A stretch of 64,000 bases of DNA from Tridacna crocea (Eukaryota; Mollusca; Bivalvia; Cardiida; Cardiidae): assembly GCA_943736015.1 (NCBI GenBank), contig OX031068.1, positions 25,490,296 through 25,554,295 on the forward strand, written 5' to 3'. The notes beneath the pieces are model-generated. The model was not told the DNA's origin. It saw only the letters and a program-made list of their open reading frames with translations, and ran no database searches. Positions 1 through 64,000 of the stretch are shown one piece after another (within the stretch, counting starts at the first letter, position 1; every line of letters begins with the position of its first letter). Both the position numbers and the translations under genes were made by a program.

Positions 1-176
1 GCCTTTAGAAAACATTGGAAAAGGAGAAAATACTGCTAACTAGCATTTTCTCCTTTGCCCACTAGCTTTCTACCCTTCGCAAAACAAACTTCAATTTTAC
101 AGTCACTTTTATTTTGTCGTCTGCAAATGCTTTCATTTTGGACAAGCCTACAACATTTTCGTTTGGTAAAGAGTTA
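1..176 (-). mobile_element. Family A MITE, cut by window start
   Basis: Starts inside the left arm (AGCCTTTAGAAAACATTGG) and ends GGTAAAGAGTTAG; the palindrome is diverged. Confidence 0.8.
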
Positions 177-342
177 GGGCTGTTTCTGTGGGATATGTGA
201 CACTGTAGCAGACAGTGTAGCTCCAATTCAAGATCAGGTAGCACATTTTGTGCAGTCGAGTCTTGATTGGTACATTCAGCAAATGAATGCTCTGACAAGA
301 TGAAGCAAACACTATTTCTGTCAGCTTGCAACAAGTCTATTT

Positions 343-555
343 TTAACCCTTTACCAGACGACAAACTTTCAGCCTTGTCCAAATTAAAACCATTTGCAGA
401 TGACAATTTGATTGTGACTCTAATGGTGCAAATTTTCTTTGATGGAAATCACTGTGTAAAAAGGAGATAATGCTGGTTCACCTTTTTCCGCAATGTTTTT
501 AAAGAGTTTTTTCTGCGGTGTCGTTAAAACCAGGTATTATTTGGTACAGGATTAA
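343..555 (+). mobile_element. Family A MITE
   Basis: TTAA at both ends. The palindrome is damaged on the left arm and around its centre. Shares its 3' TTAA (552-555) with the next copy. Confidence 0.8.
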
Positions 556-689
556 CTCATTACCTACCAAACGACAGAAATTTAGTTTTGTCCAAATTGA
601 AAGCATTTGCAGGCGATAAAATAAAAGTGACTGAATATTTGAAATTTGTTTTGTGAAGGCTAGAAAGCATTATGGGAAAAGGAGAAAAT
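552..689 (+). mobile_element. Family A MITE, 3' truncated
   Basis: Head intact to the left palindrome arm (GGGAAAAGGAGAAAATT), where it stops. Fragments of another copy follow at about 773-865. Confidence 0.75.
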
Positions 690-938
690 TTCCATCAAAT
701 AAATACAGAATATTGGTGTGCCCACAGGACCGTTGGCAGTCCTTATGTCTATCAAAAGGTTTTGTCAGGGTTTTAATCCTTTACCAATTTGTTCTTTTTC
801 TTATAACCTGGATTGAAAAGGGCTTTTGAAAACAGTTTTGGGAGAAAAGATGCTGGTAACCCTTTCAAAGCTAAATACAATTATTTATGCCACATCCAAG
901 TTGTCTGGAGGTGTGTTCAATATGGAAGAGTCTAATAT

Positions 939-1176
939 TTAACTATTTACCAAATGACAAAATTTATAAACTGGTCCAAATTGAAAGCATTTGCAGACGA
1001 CAAAATAAATGTGACTGAAAAATCAGAATTTGATTTAGGAAGGGTAGAAAACATTGTAGGAAAAGGAGAAAATGCTGGTTACCAGCATTTTCTCCTTTTC
1101 CAGTAATGTTTTCAAAAGGCCTCTACCTCAGGGTCGTCAAAAGTTGTCATTATGTGGAAAAGGATTCAAGAATTAA
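939..1176 (+). mobile_element. Family A MITE
   Basis: Near-complete, ends GGAAAAGGATTCAAGAATTAA with a few extra bases. Followed at 1200-1340 by a badly degraded '-' copy. Confidence 0.85.
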
Positions 1177-1489
1177 CCTAACACACTATGAAAGAGAAGA
1201 AATGCGAGAATATTTTGAGACAGGAGAAAATACTGGTGACTAATATTTTCTCCTTTTCGCACACTGTATTTCTGTTCTATCAAAGACAGAAACCATAGCT
1301 TGAGCCTACATTCAACTTTTTGTTTGCAAATACTTTTGTTCTGGTTTTGTAAATATTTGTTTTCTTGTAAGGAAATGCCTGTTTTTGACATATTTCAGTT
1401 TTTCATTGCTTTTTACCAACGAAGTGCCTGTTTTTTTACTATTTTAATTTTTCATTGCCTTTTACCTTCTATGACTATTTAACTTTCAG

Positions 1490-1549
1490 AGGGGATGCTA
1501 CAGAAATCACTCTCAAAGACCTGAAACCAGCAACAGAATATCATGTAAA
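1490..1549 (+). CDS. FNDC3A: FNDC3 exon a: end of FN3 domain 1
   Basis: Acceptor TTTCAG precedes and donor GTAAGT follows. Encodes GDATEITLKDLKPATEYHVK (last codon completed by the next exon), the E-F strand region with the L.PAT.Y.V pattern typical of FN3. Starts with one base that completes a codon from an upstream exon outside the window, and ends in phase 2. Confidence 0.9.
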
Positions 1550-4500
1550 GTAAGTCACTTCTGTCTGTAATTTTGCTAAGTTTTGGTACTTGCTTTTCCT
1601 TTCTGTTTGGAAAGCTCTTGCAGCTCTTTGAAGCCTTGCTGTATAACTGGCAAGCTGAATCTTTGGACTATCTAGGTTTCTGATTACAGACCGCCAGGTT
1701 TTGGGTTTAATCCCTACCCTAGGCCAGACATTTATTAACCCTTTACCAAACAACGAAATTTTAGACTAGTCCAAATAGAAAGCACTTGTAGATGACAAAA
1801 TGAATTAAACTCAAAAATTGAAATTAGCTTCCTGCAAGGTAGAAAACATTGTGGGAAAAGGAGAAAATGCTGGTTACCAGCATTTTCTCTTTTTCCCACC
1901 ATGTTTCAAAAGGCTTCTTTCTCAGGATGGTAAAAACCAGGGATTGTTTGGTAAAGGGTTAACCTGTCTATATATAGTGCTCAGTGACAGTGCTGCAGTT
2001 GACTTGTTTCCTCTGGGAACAAATTTGCTTTCTGTGGATCCTCAAAGAACAAGATTGTTGTATTAACCTTAAAAGTGCCTTTCACAAGCAAAGTGGCTTT
2101 TGCTTCTTATGTAGATCAGGTTCAGACTGCACACAAGATGCATTAACTCATTACCACACAATCCCTACTTTTGACTCCCCTGAGAAAGAAGCCTTTTGAA
2201 AACACTGTGGGAAAAGGAGAAAATGCTGGTGACCAGCATTTTCTCCTTTTCCCACAGTAATTTCTACCCATCCCAGAACAAATTTCTACTTTTCAGTCAC
2301 CTTTATTTTGTCCTCTGCAAATGCTTTCAATTTGCACCAGTCCAAAATTTTCTCTTGTGGTAATGAGTTAATAATAATAATTGATCTACGATGTGCACTT
2401 CTCTCCGGCATCATTGACAAGAGCAACTTTAAAATTGTATATATTTGGTAGGTATTATTAGACTGAAAATGTCCTCTTGGGTGCAGGAGCTAGTAATCTA
2501 TTGATTGCTCTTAACCCTTTACTCCATATGGCTTTTCTATGGTATCTCTAATTGACTGTAAATAACCGCAAAGATGAAGCCGTTTCTTATGTGTATATGA
2601 CACCTTTTGATAGCATAGAAAACATGGTGACAAAAGGTGAAATTGCTCGTCACGAGCAATTTCACCTTTTGCCACAATGTTTTCTAAAGGCTAATACAAG
2701 CGATGCGTAGAAATGAGTATCTATGGAGTAAAGGGTTAATAGTGGTGTTTATAGGTTTTCTGTAATCATGTTTGAAAAATTCACTTCTGATTGTGTTAAA
2801 AGAAAAAAATAGTTGGACTGCTGTAAGAGTGGAAACCAGAAAATATGTCAACTGATTAGCTGTGACAAGACGTTTAACTCTTTACCAAAGGACAAAATTT
2901 TAGACTGGTCCAAATTGAAAGCATTTGCAGACCATGAAATAAAAGTGACTGAAAATTTGAAATTTGTCTTGTGAAGGGTAGAAAATATAGTGGGAAAAGG
3001 AGAAAATGCTGATCTCCTTTTCCCCCACAATGCTTTCTAAAGGTTTCTTTCTCAGGGTCGACAAAAGTAGGGATTATGTGATAACGGGTTAAATGAGTTT
3101 AAAGGGTTATGTGATGAAGGGATAAACAGACAGACAAATGAACAATATAAACCTCTCTTATCTTTTTCAGAGTTTGCACCATTTTAGATGATATGAGAGG
3201 GTCCTCAACAGAAGCCATAAGTTTTAAAACCTTACCCTGTGAGCCTGACCAACCTTCCCCACCCACTCTTGTTCACAAATCAAAAACTTCCCTAACTCTC
3301 AAATGGAAAGTAAGTTCTGCTTTATTTATGAGATTTCTATTGGCATGGTAGATTCTTAACGGTTGGCCTTATGCCATATTCAACAACTATTCTAAATGTT
3401 ATTCTTATTTTAAATGTATACTGAACTTCATTTAACTTGATCCTGACCGTTATGCTGAAAATATAAGTAGGTGTATAAATAAAACTCTGATTATTATTTG
3501 GGAAGTTATATACTCAAGGGAATGTACAGGTAAGCAATTTAATTGGCACAAACCATACAAAATATTTCCAAGACCAGTCGGGACAATGTCACGGCAGCCC
3601 CATGCAATACTGGGGGTTAAAATAGAATTTTAATTAAAGTAAATGATGTTGACCTGGGTTAGGTTTGAAGAAATAGGCAATAGATTTAGAAAGTATTAAA
3701 ATTTCTGATTTGCTAAACCAAGTGGTTTAGCCAATTAGAAATTGTGTTAGTTTGCAATTTAGACAATTTATGAGAGTAAGACTGGGAATGTCATTATACC
3801 CTCCAAAATGAAGTGGAGGGGGGTATACTGTGCAGTGAAATACTCTTGACAGTTTTCAGATGCAGAACTCAAACTACACAGTGTTTGTTTATATGAAGTT
3901 GTGCATATGCAATTTCCATGACCCAGCTGTGATTTGTGGTGGAATTATCTCCCCTTGAATTTTTTTTCAACTTTTACTTTTGTACTGAACTTTTGAATTC
4001 TTTGACAAAGACCTGTTCTGTGGCAAGGAGCTGTTGGGGGGTATGATCATATTTAGTGATAGCTGTAGCTAAGAATTGTTGTTAAATAAGGGTGCCGACT
4101 TTTGCATCAGATGCTCAAGGTAATTTATGAGAGTAAGACCCGAGAATGTTATGAAAACTGGTTGGTGAATAAGGGCCATGGTATTTGCATTAGATACTTG
4201 GGGTAATTTATGGCAGTAAGACAAAAGATGTTATTAAGAGTGGTTGCTGAGTAAGGGTGCTGGTGTTTGCATTAGATACTGAAGGTAATTTATGATGGTA
4301 AGACAATGAATGCTATAAAAAGTGATGCAGATTAAGGGCCCCGGTGTTTGCATTAAATGCCACGGATAATTTGTGACAGTAAGACGAAGAATGTTATTAA
4401 CCCATTACCACACGAGAAAAATTTAGACTGGTCCAAATTGAAAGCATTTGCAGACGACAAAATAAAGGTGACTGAAAAATTGAAATTTGTTCTGGGAAGG

Positions 4501-7500
4501 GTAGAAAACACTGTGGGAAAAGGAGAAAATGCTGGTTACCAGCATTTTCTCCTTTTCCTACAGTGTTTTCAAAAGGCTTCTTGCTCGGGGGCGTCAAAAG
4601 TAGGGATTGTGTGGTAATGGGTTAAGAGTGGTTGCTGAATAAGGGTGCTGGTGTTTGCATTAGATACTGAAGGTAATTTATGATGGTAAGACAATGAATG
4701 CTATAAAAAGTGATGTAGATTAAGGGCCCCGGTGTTTGCATTAAATGCCACGGATAATTTGTGACAGTAAGACGAAGAATGTTATTAAGAGTGGTTGCTG
4801 AATAAGGGTGCTGGTGTTTGCATTAGATACTGAAGGTAATTTATGATAGTAAGACCATGAATGCTATAAAAAGTGATGCAGATTAAGGGCCCCGGTGTTT
4901 GCATTAAATGCCACGGATAATTTGTGACAGTAAGACGAAGAATGTTATTAAGAGTGGTTGCTGAATAAGGGTCTTGGTGTTCGTGTTAGATACTCTTGGC
5001 AGGTTATATTGTTAAGATAGGATAAAGGATGTATTTAGATGAGTAGCTTGGTGGTTTAACTTATTACCAGACTACAAAGTCTAAGGCTGTGGTGTCCGTG
5101 AGGTAGAGCGTCGGCCTCGTAACCAACAGGTTCCGAGTTTGATTCCCCAAAGTGGGTGTCAACTTTGGGATCTTTCATCGGCCCACACATTCGGCGCGAG
5201 TACTGGTGTAGTTCCCAGGAAGCAGAATCAAGAGAGATAAGTATAAGTTGTCAGAATTTGTTTCTCGATCAATGTAAAATAAATATGTTTAAAACTAAAA
5301 GTCTAAGGCTCATCCTGGGTTTAATATATTGTTTGCGAATGCTTTAAATATCATATAGATCATTCATATTGAAAGCATTAAACCTTTACCAAACAAAAAA
5401 ACAGGTTTGTTCAATATGAAAGCACTGGTGGCGGCGTCCAGTTCTTTTGTCCGGAGCATATCTCCAAAAGTATACTAGCTATGGTTATGAAATTTCATAG
5501 GTGGATAGATCTCATCAAGGGGGAGTGCAGTGCACATGAATCATAACTCTTGCTTGCTTAATTTTTTAGTTATTGCCCTTTGTTTATTTTCATACTTGAA
5601 TTTTGTCGGGAGCATATCTCATATGAAATTTCGTAGGTGGATAGATCTCATCAATACTGCCAAAGTGCTGGCAGGGGGTATAGATTCAAATTTAATGACA
5701 GCTCTTGTTTCATTCTATTTTCAGTCTGCCTCAGAGAATGGCTCTAAGATAACGGCCTATATTCTAGAGTGTGACATAGCTGAGGGCAGTGGAAAGTTCG
5801 ACGAAGTTTATAATGGCCTACAGAAACAGCATAGAATCACCAAATTAACCGCTTCCAGTAAATACACCTTCCGTTTAGCTGCGATAAATACTACAGGCAA
5901 AAGGTAAACTAACCGAAGTTAACATAGCAGAGTTACAAGTGATTGGAAATAAGTTAAACCATTTGACAAATGAAGCTATTAACCCATTGCCACACAATTG
6001 CAACTTTCTGTGGAAAAGGAAGCCTTTCGAAAACATAAAGAGAAAAGGAATAAAATGCTGGAAAACAGCATTTTCTCCTTTTCCCACAATGTTTTCTATC
6101 CTTCCAAAATCAAAATTCAATTTTTGATTCACTTTTGACGTCTGCAAATGCTGTCAGTTTGGACTAGTCCAACATTTTGTCGTTTGGTGAAGAGTTAATT
6201 ATTAAGTCTACTAGGGGAGCCTTTTGAAAACACTGAAGGAAAAGGAGAAATTGATTGTGACAAGCACATTGCCTCCCAGAAATGGGGATATTCAAAAGAT
6301 ATGGAGTTAACCCTGTGCCAAACAACAGAAGCTTGGACTAGTTGAAATAGAAAGCACTTGCAGAGGACAACATAAAAGTGACTCAAAAATAGACATTTGT
6401 TTTGGGAAGGGAAGAAAATGTTTTTGGTAAAGGAGAAAATGCTGGTTACAAGTATTTTCTCCTTTCCCCAAATTGTTTTCAAGAGCCTTCCTCAGCAGGG
6501 GTGTTTAAAGTTGGGATTGTGTGGTAATGAGTTTACCCTTGCTCAAACAAGAAATTAGACCTGTCCAAATTAAAAACAGTTGCTTTTGTTTTGATTGTAT
6601 TGGAGTTGAATACCATTTTAACAGCTTATGATTATGGCAGTCAATGACACAGCTGTCTCTTTCTTGGCTTTCTCACACCAGTATGTGCACAACTCTGTTT
6701 CCAAAGCCACTGACTGCTTTTCTCACATGCATCAGAGGTGAGAGGTGAAAAATCACCAGAAAGAAAGTTTGCCACAACCAGTTATCGAACTCGCAACCTC
6801 CAAATCATAAGCCAGACCACTGAGCTACACAGGTTGAAAGAAATCACAGATGATAAGTATGATTCAATGAATGGGATTTGGCTTCATTCCTTTGGATGTT
6901 AAGGCTGGGAAATGTTTGGTAGAGTTTTAATGCTTAAATTGAAAGCATTTGCAAGCAACAAGTGAAGTACTGTAAAATGAATGTTATTTTGCTTTAGTCC
7001 TTTGGAATGTTAGAGCTGGGAATTGTTCGGTAAAGTTTTATTGCATGAACATATTATGAAAACATTAAGGCCTCTTTCTCAAGGACATTCAATGTCTGGA
7101 TTGTGGGATAAAAGAGTTAAAATTTAGCCCCGCACCACACAATCCTTAAGGTTTTGGTCACCAGCATTTTCTTCTTTTCCCTCATTGTTTTCTATCCTTT
7201 TTGAGTCAAATCACATTATTCTAGCCTTGTTTTTCAGCTTCTGTTTGCTAATGCTTTGAATTCGGTAAAGTGAAAAATGTTGCTGTTTGGTAATAATGAG
7301 TAAATGAGAACAAGTTTAAGTTTGGCATTGTCCAGAATGCCTTGGCTGAGCAGATTATAGATCAGGCTACATGTTTTGTGCAGCATGATTTTTATTTACA
7401 ATGACTGCAAAGGTAATTAAAGAAGTAAAAATTGCTCTAGGGGTTATGTAATTGTTTGAATCAGTTATCATGATTTTTGATCAAATAGCATGACTTGAAA

Positions 7501-10500
7501 GAAAGTCAAACTTGCAAAATATGTGAGAGTGGGATTAATTGATAGTATAACCCTTCAAGCAACATATAAATCAAACAGACTCTTTGAATGTGGGAATAAG
7601 AATTACGTACAATTTCAAAGTTGCTACTATATCCCAGTGTAAATCAAAGATCAGTCATGCATGCTTTGGGCAATCTGATCTCGACCTTCACAGGCTGCTA
7701 AGGCAACTGAAGAAGGTGAAAGGCACTCTAAGGGTTAGAATTCAATTTGTTGTTGGCTACTGATAGCAGATCTGAGATTGAAATGATTTACCAAAAATAA
7801 TTGTTTACCCATTACCTCCACTCTTAACCCATTACCACACAATCCCTACTTTTGACGCCCCTGAGAAAGAAGCCTTTTGAAAACACTGTGGGAAAAGGAG
7901 AAAATGCTGGTAACCAGCATTTTCTCCTTTTTCCACAGTGTTTTCTACCCTTTCCAGAACAAATTTCTATTTTTCAGTCACCTTTATTTTGTCGTCTGCA
8001 AATGCTTTCAATTTGGACCAGTCCAAAATTGTCTCGTGTGGTAATGAGTTAACCAGTCAACAAAATTTTAGCCTGGTCTAAATTGAAAGTATTTAACTCT
8101 TTACCAGATGACAAAATTTTTGACTTGTCCAAATTGAAAGCATTTGCAGACGACAAAGTAAAGGTGACTGAAAAGTTGAACATTGTTTTGGGAAGGGAAG
8201 AAAACATTGTGGGAAAAGGAGGAAATGCTGGTTACCAGCATTTTCTCCTTTTCCCTCAATGTTTTCAGAAGGCCTCTTTCTTAGGGTCATTAAAAGTCGG
8301 GATTGTGTGGTAAACAGCTAAAGGTGACATCTTGCATGTGGCTTAAATAATTCAATTTCTTTGATAGGGTGGAAATCTTTGTTGGAATGGAAAAAATGCT
8401 GATTACCAGCATCTTCTCCTTTCCCCACAATATTTTCAGAAGGCTTCTCTCCCAGGGTTGTCAACTCCTGTGAGGTAAAGGGTTAGACTCTTTACCACAA
8501 TGCAAAATTTTAGCAACTTTTTTCTTTAGGGTCACTTAAAGTCAGGATTTTCTAGTTAAGTCTTAAGCAAACAAGTTTCATTTTCTCGTTGCTGAAGAAA
8601 CTTTAAAAAAGATGTTTTTTTTTAAAGAGAGAGTTTGCTGAAAATATGCAATTTTCCCTTTACCACACTTTTGTTTTTCTTTTGTATTCATGCATCCTTA
8701 AATTATGTCTATTAACCAAAATTTACTAGAAAATTTTCCTGCCAGGCTTCAGTCACCCTCAGTTATTTCTCTTTAACCCTTTACCACACAATCCCGGCTT
8801 TTAACAACCCTGTGAAAGAAGCGAGAGAAACCAGCATTTTCTCCTTTTCCCACAATGTTTTTTTACCTTCATAAAACAAGTTTCAATTCTTTAATCATAT
8901 TTATTTTGTCGTCTGCAGTTGCTTTCGATTTGGACCAGTGTAAAATTTTGTCGTTTGGTAAAGAGTTAATAATTCATTTCAAGTATCATTCCTATCTTTT
9001 GAGTCACTTTTAAGTCTATGCCAAATGAGAAAATTTCAGACTGGTACAAATTGAAAGCATTTGCAGACAAAATAAAGGTGACCAAAAAATTAAGATTTGG
9101 TTTTGGAAGGCTAGAAAAACACTGTGGGAAAAGGAGAAAATGCTGGTTACCAGCATTTTCTCTTTTTCCCAGTGTTTTCAAAAGGCTTTTTCTCAGGGTC
9201 GTTAAAAGTCGGGTTTGTGTGGTAAAGGGTTAGTTGATTGTCTGCAAACATCTCTCATCGGGACTTGATCAATTAACCCATTACCACACAATCCCTACTT
9301 TTGACGACCCCGAGAAAAAAGCCTTTAGAAAACATTGTGGGAAAAGGAGAAAATGCTGGTTACCAGCATTTTCTCCTTTTCCCACAATGTTTTCTTCCCT
9401 TTCCAAACCAGAGTTCAATTTTTCAGCCATAATGTATTTATTTTGTTGTCTCAGATGCTTTCAATTTGGACTGGTCTAAAAATTTTCTCATTTGGTAAAG
9501 AGTTAAACACCTCAAAAGTTGGAATTTGTTAGTAAAAGGGTAGAAAACATTGGGGGAAAAAGAGATTAAAAAACATGTTGGTTACCAACTGTTTACATTC
9601 CTTGACAACAAGGGTGTGTTTTGGAAGAAATTGTTGAAGTGTAGCAATTGGCATAACACCTATGTCATCATCTTGTAAAGAAATTCAATATTTTCTTGTG
9701 TCTCTTATCCTTTTGCTTAATGACAAAATATTAGAGTTGTCCAAATTGAAAGCATTTGCAGACAACTAAATAAATTTTAAAAATTGAACTTGACCCAAGA
9801 AGAGTAGAAAACAATGTGGGAAAAGGAGAAAATGCTGGTTGTCAGCATTTTCTCCTTTGCCCACAATGTTTTCAGAAGACCTCTTCCACTGGGTTGTAAT
9901 AACCAGGGATTTTTTGGTACAGGATTAGTATTGACATGATTTGCTTTGAACTTAGGTGAGTTGTTAAGTACGACAATAGGAACCCGTAACAGATAAGCAA
10001 ACACATTTTTGACACAGTTCTTCCTCCTTATTTTCGACCCGCTGAAAAGTCACCAGCAGTCTAACTTTGTATGGAAGCCAAATTTAACTATTATTTCTAT
10101 TACAGCTTGTATAGTGATTGTGTAACATTCTGTACCAGTGGCTCCCCTCCAAGCCAGCCTGACCCTCCCATGTTGTCAGAGTGTTACGTGACGGAACTAG
10201 TTTTGTCGTGGATCAAACGTCCTAATGATGATGACTTTATTCTCCAGGTGGACGATATAGATACGGTGAGAGGTTTAGACCTTTTCAAGCCTACAGCTAA
10301 CTCTCTTCCTGAATACAAAATTTTAAGACTTACCTTAACTCATTACCAAATAACAATATTTTAGGCTGGTCCAAATTGAAGGTTCTTGCAGATGACAATG
10401 TAAACCTAACTCAAGAATTGAAATTTGTTTCTTGCAGGGTAGAAAACATTGTGAGAAAAGGAGAAAATGCTGGTTACCAGCATTTTCTCCTTTTCCCACA

Positions 10501-13500
10501 GTGTTTTTGAAAGGCTTCTATCTCAGGTTCATAAAAACCAGGGATTGTTTGGTAAAGGGTTAACCCTTGCGCCAAGCCAGGGAAGTTCAGTCAGTAGCAT
10601 GCAGGATTTGACAATGGGGGTCTTGGGTTTAATCTCTGGCTTGGCCAGTATCTTTCCAAGGATTGATCATAGTGATTGGGATAGGATTCACTCCCCCACC
10701 CACAATTCATCATTGTTTTGATGATGATTATGTGGGAAAGCAGCCAGTGGCTTGGAAAGGAAATTGTGTGTAATACTTATAAAAGAGACTCCAGGAAAGC
10801 ATGGATAGGTGCACTGGTCACTTCGATATAAATGAAATAAATGTTTAAAACAGTGTTAAAGGCCATGCAATGAGTTTTAACCCTTGCCCAAAACAGGAGC
10901 TCTGTGTGGCTCAATGGTACAGTCTTGGGCTCATAACCTAGAGGTCCCCGGCTCAAGCCTCACAGGATGCACTGGAATTTTCATGACAGTGTCCTTGGGC
11001 AAGACACTTTAGAGCCTCAGCCGAGCACATGTACTTGTAAAACCCAAGACAAACATAAATAAAAACCTCTTTTATTGACGACTAAATTTTGGCCTTATCC
11101 ATATTGAAAGCATTTACTAGTGACAAAACATTTTGGTCAGGTGATGAGGTTTATGGTTAATGGGATAGAAGACACTGTAAAAATGCTTGTTATAAGTATT
11201 TTCTGCTTTTCCCAAGTAAATGTTACTAAAATGATTTCTCTTCATAGATCAATTAATAATCACTATGGGAAAAAAGGGAGGAAATGCATGTTACCAGCAT
11301 TTTTATCCTTTTCCCACAATGGTTTTCCCACGTTGATTGAAAGTTTGTATTGTGTAGATGCAATTCAAGCAAATGTATGCATGATTGACTTTCATTTCCT
11401 TTCAGGGCCATGGGTTCCTACCAGTTTATAGTGGTTCATTGTTGTCATATAGGTTAGAAAAACTTGTCAGAAACAAAGATTATAAATTTCGGGTAAGTTT
11501 GATTATGTGTGTCATGTGAGGGTTATTTAATTAGGGTCAACCTGTGCAATCCACTCCAGCTGACCTGGGTCGAAACTTCCAGCTATAAACAAATTTTCTG
11601 CTTGTCAAAGGACTTCCATGTGTGCTAAATAACCAGAGCTGTTCGTTTTATTGTTTATTTGTTTGTTTGTTCATTTATTTGTTCATTCATTTATTTGCTA
11701 TGGTCAGATAGTGATCTTTCCAGAATGTCTGCAAGATGAAAGAAGTTTAATAAAGGTGGCAGTGTAGTTGTATGCTTAAATTTCTATTGAAATCTTTTGA
11801 GAGCCTAGCTCCATGTTGTCAATTGTGGATCATACCAAATTTTCCCATTTCCAGTTATCTTCGGTCCTGTATAACTCTAATGTAAAATATAGGAGTCACA
11901 ACTTGTGGACCTCTGGTTTAACTCTTTACCACAACAACAAAATGTTAGACTGGTCCAAACTGAAAGCATTTGCAGACGACAAAACAAAGGTGACTCAAAA
12001 ATAGAAATTTGTTCTGGGAAGGGTAGAAAACATTGTTGGAAAAGGAGAAAATGCTGGTTACCAGCATTTTCTCCTTTTCCCACAATGTTTTCAAAAGGCT
12101 TCTTTCTCAGGAGTGTCAAAAGTAGGGATTGTATGGTAATGGGTTAACCATTTACCACAACAAAATGTTAGACTGGCCCAAATTGGAAGCAATTGCAGTT
12201 GCTATTTCAAATACAGTTCAAAAACTGAGACAAGTCGTGAAAGTATAGAAAAATTCCTGGAAGAGGAGAAAATGCTAGTTACCGGCTTTTCCTCCCTATT
12301 CCTATAATGTTTTCTAGAGGCTTTTTCTTGAAGGTCGTTAAAACATGTGATTGTATGGTATAGGGTTAAGCTTTATTCAAAGGAATGGGTTTTTGTTGTG
12401 GGGGGGGGGGGGAGGAACCTTGTTGTAAAATAAGTGATAGTTTGTTCCAAGCAATTTGTTCTTGTTCCCCGCTGTTTTTGAAACTGCTTTGCTGCACAGC
12501 AAAAATTGTCTACTCGGGGTAAAGATTTAATTCTTTACGACACAATCCCGACTTTCAACAACCCTGAGAAAGAAGCCTTTTGAAAACATTGCAGGATAAG
12601 GAGAAAATGCTGGTAAGCCTTTTGAAAACATTGCGGGAAAAGGAGAAAATGCTGATAACCAGCATTTTCTCCTTTTCCCACAACATTTCCTACCCTTCTG
12701 TAACCAAATTTCAATTTTTCAGTATCATTTTTTTTGTTGTCTGCAAATGCTTTCAATTTAGACAGGTCTTAGGTTTTCTTTTGTGGTAAACAGTAAAAGG
12801 ATTAACCCTTAACTCTGTAACATACACTCTCATGACCCTGAAGAAATATTTTAACCACCCTGATGGAAAAACCTTTTTCAAACATTGTTGGAAAAGGAGG
12901 AAATGCTTATAAATAGTATTTTCTCCTTTTCCCAATTTGTTTTGTACCCTTACCAAAACAAATTTTATTTTTTTAGCCATGTTCATTTTGTCGTTTGATC
13001 CATGTAAATGCTTTGAATTTGGATCAGTCTTAAATTCGGTGATTCAGTTAAGAGTAAGCAACCCTGATGCATTACTGACCATGGGGATGAAGGCTTTTGA
13101 AAACATTTTGGGAAAAGGAGAAAATGCTGGTAACCAGCATTTTCACACAATGTTTTCCATCTTCTCAGAGACAAAATTAATTATTCAGCTTTCATTATAC
13201 CGCTGCCAAAGGGAAAATTTTCGGAGGTATCCTGCAATCAGCGTGTCAGTCCATCCATGTATCCGTCTGTGTACAAAATACTAGTTATACCCCTGCAAAT
13301 GAAGTTTGTGGGGGGTATACTGGAATCAGCCTGTCGGTCAGTTGGTCGGTCGGGCGGGCGGTCTAGCGGTCTTTCCGCAAAATCTTGTCCGGACAACTCT
13401 TACAGTTTAAATTCAATTCGCTTGATAATTGGCAGAAGTGTTCATTAGGAGCTGTAGATGTGCAAGACACACATTTTGTGAAAATTCCATCAAGAATTAC

Positions 13501-16500
13501 TGAGTTAGTGCCCCTGATTTGACTTAAAAATGCTTGTCCAGACAACTCCTCCTACAGTTTCTGTCTGATTCACTTTAAACTTGGCAGAAGTGTTCATTAG
13601 GAGTTGTAGATGTGCAAAATGCAAATTTCATGAAAATTCTATGAAGAATTAATGAGTTATTGCCCCTGTGACATGAAATATAGGGGCAGGGGTATTTTAT
13701 CACCTTTAGTGATAGTTATTTTAGTAATTGCCAGTTTTGTCAAAGCGCTGGTGGGGGTATTAAACTGTTGCCACACAGCAAAATTTTAGACCTAAACAAA
13801 ATGAAAGCAATAACTATTGCAGACGACAAGTTCAGAGTGGCTCAAATGGTGCAATTTTGCATTGATTGGGTAGAAAACTTTGTGGGAAAAGGAGAAAATG
13901 CTGGTCTGCTTATCAGCTTTTTCTCCTTTTCCTACAAGGTTTTCAAAAGGCTTCTTTCTTAGGGTCTATAAAATTCAGCATTGTGTGGTAATGGGTTAAG
14001 TCACATTCAGTGACAGCTCTTGTTTGTAACTGTTTGAAATTTTTGTTGTATGATAAGGAGTAAAAGTCATAAAAGTCTGCAAGTATGACATTTTGATATT
14101 GTGTTGGATGGAGAATGGAAGTAATCGTCTATAATAGAGGCCACTGGCTCGAAATTACCTAACAGTGTCTTTCACATTTCAGCTAGGAGCCAAGAATGAT
14201 GAGGGGATGAGTAAATGGAGCGATGTTGTCACCTACAGAACCAAACCATCAAAACCTGACCCACCATATAAACCTCAAATCAAAGGCAAAATACATGCAC
14301 ATTCGTTTAGAGTTTCTTGGGGTCAGTATAAAAGATGATAAGGTTGCACTCTGGTTACCAGCATTTTCTTCTTTTCCCAGAACGTTTTCAAAAAGCCTAT
14401 TCTTCAGTTCAGGGTCGTTAAAAGTGGGGATTGTGTGGTAAAGAGATAATCGGTTGATCTATTAATGTGCAAAGTGAATGCTTTGCTGCAATTATCTTGT
14501 GTGTATTCAACCTTGGGTGTGGTTTTAGATTCAAATTATTATGGGAAAAGAGGGAAATGCTAGCATTTTCTCCTTTTTCAGAACATTGTCATTTCAAATA
14601 CATTTCACTTTTTTAGCCTTTTAATCCTCTACCAAAATGAACGCTTTAAATATTTTGTTTTTAGCTCACCTGAGCACAACGTGCTCAAGGGGAGCTTTTA
14701 GGATCACCCGTTGTCCGTCGTCCGTCGTGCGTCGTCCGTCGTGCGTCGTCAACAATTCTTTAAACATCAACTCCTCCTAAACCGCTGGGCAGATTTGGAC
14801 CAAACTTGGCAGGAATGTTCCTTGGGAGGTCCTCTTTAAAAATTGTTCACAGAATTTGATTCCATTAAAAACTCTGGTTGCCATGGCAACCAAATGGAAT
14901 TTTTTAGCAAATTCTTTAAAAATCTTCTCCTCTGAAACCGCTGGTCGGATTTTGAAATAATTTCACAGATATGTTCCTTGGCTGACCCTTTTCAAAAATT
15001 GTTCGTGAAATTTTGATTCGTCAAAAAATGTGGCTCTGGTGAATGGGGGCTTCTTGCACTATACAGAAATGAAGGAATTCTTTAAAAATCTTCTCCTCTG
15101 AAACCGCTGGTCGGATTTTGAAATAATTTCACAGAGATGTTCCTTGGGTGACCCTTTTCAAAAATTGTTCGTGAAATTTTGATTGGTCAAGAAACATGGC
15201 TCTGGTGAATGGGGGCTTCTTGCACTATACAGAAATGAAGAAATTCTTAAAAATTCTTCTTCTCTGAAACCGCTGGTCAGATTATAAAATAATTTCACAG
15301 ACTTGTTCATTGGGTTACCCTTTTCAAAAATTGTTCACAAAATTTTGATTGGTCAAGAAACATGGCTCTGGTGAATGGGGGCTACTTGCACTATACAGAA
15401 ATGAAGAAATTCTTGAAAATTCTTCTTCTCTGAAATGGCTGGACAGATTTTGAAATAATTTCACAGAGATGTTCCTTTGGTGACCCTTTTCTAAAATTGT
15501 TCGCGAAATTTTGATTGGCCAAGAAACATGGCTGTAGTGAATGGGGGCTACTTGCACTATATGGAAATGAAGAAATTCTTGAAAATTCTTCTTCTCTGAA
15601 ACCCGTGGTCAGATTTTAAAATAATCTGACAGAGATGTTCCTTTGGTGACCCTTTTCTAAAATTGTTCGCGAAATTTTGATTGGCCAAGAAACATGGCTC
15701 TAGTGAATGGGGGCTACTTGCACTATATGGAAATGAAGAAATTCTTGAAAATTCTTCTTCTCTGAAACCCGTGGTCAGATTTTAAAATAATCTGACAGAG
15801 ATGTTCCTTGGGTGACCTTTTCCAAAAGCTGTACCTATAATTTTGATCCGTCAAGAAAGATGGCTCTTGTGAATGGGGGCTACTTGCACTATACGGACAT
15901 GATGAAATTCTTGAAAATTCTCTTTCTCTGAAACCCTTGGTCAGATTTTGAAATAATTTCAGAGAGATGTTCCTTGGGTGACCCTTTTCAAAACTTGTTC
16001 GTAAATTTTGATCCATCAAGAAACATGGCTCTCGAGGATGGGGGCTACTTGCTCTTATACAGAAATGAAGAATTCTTAAAAATTCTTCTTTTTGAAACTG
16101 ATGGTCAGATTTCGAAATGACTTTTACATGTGACCTTTTGAAAATTGCTTTGCAAAATTATAAATTTGGTTCCAATGTTTCAATACCTCAAAAAAAAAAA
16201 AAATAGACTATGGTCATCTCAAAAATTCAGGTGAGCGATCCAGGGCCATCTTGGCCCTCTTGTTCCTTTTACATGTATTACATTGTTTTCAAAACTTATT
16301 GATGCATAGACATTAAAACATGTAATTGTGTAATTGTTTGTAAAAGGCTATTTATATTTAGTACCAGAATTTGAAAAGATCATATAATAATTGACCTTTT
16401 TATAAACACAGGTTTGGCACGCCCCCATATTAACATGCTATATTGGTTTATTAAGCCTGTCAAGCTAACAAGAAATTGTGTCGGACTTTTTAGCTCACCT

Positions 16501-19500
16501 GAGCACGAAGTGCTCAGAGTGAGCTATTGTGATCACTCACCGTCCGTCGGCGTCCGCCGTCCGTCGTCCGTTCACATTTTTAGCTCACCTGAGCACAACG
16601 TGCTCAAGGGGAGCTTTTAGGATCACCCGGTGTCCGTCGTCCGTCGTGCGTCAGTGCGTCGTGCGTCGTCAACAATTCTTTAAACATCAACTCCTCCTAA
16701 ACTGCTGGGCGGATTTGGACCAAACTTGGCTGGAATGTTCCTTGGGAGGTCCTCTTTAAAAATTGTTCACAGAATTTGATTCCATCAAAAACTCTGGTTG
16801 CCATGGCAACGAAATGGAATTTTTTAGCAAATTCTTTAAAAATCTTCTTCTCTGAAACCGCTGGCCAGATTTTAAAATAATTTCACACAAATGTTCCTTG
16901 GGTGACCCTTTTCAAAAATTGTTCGTGAAATTTTGATCCGTCAAGAAACATGGCTCTGGTGAATGGGGGCTTCTTGCACTATACAGAAATGATGAAATTC
17001 TTAAAAATTCTTCTTCTCTGAAACCGCTGGCCGGATTTTAAAATAATTTCACACAGATGTTCCTTAGGTGACCCTTTTCAAAAACTGTTCGTGAAATTTT
17101 GATCCGTCAAGAAACATGGCTCTGGTGAATGGGGGCTTCTTGCACTGTACAGAAATGAAGAAATTCTTAAAAATTATTCTTCTCTGTAACCGCTGGTCAG
17201 ATTTTAAAATAATTTCACAGAGATGTTCCTTGGATGACCCTTTTCAAAAATTGTTCGCGAAATTTTGATCTGTCGAGAAACATGGCTCTGGTGAATGGGG
17301 GCTACTTGCACTATACAGAAATGAAGAAATTCTTAAAAATTCTTCTTCTCAGAAACCGCTGGTTAGATTTTGAAATAATTTCACAGACTTGTTCCTTGGG
17401 TTACCCTTTTCAAAAATTGTTCGCGAAATTTTGATTGGTCAAGAAACATGTCTCTGGTGAATGGGGGCTACTTGCACTATACGGAAATAAAGAAATTCTT
17501 GAAAATTCTTCTTCTCTGAAATGGCTGGACAGATTTTGAAATAATTTCACAGAGACGTTACTTGAGTGACCCTTTTCTAAAATTGTTCGCAAAATTTTGA
17601 TTGGCCAAGAAACATGGCTCTAGTGAATGGGGGCTACTTGCACTATATGGAAATGAAGAAATTCTTGAAAATTCTTCTTCTCTGAAACCTGTGGTCAGAT
17701 TTTAAAATAATCTGACAGAGATGTTCCTTGGGGGACCCTTTCCAAAAGCTGTACATATAATTTTGATCCATCAAGAAACATGGCTCTTGTGAATGGGGGC
17801 TACTTGCACTATATGGACATGATGAAATTCTTTAAAATTCTCTTTCTCTGAAACCCCTGGTCAGATTTTGAAATTATTTCAGAGAGATGTTCCTTTGGTG
17901 ACCCTTTTCAAAACTTGTTCGTAAATTTTGATCCATCAAGAAACATGGCTCTCATGGATGGGGGCTACTTGCTCTTATACAGAAATGAAGAATTCTTAAA
18001 AATTCTTCTTTTTGAAACTGATGGTCAGATTTCGAAATGACTTTTACAGGTGACCTTTTGAAAATTGCTTGGCAAAATTATAAATTTGGTTCCAATGTTT
18101 CAATACCTCAAAAAAAAAAAAGACTATGGTCATCTCAAAAATTCAGGTGAGCGACCCAGGGCCATCTTGGCCCTCTTGTCTTGTTTACACTCTAGCATTT
18201 ACAAATATCAACTAATCAGCACCAAACTTGGTCAAAGTGTGTATGACCATAAGATCTCGGATGAGTTCGATTATGGGTCAAATCGGACCCGAACATCTGG
18301 AGTTATTTGCCCTTGAATTAAGAAAATTGCTATATTTCACTTTGTTTACACTCTAGCATCTACAAATATCAACCAATTAGCACCAAACTTTGTCAAAATA
18401 TATATGACCATAAGATCTCGGATGAGTTCGATTATGGGTCTCATCGGACCAGAACGACCGGAGTTATTTGCCCTTGAATTAAGAAAATTGCTATATTTGA
18501 CTTTGTTTTCACTCTAGCATCTACAATTTTTAACCAATTGACACCAAACTTGGACAAAATATACATGACCATAAGATCTCGGATGAGTTTGATTATGGGT
18601 CAAATCGGACCAGAACATCTGGAGTTATTTGCCCTTGAATTAAGAAAATTGCTATATTTTATTTTTGTTTACACTCTAGCATCTACAAATATCAACCAAT
18701 CAGCACCAAACTTGGTCAAAATATATATGATCATAAGATCTCAGATGAGTTCGATTATGGGTCTCATCGGACCAGAACAACCGCAGTTATTTGCCCTTGA
18801 ATTAGAAAAATCGCTATATTTGACTTTGTTTTCACTCTAACATCTACTATTATTAAACCAATCGACACCAAACTTGGGACAAAATATACATGACCATAAG
18901 ATCTCGGATGAGTTTGATTATGGGTGTATTCAGACCAGAACAACTGGAGTTATTTGCCCTTGAATTCGAAAAATTGCTGTATTTCACTTTGTTTACACTC
19001 TAGCATCTACAAATATCAACCAATTAGTTCCAAACTTGGTCAAAACATATATGACTCTAAGATCTCAGATGAGTCCGATTATGGGTGACCAGAACAACGG
19101 GAGTTATTTGCCCTTGAATTAGAAAGTTTTTTTAGAATAGTTCTTAGTCTGGAGCATAACTTTGTCATTTCCAGTCCAATTTACTTGAAACTTGGCATTT
19201 GTGTTTATTGCAATAAAACAGAGTGCAGTGTGAAAAGAACCATAACTCTACTTCATACTGTCTATAAGGTAATTCCCTTTGATTGGAATTTTTACAGCAT
19301 TTTCTGCTTGTCTGGAATATAACTTTGTCATCTACAGCCTGAACATCGTCAAATTTGATATGCATGATTGTTGAAAAATTATGGAGTGCATTGCACAAGA
19401 ACCATAACTTCCTAGCACAAATTTTGAGTTATTCCCCCTTCATTTTTATAGCATTTCTTGCTTTGTCAGGAGCAAAACTTTGTCATCTTAAGGAGGAATG

Positions 19501-22500
19501 ACTTGAAATTTGGTATGCTTATTTGTTGCAGTATTTGGAAGTGCAGTGCCTAAGAATTGTAACTGTACCTTGTGCTGCCTTTAAGTTATTTCCCTTTGAA
19601 TGTCATTTTTACAGCATTTAGTGCCTGCCCTGAATATCACTGTCATCTTAAGTCAGAACGACTTCAAACTTGGTATTCATGTTTTTTGCAATATTACGGA
19701 GTACAGTGCACAAGAACAATAACTCTACATTGCAGGAATTTTGAGTAATTCCACTTTGATCTTCATTTTTACAGTATTTCTTGCTTGTATGGAATGGAAC
19801 TTCAAAGTCTCAAGTTAGATTGCAACAATTTGCTGCTCCTGTTTCATTATCATTTGGCCTTGAACCTTGTTATTTGGTATATATCTTTATTTTAGACCTG
19901 TGCTGCTTGGTACTCAGGTGAGCAATATAGGACCATCATGGTCCTCTTGTTTGTGTACATGACGCCCAATGCTGCGTTTTCATTGGCCAATAAGACATCG
20001 ATAGACCTGTCAATCAAAATCGGCAAAAAGGTCAATTATATGGTACAATTTTTTTGACCAAGTTCTTGTGAGACCTAGCACACAAATGAATTAGTGAGCA
20101 ATTAACATGACATGGCTGAAAAAAATGCTAAAACAGTGTAAAACGCCATTCACTCATTCAATCATCCAATCATAAACTTTGACATTTTTGTTTATATTGC
20201 ATCCTAGTTTATTGCAGCTGTAATTATCTATTAAAGCACTTGATGGGAGTTAGCTCTTGACAGTATGACGAAATGTTGGATTTTGTCCAAGTTGAAAGCA
20301 TTTCCAGATCAGAAATTCATTATAGAACATAGTATTTTATTTATGACTCAAATGGTAGAAAATACAGCTTACTATCATTTTCTCTTTATCCTAGAATGTT
20401 TTAAAAAAAGGTTTCTTGCAGGGCTTACATGGCCCTTCTTTCAAATGTTAGAACTCGGGATTGTGTGGAAAAATGTTAAGTTTAGTTCCTATTACAGTTA
20501 AACTTTACATATGTCTTTGCAGATCCTCCAAGAGATGATGGTGGGTCAGAGATAACAAAATATATTGTAGAGTTGGATGATGGTAAAGGTGAGTTGACAG
20601 TGTCAATACTTCCATAAGAGAATATGTAATAGAAAACTCAAGAAATACACTAAAACAGAGAAATTTTTCATAGTTCAAGGTCATTGCCAAATGGCAAAAT
20701 GTCAGGCTGTAACAGAAAGTTGTCATGAATCGTGCCCATCTGGGTAGCTCAGTGGTAAGGGAACCAGACCCATAACCTATTGGTTGTGAGTTCAATACCC
20801 GATTGAGGCATACTTTCTTTCTGGTGATTTTTCTCCCTTTACCTCTGAAGCATATGAGAAAATAATAACTTGGGGAAAAAAAGTTGTGTCATTACTGCTG
20901 TAAGAAAGCCAAGACACATATGCATAGGTACACTGACCGCTGTGATATAACCAGTGCTATCAACAGGCCCTTAATCTGCAATTTCAATTAACCAATCTCA
21001 TGAATCATTTTAGGTTTGGATTGCATTAATTTCAGCTTCTCAAAGCGTCTAAGAGCTTTTCCATCTTAAAATTTTGTTCAAATTATTTTTTTTAAAAGTT
21101 TCCTGAAGCCTTATGCTGTTTAAACCAAGAAAGATGTAAAAAAAATGTATGTTACTGTGACATGAATGAGATACTTCTGAAAATACTGCAAAATGTAACT
21201 GAAATAAGCAGATCTTGATAATTGATAATAGAGAATTTGTACTTTAATTTCTGCTTGCTACCATACAATAGGAACAGGTAATATTGCTGTAGATCTAGGC
21301 TCTGGGTCACTTAACCCTGTACCACGCAATCTCAAGTTTTAATAACTCATAACAGGAAGGCTTTTGAAAATATTGTGGGAAGCACAGAAATGGCTGGTGA
21401 CCCGCATTTTCCAATTTTCCTACTGTTTTCTACCCTGTCTTAGAACTCCAGCTCTCTTGCTTTTAATTTTGAACCTATCTTTGGCAGATAATTTGAAGTT
21501 GGTAAACTCCAAGGAGAAAGCAATGTGTAAAAAAGGAGAAAATGCTTGTTACCAGGATATTTTCCTTTTTTGAACCATGTTTTCTAAAAGCAATCTTTCC
21601 AAAAGTTGTTTACAACTCGGGAAAGGATTCATACATTTGACAGCATTATTAAAAAAGTATTATGGAGAAAGAAGGGCAATTTGTCCTTTTCTGCCACAGT
21701 TGTATAAAAAAAGGTCTGCTGCTAGTGGTGAGCTAGTCTTGTGCCAGAAGTAATGCATTAATTCATACCAAATGACAATATTTTAGGCTTGTCTAAATCG
21801 AAAGTGTTTGCAGACCGCAAAATAAAAGAGACTGACCAGCATTTTCTCCTTTTCCGACGATGTTTCCTTAAGGCTTCTTCCTCCGGGTCATCAAAAGGAG
21901 GGATTGTGTGGTAATGGGTTAAATTACATTTTTGGACAATATAGATGAAGATCAGTACAGTTAGGTCTAAGATCTACACTTAGTGCAGCCCCAGAAAAGG
22001 CTATGAATGTGGAAAAAAATGAGTCTTTCTTTGTGAATGAAACTTCCTGTTGTTTATCTAAATGTCCCTGTTGTTTACACTATCTCTTTCAGTGCCAAAT
22101 ATAAACCTTGAAACTCTTTGGACGGCTGAAAATATACTGTTACTCAGAAATTCATCTAATAGATTTGACTGAAAAAAGTAAATGATATAAATCTAAAATC
22201 AGACTGCAAGTGCTGTGCAGTCTGACCTTGATCTATGCTGTCCTTAAAAGCTGTCTTTTTTGGCTATTGCACTGAAAGGGTTGCATAGCAGTATAGGTGT
22301 GAATTGTTCAGTGTCAGGTCTATTCCTGTTCCCCGTGTTTATATATGTGTTAACTCATTACCAAACGACAATATCTTAGGCTTGTCCAAATCGAAAGCAT
22401 TTGCAGACAACAAAATAAAAGTGACTGAAAAATTGAAAGTTGTTTTGTGAAGAGTAGAAAACATTGTGGGAAAAGGAGAAAATGCTGGTTACCAGCATTT

Positions 22501-25500
22501 TCTCCTTTTCCCACTATGTTTTCTAAAGGCTTCTTTCTCAGGGACGTCAAAAGTAGGGATTGTGTGGTAATGGGTTAAGTAAATAATATATGTATACATG
22601 CCTAAGTGAAGCCTTTAGTTTTTGTGCAAGTTTGTGCAAATTGCATCTGTGTAGTTGTATAGAGCAGTAAGGGCTCCACCCCTTCCTATCAGATTGAGCC
22701 AAAAATGCATGATTATTGAACAGCTTGAAATTATCATTTATGGGAAATAGAATGTGGTAAAATGTATATACCGGTAATTATGAAGGGCATTTAAAGATTA
22801 GGCCTACTTTTATTATTATATTAAGGTTACAGGGTATTGAGATTGAATATGAAACAAACTGAAACGAAAAGGGATTGAAGTGGTAGTAGGAAGGTTTTAT
22901 AAAATTTCTGTTTTATTTTACTGGTTTTGAGAAGTTATTTTGCAAATCAAATTTCTGTCTAAAAGTTATATGCTGGAGCTAAGGTTTGCTATGTTCTCTT
23001 CAATTACTGTCTTAAGTTACAGTTTGGTTTGATGACCTGAAAGATAATTCTTCTTCAATGTGCTGTTTGCATGCTTCTACCACCAGACTGTATCCATCAG
23101 TTTTTAGAAATCATTTTTATCTGCTGTTCTCCCTTCCCCAATACCTTGGTGCTTATGAAACACTTGCCACTGGCCAGTATTCTCCTACCCCCTCTACCAA
23201 AAACAAAAGAATCCTGTGTTAAACCCATTACCACGCAGCAAAATTTTGGACCTATCCACATTGAAAGCATTTGCAGATGACACTTGACCAAACAACAAAA
23301 GTTTAGACTGGTCTAAATTGAAAGCATTTGCAGATGAAGAAAGTGGCTCAAGTGATTGGATTTTTTTTGAAAGGTTAGAAATGTTGTGGGAATGGGAGAA
23401 AATGCTGGTTACCAGCATTTTCTCCTTTTCCCACAATGTTTTCAAACGCCTTTTATTCAAGGGTTGTGAAAACCTGGGATTGATAGGTAAAGGGTTCAGA
23501 GTCTTCTATGCTTACACCAAACATTTCATCATCATAAATCTCATTTTGAATTGGGCATTTGAATAAAGTGCCTTAACCCTTTACTCCATAGATACTCATT
23601 TCTACACAATCCTTGCAGGAGCCTTTGGAAAACATTTGGTCAAAAGGTGAAATTGTTCGTAACAAGCAATTTCACATTTTGTCACAATGTTTTCAATGCT
23701 ATCAAAAGGTGTCATTTACACATAAGAAACGGCTTCATCCTTGCTGTCATTTAGGGTCAATTAGAGATACCATAGAAATGCCTTATCGGGTAAAGGGTTA
23801 ACAGATGACTTCATGATTTGATGACTCTTGCATTGCATTGCACAACTCTTTATCACCAATTTATGTAAGATGGGAAAGTTTGCAATATTTTGTTTAAAGC
23901 AGAAGTAGTTTTGTGGTCTTGAATACAGTTTTGATTACTTCCCCCATGGATGAAAAAGTTTATTTCTTTGGATTTTTTCAGGATTGCTGATAGCAATTAT
24001 CACAGGATTCATTCCTCTCTCACTGCTGACCATTGTTTTTCCCCTCACCCATGTATTCAAAAAAATTGGACGAAATTAGACAAGATTTTATTTCATATTT
24101 CAGGTTATGAAACGTTATACGAAGGTTCAGAGAGAGAGCATACATGTGATAGATTAATGCCAGGACACAGTTACAGGGTCCGTGTCGCAGGGGCGAGTAT
24201 TGGAGGGAGAAGTGAGGTAATGTTTTTGTAACAACTTCCTTCCCTGATTCAGTAAATGTCTTGGATATTGTATCTACATTTAGTACATATTTATATAACG
24301 CTGAAATACAAATCAATCTTATTTAATGTAAAATCCAGCAATTACATTAAAGGTTATGGCCCTTTTCACCTGTGTCGTTTCCACTGTTGATAACCAGCAT
24401 TTTCTCCTTTTCCCATAATGTTTTCTACCCTTCACAAAACAAATTTCAAATTTTCAGTCACTTTTATTTTGTCGTCTGCAACTGCTTTCCATTTTGACAA
24501 GCCTAAAATATTGTTGTTTAGCCAGGTTGATACTTTGTGCAGATACATTTAACCCTTTCCCAAAAATCCTGATTTTTATGACACGGATATAGAATCCTTT
24601 TAAAAACATTGTGGGAAAAGGAGAAAATGCTGGTAACCAGAATTTTCTCCTTTTCCCACAATGTTTTCTACCCTGGAAACAAATTTCAATTTTTTAATTG
24701 GATTTATTTTGTTGTCTGCAAGTGTTTTCAATTTGGACTAGTCTAAAATTTTGTTGTTTGGAAAGCATTAAGCCCTGTTTCATACGGCATAGCTCATATA
24801 ATTATTGCAACTTTGTTTTACCCTTTAAATACTTACAGTTCTCCGACGTTTGTGTAGCCACTACGCAAGCCATACCACCTGGTCAGTGTTCAGTTCCCAA
24901 AGTACAGGGCAAGCCAAAGGCTACTTCTCTTCATTTACGCTGGGGTATGTCTTTTGACTATTTTGTGACAAATTTTATTTAGCTAGGCAGTTTCTCTCGA
25001 AGAAAACTACAAGTTACTGTCATAGCCATAGCGTTGTCTGCCTCATCTTCGTGTAAAAACTTTAATATTTTGTAATATCTCTTATTATTGAAGGTTTTTA
25101 CGGCAAACTTGGACAAATTGTTAACCCCTTTGCCACACAATCCTGTGTTTAACAACCCTAAGGAGAAGGTCTTTTGAAAACATTGTAGGAAAAGAAGAAA
25201 ATGCTGGTAATCAGCATTTTGTCAGTTTGTCGTCTGCTAATGCTTTCAATTTGGACTTGTCCAAAATTTGTCATTTTGTAAAGAGTTAACTATCAAAAGG
25301 CAAACTCATACGAAGGGGGCAGGTATTCATCAAGATATTTTTAACACAATTATTCCCCTGTCTTGACTTATGAAAATCACTGAAAAATCCAGCATTATGG
25401 GCTGAGTGTTGGCATCTGCTTGGGTGTTGTTGTTATATGCTATGTGATATATTTGTTCGTTCATTCGCATGTAGTTACATGTAGCTGTTTGTAATGTAAT

Positions 25501-28500
25501 CCCAACTTTAAACCACCTTGAAGAAGGGTTTTTAACCCATTACCATACAAGCCCTACTTTTGACAACTCTAATAAAGAAGCCTTTACAAAACATTCTAGG
25601 AAAAGGAGAAAATACTGGCAACCAGCATTTTGGCCTTTTCCCACTATGTTTTCTACTCTTTAAAAAAAAAAAATCAAATTTTCAGTCACTTTATCTTGTT
25701 GTCTGCAAATGCTTTCGATTTGGACAAGCCTAAAATTTTGTTAATTGGTAATTTGTTAAAACAATTTTGTATAAAAAGAGAATGTAGGTAAACAGCATTT
25801 TCACCTTTTCCCACATTGTTTTCTATCCATCCAAATACTAAAACCACTATTGTATCCAGAATAAATGCGTTGTCTGCAAATGCTTTGAATTTCCACTTGT
25901 CTAAAATTTTGTTGTTTGGAAAAGAGTTAACTCTGTACCAAACAACAGAATTTGGTCTCAACCAAATTAAAAGCATTTGCAGATGACATTAAATGTTGCT
26001 CAAATGATGATGTTTGACTTTTGATAGGGTAGAAAACATTGTGAAAAAAGGAGAAAATGCTGGTTACGAGCATTTTCTCTTTTTCCCACTGTATTTTCGA
26101 AAGGCCTCTTTATTCAAGGTTGTTAAAACACAGGATTGTGTGTTAAAGAGTTAATCAAAGTACTACTTAAGTGATGCACAAAATATTCCATGTTTGAATT
26201 TCCGCGATGTGGACTGGCATCATTCAACGTTTGTATTTATGGTCATTGGCTTACTATATACTTCTTTTTGTTTAATATAGCTTATCCAGAGTACAATGGT
26301 GGGTCACAGGTCACAGAGTTTGCTGCACAAATGATTCTCCCTGACAACACAAGTAGAGAGGTCTACAAAGGTCGTGACCTTGACTGTATTGTGGCAGGAT
26401 TACAACCTGGCAGACCATATCTCTTCCAAGTTCGGGCATTTAACAGAGCAGGGGTATGTTTGTAAATCTTAATTAACCACGTACCACATAATTCCCAAGG
26501 TTTAAGAACCCTGGAGGTTTTTAAAAACATTTTAAGGAGAAAGGAGAACTTTCTCCTCTTTTTTCTAAGAAAAGCAGTTGAGCAAATTCAGTTTGTGATT
26601 GTACAACAGAAATAGTTGTAAAGCTTTCTGGAAAAGATAATTATCAAGACAAGTAACAAAGAAAACCAAGTTAGAAATGGTGGACTTGCTATGCCAGTTA
26701 TTGGACAGGCAAATTTTTGGAAGTGATAATCTGTGATTCATTAACAAAATTGTCCACAATGTAAATTTTATGGCAATTTAATTTGGTTTTAGAAAAGATT
26801 TTAAACTGAAATTGAATTGTGAGTTATATCATGGTTTTAATATCAATTAAAGTTCATGTGATATTGGTAGGTTATTGTCTTTAATCGACAGGTAATAAAA
26901 GAGAATTTATCTATTAAAATTCAGGATTATTTTGGAAAGACTTAATACATCAATCCATACCAAACGAAAAGATTTTAGAGTAGTCCAAATTGTAAGCCTT
27001 TGCAGATGACAAAATATATGTGAATTAAAAAATGAAATTTGATGAGGAATGAGTAGAAAACATTATAGAAAAATGAGAAAATGCTGGTTACCAGCGTTTT
27101 CTCTTTTTCCCACAATGTTTTCAAAGCCTTTCTTTCTCAGGGTCATTAAAAGTGGGAATTTTGCGGTAAAAAGTTAAAAGTGTACTATGTAAAAATGTTG
27201 TGTATTGTAAAGAGTTAAATAATATATAGCACACTTTGCTAAACAAAATTCTTCCTACATTTTCAGGGAGGACCTTGGTCTGAACCGCTGGAGGTTGTCA
27301 GTGGGGCTGGTGTGCCTGACCCCCCTAAAATGCCAATTTGTATATGCCGGTCCCCACATAGTATTCAAGTGGCATGGGAGGGGCCAGTCAACAATGGTGC
27401 TACAGTAACAGATTATAGACTAGAATGGCAGTTCAAGTCAGACCAAGATTATTCACAGGTTTCATGAAAATTAATTTCATTTGTCGTTTATTTAAATGTA
27501 TCCAAAGGAAAGTTTTTGTTTGAGGATTGATTATTGTCATTGCATTTCTCTCTCTCTGTCTGCTGTTTCATCATTTTTAATGTTTGATTGCTTCTAGTGG
27601 CTTAGGAAGAACTCCCATGAAAATCGGGGGGTTGGGAACTATGCTTACAACATTATGTGTGTAGAAATGAAACTGCACATAAAAAGTACTTATAAACAAA
27701 GGGCATCAAATGGGATGAAATTTTTTTTGTTAAATAGATTTTCAATGCCACAATTCTTTTGAACAAAAAAAAATACTGGTCTTGCTTTGAAATTTTTAGT
27801 ATGACCCAAATCTTTGAGTCATGAAAAGTAATTAGTTTTGCGATTTTTGATGTTGTCCCAATACTTTAGGTGTCCCAAAACTTGAGCAAAATATGGTATA
27901 TGAAGAAACTCCAGGAAAACATTGAAAGGTACACCAGCCACTCCAGAATAAATGAAATGATGTTAGTAATGGTTTTTTACCCTTTAACCCTTTCCCAAAC
28001 GACAAATTTTAGACTCTTCCAAATTGAAAGATTTTGCAGACAACAATTTTAAATTTGATGAAAATGATAGAAAGTTCTCATAAAGAGTGGAAAACACTGG
28101 GGGAAAATAAGAAATTGCTCCTTTTCTCAGTGTGTTTTAAAAAGACTTGTTCTGCAGACACATAAAAACCAGGGTTTGTTTGGGAAAGGGTTAACACACA
28201 ATCCCAAGTTTTGACAACCCTGAACAAAGGTTTTGAAAACATGGTTAGAGGAGGCGAAAATACTGAAAATTAAATCATTAGAGCTACATTTGTTGTCTGT
28301 AGATAATTCCAGTTTTGACCAATATAAAATGTTGTGGGAAAAGGTTAACATAAAACAGACAGCCACTGTTTGCTTGAATCTATTCACTAAGTTTCTCTCA
28401 AGCACATCCCATTTGACACCTTGTTTACCCTTTATCAAGGGATAAAATTTGAGATATGTCAGAAATTGAAAGCATTTGCAGATGAAATGTTAAAACTCGG

Positions 28501-31500
28501 GCTCCATTGACTGTTCTGCCTTTGACAGGGTAGGAATCTTTCTGGGAAAAAACAAAATATTAAAATGAGGCATGCTCTGGCAAAAGGGGGCTTAACCCAT
28601 TACCACGCGACAAAATTTCAGACTGGTTCAAATTGAAAGCATTTGCAGACGACAAAATAAAAGTGACTGAAAAATTGAAATTTGCTCTGGGAAGGGTAGA
28701 AAACACTGTGGGAAAAGGAGAAAATGCTGGTTACCAGCATTTTCTCCTTTTCCTACAGTGTTTTCAAAAGGCTTCTTTCTCAGGGGCGTCAAAAGTAGGG
28801 ATTGTGTGGTAATGGGTTAATGTATCTCCGTGATACATGATACTAGTTGAGTTGTTACATAGTTATGGACCTATAAGGTCCATTTTGTCTTACAACTGCC
28901 TGAACTGTCTGGTAAACTGGTCCTTGTATATAAAAAAAAGTTGACTGATGATGAAAATTATGGACTCGGGTCAGCCTGTGCGTACTGCGAAGGCTGACAT
29001 GAGTCGATACTTTTCACAGATGCATTAAGCCCCCCCTTTTCACCGAGCATGACTCATGGTTATAGGGAATAAGAATTGTATTTGATAGAATAGGGAACAT
29101 TCTAGGAATAGGAGGAAACACAAAGCACTAGCAGTATCTCCATTTCCCAAGAAGATATTCATAAAACTTAATGCAACATTTGAGAGACAGAAGGAATTCT
29201 ATGGTCATGTGAACAATTACTTAAATTGTAGTGAAATTTTTCTTCTATTTCAGCTTTATTATGGTCCAAACACAATCTTCGAAGTGAAAGGATTGAGTCC
29301 GGCCACTTCCTATACATTTAGGGTCCAAGCAATCAACAGTGCTGGGGCGGGGCTATACAGCCCGCCTGCATCATGTGCTACCCCATCTTCAAGCCCATCA
29401 TCTGTAGTCTCAATACGTGCTAGTCCAACGGCAAACAGCGTGCTATTACAATGGAAGGAACCAAATAATAATGGAAGTGAAATTCACTCGTACAATATAG
29501 AAATTGGTGATAAACAGTTTTGTGTCAGTGCAGTTACGGAATATCTGATCGAGGATCTGCAGGCAGAAACCATGTACAGGTAAGATGGACAGGCTTCTGA
29601 AGTTTCATTGGTCGAAAATATGAGGTGCACTAACAACAGATAATTTCGTTGAAATTAAGATTCAGTATTTTATTAATAACCATTTTGACAGAAATGATTA
29701 TTTTGTATACAAAGAAGATAGCCTTGATTTCTTTTTTTCAAATTTTAGGCAAGTTAGTTAGCAACTGTGATTAGTTTGCCCTAAATTCTTTACTAGACAA
29801 CTAGGTTGTAGATTTGTCATATTTTGATTTCTGTTGCAGATGACAAATTATTGTGCCCAAATTTATAGGGTTTGTCTTAAAGGGTAGAAAAATAGTGTGG
29901 GAAAAGGAGAAAATGCTGGATACCAGCATTTTCTCCATTACCCACTGCATTTCTGAGCTGCATTATTCAAGGTCATTAAAACTCCAGATGTTGTTGTACA
30001 AGGTCGGCTCTTTCAAGAAAAAAAAGCCATCTCTATTATTTTATTCAGTTTGCCTGACTTTGGGTAAATACTATATTTCATTGTTATATTTCTTTCTACA
30101 GAGTACGTATACAGGCTGTAAATGACATCGGCGTAGGTGCTTTCAGTCCGGTCACCAAGTTCAGCACTCGGGCATTACCCCCTCGACCACCAAAACTAGA
30201 GTGCAATGGTATAGCGCCCAACTGTCTGAAGTTGAAGTGGGGTGAAGGTCGGAACATGGATCTCAACACCTTTACCCTTGAAATGGACAAGGAGGATGGA
30301 AAGTAGGATGTCTCATTTCTTATTTTACGTTTTTATCTCTCATTAACTCATTACCAAACAACAATATTTTAGACTGGTCCAAATTGAAAGCATATGCAGA
30401 CAACAAAATAAAAGTGACTGAAAATTTGAAATTTGATTTGTGAAGGGTAGAAAACATGGTGGGAAAAGGAGAAAATGCTGGTTACCAGCATTTTCTCCTT
30501 TTCCCAAAATGTTTTCCAAAGGCTACTTTCTCTGGGGCATCGGAAGTAGGGATTGTGTGGTAATGGGTTTAATGTGAATTGCGGAGAGTGACTCTTTTGG
30601 TGGCATAGTATTTAGTTGTGATAACCCATTACAACGCGACAGAATTCTAGACTTGTCTGTATTGAAGCATTTTACAGACAACAATTCAAATGTTGGTTAA
30701 CTCTTTGCCAAACAATCCCTTTGTTTTTACGACTTTGTTGGAGAAGCCTTTTGGAAAACATTGTGGAAAAAGTAGAAAATGATGCATACCAGTATTTTCT
30801 CCTCTTTCCACCATGTTTTCTACCATTTGAAAGACAGAAATAGTCGTTTAGGCAAATTGGATTTGATTTGGTTTTGTCATTTGCAAATGCTTTGAATGTG
30901 GACAAGTCTAGGATTTTGTCTTTTGTCGTGTCGGTTAGAGTTAAATGCTAGTATTTATCCTTGATTGCATAGAAAACACTGAAAATCAAAAAGAGGAATA
31001 TGCTTGTATGTATCTCCTTTTCCCACAAGCTTTTCAAGGGCCTTCTTTCTCAGGGTCATTAAACCTAGGGATTCTTTGGCAAAAGGTATAATTTGTATGT
31101 AATTACACCGCTTGTTTTTTTAATAAGATTAAATATGGCAGCACAGAAATTTGTTAGATATTGTAACAAAAAAAAAAATCTTGATTACCATACCAAGCAA
31201 TTTCATGTTTTACCAACATACAGGTAGAAGAAGTTAAACAGTAGTTTACCAGCATTTCATTCAATTAACCCATTACCAAACGACAGTATTTCAGACTGGT
31301 CCAAATTGAAAGCATTTGCAGATGACAAAATAAAAATGACTGAAAATTTGAAATTTGTTCTGTGAAGGGCAGAAATTAGAAAACATCGTGGGAAAAGGAG
31401 AAAATGCTGGTTACCAGCATTTTCTCCTTTTCCCACAGTGTTTTCAAAAGGCTTCTTTCTCAGGGGCGTCAAAAGGATTGTGTGGTAATGGGTTTTAAAC

Positions 31501-34500
31501 AGTAGTTTACCAGCATTTCATCCAATTAAAGAAAAATTACATCATTTTACGTAGATCAATCAATTTCTGACCTGCAAATGATTTTGAGAATACAGAGTTT
31601 AGTCTGGGGATAAAAGATTTTGGAAATACATGTAATACAAATCAAATCTCTTTCAGCTTTGTAGAAGTGTATAAAGGCCAGGCATATATCTGCAAGGTGA
31701 ACCGCCTGTCAGAATTGACGAGTTACGACTTCCGAATATTTGCCAGCAATGAGGTGGGCAGTGGACCATATTCAGAAACTTACACATTCACCACCTCAAA
31801 AGCCCCACCGCCAGCCCTAAGAGGTAAGACTGTCCCTTAAATCTTTACCACACAATCCCAAACTCTGACGACCCTTAGAAAGAAGCCTTTTGAAAAGATT
31901 GCGGGAAAAGGAGAAAATGTTGGTAACCAGCATTTTCACCTTTTCCGACAATCTTTTCCACCCTTTCTAAAGCATGTTTAAATTTTTGAGTCACATTTGA
32001 TAAGGCATCTACAAATGCTTTCAGTTTGGACCTATCTACCATCTATGCACCCATCAGTAGCTTTTTTGTATGGTAAAGAGTTAAGGTTTTTCATAATGCA
32101 ACAAGTTTTTATATGCCCCACAACAAAGTAAAGGGGGGTGGGGGGAGGTATACTGGAATCGCCATTGCTGTCTGTCCGTAGACCCAAATTTATCTGGCAA
32201 AATATTCCTATATGCAAAAAGGATGATGTTATTTCCATAGTCTTGTCATCTTTGTTGTCATGTTATATATCTACTAGATATTCATATTTTCTCGTCTTTC
32301 TATTACCCTTTACCACATGAGAAAAAGCTCACCTGGTCTAACTTGAAAGCATTTGCACATGACAATATAAATGTTGTCTAAATGAACTTGTCCTTGATAG
32401 AAAAGAAAACATTAAACTGGTTACCAGCATTTTCTCCTTTTCCCACAATGTTTTCAAAGACCCTCCTTTTCGTGGTCGTTAAAAGTTTGCATTGTATGGT
32501 AAAACACCTTTGAAAACATTTTGAGAAAGGAGAGGTCACTGTTAATGTAGTATTGGAGCAATGCTGGAAAAATCGTTGACAGCAGCTGTCACCCAGGAGC
32601 TGTTAAACTCAGTATCCATTTATCAAAAATGGTAACCAGCATTTTCTCCTTTTCCAACAAAGTTTTCAAAAAGCTTCTTTCTCAAGAGTTATAAAATGTT
32701 GCAAGATTGTTAAAGTTCCGGATATTCAGAAAAGGATTATAGTAATGTTTGTAAAGTTGTGATGGCTGTGGCATGATTTTGTTAATCAGAGCTATTTACT
32801 GCTTGATGGATATGTGTTATAACTATTGATTTTTCAGCCCCAAAGGTAGACAATATAACCAGAACTAGTTGTACAGTGGAATGGCAGACTTGTAAAGCTA
32901 TGGGGGAGGACAGAATTTTATATTTATTGCAATTACAAACTAGAGACCAAGAATTTAGACAGGTATGTATACAGTCTGATAATTGGTCTTATATCACTAA
33001 CCATATTTTAGAATTTTTTTTGTCTTATTCCCCAGAGTTTTCTAAATTTGAATTCTAGCATGAATGTGAATTCATCTACATAAACACAGGGCAACAAAAG
33101 CGTGGTAAAATCTGAGTCATTCTATATAAAGTGACATTATTCTGTATAACCCTTTACCCCATAAGGCATTTCTATGGTATCTCTAATTGACCCTTAATAA
33201 CAGCAAGGATGAAGTCTTTTCTTATGTGTATTTGACACCTTTTAATAGTGTAGAAAACATTGTGGCAAAAGGTGAAATTGCTCGTCACGAGCAGTTTCAC
33301 CTTTTGCCACAATTTTTTCCAAAGGCTCCTACAAGCAGTGTGTAGAAATGAGTGTCTATGGAGTAAAGGGATAAAGTAAGATATTCAATGGAATATAAAG
33401 TGCATCTATGTTTTTACTCCAAGTAGGAACTTGTTTACCTTTAACTCTTTACCAAACAACAAAATTGTAGACTGGTCCAAATTGAAAGCACTTGCAGACG
33501 ACAAATTATATATAACTCAAAAATTGAAATTTGTTTCCAGCAGGGTAAAAAACATTGTTGGAAAAGGAGAAAATGCTGGTTACCAGCATTTTCTCCTTTT
33601 CCCACATTGTTTTCAAAAGGCTTCTATCTCAGGGTCGTTAAAAGTCGGGATTGTGTGGTAAAGAGTTAAGTAAGAGTTGGTCGTGTTAGAATTGAAATAA
33701 TCTTCTTTATATTGCTGTTTATTGTTCAATATGAGGTATCATACGCAATTAATAAACCACTCAGGCTATGGCCTTCATGGGTTATTTATTATGCCTCAAC
33801 TCACAACTTTAAACCACAATAGAAAGAAGATTATTTCTTAAGTTACACAACTGCAAGGGTTATTAAAATTCAGCATTGTTTTGTTAACTTCTTACCGCAC
33901 AATGCTGACTTTTGAAACTCCCGGGAAAGAAGGCTTTTGAAAGCATTGTGGAAGAAGGAGAAAATGCTGATAACCAGCATTTTCTCCTTTTCCCGCAATG
34001 TTTTCTACCCTATCAAAGAAAATTAGCACCATTTGAACCACATTGAAATTCTCATCTGCAAATGCTTGCAATTTGGACAGGGCTAAATTTTTGTCATCTT
34101 GTAAAGGGTTAAGGGTTAAAACATCACAAGACAGGACCTTTGACACTGACTGAAATAAACCAAACCATAAGGGTGCCAAAACTCTCTCAGATTTGACTAA
34201 TTCACAGAATTCCAGTCCAAAAAGAAACTTTCAGACTTGTCCCAATTGAAAGTATTTGCGGGAGAAACTTGCGTTAAGTTAAAGGAAGTAGCTTCCCTGT
34301 GGTAAAACGAGAACATGCTGGTTACCAGCATTTTCTCCTTTTCTCACAAAGTTTTCAAAAGCTTTTTGAAGAGTCGTGTAAATTTAAAATTGTGTAGTTA
34401 AAGGTCAAATTTTGTTGAAAACTGATTAGCACAAAAAAACAGAAAAACTGTCTTAACTTGCATATTTCATAATGTTAATGCGATTCCAGTTGACCTGAAC

Positions 34501-35029
34501 ACTCTTGTCCATATTGGAGGCATTGTAGACAGGAAATAGCATAAGGCTGGAATGATCATGTTACTGGGCAGAAAACAGTGCAGGAAACAGGAATAATGTT
34601 GGTTTTCAGCAGTTTCTTCTTTTCCCACAATGTTTCAAAAGCCCTAGCCCTCGTTTGAGTCATTAAAACTTCAGATTCTTTTATAAAGGTTTAATGATAG
34701 GCATTCTCCTATTTCAGATATACAAAGGAAAGGAAACATCATACACATTAGACAGTTTATACAGTAAAACAGACTATCATGTGCGTGTGTGTGCAATCAG
34801 AGTGTCAAGTGACGATGCAGAGCTCATGGGCGTGTTTAGCCCTACTTGCTCTTTTAGTACTCTAAGCCCAGAGCCTATCCGACCTGTGGTATCCCATGTT
34901 ACGGAAAACAGAGTGACAGAAGTGAAACCATGGACCGATCAGCAGCTTTCTGCAATTGTTGTCGCTGTTTTAATGCTTTTTGGATTTTTTATCGCCATTG
35001 TGGTTCAGTTGGTATTTTTCGGGTCCTAG
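1490..35029 (+). CDS. FNDC3A: FNDC3A/B orthologue, 3' part of gene (16 exons, 847 aa + stop; N-terminus outside window)
   Basis: Joined exons: 1490-1549, 3171-3309, 5725-5903, 10106-10265, 11406-11492, 14183-14321, 20523-20588, 24104-24216, 24839-24944, 26281-26453, 27267-27458, 29254-29579, 30102-30302, 31657-31823, 32838-32962, 34718-35029. The splice junctions keep one frame: 2545 nt, one carried base plus 848 codons. Seen in the protein: end of FN3-1 (about residues 1-43), FN3-2 (44-137), FN3-3 (138-225), FN3-4 (226-317), FN3-5 (320-415), FN3-6 (416-507), FN3-7 (508-604), FN3-8 (605-700), FN3-9 (703-793), a linker, and a hydrophobic segment at about 821-845 that ends two residues before the stop. 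Domain order, the motif GLSPATSYTFRVQA and the tail anchor match vertebrate FNDC3A/B as I know them. Family knowledge: FNDC3 proteins are tail-anchored and face the cytosol from ER or Golgi membranes; FNDC3A is needed for spermatid-Sertoli adhesion in mice. The biochemical activity is unknown. A or B cannot be assigned, since invertebrates usually have one FNDC3 gene. Confidence 0.95.
1734..1962 (+). mobile_element. Family A MITE
   Basis: Complete TTAA to TTAA copy in the first intron. Subfamily whose right arm reads AACCAGGGATTGTTTGG. Confidence 0.9.
2143..2371 (-). mobile_element. Family A MITE
   Basis: Complete. Belongs to the CACTGTGGG/CCCACAGT subfamily, in which both palindrome arms carry the matching change. 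Confidence 0.9.
2511..2739 (-). mobile_element. Family B TTAA-MITE
   Basis: TTAACCCTTTACTCCATA at one end and GGAGTAAAGGGTTAA at the other, 229 bp. The outer arms (GGTATCTCTAATTGAC; GTGTATATGACACCTTTTGA) are unrelated to family A, but the central palindrome has the same 33+1+33 layout with GTGACAAAAGGTGAAATTGC. Confidence 0.85.
2874..3092 (+). mobile_element. Family A MITE, hairpin tip deleted
   Basis: The tip of the palindrome is lost (AAATGCTGATCTCCTTTTCC), shortening the copy by about 10 bp. Confidence 0.85.
3171..3309 (+). CDS. FNDC3A: FNDC3 exon b: FN3-1/FN3-2 junction
   Basis: Acceptor TCTTTTTCAG, donor GTAAGT. Encodes the last strand of FN3-1 and the start of FN3-2, including CEPDQPSPPTL and the tryptophan strand TSLTLKWK, very close to the vertebrate FNDC3A sequence here. 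Ends in phase 0. A family A MITE (2874-3092) lies 78 bp upstream. Confidence 0.95.
3787..4075 (+). mobile_element. Element with GGGGGGTATACTG terminal hairpin
   Basis: Begins TATACCCTCC...GGAGGGGGGTATACTG, a hairpin, and ends near TTTAGTGATAGCTG. Resembles the 5' and 3' ends of 13266-13760. Non-coding and probably Helentron-like; boundaries approximate. Confidence 0.5.
4088..5040 (+). repeat. Tandem array of about 82-bp units (dimeric 163-bp higher order)
   Basis: Nine unit starts (AAGGGTGC.. or AAGGGCCC..) at 4088, 4171, 4253, 4334, 4641, 4722, 4804, 4885 and 4967. Two unit types alternate, giving a 163-bp dimer. One unit is interrupted by the MITE at 4397-4625. Confidence 0.9.
4397..4625 (+). 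mobile_element. Family A MITE inserted in the tandem array
   Basis: Complete copy with matching TTAACCCATTACCACAC and GTGTGGTAATGGGTTAA ends. Uninterrupted units read GTTATTAAGAGTGG at the same spot, so the insertion used and duplicated TTAA. Confidence 0.95.
5087..5300 (+). repeat. tRNA-derived SINE
   Basis: tRNA-like head GAGGTAGAGCGTCGGCCTCG with box-B-like GAGTTTGATTCCCC, then an unrelated body ending AAATAAATATG. Not a functional tRNA. Confidence 0.6.
5427..5690 (+). repeat. Two-unit repeat with GGATAGATCTCATCAA
   Basis: The block with GAGCATATCTC and GTGGATAGATCTCATCAA occurs twice, 136 bp apart (5501, 5637), and ends CTGGCAGGGGGTAT just before FNDC3 exon c. Same style as 13266-13760. 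Confidence 0.5.
5725..5903 (+). CDS. FNDC3A: FNDC3 exon c: core of FN3-2
   Basis: Acceptor CTATTTTCAG, donor GTAAAC. Encodes SASENGSKITAYILE through the Y-corner pattern KYTFRLAAINTTGK. The ENGSKI turn is a conserved FNDC3 signature. Ends in phase 2. The open frame continues upstream to 5530 into a repeat; that part is not exon, because the polypyrimidine tract and AG fit exactly at 5724. Confidence 0.95.
5979..6198 (-). mobile_element. Family A MITE
   Basis: TTAA at both ends; diverged left arm. Confidence 0.8.
6307..6534 (+). mobile_element. Family A MITE
   Basis: Full length; final TTAA mutated (GAGTTTAC). Confidence 0.8.
6602..6840 (-). repeat. SINE S1 (tRNA-derived)
   Basis: On the minus strand the head reads AGCTCAGTGGTCTGGCTTATG and box-B-like GAGTTCGATAACTGG. 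The body (CTTTCTGGTGATTTTTCACC, AAGCCAAGAAAGAGACAGC) matches 20732-20965 and 60598-60868. Confidence 0.7.
6930..7305. repeat. Degraded family A fragments
   Basis: Pieces recognisable by GAAAGCATTTGCAAGCAAC (6942), GAAAACATTAAGGCCTCTTT (7058) and a battered '-' copy (7120-7305) with CACCAGCATTTTC. Confidence 0.6.
7306..7823. other. Intronic sequence with a weak G-like repeat
   Basis: Mostly featureless AT-rich DNA. At 7650-7740 a degraded TTAA-MITE G-type core is visible (AGATCAGTCATGCATG, CAATCTGATCTCGACC). No coding signal. Confidence 0.4.
7824..8052 (-). mobile_element. Family A MITE
   Basis: Complete, little diverged, CACTGTGG/CCACAGTG subfamily. Its 3' TTAA begins a truncated head fragment (8049-8096). 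Confidence 0.92.
8093..8321 (+). mobile_element. Family A MITE
   Basis: Complete; 3' TTAA changed to CTAA. Confidence 0.9.
8366..8486 (+). mobile_element. Family A MITE, 5' truncated
   Basis: Starts at GGGTGGAAATC just before the palindrome; ends GAGGTAAAGGGTTAGA. Confidence 0.75.
8773..8969 (-). mobile_element. Family A MITE with most of one palindrome arm deleted
   Basis: The left arm is removed (GAAGCGAGAGAAACCAGCAT); the right arm and both TTAA ends are kept. Confidence 0.85.
9010..9233 (+). mobile_element. Family A MITE
   Basis: Full length; 3' TTAA reads TTAG. Confidence 0.85.
9273..9506 (-). mobile_element. Family A MITE
   Basis: Complete, intact palindrome. A fragment of another copy follows (9515-9600). 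Confidence 0.9.
9714..9929 (+). mobile_element. Family A MITE, degraded ends
   Basis: Core palindrome AACAATGTGGGAAAAGG well kept; ends GGTACAGGATTAG. Confidence 0.75.
10106..10265 (+). CDS. FNDC3A: FNDC3 exon d: FN3-2/FN3-3
   Basis: Acceptor TTCTATTACAG, donor GTGAGA. Finishes FN3-2 and starts FN3-3 (PPSQPDPPMLSE, then LVLSWIKRP). The loop after the tryptophan is shorter than I recall from vertebrates (NDDDFILQVDD). Ends in phase 0. A family A copy begins 69 bp past the donor. Confidence 0.9.
10335..10563 (+). mobile_element. Family A MITE
   Basis: Complete; 69 bp past the donor of FNDC3 exon d. Confidence 0.92.
10571..10850 (+). repeat. SINE S1, diverged copy
   Basis: Box-B-like GGGTTTAATCTCTGG at the head; tail GACTCCAGGAAAGC, GGTGCACTGGTCACTTC, ATAAATGAAATAAATG shared with other S1 copies. 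Confidence 0.55.
10890..11070 (+). repeat. SINE with CCTTGGGCAAGACACTTTA domain
   Basis: tRNA-like head GTGTGGCTCAATGGTACAG and box-B-like GGCTCAAGCCTC, anticodon region CAT, then GTGTCCTTGGGCAAGACAC, a domain known from several animal SINE families. Ends ACATAAATAAAAACC. Confidence 0.65.
11080..11345 (+). repeat. Degraded family A copies
   Basis: Two damaged cores: TGAAAGCATTTACTAGTGAC to ATTTTCTGCTTTTCCC (11106-11216), and AATCACTATGGGAAAAAAGG to CCTTTTCCCACAATGG (11256-11322), just before exon e. Confidence 0.6.
11406..11492 (+). CDS. FNDC3A: FNDC3 exon e: middle of FN3-3
   Basis: Small exon of 29 codons in phase 0 on both sides. Acceptor CCTTTCAG, donor GTAAGT. GHGFLPVYSG followed by YRLEKL and YKFR aligns with the vertebrate GYGF.P.Y.G motif of FN3-3. 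Confidence 0.92.
11918..12147 (+). mobile_element. Family A MITE
   Basis: Complete. Its 3' TTAA (12144-12147) is also the 5' TTAA of the next copy. Confidence 0.92.
12144..12369 (+). mobile_element. Family A MITE, older neighbour
   Basis: Same orientation as the preceding copy, much more diverged. The two share one TTAA. Confidence 0.85.
12527..12797 (-). mobile_element. Family A MITE with internal 42-bp duplication
   Basis: The segment GCCTTTTGAAAACATTGC to GAGAAAATGCTG, the left palindrome arm, is present twice in direct repeat, so the left arm is doubled. Confidence 0.88.
12803..13051 (-). mobile_element. Family A MITE
   Basis: TTAACCCTTAACTCTG to CAGTTAA; diverged, short insertions in both arms. 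Confidence 0.75.
13060..13193 (-). mobile_element. Family A MITE, truncated
   Basis: Right palindrome arm shortened (CCAGCATTTTCACACAATG); broken off at about 13193 where the next repeat starts. Confidence 0.75.
13194..13760 (+). mobile_element. Elements with TATACC...GGTATACTGG head
   Basis: A truncated head (13194-13265) is followed by a fuller copy from 13266: hairpin TACCCCTGC...GGGGGGTATACTGG, two units of about 152 bp (GGCAGAAGTGTTCATTAGGA at 13431 and 13583), a small hairpin TCACCTTTAGTGA, and a tail ending GCTGGTGGGGGTAT. No ORF; Helentron-like layout is inferred. Confidence 0.6.
13760..13999 (+). mobile_element. Family A MITE
   Basis: TTAA to TTAA, begins exactly at the end of the preceding element; small insertion in the hairpin tip. 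Confidence 0.85.
14183..14321 (+). CDS. FNDC3A: FNDC3 exon f: FN3-3/FN3-4
   Basis: Acceptor CACATTTCAG, donor GTCAGT. Encodes LGAKNDEGMSKWSDVV, the proline-rich linker SKPDPPYKPQ, and GKIHAHSFRVSW, which is nearly the vertebrate GKIHSHSF motif. Ends in phase 1. A half-copy of family A begins about 25 bp past the donor. Confidence 0.95.
14345..14449 (+). mobile_element. Family A half-copy
   Basis: Starts at the palindrome centre (CTGGTTACCAGCATTTTC) and runs to the 3' end; lies about 25 bp past the donor of exon f. Confidence 0.75.
14450..14657. other. Intronic spacer with a family A remnant
   Basis: Unremarkable DNA plus a remnant at 14535-14640 (ATGGGAAAAGAGGGAAATGC, TAGCATTTTCTCC). Confidence 0.5.
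14658..16262 (+). mobile_element. Helentron-like element C1 with seven 166-bp internal repeats
   Basis: 5' end TTTTTAGCTCACCTGAGCAC then hairpin GAGCACAACGTGCTC and a GTCCGTCGTGCGTC tract. 3' end: TTCAGGTGAGC (inverted match to GCTCACCTGA near the 5' end), hairpin AGGGCCATCTTGGCCCT, then CTTGT. Internal unit marker GAATGGGGGC recurs at 15041, 15207, 15373, 15539, 15705 and 15871, with a variant at 16037, so the period is 166 bp. A subterminal inverted repeat plus 3' hairpin is the known design of Helentron-derived non-autonomous elements. No helicase is encoded. Confidence 0.75.
16263..16487. other. Spacer between C elements
   Basis: AT-rich, no recognisable feature. A short motif (TTGACCTTTTTATAAACAC) recurs loosely, inverted, near 20030. 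Confidence 0.4.
16577..18180 (+). mobile_element. Helentron-like element C2, near-duplicate of C1
   Basis: Same ends, same length within a few bases and the same order of 166-bp units as 14658-16262. By eye only scattered substitutions and a few short indels. Sits just after the 5' cap of the outer element. Confidence 0.75.
18181..19130 (+). repeat. Tandem array, 161-163-bp units x6
   Basis: Each unit carries ACCATAAGATCTCGGATGAG and GAGTTATTTGCCCTTGAATT. Odd and even units differ (TTTACACTC versus TTTTCACTC), giving a weak dimeric order. Confidence 0.85.
19952..20264. other. Intronic spacer
   Basis: No recognised repeat or coding signal. Confidence 0.4.
20265..20480 (+). repeat. Degraded family A copy upstream of exon g
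   Basis: GTTGAAAGCATTTCCAGATC to GGGATTGTGTGGAAAAATG; the palindrome is largely lost. Confidence 0.65.
20523..20588 (+). CDS. FNDC3A: FNDC3 exon g: 66-bp microexon of FN3-4
   Basis: Acceptor TCTTTGCAG, donor GTGAGT. Encodes PPRDDGGSEITKYIVELDDG (first D completed across the junction), the conserved PP.DNGG turn and C strand. Phase 1 at both ends, so skipping it would keep the frame. Its flanking introns are large (6.2 and 3.5 kb) because Helentron-like elements fill the upstream one. Confidence 0.93.
20732..20965 (+). repeat. SINE S1
   Basis: Head GGTAGCTCAGTGGTAAGGG, anticodon-position CAT, box-B-like GAGTTCAATACCCG; body TTCTTTCTGGTGATTTTTC; tail AGGTACACTGACCGCTGTG. The tRNA-like acceptor pairing is not complete, so this is a SINE and not a tRNA gene. 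Confidence 0.7.
20966..21757. other. Intron with old family A remnants
   Basis: Degraded '-' remnants at 21312-21450 (TTAACCCTGTACCACGCAAT) and 21500-21600 (AAAAAGGAGAAAATGC). Otherwise featureless. Confidence 0.5.
21758..21922 (+). mobile_element. Family A MITE with left palindrome arm deleted
   Basis: Jumps from AAAAGAGACTGA straight to CCAGCATTTTCTCC, so the deletion ends at the palindrome centre. Both TTAA ends kept. Confidence 0.85.
22190..22290 (+). repeat. Family G fragment
   Basis: ATCAGACTGCAAGTGCTGTG, CAGTCTGACCTTGATCTATG and GAAAGGGTTG; matches the core of 57265-57448. Confidence 0.55.
22350..22578 (+). mobile_element. Family A TTAA-MITE, exemplar copy
   Basis: 229 bp from TTAA to TTAA. 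Layout: TTAACTCATTACCAAACGAC; GAAAGCATTTGCAGACAAC; a pale linker ending GTAGAAAACATTGTGGG; a 67-nt palindrome (33-nt arms starting GAAAACATTGTGGGAAAAGG, central base T within GGTTACC); then AGGCTTCTTTCTCAGGG, AAAAGTAGGGATTGTGTGG and TAATGGGTTAA. The terminal inverted repeat is about 14 bp (TTAACYCWTTACCA). TTAA target and CCC-type ends are typical of the piggyBac superfamily. No transposase is present. The outer arms differ from each other, so only the ends and the central 67 nt are inverted. Confidence 0.9.
22579..23217. other. Intronic spacer without recognised repeats
   Basis: AT-rich and open to no long frame. Nothing recognised. Confidence 0.5.
23218..23497 (+). mobile_element. Family A: head fragment plus full copy
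   Basis: A 64-bp head (TTAAACCCATTACCACGCAG to GCAGATGAC) is followed at 23284 by a second copy that begins a few bases into its end and runs to GGTAAAGGGTTCAG. Confidence 0.8.
23573..23801 (+). mobile_element. Family B TTAA-MITE
   Basis: TTAACCCTTTACTCCATAG to GGTAAAGGGTTAA, 229 bp. Palindrome AAAAGGTGAAATTGTTCGTA has a few unpaired changes. Confidence 0.85.
24104..24216 (+). CDS. FNDC3A: FNDC3 exon h: end of FN3-4
   Basis: Acceptor TTTCATATTTCAG, donor GTAATG. YETLYEGSEREHTCDRLMPG followed by YRVRVAG matches the vertebrate Y.G..REHLCDRL.PG motif. Ends in phase 0. Confidence 0.95.
24388..24525 (-). mobile_element. Family A half-copy
   Basis: Starts at the palindrome centre (GATAACCAGCATTTTCTCC) and runs to GTTGTTTAGCC. 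Confidence 0.8.
24549..24771 (-). mobile_element. Family A MITE
   Basis: TTAACCCTTTCCC to GGAAAGCATTAA; the palindrome carries one mismatch near its centre. Ends 67 bp before exon i. Confidence 0.88.
24839..24944 (+). CDS. FNDC3A: FNDC3 exon i: FN3-4/FN3-5
   Basis: Acceptor AATACTTACAG, donor GTATGT. Encodes ATTQAIPPGQCSVPKVQGKP and LHLRW, close to the vertebrate TPAVPPG.C.PP..QG.PKA motif. Ends in phase 1. A family A copy ends 67 bp before the acceptor, next to the branch-point region. Confidence 0.93.
25121..25289 (-). mobile_element. Family A MITE, right palindrome arm and linker deleted
   Basis: From AATCAGCATTTTG straight to CAGTTTGTCGTCTGC; TTAA ends kept. Confidence 0.85.
25532..25759 (-). 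mobile_element. Family A MITE
   Basis: TTAA to TTAA; a run of A (25660s) inserted in the linker. Confidence 0.88.
25763..25930 (-). mobile_element. Family A MITE, 5' truncated
   Basis: Begins in the left arm (AAAAAGAGAATGTAGGTAAAC); shares TTAA 25927-25930 with the next copy. Confidence 0.8.
25927..26154 (+). mobile_element. Family A MITE
   Basis: Opposite orientation to the copy that shares its 5' TTAA; diverged but complete. Confidence 0.88.
26281..26453 (+). CDS. FNDC3A: FNDC3 exon j: FN3-5
   Basis: Acceptor TTTAATATAG, donor GTATGT. Encodes YNGGSQVTEF, REVYKGRDLDCIVAGLQPG and YLFQVRAFNRAG, matching the vertebrate REVYQGSE.ECTV..L.PG motif. Ends in phase 0. The start of a degraded family A fragment follows the donor within 20 bp. 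Confidence 0.95.
26471..27176. other. Intron with two family A copies
   Basis: A degraded '-' head at 26471-26580 (TTAACCACGTACCACATAAT) and a fuller '+' copy at 26950-27176 (CCATACCAAACGAAAAG to GCGGTAAAAAGTTAA). The DNA between them is featureless. Confidence 0.65.
27267..27458 (+). CDS. FNDC3A: FNDC3 exon k: FN3-5/FN3-6
   Basis: Acceptor TACATTTTCAG. The donor CAG|GTTTCA is weaker than the others but is the one that keeps frame into SQ-LYYGPNT of the next exon. Encodes GPWSEPLEVV, GVPDPPKMP, the tryptophan strand IQVAWEGPVNNGATVTDYRL and EWQF. Phase 0 at both ends. Confidence 0.92.
27790..27975 (+). repeat. Fragments: element H right end, then SINE S1 tail
   Basis: 27796-27895 matches the right end of element H (AGTATGACCCAAATCTTTGA, GGTGTCCCAAAACTTGAGC). 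27896-27975 matches the S1 tail (CTCCAGGAAAACATTG, AGGTACACCAGCCACTCC). Confidence 0.55.
27984..28194 (+). mobile_element. Family A, CCCTTTCCCAAAC subfamily
   Basis: TTAACCCTTTCCCAAACGAC to GGGAAAGGGTTAA. Hairpin tip deleted (AAGAAATTGCTCC). Same arms as 42361-42587. Confidence 0.85.
28194..28566. repeat. Degraded family A pieces
   Basis: '-' remnant 28194-28348 (ACACAATCCCAAGTTTTGAC) and '+' remnant 28424-28540 (AAATTGAAAGCATTTGCAG). Confidence 0.55.
28567..29055 (+). mobile_element. MITE D, interrupted by family A
   Basis: Ends GAGGCATGCTCTGGCAAAAG and CTTTTCACCGAGCATGACTC are inverted. Interior as in 42099-42356 once the 225-bp insertion at 28592-28820 is removed. Contains GGGTCAGCCTGTGCGTACTG. 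Confidence 0.8.
28592..28820 (+). mobile_element. Family A MITE inserted in MITE D
   Basis: Complete and little diverged. Sits at the TTAA in GGGGGCTTAATG of D. The uninterrupted D copy at 42115 shows the empty site. Confidence 0.95.
29254..29579 (+). CDS. FNDC3A: FNDC3 exon l: FN3-6/FN3-7, largest exon
   Basis: Acceptor TTCTATTTCAG, donor GTAAGA. Begins LYYGPNTIFEVKGLSPATSY, very close to vertebrate FNDC3A, then GAGLYSPPASCATPSSSPSS and the FN3-7 strands VLLQWKEPNNNGSEI and NIEIGDKQ. The vertebrate FN3-7 insertion before the tryptophan strand is missing. Ends in phase 2. Confidence 0.95.
29786..30003 (+). repeat. Degraded family A copy
   Basis: Palindrome mostly intact (GTGGGAAAAGGAGAAAATGC), both ends eroded. 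Confidence 0.7.
30102..30302 (+). CDS. FNDC3A: FNDC3 exon m: FN3-7/FN3-8
   Basis: Acceptor TTTCTTTCTACAG, donor GTAGGA. Encodes RVRIQAVNDIGVGAFSPV, LPPRPPKLEC and LKLKWGEG, the last one identical to the vertebrate motif. Phase 2 at both ends. A full family A copy begins 41 bp past the donor. Confidence 0.95.
30343..30572 (+). mobile_element. Family A MITE
   Basis: Complete, 41 bp after the donor of exon m. Confidence 0.92.
30622..31091. repeat. Cluster of three family A copies
   Basis: Head fragment '+' 30622-30696; full-length '-' copy 30697-30944 (TTAACTCTTTGCCAAAC to TTAGAGTTAA, carrying insertions); '+' partial 30962-31091. Confidence 0.75.
31234..31529 (+). mobile_element. Family A MITE flanked by a 35-bp direct repeat
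   Basis: The MITE is 31265-31498, little diverged. 31234-31268 and 31495-31529 are 35-bp direct repeats (34 of 35 identical), each starting TTAAACAGTAG and ending CAATTAA, so TTAA stands at both ends of each repeat. Confidence 0.93.
31657..31823 (+). CDS. FNDC3A: FNDC3 exon n: FN3-8
   Basis: Acceptor ATCTCTTTCAG, donor GTAAGA. Encodes FVEVYKGQAYICKVNRLSEL, YDFRIFASNEVGSGPYSE and TFTTSKAPPPALR. Ends in phase 1. A family A MITE starts only 13 bp past the exon end (31837). Confidence 0.95.
31837..32084 (-). mobile_element. Family A MITE next to a splice donor
   Basis: TTAAATCTTTACCACAC to GTATGGTAAAGAGTTAA; starts 13 bp past exon n. Insertion of about 20 bp in the right arm. Confidence 0.9.
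32110..32303 (+). repeat. GGTATACTGG-type element, truncated
   Basis: ATATGCCCCACAACAAAG, GGGGGGAGGTATACTGGAAT; resembles 13266 but lacks the 3' part. Confidence 0.5.
32304..32745 (+). repeat. Two family A copies, left arms lost
   Basis: 32304-32503 goes from AAACATTAAACTGG to TTACCAGCATTTTC, with most of the left arm gone. 32631-32745 begins at the palindrome centre (GGTAACCAGCATTTTCTCC). Confidence 0.75.
32838..32962 (+). CDS. FNDC3A: FNDC3 exon o: start of FN3-9
   Basis: Acceptor ATTTTTCAG, donor GTATGT. Encodes PKVDNITRTSCTVEWQTCK and LLQLQTRDQEFRQ, corresponding to vertebrate APKI...ICEITWECLQ and DSEFKQ. Ends in phase 0. Confidence 0.93.
33146..33374 (-). mobile_element. Family B TTAA-MITE
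   Basis: 229 bp; TTAA mutated to ATAA at both ends. Palindrome nearly perfect (GTGGCAAAAGGTGAAATTGC). Confidence 0.88.
33441..33669 (+). mobile_element. Family A MITE
   Basis: Complete TTAA to TTAA copy. Confidence 0.92.
33694..33837. mobile_element. Element I: 144 bp with 21-bp inverted ends
   Basis: GAAATAATCTTCTTTATATTG pairs with CAATAGAAAGAAGATTATTTC at the other end (one mismatch). The middle holds a second inverted pair (AATAAACCAC and GGGTTATTTATT). No coding capacity. Single copy here. Confidence 0.75.
33884..34112 (-). mobile_element. Family A MITE
   Basis: Complete; palindrome slightly diverged. Confidence 0.9.
34210..34695 (+). repeat. Two degraded family A copies before the last exon
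   Basis: 34210-34404 (GCTGGTTACCAGCATTTTC kept) and 34497-34695. The second runs up to about 23 bp before the acceptor of the terminal exon. Confidence 0.65.
34718..35029 (+). CDS. FNDC3A: FNDC3 terminal exon: end of FN3-9, tail anchor, stop
   Basis: Acceptor CTCCTATTTCAG. Encodes IYKGKETSYTLDSLYSKTDY, HVRVCAIRVSSDD, a polar linker (about residues 794-820), the conserved DQQLSAIV entry to the membrane segment, and about 25 hydrophobic residues (LSAIVV to QLVFF) followed by GS and TAG at 35027-35029. The absence of basic residues after the anchor and the position at the extreme C-terminus fit a tail-anchored (type IV) membrane protein. Confidence 0.95.
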   Translation: MYKGKETSYTLDSLYSKTDYHVRVCAIRVSSDDAELMGVFSPTCSFSTLSPEPIRPVVSHVTENRVTEVKPWTDQQLSAIVVAVLMLFGFFIAIVVQLVFFGS

Positions 35030-35222
35030 TGCGCAGCTTTGCTACGATACAGATATATAAATATGTGTATACTGACAAAATATAGAAATGCAATGTTGTG
35101 ATTTCTTGCTTTAAACCCTTATAGCGCCAACTCATTGATGCACTTCAGGCACAAACTTGCTGCTGCAAAATGTCTTTCTAAGGCAGGGAAAACCATGATG
35201 AACTATGGTTCATGTATGAAGT

Positions 35223-35393
35223 TTAACCCTTTATCACATGGCAGAATTTTAAAACTATCCAAATTGAAAACATTAAATTTTGCAGACGATAATTTTGTAG
35301 TGGCTCAAGTGACACATATTTTCTTTGAAAGGGTAAAAAACGTTATGGAAAAAGGAGAAAATGAAAAGTCATCATTGTGTGGGAAAGGGTTAA
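35223..35393 (+). mobile_element. Family A MITE in 3' UTR, right palindrome arm deleted
   Basis: TTAACCCTTTATCACATGGC to GTGGGAAAGGGTTAA; after GGAGAAAATG the right arm and linker are missing, so no hairpin remains. Confidence 0.88.
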
Positions 35394-35507
35394 AGCGTAG
35401 TGGCAAAAAGGACAATTTCTCTATGTCGGCAACTTCTTCTTGTGCCACATTGTCTTCAAAAGCGTTGAGCTGCAAGTCACAACAAGTCTGCTGGAGGATT
35501 ATATGTG

Positions 35508-35727
35508 TTAACTCTTTATGAAACAACAAAAGTTTCAACCAGTTCAAATTGAAATCATTGAAATCAGAGTGACGCCAAAAATGAAATTAGTTCCTGAAGA
35601 AGAATTGAAAACCTTGTTGGAAAAGGAACAAAAGCTGGTTATCAGCATTTTGTCCTGTTCCAACAATGTTGGCTAAAGGTTTCTTCCCTAGGTCACTAAA
35701 ATTCAGGATTGTGTGGTAAAGGGTTAA
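35508..35727 (+). mobile_element. Family A MITE
   Basis: Full length, diverged; shares TTAA 35724-35727 with the next copy. Confidence 0.85.
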
Positions 35728-35949
35728 CTCTGTACCAAACAACATATTTTTGGACTTGTCCAAACTCAAAGGAGTTACAGACAAAAGATGTGGCTATAAT
35801 TTTGAAAACTGACTTTGAAAAGGTAAAAAAACATGGTGAGAAAAAGGAGAAAATGCTAAGAACCAGAGATTTGTCTTTTTCCCACAATGTTTTTGAAAGC
35901 TGTCTTCCTCATTGTGGTTAGAACTCTGGATTGTATGGCAAAGGGTAAA
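35724..35949 (+). mobile_element. Family A MITE
   Basis: Second of a head-to-tail pair; left arm diverged, right arm interrupted. Confidence 0.82.
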
Positions 35950-36352
35950 ATAGACCAGACATTTTGTCTTTGTCAGAACAACAAAGGGATTGAATTGTTC
36001 ATGAATTTAAAGTGCCATAATGCAATGCAAAACAGATGAGAGAGTGTAGATCAAAGGTAAGACTGTACATTCCATGCAGACTTATCTTAATCTGCACTAT
36101 CCATAGCTGAAAATGTGTTGACTGCTTTAAGGGTTGAGTTGTTTTTACATGAATCTTTTATCTGCTTATGGTTTTTTTGTTGTCTATATTGGATATTATT
36201 ATTTTTTTATTTGTTGTGAGACAAAGTTACAGATAAAAGGGATTGTTAATGAATTTGAAGAATATTATAAACCGTAATTCTTCTCTGAAATCTATATTTT
36301 GGATACTTGTCAAAATCATCTCATCAGGACAAATAAGTACCAATAAAATAGG
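35950..36352. other. 3' UTR or intergenic spacer
   Basis: Contains a degraded family G core (36045-36140: GTGTAGATCAAAGGTAAGAC, GGGTTGAG). Otherwise AT-rich with no signal. Confidence 0.4.
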
Positions 36353-36582
36353 TTAAACACATTACCTAATGACAATATTATAGGCTTGCTTAAATCGAAA
36401 GCATTTGCAGACGACAAAATAAAAGTGTCTAAAAATTTTAAACTTCATTTGTGAAGGGTAGAAAACAATGTGGGAAAAGGAGAAAATGCTGGTAACCAGC
36501 ATTTTCTCCTTTTCCTACAGTGTTTTCCAAAGGCCTTTTTCTTAGGGGCGTCAAAAGTAGGAATTGTGTGGTAATGGGTTAA
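36353..36582 (+). mobile_element. Family A MITE
   Basis: Complete TTAA to TTAA copy, palindrome nearly intact. Confidence 0.92.
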
Positions 36583-37000
36583 CTGTAGAAATGATGTTCC
36601 AAAAGTACAAATACTTATTTCGAGATTGTCTGAATCTTTGTATAGCAAATAAAAAAAAAAACAGCAAAAACAAACTATTTGTCATGTGCAGGCACAGTGA
36701 CAGATTAATTAATGAATTGCCCTTTAAACCCTAGGGTGTTTGGCAGTACTTTATTGGCTATTGCAGATGATATAGATCAGCAATTGATATCTACCTGATC
36801 TTGGATAAACATTGTTATCCTCTTATGTGATATATTTGGTTGCTGTATTGATCTACCAATCTAAATTCAAAGCTGATTCTGAACTCAAAGACTAGTTTCC
36901 TGACTGGCTGAGATAAGCAGCATGATTTTAACTTGAAACACTAAGCAATTGTTGCAGAATACAGATCCTGTTTGCCTGAAAATCAAATGAATCATGAGGT

Positions 37001-37331
37001 AGTAGGAGAAAATGCTGGTTACCAGCATTTTCTCTTTTTCTCTCAATGTTTTGAGAGGCTTTCTTTGTCAGGGTCATTAGAACTCTGGATTGTGCTACAA
37101 AGGGTTAACCCTTTGCCAACAACCCTTGGATTTTACGACCCCGAGATAGAAGCCTTTGAAAACATTGTAGGAAAAGGAGAAAATGCTGGTAACCAGCATT
37201 TTTTCCTTTTCCCACAATGTTTTCTACCCTGCTGGAAACAAATTTCAATTTTTGAGTTACGTTTATTTTGTCGTCTGCAAGTGCTTTCAATTTGGACCAG
37301 TCTAAAATTGTGTCGTTTCGTAAAGGGTTAA
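37001..37331. mobile_element. Family A: half-copy plus full '-' copy sharing TTAA
   Basis: 37001-37108 starts inside the left arm and ends GGGTTAA. The '-' copy 37105-37331 begins at the same TTAA (37105-37108). Confidence 0.85.
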
Positions 37332-38184
37332 ACCTAAAGGCTTCTTCTTTCCACTGTCAGAGAATATCCATTTCATTTATTGGATGCCCTAGGGATTTAG
37401 AGTACAAAATGTTCAGTGCTATTTTATGTACACAAAAGTTGTTTGCTAATATATGTACACAGAATGAAGTAGGTAATAGTTTGAAATTATAACAGTGATC
37501 TAGTTTGTGATTGATATGTTAAAAGATTTCTTATTTTTAAATGCTTGATGGTAATTATACATAATTATATTTCAAATATGTTGATATACTGTATTAATGT
37601 TTATGAAATTAGTCACTAGAAAAGTGTTGATTATCAAAATCTGTTGATACTGTTATGGTAATTTTGCATTTGGAAAAATTCAGCACAATCAAAAAATAGC
37701 TTATTTTTTCAAAAATGACTGTTAGACTTTTCCAAAATGAAAGCATCTGCAGATGACAAAATTTGTAACTCGAAACTCCAAATTAATGTTCAGAGGATTA
37801 GCAAACACTTTGAGAAAAGGAGAAAATGTAGATTACCAGCATTTCTTTTTCCCACAATTGTTTCAAAAGTGTTCTTCCTGAGGGTTGTTTTAAGTTGGGA
37901 ATAATGGGTTAAAGACCCATTTCATTCTATATTTGACTGTTGACAACAAACCTTTAGACTTAGCCATATTGAAAGCATTTGTAGAGGCCAAATTGAACCT
38001 GGCTTACACGATCTGATTTGTCTTTGAAAGGATAAGCAAAATTGTAGAAAAAGAAAATGCTTATTAGAAGTATTTATGGCTTTTCCCACACTGTTTTTCA
38101 TAAAAACCTTCTATAGGATGAAAGAAAGATTTTATCACTCTGCAAAGCTTTACACGCATATTTCAGGTGTATCAGTACTGTGAA
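37332..38184. other. Intergenic, with two eroded family A copies
   Basis: 37332-37717 holds nothing recognised. 37718-37912 and 37930-38105 are degraded '+' copies (GAAAGCATCTGCAGATGAC; GAAAGCATTTGTAGAGGCC). Confidence 0.5.
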
Positions 38185-38815
38185 TACCGTAATTTGCTTA
38201 AATTTTGGGACAGCAAAAAATAATTAATTTTTTTCGTGTCCCAATACTTTGGTCTACAAAAAATAATTATTCTGTCAGCTGTCCCAAAACTTATGGTCAA
38301 ACAAGACAGTCTGTCACAGTGAAAGTCACTCGCCGCTAACACGTCGAATATTGCCGACTTTGAAATATTGCAACGTGATTGATGTCAGGTTTGCAGGTTG
38401 GTCTATTTTTAGACTGAAGGAATTCCACCGATCAGTTTGAGCACTAAGAGCTTGTGATTTTTCTTAATTATGAACTTTTCACTTATTTTTGTTTGCGTCT
38501 TGGGATATCAATAAAGATGTTATTTTGCATTTGTAGAAAAAATTCACAACATATTTTACCTGCTTACATGTACGTGAGGTGAACGACGTTAACTGCATTC
38601 TTGACAAGTACCTACTCGGACCGTTCTCAAATTTGATTGGTTCTTCGATCTTTGATCGATAAACCATGGGTAAAATTGTGTACCTTGATTTCTATTTATG
38701 AAAAACAAATTTTTAGTATGTCCCAAATCTTTGGGTCATGAAAAATAATTATTTTCATGATTTTTGATGGTGTCCCAATTCTTTGGGTGTCCCAAAATAT
38801 ACGCAAATTACGGTA
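38185..38815. mobile_element. Element H: TA-ended, Tc1/mariner-like non-autonomous
   Basis: Perfect 13-bp inverted ends TACCGTAATTTGC and GCAAATTACGGTA, then further inverted similarity (TTTTGGGACA; TGTCCCAAAA). 631 bp, no transposase frame. A fragment of its right end is at 27796. Confidence 0.65.
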
Positions 38816-39810
38816 GTTACAAATTTGAACAGATTTCTTAGTCTTAATTGTTTGGGAATTATTGAGATGCACATACATGTACCACCAGAGGTCAGTGGTT
38901 GTTTTCCAATTGAAGGTCAAAAGGATAAGGGACCATGGTTGAAATTATCTTTTTTTATAATGAAATATATTTTGAATATTGAATTGGTCAATGCATATTT
39001 ACCTTTATGTCAAATTAAGTAAATCCCAATACAAAAATAAACATTTATAAATAGTAAGCTCAGCTGCAGATTACTTGGAAAACAAGGTAGAAGAAGATGA
39101 TTTGAAAACATTGTGAGAAAAGAGGAAAATACTGGTAACTAACATTTTTCCCTTTTCTCAAAATGTTTTTTCTACACTACATACCAGTATATGTAGGAAG
39201 AGAAAATCTGTTCATTTTGAGTAATGTCTTGAATTGATGAAAAGTTGCCTGAAGATTGTAATGCAAGATAAGTTGACTGAAGATTGTGTTAAAAATGTTA
39301 CTGCATGAACAGTACCTTGTCAAATAATTACAATCATCACAGAAGCATTAGCATACATGTTAAACTTTTTACACCCTGCAGTTAGATTTGGGAAACATTT
39401 TTAGAAAAGGACCTTTCAATGTAATGTGTTCATTGCTTCTTTTTAAGTATCGCTTTTTTACTATAATTATTTTCAAAAGCTATTTTCTGCAGGGACATTG
39501 TGTATCTGTTATAGTCTGTTGATTTGGCCAAATCTTTCCAACAAATACCGGTGGCTTGTGATATGCCGACAGTGATGTTATCTTAATTGCAAAATCTTTT
39601 GGGAAATCTATTGGACATTTTAGAAAGAGTATTTTTTCCTTTCCTGTTTTGTTTTTTTTTTTTTCAAAGTAAATAATTGGGATGTTTAGATACTTTCAGA
39701 TCCTGAGGAAGTGAACCTTTGAGAACATTGTTGGAAAAAGGCAATACTTGTAATCACATTTTCTCCATTACCACAAAGACATCTACCCTTTTAGAGACAA
39801 ATCCTATCAT
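38816..39810. other. Intergenic DNA with one family A fragment
   Basis: Fragment 39097-39179 (TTGAAAACATTGTGAGAAAA). Eroded palindrome remnants near 39715-39780. Otherwise no recognised feature. Confidence 0.45.
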
Positions 39811-40039
39811 TTAACTCTTTACCACACAATCCCTACTTTTGATGCCCCTGAGAAAGAAGCCTTTAGAAAACATTGTGGGAAAAGGAGAAAATGCTGGTTC
39901 CCAGCATTTTCTGCTTTTCCCACCATGTTTTCTACCCTTCACAAAACAAATTTCACATTTTCAGTCACTTTTATTTTGTCGTCTGCAAATGCTTTCAATT
40001 TGGACAAGTCTAAATTTTTATCGTCTGGTAATGATCTAA
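39811..40039 (-). mobile_element. Family A MITE
   Basis: Complete; 3' end reads CTAA. CATTGTGGG subfamily with CTTCACAAAACAAATTTC linker. Confidence 0.9.
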
Positions 40040-40088
40040 GCCACAATTTTATTGTCATCAGCAAATGTTTTTGTTTCGGCAATAGTCT

Positions 40089-40542
40089 GAAGAACACTTT
40101 TGGAAGGGGGGGAACGTTGTTAACCAGCATTTTGTCCTTTCCCTGGAATGTTATCTACCCTATGAAGGCCAAATTTCAAAAGCCACCTAAATGTCCTCTG
40201 CAGATGCTTTCAATTTGGACTAGTCTAAAATTTCTGTTCTTTGGTATGAGGCCAAGGAAATTGTCTATATTGAAACATTTAAAGCCATTGACAACTTTGT
40301 AGGGAAAGGAGCAGTTACTTGTAATAATTCTGTACTATATAATCCTGAGTTTTACCAACTCTGGAGAAGAAGGCTCGTGAAAACATTGTGGGAAAAGGAG
40401 GCAATGATGGTAGCAAACGTCTCTTTTCCTATGTTTTCTATTCTACTTTTTCTGTTCAGGGCATAAAATCCTATGATTTGTGTAATGCTTACTGTTTTCA
40501 GTTTGGACCAATGTAATAGTTTGTTGTTTTGTAGAAGGTTAA
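40089..40542 (-). repeat. Two degraded family A copies
   Basis: 40089-40249 and 40329-40542, both '-'. The second ends in the TTAA (40539-40542) that starts the next copy. Confidence 0.65.
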
Positions 40543-40750
40543 CTTTTTACTAAACAACATTTTTTTAGACCAGTCCAAATTCAAAGGATTTGCAAACGAC
40601 AAATTGCTCAGAATATTAATTCTGTCTTTTATAGGGTAGTAAACATGTGGGAAAAGGAGAAAATGCTGGTAACAAGCATTTTCTCCTTTTCCCACAATGT
40701 TTCCAAAGTCAACTTCTTCAGGACTTCAGGATGGTGTGATAAAGGGTTAA
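40539..40750 (+). mobile_element. Family A MITE
   Basis: Palindrome intact, arms diverged; faces the preceding '-' copy across a shared TTAA. Confidence 0.88.
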
Positions 40751-40775
40751 ATGATAACTTCTTCTCCGACAATAG

Positions 40776-41262
40776 CATGCAGGGTTAGCTCTGGTTAGCA
40801 TATCTATCTTATAACATGGTGGTTGCAAGTTTGATACATGGTTGAGGTAAACTTTCCCTCCTGCAATTTTTCGCATCTTATCCATGTAAGAAAAGCAGTT
40901 GTTGACTTGGAAAGAAAGTTGTGCCAGTACTGGTGTGAGAAAACCAAAAAAACACATATATAGGTGCTCTGACCACTGTAATATGGAGTGCAACACGCGA
41001 AAAGGGTCTTTCGGACATTTGCGTAAAGTGTTGTCTCTGATCAGCGTGTGCAGTCCACACAGGCTAATCCGAAACGAGACTTTCCGATTTTATGTGATTT
41101 TCTGTTTTACGCAAGTCTACTGTAGCACAAAATCTAATGTAGTTGTAAAGTGCCTTCTCGGATTAGCCTGCACGGACTGCGCAGGCTAATCCGGGACGAC
41201 ACTTTACGCAAATATCCGAATGCACCTTTTCGCGTGTTGCACTCCATATGACCTAGGCTGTT
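40776..41262 (+). repeat. SINE S1 split by MITE E
   Basis: Head GGTTAGCATATCTATC, box-B-like AAGTTTGATACATGG, tail GGTGCTCTGACCACTGTAAT. The S1 tail resumes after the insertion with ATATGACCTAGGCTGTTAAA, which matches the uninterrupted copy at 60598-60868 in reverse. Confidence 0.7.
40985..41245. mobile_element. MITE E, 261 bp
   Basis: Inverted ends GGAGTGCAACACGCGAAAAG. Interior has a second inverted pair (GGATTAGCCTGCACGG; GTGCAGTCCACACAGGCTAAT). Flanked by ATAT on both sides inside a SINE, indicating a 4-5 bp target duplication. Superfamily not determined. Confidence 0.8.
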
Positions 41263-41271
41263 AAAACGGTA

Positions 41272-41501
41272 TTAACCCATTACGGCACAATCCCTACTTT
41301 TGACAGCCCTGTGAAAGAAGTCTATTGAAAACATTGTGGGAAAAGGAGAAAATGCTGGGTACTCGGCATTTTCTTCTTCTCCCACAGTGTTTTCTACCCA
41401 TCACAAAACAATTTTCAAATTTTCAGTCACTTCTATTTTGTTGTCTGCAAATGCTTTCGATTTGGACAAACGTAAAATTTTGTTGTTTGGTAATGAGTTA
41501 A
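41272..41501 (-). mobile_element. Family A MITE
   Basis: Complete TTAA to TTAA copy; hairpin tip altered (GGGTACTCGGC). Confidence 0.9.
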
Positions 41502-41586
41502 ACTCCAATGCTTACACACAAAACCTTTTCCTACAGTACAATGTACTTTTGTATATCTGTTTACATTATGTGCAAGAAAAATTGTA

Positions 41587-41758
41587 CATAACCCATTACC
41601 ACACAATGACGAGTTTATTGACCCTGTAGAAGGCTTTTGCGAACATTGTGGGGAAAGGAGAAAATGCTGGGTACCAGCATTTTTCCTTTTCTCACAATGT
41701 TTTCAAAGGCTTTCTTTCTCTAAGTCAGATAAAATCCGGATTGTGTGGTAACAATTTA
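41587..41758. mobile_element. Family A fold-back form (two copies of the same arm)
   Basis: Left arm CCCATTACCACACAATG and right arm GGATTGTGTGGTAAC are inverted copies of the same outer arm. The GCATTTGCAG arm is absent, so the whole 172 bp can fold on itself. Confidence 0.8.
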
Positions 41759-42098
41759 AACAGCTCTGAGTTAGCAGTTCGCCTTTTTGAAATGGATGAA
41801 GTAGATATTGCAATTTATGATCCTATCAGAAAATTTGTACATATGTACTTTGACTTTATTATAAATACACATATGAATTATATGTAGAAATTCTATATAA
41901 ATTATGTATATACAAACTCTATTTTATGGAAAATCTTAGTAATTATACAGTTTTTTTTTTCTGTGTCTAATGTTCTTTCGTGTGAAGGTAGGGAAAACTC
42001 AACATGTTACAAAACAATCCTCTGTTTTATAGGCAGACTTGTTGCAGTGATATGAAATATTGTTTAAAAGTCGACTTCAAATTTTAAAGAAATATTTG
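41759..42098. other. Intergenic spacer
   Basis: AT-rich (ATATGTAGAAATTCTATATAA palindrome at about 41879); no coding signal. Confidence 0.4.
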
Positions 42099-42356
42099 AG
42101 CCATGCTCTGGCAAAAGGGGGCTTAATGCATCTCTGTGATACCACGATACCAACCTTGTCATCACGTTATTGTACATCACTAAAATCTGTTTGGTGTAAC
42201 AATCTACTGAATCACGACATGCGTTGGTCTTTTGCATAAAGACAGTAGGCCAATAGCAAAAAGTTTCGGCCCAAGTCAGCCTGTGCAGATTGCAAAGGTT
42301 GACCTGGGTCGATGCTTTTCCCACATGCATTAATCCCCCTTTTCACAGAGCATGGC
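42099..42356. mobile_element. MITE D, uninterrupted copy
   Basis: Ends GAGCCATGCTCTGGCAAAAG and CTTTTCACAGAGCATGGCTT, about 30 bp inverted. Subterminal TTAATGCATC and GATGC-type repeats. Serves as the empty-site reference for 28592. Confidence 0.82.
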
Positions 42357-42360
42357 TTAT

Positions 42361-42587
42361 TTAACCCTTTCCCAAATGACAAATTTTAGACTCTTCCAAA
42401 CTCAAAGAGTTTGCAGACGACTATTTCAAATTTGATAAAATGGCAGGAAGTTCTCCAAATGGGTAGAAAACACTGTGGGAAAAGGAGAAGTTGCTCGTAA
42501 CGAGCAATTTCTCCTTTTCCCACAGTTTTTTCTAAAGACTTGTACTGCAGACACGTAAAAACAAGGGCTTGTGTGGGAAAGGATTAA
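42361..42587 (+). mobile_element. Family A/B intermediate
   Basis: Outer arms as in 27984-28194. Palindrome GGGAAAAGGAGAAGTTGCTC with centre CGTAACG: family A at arm positions 14 and 21, family B at 26 and 31. Confidence 0.88.
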
Positions 42588-43134
42588 AAGTAGTAGTGTC
42601 TGTCTGGAGCATATTTATAATTATAATGACAAGTTTCTAGCTTTTCAGGATTTACTTAATTACAGGTATTCATTATATTACTGGTATTTCTTATGTTACA
42701 GGTAGTTGTTATGCCTTTCTCTCCCGTGATTGCTACTTTAAAATACTTTTAGATTTTGCCCTCGTAAAAGTTTTGATTAAAAGGAGGTCTTTAATTCTCA
42801 TTTTCATGACTTATATTCTGAAGATTGGTACTTCTTCTGCATTTTTTTTAATCTGTTGTTATTATGTCAAATCATGGACTATTCCAGATCCTTGCAAAAA
42901 CTAAAAGTTATCAGATTGGCATGCTGAACCTGTGAAAGTACTATTCATCTGTATGCCTTATTCTGATATTGCAAAGAGAAACTTGCATAATTTCTGAAAA
43001 TTTTTGCACATAGCAGCTAAGGGTTTTGTATCCACCTCTACAGATTTATCACTATGCATGATAAACCCTCTGTGGAAGAATCCCTTCAAATGCTTACAGT
43101 TTGGACCAGCCTAAAACTTTCCTTTGGTAAAGAC
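42588..43134. other. Intergenic spacer with family A tail fragment
   Basis: Nothing recognised until 43080-43138 (CAAATGCTTACAGTTTGGAC), a '-' tail ending in the TTAA of the next copy. Confidence 0.45.
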
Positions 43135-43362
43135 TTAACCCTTTACCAAACAACAAAATTTAAGACTGGTCTAAATTGAAAGCACTTGCAGACGACAAAA
43201 TAAAAGTGACTGAAAATTTGGAATTTGCTCTGTGAAGGGTAGAAAATATTGTGGGAAAAGGAGAAAATGCTGGTTACCAGCATTTTCTCCTTTTCCCACA
43301 ATGTTTTCCAAAGGCTTCTTTTTCAGGGTCATCAAAGTAGGGATTGTGTGGTAAAGGGTTAA
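43135..43362 (+). mobile_element. Family A MITE
   Basis: Complete, perfect palindrome. Confidence 0.93.
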
Positions 43363-43652
43363 ACAAGGGATTGTTCAGAATTGTTTGTTCAACAGTTAAC
43401 TTACATGTATGATAAAACAAAATGAAAGTGTTGCTAGTCAATTTGTAAATTTTTTTTTTCTGTACACACTCTATCTCCTTTCCCCCATCTCTCTCTCTTT
43501 ATCTATTATGATAAATTGTCTGTCCTTTCAGTTTCAGAGTCTTTATTCCATTAATACTGCACAGACATGACATTTTTATGCTCCTACAGCTGACAATTTT
43601 TGAGAATATTGAAAGAAACGCTCCTTATCCTATCATGTTTTCTATATTAGGC

Positions 43653-43879
43653 TTAACCTATTACTACACAATCCCCCCTTTTAATGACCCTGAGATAGAA
43701 GCCTTTTGAAAACATTGTGGGAAAAGGAGAAAATGCTGGTAACCAGCTTTTTTTTCCTTTCCTACAATGTTTTCTACCTGCTAGAAACAAATTTAAATTT
43801 TTGAGTAATGTTTATTTTGTCATCTGCAAGTGCTTTCAATCTGACCAGTTTAAAATTTTGTCATTTGGTAAAGGGTTAA
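43653..43879 (-). mobile_element. Family A MITE
   Basis: TTAACCTATTACTACACAAT to GGTAAAGGGTTAA. A degraded piece follows at 43910-44040. Confidence 0.88.
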
Positions 43880-44058
43880 CAGACATTCTCATTTCCATTG
43901 AATCACAGTTGTCTTTGGAAGGGTAGCAATTGATGTAGAAACTGGAGAATGTTCTGGCTTCCCGCATTTTCTTCTTTCCAACAATGCTTTGAAGGCTTTT
44001 TTCTGTAGGGTTGTTATAATCCAGGATTCCAATGTAAAAGACAAATCCAAAATTATAT

Positions 44059-44320
44059 GGCCTTCAACACGCAAAAAATGAGCGTTTGGACATTTGTATA
44101 AAGTGTAGTCTTAGTTTAGCCTGCCTGGACTGTGTACGCTAATCCGAGACAGCACCTTCCATCATTATGTCATTTTCTGTTTTGCACTAGTCGACTGTAG
44201 CACAAAATCTAATGTGGTCATAAAGTATTGTCTCAGATGAGGCTGTGTGGACTGTGCAGGCTCATCCCAGAGGATGCTTTACGCAAATATCTAAATACCC
44301 CTTTTCTCATGTTGCAGGCC
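44059..44320. mobile_element. MITE E
   Basis: Ends GGCCTTCAACACGCAAAAAA and CTTTTCTCATGTTGCAGGCC; interior aligns with 40985-41245. Confidence 0.72.
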
Positions 44321-44325
44321 ATAAG

Positions 44326-44678
44326 TGAGCCATGCTCTGGCAAAAGGGGAATAATGCATCACGGTTATCCGTGATACCAAGCAAGTCATCATGTATTTAC
44401 GAATCTGTACATTTCATTTTCTCTGAACTGTTTACCACACAACAAAATTTTAGACTGGTTCAAATTGAAAGCATTTGCAGACGACAAAATAAAGGTGACT
44501 GAAAAATTGAAATTTGTTCTGGGAAGGATAGAAAATACTCTGAGAAAAGGAGAAAATGCTGGTTACCAGCATTTTCTCCTTTTCCCACAATGTTTTCCAA
44601 GGCCTTCTACCTCAGGATTGTCAGAAGTCGTCATTGTGTGGTAAAGGGTTAAGCCCCCTTTTGTCAGAGCATGGTTCA
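44326..44678. mobile_element. MITE D, truncated and carrying family A
   Basis: TGAGCCATGCTCTGGCAAAAG at one end and CCCTTTTGTCAGAGCATGG at the other. The interior right half is lost and family A sits at 44424-44652. Confidence 0.72.
44424..44652 (+). mobile_element. Family A MITE inside MITE D
   Basis: Complete; 5' TTAA changed to TGAA; 3' TTAA is the one in TTAAGCCCCCTTTT of D. Confidence 0.9.
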
Positions 44679-44679
44679 T

Positions 44680-45467
44680 CATCACTGAAATTTTCAAGTT
44701 GAAGAGTATTGAAAGGGTATGAACAACATCCTTGAGCAGTATAGAAAATATATGGTGAAAAAAAAGTATTGCTCCTGTCACCTCAACCTTTCCCTTCTGC
44801 TGCAATATTTCCCTCTCAGCTGGAAGAGCATATAAAAAGTTTTGTTTGTACTGTTTTGGGTTAGTATAAAATGCTGAGTTCTTTATGAATGTTTTCGTCT
44901 TTTCCTGTTTGTCATATTTTATCTGTATGATACCCGCAGTTTAAATGTGTATGCTGGCCAGTGTTCGTATGTGCAATAAAAGTATAATATTTAATGATAA
45001 AATTAGTAATTTACAGGTTGTGTCATAAATATGCTTCCATTTCCAAAAGTAAGGTCCTGACAGCCTTTTTCAATGGATAATGTATTCGTGTGTTGAGAAT
45101 AGATCACATACTGTTGTTAAGAGTAAAGATCAAGATCGGACACCATGTCTTTTTATAAAAAATGTGTTAATTGAAGATGAGATCATAGAAGTATTATGTC
45201 CTGATAAAAAGGAGGATTTTTCAAATTTTTTTATCAGATTCTGTAAATTTAAGGTCTACTAACCCCAGAAAATGACAGTATTACCATACAGACACTATAC
45301 TGACAATCTTATTTCCTTTATAATGCCTTTCAATTCTTGGTTATTGATGGAAATATTAGGGTAGGAAAAAGACAAATTATTATAAAGGCATTTCCCAGCA
45401 TTTTGTCAAAGCATAGTATTGAATGGTATAAATCTAAGCATTTAACCCTTTACATGTTGACAAAAGT
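44680..45467. other. Repeat-poor interval with candidate polyA site
   Basis: No family A copy. An open frame at 45080-45262 (60 codons) has no recognisable similarity. Confidence 0.4.
44975..44980 (+). promoter_or_regulatory. Candidate polyadenylation signal AATAAA
   Basis: Lies in about 450 bp of repeat-free sequence (44820-45260), with a GT-rich stretch about 35 bp downstream (GGTTGTGTC). It could end a very long FNDC3 3' UTR or an unrelated transcript. Other AATAAA matches in non-repeat DNA are at 38510, 39036, 49750 and 51836. The motif is common by chance in AT-rich DNA. Confidence 0.25.
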
Positions 45468-45675
45468 TTAACCCTTTCCCAAACAACAAGATTTTAGTCT
45501 TGTCCAAATTGAAAGCGCTTGCAGATGACAAAATAAACATAACTTAAAAATTGAAATTTGTTTCTAGCTGAGTAGAAAACATTGGGGGGAAAGGAGAAAA
45601 TGCTGGTTACCACAATGTTTTCAAAAGGTTTCTATCTCGGTCATGAAAACCAGGGATTGTTTGGTAAAGGGTTAA
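45468..45675 (+). mobile_element. Family A MITE, right palindrome arm deleted from centre
   Basis: Reads ATGCTGGTTACCACAATG, so the deletion starts at the palindrome centre. Both TTAA ends kept. Confidence 0.88.
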
Positions 45676-46328
45676 ACCTGTTCAATTTGATAGCATTTGC
45701 AAATGACAAATTAATTGTGTCTCAAATGTTGATATGTTTGCAAAAGGATGGCTTTTCTCTCCTGGTTGTTAAAACTTGTGGTCATTTTTTGAAAATCTAA
45801 CCATTTCTCCCTCCTCTGTGCAACCACACTACATGGAAAATTGTATTGCAATATGTTGAATATTTCAATGGTAACATAATTATGAAACACCCTGTACTAT
45901 ATACATTTACAGTGCATGACATCAAAATACAGGTTTATCCTTTTACCTCTTGAACAAAACTTGCAGTAGAAGTTTTTTTCACGATGTTTTGTCATTTGAG
46001 CCACATTTTGTTTGTTGTGTGCATATGCTTTTAATTGAGACAAGTCAAAATTTTATGTTGTGATGGGAAGTTTTAAGTTCAATACATAACATAAAATACG
46101 ATCTTCTGGCAAAAGAGAAAATGTTGTTTACATAGAGTGTTTTTTTTTTCTTTTGCCAGAATATTTTCAAAATTGGTCTGCTGTCCAGTGAAACAAATTA
46201 TCAGCAGAAAATAATGCATGTATCGTTTACACTTACTTGCACACTTAGTGAAAGTAAATGCTTTAGCCAAAATACATATGCGGTCACTGAACCCTTCACC
46301 AACCAACAGAATTTTGGACTTGACCAAA
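45676..46328. other. Intergenic DNA
   Basis: Weak eroded family A heads (45680-45720; 46000-46070) and an inverted pair CTTCTGGCAAAAGAG and TTTTGCCAG at 46100-46160. No coding signal. Confidence 0.4.
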
Positions 46329-46558
46329 TTAACCCTTTACTCCATTGATACTCATTTTGATGTATCAACAACAGACAGCTTTTGAAAACATTGAGGGAAA
46401 AGGAGAAATTGCTCGTAACAAGCAATTTCTCCTTTTCCCACAATGTTTTCCACTCAATCAGATAATTCTGACCTCATTTGTCCATAGTTTTGACATCATA
46501 TCTTTATTTGCTGCTGAAATGAACAAGCCTCAAATTGGCTTATCAGGTAAAGGGTTAA
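46329..46558 (+). mobile_element. Family B outer arms with intermediate palindrome
   Basis: Begins TTAACCCTTTACTCCATTG like family B, but the palindrome is GGGAAAAGGAGAAATTGCTC (family A at positions 14 and 21, B at 26 and 31). Confidence 0.82.
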
Positions 46559-46712
46559 AAGCACTTGCAGATGACAAATGAAATGTTGCTAAATTACTGA
46601 CAAATACTTGATGGGATAGAAGAAATGATGGCAGAAGTAAAAAATTCTGGTTACTATTGTTTTCAAAAGGCTTCTTTCCCAGGATGGTTAAAATCTTGGA
46701 TTTGGTGACAAA

Positions 46713-46926
46713 GAGTTTCCCTTTATCACACAATCATGAATTATAACAACCCTGAAAAAAAAGCCTTTTGAAAACATTGCTGGTCACCAGCGTTTTCTCC
46801 TTTTTCCACTATGTTTCCTACCACATTAAAGACAAATTTCATTTTTTGAGCCAAATTTTAAATTGTCCTCTGGAAATGCTTTAAATTCAGAAAGGTCATA
46901 ATATGTGTTGGGTGGTAAAGAGTTAA
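46713..46926 (-). mobile_element. Family A MITE, part of left arm deleted
   Basis: GAAAACATTGCTGGTCACC: about 19 nt of the left arm gone. Shares TTAA 46923-46926 with the next. Confidence 0.85.
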
Positions 46927-47488
46927 CCTTTGACTAGATGGCTTATTACTTTTGTCCAAATTAAAAGCATTAGCAGGTGAAATATCATATATGAAAAAAA
47001 TTATGGAAAGTTGTCTTTGATAGAGTGGAAAACTGTGTGGGAAAAGGAGAAAATTATGGGAATTGTTCCTATAATTTTGTTCGTTCATAATAAGCTTTTA
47101 AATCTTTTGTGTTTTCTCTTTCTCTTGGAGAAAAGAACTGTTTGTTCTAATTTGTATGAAAACCAGTGATGTGATAAGAAAAATTTATATGGATCTACAT
47201 CTTGTTATAAGCATAAACTTGTTGTACATGTTTCTTTTTCTATAGTTGGTACACAAATTTTCCCCCCTTTATCAAACAATTTGAAGTTATTACATCACTT
47301 GAGATGAAGGCTTTTGGAAGTATTGTAGGAAAAGGAGAAAACTGTTGGTTACCAGCATTATATGTATGTGTATCTCCTCATCCCATGATACTCTAAGACA
47401 AAATCCCTTCATTTGAGGCACATTTCCAGTCGTCTGTAAATGCCTTTCAAAATAGAAAAGTCTGAACTATTTTCTGGTAAAGATTTAG
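46923..47488. repeat. Two degraded family A copies
   Basis: '+' 46923-47090 (GTGGGAAAAGGAGAAAATTA, right half lost) and '-' 47266-47488. Confidence 0.65.
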
Positions 47489-47586
47489 TTCATGAATTCT
47501 ATCATAATTAACTGTTTACCAAACAAGAAAATTTTGGCCCATTCCAAATTCAGAGCATTTGCACATGAGAAGTTGAATTTTGCTCA

Positions 47587-47814
47587 TTAACTCTTTACCA
47601 AATGACAAAATTTTAGACTGGTCCAAATTGAAAGCATTTACAGACAACAAAAGTCAAGTGAATCAAAAATTAAGATTTGTTCTGGGAGGGTAGAAAACAT
47701 TGTGGGAAATGGAGAAAATGCTGGTTACCAGCATTTTCTCCTTTCCCCACGATGTTTTCAAAAAGCTTCTTTTTCAGGATCGTGAAAACCAGGGATTGTT
47801 TGGGAAAGGGTTAA
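47587..47814 (+). mobile_element. Family A MITE
   Basis: Complete TTAA to TTAA copy, AACCAGGGATTGTTTGG subfamily. Confidence 0.92.
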
Positions 47815-47829
47815 TTGATGTAAGGTGTT

Positions 47830-48184
47830 TTTAAAATGACGGAGATACTGCGCAAAAAGGAAGAAAATTCTTATATCCAGCATTTTCTCCCTGCCCAGTG
47901 TTCTCAAAAGCTGTATTCTTGAAGGTCATTAACCCATTACCACACAATCCCTACTTTTGACGCCCCTGAGAAAGAAGCCTTTTGAAAACACTGTGGGAAA
48001 AGGAGAAAATGCTGGTAACCAGCATTTTCTCCTTTTCCCACAGTGTTTTCTAACCTTTCCAGAACAAATTTCAAATTTTCAGTCACCTTTATTTTGTCGT
48101 CTGCAAATGCTTTCAATTTGGACCAGTCTAAATTTTTCTCGCGTGGTAATGGGTTAAAAAGTCTGGATTGTATGGTATAGGGTT
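47830..48184 (+). mobile_element. Old family A copy interrupted by a young one
   Basis: Left part AAAAGGAAGAAAATTC to GAAGGTCATTAA; right part TTAAAAAGTCTGGATTGTATGG. They join exactly if 47929-48157 is removed with one TTAA. Confidence 0.88.
47929..48157 (-). mobile_element. Family A MITE nested in family A
   Basis: Very little diverged. The 67-nt palindrome is perfect (CACTGTGGG and CCCACAGTG). Inserted at the TTAA of the host's GGTCATTAAAA. Confidence 0.95.
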
Positions 48185-48253
48185 TAAATAAGCATGGTTT
48201 ATTCATGTATAGATTTTCCAATCTTCTATTTTTGAATTCTTGGAACATCTTTC

Positions 48254-48480
48254 TTAACTCTTTACCAAACAACAATATTTTAGGCTAGTCCAAACTGAAA
48301 GCATTTGCAGACGACAAAGTAAAAGTGACTGAAAATTTGAAATTTGTTTTGGGAAGGGTAGAAAATATTGTGGGAAAAGGAAAAAATGCTGGTCACCAGC
48401 ATTTTTTTCCTTTTCCCACAATGTTTTCAAAAGGCTTCTTTGTCAGGGTCGTTAAAAGTGGGGATTGTGTGGTAAAGACT
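48254..48480 (+). mobile_element. Family A MITE
   Basis: Complete except that the 3' TTAA reads AAAGACTT; near-perfect palindrome with a T insertion. Confidence 0.88.
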
Positions 48481-48814
48481 TCTTTATCATTTTTAAGTTT
48501 TATAAGGGGGACAAAAAATCATGTATGAAATAATGAATATCATATATTAATTGTTGTGAATATTGTTAAAGCTTACATACTGCCAAACTTGACTGTTCCC
48601 ATTTATTGTACATGTGTATATATTCAGTATGGTTTAGCCTTTCATCACATTGTTTTTGGTATGTTTGGACATCTTTTGACATAATTACATGTATCAAGTT
48701 TAAGTAGTATTTTTCATGGAGGGAAAATGTACACCCATTCATTGAGTTGTCAGAAGTTACATGATTTTTTTTCTCAGTGATATTTTGTCAAGAATGTTTC
48801 ACCATAGCAGACTA

Positions 48815-49211
48815 GATCAAAAATCAGACTGCATGGTTTGTGTAGTCTGATCTTGACATAGTCTAGCTGCCATGGCAACTAGAATTGTAAAAGGTTTTTT
48901 TGACCCTTTTCCTAAACAATCCCTGGCATTCACAACCCTGAAAAAAAACACTTTTGAAAACATGTGGGAAAGGAGAAAATGCTGGTAACCAGCATTTTCT
49001 CCTTTTACCACAGCGTTTTCTACAATCTCCGAACAAATCTTAGTTTTTGAGTCACTTTTGTTTTGTTGTCTGCAAATGCTTTTGAGTTCAACTGGTCTAA
49101 AATTTTCTATGTGTGGTAAGAAGTTAAAGATCAGACTGCATGGTTTATGTAGTCTGATCTTGACATAGTCTAACTGCAATGGCAACTTTAATTGTGAAAG
49201 GCTCTTAAAAG
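48815..49211 (-). mobile_element. Family A MITE flanked by a direct repeat of about 80 bp
   Basis: The MITE is 48899-49127. Both sides carry ATCAGACTGCATGGTTT...GTAGTCTGATCTTGACATAG (48823 and 49131), a family G-like sequence, with about eight differences. Confidence 0.85.
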
Positions 49212-50209
49212 TCAAAATTATTGACAATTTCAGCTGTGTGTATTTAGTACTGCAGGTAATAAAAGTGATTCAGATTATGGGACTAATAATTTTGAAGCCA
49301 AGGACTAGCATTAACATGGGATCTGCCACGGCAATATGACTGAAGTGATTATGAATGCAGCGAAAGACAACTTTCAATCAATCACATGTTCAGATATAAT
49401 TTTTACAAGGTAAAAAATATTGTGGTATATGTATATGGAAAAAGTGCTGTTTTCAAAAGTTGTTTTCATCAAGGTTGCAAAAAGGTAGAATTGTTCACCA
49501 AACAAACAAAGTTATAAATCACTATTATTTCACACTGTGTTTTTGGATTCTTTCATGTGCATGGAAAAATAGCTCATTGAATAGAATTAAAAACTACAGA
49601 ATAATGTGACAAAAGGTTAAACCAGTAGGGCTGAATGTTTCACTGTTAGAGATGGGAATCTTATAAATTGTCTTCTTTTTTTTTTGTCATTGTAAACCTT
49701 TGCTGAGAAAGAGAGTTTATGTTAACTTGTACATAGGTATATTATTTCCAATAAATATCATGGGGCATAAAATACGTGTTTTGTCTTGCTTTTAGAAAAC
49801 CTCCCCACTTTCACCCATGCTAGGGCCTTTGGAAGCTTTGATAATGTAAAGCTTTATAAAACATTATTACAAATTGAGAATTTGCTCAAAATTAAAAGGT
49901 CAATATCAATCTTTGTGTCTCTCATAGATTTGCCAGTTGTTGCTCACTTGCATGTAGGCCAATGGAGCAAAACTGGGTCACTGCTGAGATACAGTTATAT
50001 CAAATACTCCATAGATGCACATAACGAACATTCTCCACACTAGCGAGTTTTAACGACTTTGACAAAAAGGTCTTTTGAAAACATAGCGGGAAAAGGAGAA
50101 AATGCTGGTAACAGCATTTTTTTCTAGGTAAATGAGTAGCTTTAATGAGTACAGAGTAAATAAAACATTAGAATGGTTTTATGGAAGTAGCATTACCACA
50201 ATGTAGTCG
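49212..50209. other. Repeat-poor interval
   Basis: One family A fragment at 50044-50135 (ATAGCGGGAAAAGGAGAAAA). An 85-codon open frame at 49786-50043 has no recognisable domain. Confidence 0.45.
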
Positions 50210-50433
50210 TGTAACCCCTCCACCGAAGACAAAATTGTGGACCTGTCAAATTGAGGGCTTTTGCAGATGTCAAATCAATGGCTGAAGTTGTGAACCTTTT
50301 CTCTGAAAGGCTAGAAAACATTGTGGAAAAAGGAGAAAATGCAGTTACCAGCATTTTCTCCTTTTCCCACATGTTTTCAAAAGACCTCTATGTCAAGGTC
50401 GTTAAAACTTGCTAGTTTGTGGTAAAGAGTTAA
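50210..50433 (+). mobile_element. Family A MITE
   Basis: Full length, diverged head (GTAACCCCTCCACCGAAGAC). Confidence 0.85.
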
Positions 50434-52677
50434 CTACTGTAATGAAAGGGTTTAGAAACAAGACATAACGGTACTGTCAGATTTTCTGGTAATTTTCTTG
50501 ATTATCACTCTAGGACACATTTTTTTAAGCCCATTCTGCCAGCTTCTTAGCAGAGGAACTCGACTCTGGCCAATAAGCCTTTGTTCTAGCCTTATACCGG
50601 TACCTACCTGTCCACATGTCTGTTAATTAGCTTTGATTTAAAAGATACTCTTTCCAAAACTATTGGACCAAGATACAATTTTCATCTTTCAAATGCAAGG
50701 AGTTCATAAACTACCCCTATGTCCCTTGAATCATCTATTTTTACCCTTTCACGATTGTATAAATGAATTGCATTTTCAGAAATGCTGAAAATATACTCCC
50801 TCTTCAATATCAAGAGACAGTTCAGTCTTATTCTAGAATAGAAGTGAACAGTGCAGATGAGATCAGACTGCACACTGTGTACTCTGATCTTGATCTACAA
50901 TGTCTAAAAGCTTCCGGAGTTGTCTTTGGTTTGTCATTGGAATCAAATCTACATTATCGTCTGGAAATTATTTTAATTTGGACAGAGCTAAACTTTGTCT
51001 TTTGGTAAAGGGTTAACGAAATAATATTGGTAAGTGTTGTACAGGTGAACCTCGGCGAATTCTTGAATAAGTGAACATTGTCAAGATACAACTGAAATAT
51101 TCTTGAAAACGGCGTACAATATCCTTGTTAACGAGAAGATAAATCAGCGCTTGTCAGTCCGGATCTAAATTTCCTTCAGCAGTACAGATCTATTGGTAAG
51201 GTTTTACGACAGAATTCAAACCTATTCCAGTTCTAAACTTTCTTTCGACTTTCTATCGAAGGCTGTATATATAGCCAGTGGCAAAAGAGGAATTTTGCGC
51301 GTTGCAGTTAACAAGAAGACTTTAAGCACGTGAAAAGGTGCACTATTCAACATGACATATACTTAAATACTGTTGAAAACGTTAAACACACACACACAAA
51401 GCGCTTATCAATCTCAATAAAGACGCTTTTTCATAAGAAAATCTGCTAATCATTCACATGGGTACGAACTGTCTGATGGCAGATGTTTTCACAAATTCTT
51501 TCTTGATTTCGAGCGAATATAACGTGTCACCACAAAAAGGGACAAAAACTTTAAGCCTTTGCGTTTATCATTAGAACGCTTTTCTCAGTTAACAAAAACT
51601 AGGAAGTCTGCAACAACCGTATGTAACTATAACCAGTATCTGAATCAGGAAACAGTGTGACATGTACCTACAAATTTTCAAATATCCCACAGGATACATC
51701 TTCCCCTGCTGCGAAAGTTTCGTTCGAAATGGCCGAATATGGGCTGAAACTTTTGCAGCACCATAAAAGGAGGTTTTCTTTGTCACGGATTTATTTTTGT
51801 ATCATATCTGTTGTCGTGTCGCCAGTCTTTTTTACAATAAATGTACTCGGATAAATTAATCGCAAGATTGTGAATTCGATGCATCACTACAAACTGGGGT
51901 CTAAACTGTTACACTGCCCAACAGATTTTTTTTCCTGTTAGAATTCGTAAATCTGTTAAATTTATGGATGTTGACATGAACTACGAAAACTCTACCATTC
52001 CTTTTTTAACCATTTCCTTCGATTTTAAAACAAACAAGCAATTTGGATATATTTTTTCGATAATTGGTAGATCTATTTTTGAACACCACCAGAAAGAATC
52101 GTGTAGATCAAGATCAGACTATCGAACTCACAACCGGGAAACCTGTACCGTTAGATAATTTAATCCATTTTCAGCCCCTGCCCCCACCCCCATTGCCACT
52201 ACCAGGAAATATTTGCAGACTTTCCACGTGCTTCATTCGGACATGTTTTGTATTCACTGTATAGTGTGTTGTGATAAATAGGCCTATTCATAAAACAATG
52301 TGCATTTTTTTTTGTTTTCCCCTATTTCGTGGATAATTGAATTGATGGGAAACTTTGGAACATAACAAACATCGAGGTGGGTGGAAATATTTGCCTCTTC
52401 GATCTTCATGAGAAATATTTTTTGTTGTAATCATCATTAATAATCAACCTCCTTGGCGCAATACCGGTTTACAAACGCTCCTTCGCTATACAATTAATGC
52501 ATGCATGTATCATTGTCTTTTGAGTCAAAAGAAGAAATAAATGAAACTTTCAGTTTCATTCCGTTGCCAAATAATATCAGTTCGTAAAACAGTTGCAGTA
52601 TTTTTTACCACGTAATAATGACTTTCATGGGTTTTCGCGATTTATGGCGGGGCGTTCTCCGGCACAGTGTAGTATTC
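50434..52677. other. Longest interval nearly free of MITEs
   Basis: Only a family G-like fragment (50855-50900: GATCAGACTGCACACTGTG) and an eroded family A tail (50960-51016) are visible; 51020-52677 shows none. CG dinucleotides look more frequent than elsewhere (judged by eye). No convincing ORF or exon. Confidence 0.5.
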
Positions 52678-52867
52678 CCAGATGACAACATAATAAATTA
52701 TACTGTACATGACCCAAAATCGGGTGGAATTTGTATCCGATAGGCTAGAAAACATAGTGGGAAAACGAGTAATGCTGGATACCAGCATTCACTGCTTTTC
52801 CCATATTTTTTTCAAAAGACTAACTTCTCAGTGTCGTTTAAACTTGGGATTGTGTAGTAAAGGGTTA
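52678..52867 (+). mobile_element. Family A MITE, head truncated
   Basis: Starts at CCAGATGACAACATAAT; ends GTAGTAAAGGGTTAA. Degraded pieces follow to 53260. Confidence 0.8.
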
Positions 52868-53476
52868 AAGCAATCACTTGCATGGCGAATTGATTGCCAT
52901 TGTGACAGGAATCGTTTCTCCTTAATTTTACATCTTGACACGGGAAAGCAGCCAATAACAATCACCATAGACATCATTTTAAACTCTAAACAGACGACAA
53001 CATTTAAGCCTAATTCAAATTGAAAGCGCTTGCAGACGATGTATTAAATTGTTGAGAAAGAATGGTAAAATCGTAGACGAAGGATAAAAATGCTGAATAC
53101 CAATACTAGGCTTGGCTTTGCAGAGCTTTGCCCAGGGACACAATATCATAAACAGATCTGCAAGTGGGAAGCTTTAATGATTTGATTATTACAAATTCAG
53201 CAAATTGGAAAATATTGTGGAAGCTATGGGAGTGTCCTTTGGCAAGGCGAAGCACCAGCCTGGTACAGGTGACGCTCCGGAAACGTGTAGCAGATCGGAC
53301 TGCACGTGACTAATTGTCTGATTGGAGTCTTGAGAATTGTCATGCCCTTGTCTGTTTTAGTTGACGCTCTAGGTTTGCATACGTTATATTACCTACTATT
53401 ACTCTCAGACGATAGCAGTGTCTTTTTAGGGTCGACTGACTTCATAATTGTAGGGGAAACAGGTATTCCTCACAAC

Positions 53477-53704
53477 TTAATCCTTTACTCCATAGATACT
53501 CATTTCTACGCATTGCTTGTAGGAGCCTTGGAAAACATTGTGGCAAAAGGTGAAATTGCTCGTCACGAGCAATTTCACCTTTTGCCACAATGTTTTCTAC
53601 ACTATCAAAAGGTGTCATATACACATAAGAAACGGCTTTATCCTTGCTCTTATTTATGGTCAATTAGAGATACCATAGAAATACCTTATGGGGTAAAGGG
53701 TTAA
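53477..53704 (+). mobile_element. Family B TTAA-MITE, best preserved
   Basis: TTAATCCTTTACTCCATAG to GGGTAAAGGGTTAA. The 67-nt palindrome is perfect: arm with GTGGCAAAAGGTGAAATTGC, centre CGTCACG. Confidence 0.93.
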
Positions 53705-53901
53705 ATACCCGCTGTACTGTCTAATTAAGTAATGAAGTGATGTATTTTACCTGTCTTACCTTTTATGTGTTTGTTTTGTTATGTTGTGTATGTCAACAAA
53801 GGCTTAAATTATCATCTGAGGTTAATACATGTAATTTCTAAGTCGTATTTGTTTATTTTTTCATACTTCGTAGATAATAACTTTCTATGTAGGTCGATGT
53901 T

Positions 53902-54337
53902 TTAACCCTTTACCAAATAGCAAAGTTTTAGACTCTTCCAAGTTGAAAGCCTTAGCAGACCACAAAATTAAAGCCACTCAAAAATTGAAATTTGTTTTGG
54001 GAAGGGTAGAAAAACAGAGCTCCAGATAGAGGGAGTGATTTTGATTTCAAAATTGAAAATATACATTCTTCTGCACCGAACCCTATGTTATGGGTACTCA
54101 TTCGAATTGTCTCATCGAGACAGTTCTAATGAGTACACACAACATAGGGTTTGGAAGAGAAACAATGGATTTAGAATACCATTACTCCCTCATATCTGGA
54201 GCTCTGTAGAAAACATTGTCGGAACAGGAGAAAATGCTGGTTACCAGCATTTTCTCCTTTTCCAAGGATGTTTTCAAAAGGCTTCTTTCACAGAGTCGAA
54301 AAAAAAAACCCACAGGGATTTTTGGTAAATATGTTAA
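53902..54337 (+). mobile_element. Family A MITE split by element F
   Basis: Head TTAACCCTTTACC to GGGTAGAAAA; continues after F with TAGAAAACATTGTCGG to ATGTTAA. TAGAAAA is duplicated on both sides of F. Confidence 0.9.
54015..54206. mobile_element. Element F, 192 bp, hAT-like
   Basis: Inverted ends CAGAGCTCCAGATA and TATCTGGAGCTCTG. A longer imperfect inverted repeat runs inside (ACCCTATGTT and AACATAGGGT; CATTCGAATTGTCTC). The CAG-type ends and 7-bp target duplication suggest hAT (usually 8 bp). Confidence 0.8.
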
Positions 54338-55803
54338 CGCATATGGACTCGTAATTGTTGCTAACATTGTAGTGTAGGAAAATGCGCAAGTGCGATCTAA
54401 TGCTGATTAAAACATTTTGCGTGAACAAGTAAATTGACGCCCTGATATGCTTGTAATTTTAAAACCGGCGAAACGACTGTTTGGGTTCGTGTCTGATCAT
54501 TGCCTCTTCAATTCATTTTAATGTTACTTCGTCAAAAAATGACACCAAAAAGTAAAGTTAGAAATCATTTTCAAAGATCGATGTATAACGGAATAAGGAA
54601 TAATCAAGTAACTATTAGGGCCTGGATTCAGGGTAAACAGCTTCTGTCACAATATTTTCGCATGCATTCTTGTTCTGTATCATCAACATTAATATCTATA
54701 AAGGTGATTTTACAAGATGAACAACTCCTTTTGCCTTAATGTTTTCACGTTCATACATGTTCGGTATCACCACCACTATTTTACAGTGATATTTTCAAAG
54801 TTATCTGCTGCATATTGTTGGTTTACTCCAAAAACATCGTAACTACAGCTTGTTTCAAGCTATGGTTAGGAGATTTTTGAAGTAAACCGACGACATTCAG
54901 TTGAAGCGAACGCTTTACCAGACGACAAAATCATCCCGTAACCTGCTAAATACCAAAACTGTTGCTGTTTCAAAGTCTTTTTTTTTTTTCAAAATATATT
55001 TTTATCAGTGTCAGACGTTGTGCTGTCTGATCTTGATCTATACAGCCCACAAAAGTCCGGCTCGCGCATATCAGGCTAAGAGTTCAGAATTCGCCCATTA
55101 TGACTGACTGCGCAGTCGACAGATTACACGTGGCTCAAAGAATGCATTTCTTTCTTTGAAAACACTTTAGAATTTGTAGGTTACTATTATTGTTCCCCTT
55201 TTCCATAATGTTTTCAAAAGCTCTATCTCGCTGTGATTGTAACAATACCGGGCCAGTTTGGTAGACAGTTTTGATTGAACCACGAGGCATTAGTAACTAG
55301 ACTTCCGGAAGATGTGTTTTTTTTTTTTCAATGTTTTAACAAGACATTGTATTCAAATATTAACTTCAACTTTATTCTTATAGGCTCCAAATTGGTCTAA
55401 TGGTCAGGGGAGTCGACTCGGGAACTCGAGCACCTGAGATCGATACCTCCCGCAAACTGGAAAAAAAAAAACGCAGAGAGAACGGGGAAAAAGAGAAAGA
55501 CAGTTGGATAGAGAAACCAGGAGCCGGATAGAGGATGGGAGAGAAAGACACACATGTAGGCGATGGGGGGTCCCAGGAAAATTACCTTTTACTACTCTGT
55601 ATATTTGGAATTATGAACTTAAATAAAGACGTGTTTAATAAAAGTTTTTTTTTACAAGTTCATAGAACTTGTTTTGCCTGTGCTGAAATTAAGCAAGAAG
55701 AACACCAAATTAAAAGAAGAAAATATTTTATTACTCGAAATGTTTACCATGGAAGCAAATTACCCAAACATACAATTCAACAACCTTAAAAGAAAAAGAA
55801 GAT
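54338..55803. other. Intergenic DNA with small repeats
   Basis: Family G-like core at 55005-55045 (GTGTCAGACGTTGTGCTGTC). tRNA-like SINE head at 55384-55460 (TTGGTCTAATGGTCAGGGG, GAGATCGATACCTCCC). No exon recognised. Confidence 0.45.
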
Positions 55804-56022
55804 TTAACTCTTTAACAAATGACAAATTTTTACACTTGTCTAACATTAAAGCACAAAATAAATGTGACTCAAACATTGAAACTTGACTTTAGAAAAGTAG
55901 AAAACATTGTGGGAAAAGGAGAAAATGCTGGTTACCAGCATTTTCTCCTTTTCCCACAATGTTTTAGGAAGGCTTCTTCCTCTGCGTCATAAAAAAACAG
56001 GGATTGTTTGATAAAGGGCTAA
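55804..56022 (+). mobile_element. Family A MITE
   Basis: Perfect palindrome; 3' TTAA reads CTAA. Fragment of another copy at 56022-56130. Confidence 0.9.
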
Positions 56023-56150
56023 GAAGACACTGGTAAAAGGAGAAAATTCTGGTTACCAACATTTTCCCCAACTTCCACAGTGTTTCATAACCTTTTGCAC
56101 ACAATAACCATTACTTTGAACAATATCTAATTAGTTGACTGTAAATACCT

Positions 56151-56370
56151 TTAATCCTTTAACACACAATCCTGACTTTTAATGACCCTTTGAAAGAGGC
56201 CTTTTGAAAACATTGTGCAAAAAGGAGAAATGTAGGTAACCAGCATTTTCTCTTTTTCCTGCAATTTTTAATACCAATCGAAAAAATAAATAACCATTTT
56301 AACAACATTTGTCGTATGCAATTTGGACCAGTGTAAAATTTTGCTATTTGGTAAAGAAGTGATACAAATT
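56151..56370 (-). mobile_element. Family A MITE, degraded
   Basis: CCTTTAACACACAATCCTGAC to GCTATTTGGTAAAG. Confidence 0.78.
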
Positions 56371-56415
56371 AATGTAAAATTTTGTCATTGGAACAAGGTC
56401 AATACACAAACACTG

Positions 56416-56938
56416 GTCTTTACCACATAAAAATGAGTTTTCAATGACCATGAAAAAGAAGGCTTATGAAAAAGAAGGCTTATGAAAACATTGTGATAAA
56501 CGCAGAAAATGCTGATATCAGCATTTTCTCCTTTTCCACACAATGTTTTCTGACTTGTTGAAGACAGAAATCAAGGTAGAAGTGTTTTGTTCTCTGCAAA
56601 TGCTTTAACCCTTTGCAAAACGACAAAATTTTAGACTTTTCTAATTAAAAGCATTTCCAGATGACAATATCGGCGTGGCAAAAATGATGTATTTTTCTTT
56701 GATAGGTACAAAACATTGTGGGAAAAGCAGAAAATGCTGGTTATCAGAATTTCTCCTATTCTCACAATATTTTCAAACGACTTCTTCCTCAAGGCTGTTA
56801 TATATGGTAAAGGGTTGAGCTTGGCTGATTCTATTCTTCCAAAAGCCAAGTTGCAATTTTTGAGTCATTTATGTTGTTGTCTGCAAATGCTTTCAATTTG
56901 GACCAGAGAAGGATTCTGTCATTTGGTTAAGTTAACCC
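56416..56938. repeat. Three family A copies packed together
   Basis: '-' 56416-56609 (with a 17-bp tandem duplication AAAAGAAGGCTTATGAA), then '+' 56605-56817 starting at the TTAA inside the first copy's ATGCTTTAA, then a '-' partial 56820-56938 lacking the palindrome. Confidence 0.8.
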
Positions 56939-57160
56939 ATTACCACACAATCCCTACTTTTGACGCCCCTGAGAAGGAAGCCTTTAGAAAACATTGTGGG
57001 AAAAGGAGAAAATGCTGGTAACCAGCATTTTCTTCTTTTCCCACAATGTTTTCTACTCATTACAAAACAAATCTCAAAATTTCAGACACTTTTATTTTGT
57101 CGTCTGCAAATACTTTCAATTTGGATCAGTCTAAAATATTGTCGTTTGGTAATGGGTTAA
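56932..57160 (-). mobile_element. Family A MITE
   Basis: Complete, little diverged. Confidence 0.93.
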
Positions 57161-57184
57161 AACAATGGCTGGTTTGAGAAAATG

Positions 57185-57264
57185 TTTAACCTTTTACCAC
57201 ACAATCCCTACTTTTGACGCCCCTGAAATAGAAGCCTTTAGAAAACATTGTGGGAAAAGGAGGT
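57185..57264 (-). mobile_element. Family A MITE, truncated by family G
   Basis: Runs from TTAACCTTTTACCACAC to GTGGGAAAAGGAG and stops where element G begins. Confidence 0.85.
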
Positions 57265-57448
57265 TTAACCCCTTAGGCTGCTAAGTGCGATTCACTGACC
57301 TTTTCAGGACAGTGTAGATTAAGATCAGACTGCACAGAAAGTGCAGTCTGATCTTCATCTACACTGTCCAATGAGGATATACTCTTCTCCACAAGAAAGG
57401 GTTGAAATATCTTTAGGTTTTTACCATCTGCATGAAAGTTTCAATTAA
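57265..57448 (+). mobile_element. Family G TTAA-bounded MITE
   Basis: 184 bp: TTAACCCCTTAGGCTGCTAA; palindromic core ATCAGACTGCACAGAAAG and GTGCAGTCTGAT; AGTGTAGATTAAG and CATCTACACTG; ends CAATTAA. Confidence 0.8.
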
Positions 57449-57673
57449 CCTTTTACTCCATAAATACTTATTTCTACGCATTGCTTGAAGGAGACTTTGG
57501 AAAACGTTGTGGCAAAAGGTGAAATTGCTCGTAACGAGCAATTTCACCTTTTGTCACAATGTTTTCTATGCTATCAAAAGGTGTCATTTACACATAAGAA
57601 ACGGCTTCATCCTTGCTGTTATTTAGGGTCAATTAGAGATGCCATATGAATGCCTTATGGGGTAAAGGGTTAA
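57445..57673 (+). mobile_element. Family B TTAA-MITE
   Basis: Shares TTAA 57445-57448 with G. Palindrome GTGGCAAAAGGTGAAATTGC with centre CGTAACG. Confidence 0.9.
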
Positions 57674-57707
57674 CTCAATTGGCAGGATAAGGGTTAAGTA
57701 ACTACAA

Positions 57708-57896
57708 TTAAACTTAAGGCTGCTAAGCTCGACTCACTGACCTTTTGCAGACAGTGTAGATCAGGACCAGACTGCACAGAATGTGCAGTCTGATCTTGGA
57801 TCTACACTATCTGATAAGGAAATCTATTTCTCCCAAAAGTTCTTTTGGAATAGCACAATTTGGGTTTTTACAATCAGCTTCAAGGTTTCATGTTAA
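57708..57896 (+). mobile_element. Family G TTAA-bounded MITE
   Basis: TTAAACTTAAGGCTGCTAAG; CAGACTGCACAGAATGTGC; ends CATGTTAA, which also starts the next family A copy. Confidence 0.8.
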
Positions 57897-58111
57897 CCCA
57901 TTACCACACAATCTCTACTTTGATGACCCTCAGAAAGAAGCCTATAGAAAACATTGTGAGAAAAGGAGTAATCAGCATTTTCTCCTTTTCCCACATATGT
58001 TTTCTACCCTTCCTAACACAAATTTTAATTTTCGGGTCACTTGTATTTTGTCCTCTGCAAGTGCTTTGAATTTGGACTAGTCTAACATTTTGTTGTTTGG
58101 TAAAGGGTTAA
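57893..58111 (-). mobile_element. Family A MITE, hairpin tip of left arm deleted
   Basis: GAGAAAAGGAGTAATCAGC: about 10 nt around the palindrome centre missing. Confidence 0.9.
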
Positions 58112-58204
58112 TTTAGATTTAACAAAGATAAAGGTTAACTCTGCACAATACAGGCTATTTTAAATTGTAATCCAATGACAAAATGTTAGACTTCTGATTG
58201 TCTT

Positions 58205-58651
58205 TTAAGACCATTTTACTTACTTTAGCCTCATTTACTTTTGTACTTGAAAGAGATTTGAAAGAAATACAGTGTTGAGACTGTAAAGATTTTTTTCAGT
58301 TATCTGTCAAAGCTTAACCCATTACCATGCAATCCCTACTTTTGACGCCCCTGAGAAAGAAGCCTTTTGAAAACACTGTGGGAAAAGGAGAAAATGTTGG
58401 TAACCAGCATTTTCTCCATTTCCCACAGTGTTTTCTATCCTTCCCAGAACAAATTTAAAATTTTCAGTCACCTTTATTTTGTCGTCTGCAAATGTTTTCA
58501 ATTTGGACCGGTCTAAAATTTTCTCGTGTGGTAAAGAGTTAAGACCATTTTACTTATTTTAGCCTCATTTACTTTTGTACTTGAAAGAGATTTGAAAGAA
58601 ATACAGTGTTGAGACTGTAAAGATTTTTTTCAGTTATCTGTCAAAGCTTAA
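58205..58651 (+). repeat. 113-bp TTAA-bounded direct repeats around a family A MITE
   Basis: 58205-58317 and 58539-58651 both run from TTAAGACCATTTTACTTA to GTCAAAGCTTAA and are almost identical. Between them lies the MITE 58314-58542; a second MITE follows at once (58648). Confidence 0.93.
58314..58542 (-). mobile_element. Family A MITE
   Basis: Complete, CACTGTGGG subfamily; head carries the rare variant CCATGCAATCCC. Confidence 0.93.
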
Positions 58652-58873
58652 CCCATTTCCATGCAATCCCTACTTTTGACGCCCCTGAGAAAGAAGCCCT
58701 TTGAAAACATTGTGGGAAAAGGAGAAAATGCCGGTAACCAGCATTCTCTCCTTTTCCCACAATGTTTTCTACCCTTCACAAGACGAATTTCAAATTTTCA
58801 GTCACTTTTATTTTGTCATCTGCAAATGCTTTCAATTTGGACCAGTCTAAAATATTGTTGTTTGGTAATGGGA
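58648..58873 (-). mobile_element. Family A MITE
   Basis: CATTGTGGG subfamily, yet its head shares CCATGCAATCCC with the preceding copy. 3' end reads GGGATA. Confidence 0.9.
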
Positions 58874-58886
58874 TACTCCAGCATGT

Positions 58887-59152
58887 CCTACAACACGCAA
58901 AAAAAGTCATTCAGACATATTTGTAATATGTCGTCTTGGATCAGCCTGGGCAGTCTGTACATCCAAAACAACATATTCCATTCTCATGTAATTTTCTGTT
59001 TTGCACAAGTGTACTCTGGCACAAAATCTAAACTACTCTACTAGTCTAATGTAGTTGTAAAGTTCTGTCTATAATTAGTCTGCACAGATTGCGCAGATTC
59101 AAGACGACACTTTCCATGAAGGTCTGAATGCCTCTTTCCCAGTGTCGCAAGC
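58887..59152. mobile_element. MITE E, diverged
   Basis: CCTACAACACGCAAAAAAAG to CAGTGTCGCAAG; interior TTTTCTGTTTTGCACAAGTG as in the other E copies. Confidence 0.65.
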
Positions 59153-59177
59153 TGCATAGTAAATGCTTATTCCAAGA

Positions 59178-59405
59178 TTAACCCTTTCCCAAACAATCCC
59201 TGGTTTTTACGGGTCGGAATAGAAGCCTTTTGAAAACAATGTGGGAAAAGGGGAAAATGCTGGTTACCAGCATTTTCTCCTTTTCCCACAATGTTTTCTA
59301 CCCTGTCATATAGAAAAATCATCTTTTTAGCAACTGTTAATTTGTCACATGCAAACTGCTTTCAATTTGGTCTGGTTCAAAATTTGCCATTTGGGAAAGG
59401 GTTAA
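59178..59405 (-). mobile_element. Family A MITE
   Basis: Complete, CCCTTTCCCAAAC-type ends; shares TTAA 59402-59405 with the next. Confidence 0.9.
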
Positions 59406-59853
59406 CCCTATACCACACATTTCCAGGTTTTAATGACCCTGAAGGAAATTTGCTTTTGAACATATTATGGGAAAAAGAGAAAATATTGGCAACTAGCACT
59501 TCTGCCTATGCCACAATGTTTTAACCCTTTCTCAAACAACAAATTTTGGCCCAGGGCAAATTGAAAGCATTTTGCAGATGACAAATTATCAGTTGCTAAA
59601 AAGATGATTTTTCTAAAATAGGGTAGAAAACATTGTGGGAAAAGGAGAAAATGCTGGTTACCAGCATTTTCTCCTTTTCCCACAATATTTTCAAAAGGCT
59701 TCTATTCCTGACCCGTAAAAACCAGGGATTATTTGGGAAAGGGTTAAACTCTTTCTTTTACAAATCCTATAAGTAGTGCAAAATTTGATTTGTCCACTGC
59801 AACTTCTTTTAATTTGAACCAGTCCAGTATTTCATCATTTGGTAAAAAATTGC
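59402..59853 (-). mobile_element. Old family A copy interrupted by another
   Basis: Left part to CCACAATGTT; right part resumes after the insertion with TTAAACTCTTTC and ends CATTTGGTAAAAAATTG. Confidence 0.8.
59521..59747 (+). mobile_element. Family A MITE nested in family A
   Basis: Complete, near-perfect palindrome, inserted at the host's GTTTTAA. Confidence 0.92.
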
Positions 59854-60088
59854 CCTTTACCAAACAATCCCTGGTTTTTTACGACCCCGATATAGAAGCC
59901 TCTTGAAAACATTGTGGGAAAAGGAGAAAATGCTGGTAACCAGCATTTTCTCCTTTTCCCAGAATATTTTTTTTTTACCCTGCTGAAAACAAATTTCAAT
60001 TTTTGAGTTGTTTATTTTGTTGTCTGCAATTGTTGCCTTATTCTTCAGTCATTAAGTTAGAACTCGGGATTGTGTGGTAAAGGGTTAA
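59851..60088 (-). mobile_element. Family A chimera
   Basis: Begins as a normal '-' copy (TTTACCAAACAATCCCTGG) but after TTGTCTGCAATTGTTGCC switches to the other outer arm (GAACTCGGGATTGTGTGG). Both ends therefore carry the same arm type. Confidence 0.82.
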
Positions 60089-60338
60089 ACAAGTACTGAG
60101 TAATTAAAGTCAACTCCTCTGATACAAAACTAATAAAAATAGATCACATAATTTTGACATATACAATTGTAAAACTTATGCAAACTATTGCAAACTTAAG
60201 AGCTTTATCATAATTCAGAACGACGTAGCCGTATTTCAAATACACAGCACAATACCCTATTTTCTTTCCCATATCACACACTATCAGTAAGTGCAAAATA
60301 TATAACAAATGGAGACAAAATCCAACAATCTTTAAAAC
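60089..60338. other. Intergenic spacer
   Basis: No recognised feature. Confidence 0.4.
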
Positions 60339-60569
60339 TTAAACTCTTTACTGAATAACAAAGTTTTGGACTGGTCCAAATTGAAACCATTTCTAGACAA
60401 CAACATAAAAGTTACCGAAGAATTGAAATTTGTTTTGGAAAGGGTAAATAACATTGTGGGAAAAGGAGAAAATGTTGGTTACCAGCATTTTCTCCCTTTT
60501 TCCATGATGTTTTCAAAAGGCTTCTTTCAGACGGTCCTTCAAAGTCTGGATTGTGTGGTAAAGGGTTGA
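60339..60569 (+). mobile_element. Family A MITE
   Basis: Complete; 3' TTAA reads TTGA and begins the next copy. Confidence 0.9.
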
Positions 60570-60968
60570 ACTCCTTACCACAAAACAAAATTTTAGTTGG
60601 TCGTATTGGTTGGTTGTAATGGGGTTTAACACCACTTTAACAGCTAAGGTCATATTATGGCAGTCAGTGACGCACATGTGTTTCCTGGCTTACTCACATC
60701 AGTACTAACACAACTTTCTTTCCAAAGCCACAACTACCTTTCTCACATGCTTCAGCAGAGATGAGAGGCGAAAATACGCCAGAAAGCAAGTTCGTCACAG
60801 CAGGGTATCGAACTCAAACCACCAGGTCATGAGTCCGACCTGCTCACCACTGAGCCACGCAGGCAGGCACAAAATTTTAGTACTGCCACAAATGGAAGCA
60901 TTTGCAAACAACAAATTAAATGTGGTTCAAATGATGAAAGGGTAGGAAACATTGCAGAAAAAGGAGAA
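60566..60968 (+). mobile_element. Family A copy split by SINE S1 and cut by a Helentron-like element
   Basis: Head 60566-60597, continuation 60869-60965 (TGGAAGCATTTGCAAACAAC to GCAGAAAAAGGAG), then broken at 60966. Confidence 0.8.
60598..60868 (-). repeat. SINE S1 with target duplication
   Basis: Flanked by ACAAAATTTTAGT (60585-60597 and 60869-60881), a 13-bp target duplication typical of LINE-mobilised elements. Minus-strand head GGCTCAGTGGTGAGCAGG, box-B-like GAGTTCGATACCC. Confidence 0.85.
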
Positions 60969-61206
60969 CAAGAGGGCCATTGGCCCTGGAACCCTCACCT
61001 TAGACTGTAGCTTATGAGTGAAATTTAATTCTTTGAACAACTTTGGTAGAGCTTCACCAAAGGAACATAACTGCCAAGTTTCATAAAGATTAGCCAATGG
61101 CTTAGGAGATGTTTAAAATAATTGTTGACAGACGCTGGAAGACAGACACCGGACATAGGGCAATCACAATAACTCACCTCTCACACTTTGTGCTAAGGTG
61201 AGCTAC
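60966..61206 (-). mobile_element. Short Helentron-like element
   Basis: Read on the minus strand: TAGCTCACCTTAGCACAAAG at the 5' end; GGTGAGGGTTCCAGGGCCAA, hairpin and CTCTTGTT at the 3' end. One internal unit only. Confidence 0.6.
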
Positions 61207-62395
61207 CAAATACCAAAGCTCTATGTCTTCCAGTTTCAAAGAAGAATTTTAAATTTTCCTTCTTTGCCTGTTCAATGTTGTGATCCCCGGGGCTGGGCCA
61301 GTTTTGACCAAAGCAGCATCCTTGGAACATACTTGGTAGAGGTCCACTCAAAGATGCTACATACCAAATTTCAAAGCTCTACACTTTCCTGTTTAAGAGA
61401 AAAAGAAATTTGAAGTTTTCCTTCTTTGTGCCCATGTTCCAACTTATGACCAAACTTGGTAGAGGTCCACTAGAAGATTCTGCATACCAAGTATCAAAGC
61501 TCTGCACCATCAAATTTCAGAAAAGAAGATTTTTTGAGAAGTTTTCCTTCTTTGTTGCTATGTTCGAACCTGTGACCCTCGGGGCAGGGCCAGTTTTGAC
61601 CCCAAGGGTATAACATGAACAAACTTGGTAGAGGTCCACAAGGAACTACTACATGCCAAATATTCAAGCTCTATGCCTTCTACTTTAAGAGAATAAGAAT
61701 TTTAAAATTTTCTTTCTTTGTTCCTATGTTTGAACTTGTGACCCCTGGGACAGGGCCAGTTTTGATCCCAGGGGCATCATATGAATAAACTTGGTTGGGA
61801 TCCACTCAAGGATGCTACATACCAATATCAAAGCTCTATGCCTCTTAGTTTTTGAGAAGAAGAATATTAAAGTTTTCATTTTTTGTGCCTATGATCCAAC
61901 TTGTGTCCCCCTGGGTGGGGCCAGTTTTGACCCCAGGGACATTACATGAACAAACTTGGTAGAGGTCTACTAGGGGCTGCCACAAACCAAATACCAAAGC
62001 TCTACACCATCTAGTTTCAGAAGAGAAGATTTTTAAAGTTTTCCTTCTTTGTTCCTATGCTCGAACTTGTGACCCCCGGGCGGGGTCAGTTTTGACCCTT
62101 GGGCATCATTTGAACAAACTAGGTAGAGGTCCACTAGGAGATGCCCAAGACCAAATATCATAAGCTCTACCCTTTCTAGTTTCAGAGAAGAAAATTTTTA
62201 AAGTTTTCCTTATTTTTTCCTAAGCTCAAACTTGTGACCCCCAGGGTATTACCAGTTTTTGACCCCATGGGCATCATTTGAACAAACTTGGTAGTAATCC
62301 ACTAGGAGATGCCACACACCAAATATCAAAGCTCTATGCCATCTAGTTTCAGAGAAGAAGATTTTTAAAGATTTTGTATTTTTTTACTTCTCCTA
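61207..62395 (+). repeat. Tandem array of about 165-bp units
   Basis: Marker ACTTGGTAGAGGTCCAC at 61331, 61454, 61623, 61789, 61954, 62118 and 62286 (spacing 164-169 except the first, 123). Units carry GGGGCCAGTTTTGACC and ATCAAAGCTCTATGCC. Confidence 0.8.
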
Positions 62396-62579
62396 ATTAT
62401 TTGACACTGAAAACCTGTTTTTAACGAAATGGCCATATGTAACTATTTTTTGGTAGATGTATTCTTTCAGTTTGAAAAAGAAGGTTTTTTTTTTTTTCAA
62501 TTTTCATAGTACATGTATAACCCTGCCTAAAAATTATTTTCTGTAACTGGCTGAGGGGAACTACTTTTTATTACCACGG

Positions 62580-62761
62580 TAACCCTTAGGCAGCTAACTG
62601 TAACTCACAAAACTTTTGTAGACAATGTAGATCAAGATCAGACTGCACAGAATGTCTGATGAGAACTTATTTCTCAAAGAAATGAATTAGAAACAGAATC
62701 ATTTCGGTTTTTACCATCGGCTTGAAAGATTCATAAATCTATTTTGAAAGAGAAGGGTTAA
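62580..62761 (+). mobile_element. Family G MITE, core partly deleted
   Basis: GTAACCCTTAGGCAGCTAAC; ATCAGACTGCACAGAATGTC where one arm of the core is lost; ends GAAGGGTTAA shared with the next copy. Confidence 0.7.
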
Positions 62762-62984
62762 CTCTGCCAAATGAAAAAAAAATTAAACTAGTCAAAATAA
62801 AAAGTATTTGCAGACAGCAAAATGTATGTGAATAAAAAATTTAAATTTGATTTGGAAAGGGTGGAAAACATTGTGGGAAAAGGAGAAAATGATGGTTACC
62901 AACATTTTCTCCTTTCCCCAAAACTTTCCAAAAGCCTTCTCTTTCAGGGGCACTAAAAGTTGTCATTGTGTGGTAAAGGGTTAA
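62758..62984 (+). mobile_element. Family A MITE
   Basis: TTAA to TTAA, both arms moderately diverged. Confidence 0.88.
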
Positions 62985-63047
62985 AGGTCGACTAGAGAAA
63001 TCTAGATGTACCAGTACACAAAATTTTGTTGGCCTAAGCATTTATGT

Positions 63048-63275
63048 TTAACTCTTTACCAAACAACAGAATTTTAAACTGGTCCAAATTTAAAGCACTT
63101 GCAGACTACAAAATAAACAGAACTCAAAAATTGAAATTTGTTTCCAGCATGGTAGAAAACATTGTGGAAAAGGAGCAAATGCTGGTCACCAGCAATTTCT
63201 CCTTTTCCCACAGTGTTTTCAAAAACCTTCTATCACAGGGTCTAAAAAACCAGGGTTTGTTAGGGAAAGAGTTAA
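63048..63275 (+). mobile_element. Family A MITE
   Basis: Complete; AACCAGGGTTTGTTAGG right arm. Confidence 0.9.
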
Positions 63276-63598
63276 GACAAAACAATTCTTGAAGATCTGC
63301 TAAATTCCTCCATGGGCCAAAATAGCCTCGAAATTACAGTTATTTTTATGATCAGCCAGTAACAGATTAAGTCTCCACTCCATCATCAAATAGTCCTAGC
63401 TGGAAAGATTTAGTTAGATACACATCTTCTCTACATCGCAGCGTCTTCCTGAAAATAGAAAGCAAAATTCTCACTGATTTCAACTTTTCTTTAAAACCAA
63501 TCATGTGCTTTTTATAGATTCCTTTGCAGAAAGTTAAGATCCAAGATCAGACTGCATATATACTGCAAGACTGAACTAAGGTCTATGCCAACTAGTAT

Positions 63599-63780
63599 CA
63601 GAGCTTCAGATAGAGGGAGGGAATTTGATATTGAAAATATCGATTAATCTCCACTAAATCTTATGTTGTAGGTACTCATTAGAATTGTCTCATCGAGACG
63701 ATTCTAATTAGTACCCACAGAAAGGGTTTGGAAGAGGGATAATCCGTTTAGAAAACAATCACTCCTTATCTGGAGCTCTG
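63599..63780. mobile_element. Element F, second copy
   Basis: CAGAGCTTCAGATAGAGGG to TTATCTGGAGCTCTG. Flanked on both sides by family G-like pieces (63535-63590; 63785-63835). Confidence 0.75.
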
Positions 63781-63949
63781 AAGTTAAGATACAAGATCAG
63801 ACTACATGTGTACTCCAGATTGATCTGGGAGTATGCAGAGAAATTCTACCCAAAAGCAGTTTTGAAACGACATTTAGTTGGCTTATTTTCCCTGACAGAA
63901 AATTTGAATTTTGTTTACTTTGCAGTGTGTACTGTGCTTTTTTTAACAG

Positions 63950-64000
63950 CTGGCGGATTTTGCACAAAATGGTAACAGGAGTCGGGGCATGCCAACAAAT
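63950..64000 (+). CDS. Possible exon at window end (next gene)
   Basis: A strong acceptor (TGTGC, seven T, AACAG) precedes 51 nt that stay open in one frame and read LADFAQNGNRSRGMPTN. The composition is more coding-like than its surroundings. I do not recognise the protein, and the exon runs off the window. Confidence 0.3.
   Translation, partial: MADFAQNGNRSRGMPTN

Follow-up and report, generated by a model that had tools for sequence, protein, structure and literature searches.

A 67-nt palindrome at the core of abundant MITEs in Tridacna crocea is on average the best conserved part of these elements, and changes in it are rarest on those branches of the copy tree that gave rise to further copies. 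The initial annotation, made on a 64,000-nt stretch of this genome (the window), proposed either that the hairpin is selected or that one arm is rewritten from the other; each of these gets some support, and neither gets enough alone. On balance we favour a reading in which pairing is kept mainly in transposing lineages, supplemented by rare arm-to-arm copying or by small mirrored founders.

There are at least four families of the element (A, B, C and D). Judged by their ends and layout, all four appear to be non-autonomous, TTAA-inserting, piggyBac-like MITEs of approximately 229 bp with one nearly fixed plan, which would read, in order, terminal repeat, long spacer, 67-nt hairpin core, short spacer and terminal repeat. 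The consensus layouts are 107-67-55 for A, and for B when reversed, and 106-67-55 for C, with 108-67-55 for D taken from one full copy only; since the families share one plan, B is the positional counterpart of A. The outer arms of A and B had been described as unrelated. This stands for the long spacers, which have no recognisable similarity between A and reversed B (z -0.2), but the layout is common to both and the short spacers show a weak relationship (z 3.2). The common plan of A, B, C and D rules out a solo palindrome placed into two unrelated MITEs. Of 160 arm pairs, 27 match poorly in their outer parts; these include recognisable fragments, satellite copies and D, and no separate solo palindrome family was seen in them. 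None of 67 TTAA-bounded stretches was without a match to A, B or C.

The palindromic design described in the initial annotation—two 33-nt arms and one middle base—is present in both of the copies for which it was claimed. The family A copy at 22350-22578 (plus strand, the strand named here being that on which the long arm precedes the short one) has TTAA at both ends, a long arm (22350-22456), a palindrome (22457-22523, centre 22490) with one mismatch in 33 (position 9, right arm), and a short arm (22524-22578). The family B copy at 53477-53704 (minus strand) has a long arm at 53704-53598, a perfect palindrome (33 of 33 pairs) at 53597-53531, and a short arm at 53530-53477. Positions 14 (G/C), 21 (A/T), 26 (A/T) and 31 (G/C) distinguish the A arms from the B arms, and each difference is indeed mirrored in both arms. 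All four are pair flips, as had been noted, and make up four of the five fixed differences; this pattern, picked out post hoc, is mildly unusual (P 0.01–0.09, depending on the background rate assumed).

The core of family C is intermediate between those of A and B, and is paired. It is represented by copies at 42361-42587 (plus strand; palindrome 42466-42532), with the family arm type C8 G14 A21 T26 C31, and at 27984-28194 (plus strand), in which 17 alignment columns of the palindrome are deleted. Family D has a further core type. In its sole full copy (46329-46558, minus strand; palindrome 46384-46450), both arms read T8 G14 A21 T26 and are mismatched at positions 11 and 31, the latter being C on one side and T on the other; the short arm is B-like (z 5.1). 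Perfect 67-nt palindromes are also found in the family A copies at 9273-9506 (minus strand; palindrome 9328-9394) and 47929-48157 (minus strand; palindrome 47984-48050).

The window contains 66 left/right arm pairs, allowing up to 9 base differences per arm, and 58 arm pairs have the exact 33-1-33 spacing. Near-full-length A-like copies also number 58, of which those at 27984 and 42361 were later reassigned to family C; they span positions 343-63275 in both orientations, at about one per 1.1 kb. Across the 1.05-Gb genome, the arm 20-mers at two or fewer mismatches match 562,735 and 560,649 times (approximately 1.12 million in total) and a reversed control 64 and 52 times (116 in total), which rules out a chance palindrome. 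The exact wild-type central 29-mer occurs 208,145 times. The MITEs make up 12.2% of 200 kb sampled as 20 regions at fixed, non-random positions (5 Mb on C1–C17, 10 Mb on C13, and 20 Mb on C1 and C2).

MITEs of the piggyBac superfamily have a TTAA target and terminal repeats starting with CCC. Of the 58 A-like copies (two of them family C), 46 have an exact TTAA on the left and 44 on the right; the terminal inverted repeats start with CCC or CYC beside it, as in that superfamily. The consensus ends are TTAACTCTTTACC and TTAACCCTTTACC for A, TTAACCCTTTACC and TTAACCCTTTACT for B, and TTAACCCTTTCCC at both ends for C. The elements thus resemble piggyBac-superfamily MITEs in having TTAA at both ends, ends of TTAACCCTTT or near it, short length, no transposase gene and very high copy number; they differ in that several families are built on one 107-67-55 plan and that conservation is highest in the central palindrome instead of the terminal repeats. 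Within the genome there are 118 matches to PF13843, a piggyBac transposase domain, some in near-identical 2.8-kb copies. No autonomous partner with TTACC-type ends was found in the 12 of these loci that were examined. Both ends were recognised in eight of the 12, and are of types TTAACCCATTTATGCC, TTAACCCTTTATATAC and TTAACCCTTTCAG; TTAACCC is common to all three types, TTAACCCTTT to two and TTACC to none.

These transposase loci bear on the idea that the inverted arms are a double binding site for the transposase or a host factor, in which case the sequence would be kept and the hairpin would be incidental. Both arms would then change together, tracking one protein, and sequence as well as pairing is conserved. 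In piggyBac-type transposases, paired C-terminal domains mediate binding to palindromic motifs (PMC11707139), and in one autonomous piggyBac element (L012) GCGTCCCCTTTTGGGGACGC occurs in inverted copies close to each end. We nevertheless regard this explanation as doubtful, since no arm-like repeat is present among the inverted repeats listed for the autonomous elements L012, L016 and L021, the arm pairs near L015–L018 lie outside the elements and within adjoining MITEs, and the family consensus arms differ from each other at three to four of 33 sites.

Those consensus arms keep their pairing, with 33 of 33 pairs in A, 33 of 33 in C and 32 of 33 in B, in which position 13 is a G-T pair. At this position 8 of 13 B copies have a G-to-A change on the long-arm side, and the opposite arm in these eight has G in six, A in one and T in one. 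The B copies at 2511-2739 (plus strand) and 57445-57673 (minus strand) have the change in one arm, and in that at 23573-23801 (minus strand) an A in the long-side arm faces a T; a further B copy lies at 33147-33369 (plus strand). Spread of a one-arm change in B indicates that pairing is not obligatory, and together with the one-arm changes shared at positions 18, 32 and 33 in a tandem family (L002/L005) it shows that imperfect cores spread too. If transcribed copies formed a long hairpin for the RNA machinery, pairing might be kept for that purpose; the cores of A, B and C are predicted to fold at -52.2 to -54.9 kcal/mol, and a B core with the one-arm change at position 13 is predicted to be fully stemmed through a G-U pair (-49.5). 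Good folding is, however, expected of any 33-nt perfect repeat, and the whole window has no Rfam match at gathering thresholds, so no known RNA family was found; we consider this explanation highly improbable.

Conservation was measured on family A copies, of which 156 were collected and 152 kept after removal of near-duplicates; loci L001, L003 and L004 were excluded, the last two because they overlap L002, and the set of 152 still includes one L002 and two L032 satellite copies. Divergence from the consensus in these 152 copies is 0.070 in the palindrome, 0.183 in the outer arms and 0.175 in the terminal repeats. A tree was built on 154 outer columns, and 142 of the 152 copies had enough coverage for analysis; further subsets contained 135 copies, and 140 after removal of L002/L005 and a repeated L032 satellite copy. 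On internal branches (142 copies) there are 0.85 changes per column in the palindrome and 3.90 in the outer arms, a 4.6-fold depletion, and on terminal branches 8.30 and 13.75, a 1.7-fold depletion (odds ratio for the contrast 2.8, p 2e-14). Because terminal-branch changes are also fewer in the palindrome, only some of the conservation can be tied to the branches that spread. Singleton counts were dropped as a measure of post-insertion change, since the outer columns are saturated. Internal branches carry 56 single changes and no paired ones, an absence owed in part to noise in the tree, which assigns one-arm changes to clades as large as 11–14 copies. The hairpin is not a deletion hot spot: 13 of 47 deletions of at least 4 nt lie within the palindrome, which is 29% of the length, as length predicts.

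A second paired difference, inside family A (CACTG with CAGTG versus CATTG with CAATG), had been pointed out and is borne out, with C8 in both arms of 16 of 142 copies and in one arm of 17. Window copies with C8 in both arms are at 4397-4625 and 28592-28820 (plus strand) and at 2143-2371, 7824-8052 and 58314-58542 (minus strand), and the copy at 47929-48157 belongs to the same subfamily. Thirteen of the 16 carriers have another carrier as nearest neighbour, and the C8 label needs 6 changes on the tree versus 15.5 when shuffled; the pair is thus mostly one subfamily. A covariation test had been proposed in the initial annotation. When the families are pooled in such a test, six mirrored pairs out of 33 (8, 14, 21, 26, 30 and 31) score above the 99th percentile for column pairs that are not mirrored, but inside A only 3 of 33 stand out. 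For position 8, the pattern inside A is largely the one that the initial annotation had named as evidence against itself, in which no more paired changes than expected are left once each subfamily's founder is allowed for.

Single copies mostly show one-sided arm changes: the 140-copy sample has 519 one-arm changes versus 25 mirrored pairs (position 8 is omitted from some mirrored counts). Mirrored coincidences in this sample (25 versus 17.2) are raised no more than coincidences of different bases at the same site (25 versus 16.3), and the mirror signal is therefore locally not specific. Two or more mirrored sites occur in 5 of 140 copies, compared with 2.1 simulated, a number reached in 12 of 400 simulations. 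Mirrored G20A is present in five sampled copies, none of which has another carrier as its nearest relative.

The exact central sequence is present over 200,000 times in this genome, which allows direct counts of one-arm, mirrored and non-mirrored states. Genome-wide, G22A is found in one arm 6,048 times and mirrored 223 times, G31A 6,872 and 236 times, and G31C 679 and 19 times; the window copy at 48254-48477 (plus strand) has the mirrored G22A in both arms, a change absent from the family consensus. Against the non-mirrored control, the mirrored counts for G22A, G31A and G31C are 223 versus 89, 236 versus 115 and 19 versus 1.1 (2.5-, 2.05- and 16.9-fold), and against the same-site control 223 versus 114, 236 versus 147 and 19 versus 1.4 (1.96-, 1.61- and 13.3-fold). 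The controls themselves exceed independence, with the non-mirrored combination 22A/31A counted 203 times where 99.8 are predicted, and the same-site control 2.6-fold over (29 versus 11.2). As a share of one-arm changes, the excess in the same order is 2.2%, 1.7% and 2.6% by the non-mirrored control and 1.8%, 1.3% and 2.5% by the same-site control. With an excess of only 1.3–2.6%, most copies decay arm by arm; the counts suggest that in copies otherwise decaying in this way some 2% of arm changes come to be mirrored, and small mirrored founder subfamilies could also give such an excess.

Founders might account for everything, if each family came from a source with a chance perfect palindrome and its differences were inherited once, with neither selection nor copying. 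The single C8 subfamily, the preponderance of one-arm changes in the 140 copies and the possibility that the genome-wide mirrored copies are minor founders all fit this account. We think it rather unlikely, because the consensuses of A, C and B keep 33, 33 and 32 of their 33 pairs while the A and B long spacers are unrecognisable, the palindrome is depleted of changes on internal branches, and the mirrored excess is a similar share for changes tenfold apart in frequency, which founders do not predict.

Under the favoured reading, that pairing is kept mainly in transposing lineages, copies with a nearly intact core would spread better, so that the core would be filtered at a transposition or amplification step, and inserted copies would decay with little regard to pairing. 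The mirrored excess may come from rare arm-to-arm copying, by template switching at the palindrome or by hairpin correction; this would supply ready-made paired variants, which source elements could carry on as family differences. Copying as the sole force maintaining the palindrome, with no selection, would explain the mirrored excess at all three changes counted genome-wide. It is very hard to credit, as a rate of about 2% per one-arm change would seem too low to maintain the consensus pairs over the A–C distance, one-arm variants persist (B position 13), and it leaves unexplained why the arms change so little overall. A speculative and improbable extension is that the hairpin core is itself an amplification signal: the core would fold as part of the multiplication of copies, perhaps during hairpin-dependent gap repair or during replication that follows excision. 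Arm-to-arm copying would take place within the same folding step, and new elements would leave with re-matched arms. If true, hairpin selection and the supply of paired variants would come down to one mechanism, which would also account for the extreme number of copies.

An internal core better conserved than the element's own terminal repeats points to a so far unrecognised requirement for its amplification. Angel of fish and MADE1/miR-548 of mammals are palindromic MITEs whose stem is formed by the terminal repeats; the present elements are likewise MITEs able to fold as a hairpin, but their stem is a separate internal core. REPINs of bacteria have hairpin character and use another transposase. 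As described in PMC3116915, they are short mobile repeats of high copy number, and in size, mobility and abundance they are alike to these MITEs, to which they have no relation. Paired stem changes are commonly read as a strong sign that structure is under selection, and a mirrored background of about 2% would matter when covariation is interpreted in other systems. At hairpins, a single template switch can copy one arm onto the other and so give multi-base compensatory changes, according to Monttinen and Loytynoja (2022, PMC8794818). Mirrored changes exceed independent mutation here, with founders as another possible source; that work concerns RNA genes, whereas the signal measured here is only a statistical excess of mirrored changes in a DNA transposon.

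No description of this element was found among the literature matches listed, including those for DNA and peptide strings as text, as far as the text of those matches extends. The 45-nt inner core has no match in the viral contig and genome contig collections, nor does the 30-nt arm pattern in the viral one; an archaeal contig matching half an arm has no palindrome there and was set aside as chance. The window also contains a gene with fn3 domains, possibly FNDC3-like.

The elements considered here are TTAA-bounded MITEs of about 229 bp with a central 67-nt palindrome (two 33-nt arms and one middle base), and they are present in very large numbers. In the 1.049-Gb assembly (31 contigs) that holds the window, a 20-mer from the palindrome arm, allowing up to two mismatches, matches 562,735 forward and 560,649 reverse positions, whereas the reversed sequence used as a control matches 64 and 52; exact matches to the A-type central 29-mer number 208,145. 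The window contains 66 pairs of left and right arms, 58 of them with exact 33-1-33 spacing. It also has 58 A-like copies that are nearly full length, lying in both orientations; two of these copies (27984 and 42361) belong to family C, and TTAA is present at 46 left and 44 right ends. Outside the window, MITE sequence in 141 pieces makes up 24,406 of the 200,000 bases sampled in 20 10-kb regions at fixed positions. No published description of this element was found among the matches listed in text searches of the openly licensed literature.

The initial annotation described two families, A (for example 22350-22578) and B (for example 53477-53704), with paired differences in a common core and unrelated outer arms. 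The paired core is confirmed, with corrections: the layout is shared, there are further families C and D, and some shared changes are unpaired. The A consensus has 107 nt, the 67-nt palindrome and 55 nt; B, when reversed, is 107-67-55, C is 106-67-55 (a consensus of nine rows, three of them satellite copies from L002 and L005, two other stretches of the genome), and D, from a single full copy, is 108-67-55. Relatedness is clear for the spacers of A and C (z 11.2 and 6.3) and for the short spacers of B and D (z 5.1). The long spacers of A and B are indeed unrelated (z −0.2), but these families share the 107-67-55 plan and their short spacers are weakly related (z 3.2), so that the parts of A and B correspond in position once one of them is inverted; they are not two unrelated elements with a core in common by chance.

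Numbered within the arm, the consensus cores are T8 G14 A21 A26 G31 in A, C8 G14 A21 T26 C31 in C, and T8 C14 T21 T26 C31 in B; the one D copy has T8 G14 A21 T26 in both arms and is mismatched at 31 (C in one arm, T in the other) and at 11. These types separate the 26/31 and 14/21 differences into two steps, with the C core as a paired intermediate between A and B. A tandem-repeat variant (L002 and L005) has a change at 30, paired in most units, and common one-arm changes at 18, 32 and 33. The L002 array (1358-1998) consists of five units with C-like cores about 143 bp apart, and satellite arrays elsewhere have captured family A cores: six copies about 1.63 kb apart in L030 and five about 1.85 kb apart in L032.

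On average, the palindrome is the best conserved part of the element. Among 152 A copies, divergence from the consensus is 0.070 per site in the palindrome, 0.183 in the outer arms and 0.175 in the terminal repeats; identity in 11-nt bins is 0.89 to 0.95 in the palindrome and 0.73 to 0.93 outside it, one outer bin thus attaining the palindrome's range. On a tree of 142 copies built from outer columns only, palindrome columns change 0.85 times on internal and 8.30 times on terminal branches, compared with 3.90 and 13.75 for outer columns; the shortage in the palindrome is therefore greater on branches that gave rise to further copies (odds ratio 2.8, p 2e-14), although noise in the tree and a lower number of terminal changes in the palindrome too blur this contrast. 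Selection on the hairpin, as proposed initially, is thus partly supported: the rarity of internal core changes favors it and the shortage of terminal ones weakens it.

Paired changes within family A give a mixed picture. The further pair previously noted there is real: of 142 copies, 16 have C8 in both arms and 17 in a single arm. It goes back mostly to a single inherited event, since the nearest neighbor by outer arms is another carrier for 13 of the 16, and the label requires 6 changes on the tree versus 15.5 when shuffled. For mirrored G20A, none of five carriers has another carrier as nearest relative. With position 8 set aside, there are 29 mirrored same-base changes versus 16.1 simulated (142 copies), or 25 versus 16.3 with satellite copies removed (140 copies); same-site different-base coincidences are likewise raised (25 versus 17.2, 140 copies), and the local sample alone therefore fails to prove mirroring. 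The suggested covariation test, run on sampled copies, scores 6 of 33 mirrored pairs (8, 14, 21, 26, 30 and 31) higher than the 99th percentile for the remaining column pairs when families are pooled, but only three (8, 20 and 29) within A.

A natural sample of this size is unusual, and the question is one that can rarely be measured. Three changes were counted genome-wide around the exact 29-mer, using core sequence only. One-arm and mirrored counts are 6,048 and 223 for G22A, 6,872 and 236 for G31A, and 679 and 19 for G31C, where independence of the arms predicts 43.9, 56.7 and 0.55 mirrored copies. For the non-mirrored double 22A/31A the count is 203 versus 99.8 (factor 2.03), which we read as copies differing in age or exposure. 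Scaled by this control the mirrored excess is 2.5-, 2.05- and 16.9-fold, or 2.2%, 1.7% and 2.6% of one-arm changes. The same-site different-base control, 31A facing 31C, was found 29 times, which is 2.6 times the 11.2 predicted by independence but not a clear excess over the 22.8 expected from the non-mirrored control (P 0.12); under this stricter control the excess is 1.96-, 1.61- and 13.3-fold (1.8%, 1.3% and 2.5%). Arm-to-arm copying predicts such a similar mirrored share for changes whose frequencies span a tenfold range. The proposal that one arm is rewritten from the other is thus partly supported: it gains from the mirrored excess, but that excess is 1.3-2.6% of one-arm changes, and small founder subfamilies with mirrored cores are a possible source of it; mirrored 31C copies may be remnants of a form between A and C.

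Complement flips make up four of the five fixed differences among the A, B and C consensus cores, the fifth (position 8) being a transition. Given flip shares of 22% and 30% for copy-level changes in palindrome and outer sequence, and 13 of 41 A/C outer differences, the chance of four in five is about 0.01 to 0.09; counting the position-30 variant, it is about 0.003 to 0.04 for five in six. All four A/B changes are flips, as first observed; the surplus is suggestive and post hoc. At position 13, the long-arm side has G→A in 8 of 13 B copies (for example window 2618-2684), leaving a G-T pair (G-U in RNA); the opposite arm has G in six of these, A in one and T in one. In L039 (5925-5991) the change is in both arms, as if a second step came after.

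Core changes are rarest where copies produced others, from which we infer a filter on the core at the amplification step; rare arm-to-arm copying may in addition supply variants that are already paired. Template switching is described as creating and maintaining hairpins in RNA genes (PMC8794818). The core could act in synapsis, in replication or gap repair, or as RNA. A serious rival is that the core comprises putative paired transposase-binding sites, since piggyBac-type enzymes bind palindromic motifs (PMC11707139). Judged by their ends and TTAA target, the elements are probable piggyBac-like MITEs, and the genome has 118 piggyBac transposase domain matches. TTACC-type ends like those of the MITE are absent from the 12 transposase loci read (both ends recognized in 8), and no arm-like repeat is among the inverted repeats listed for three piggyBac elements.

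One piggyBac element (L012 834-3716) has inverted copies of GCGTCCCCTTTTGGGGACGC near both ends, a possible transposase-binding palindrome. Another, found in L014-L020 (for example L016 868-3633), has ends TTAACCCTTTATATAC; among its near-identical 2.8-kb copies, those in L016, L017 and L018, on different chromosomes, share 99.9% identity across 2.77 kb, a sign of recent activity.

The window also contains another palindromic repeat at 54079-54151 and 63667-63719 (arms of 35 and 25 nt, loop ATC), the two being alike by inspection and having no TTAA at their ends; a different MITE-like element at 40981-41249, with 105-nt arms, a 59-nt spacer and 18 mismatches; and two 166-bp tandem-repeat arrays of about 7.3 copies each (14909-16118 and 16829-18032). 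Open frames at 5509-5907 and 29089-29583 match fibronectin type III, below and above the curated cut-off respectively, and are probably exons of one gene whose introns hold many of these 229-bp MITEs.
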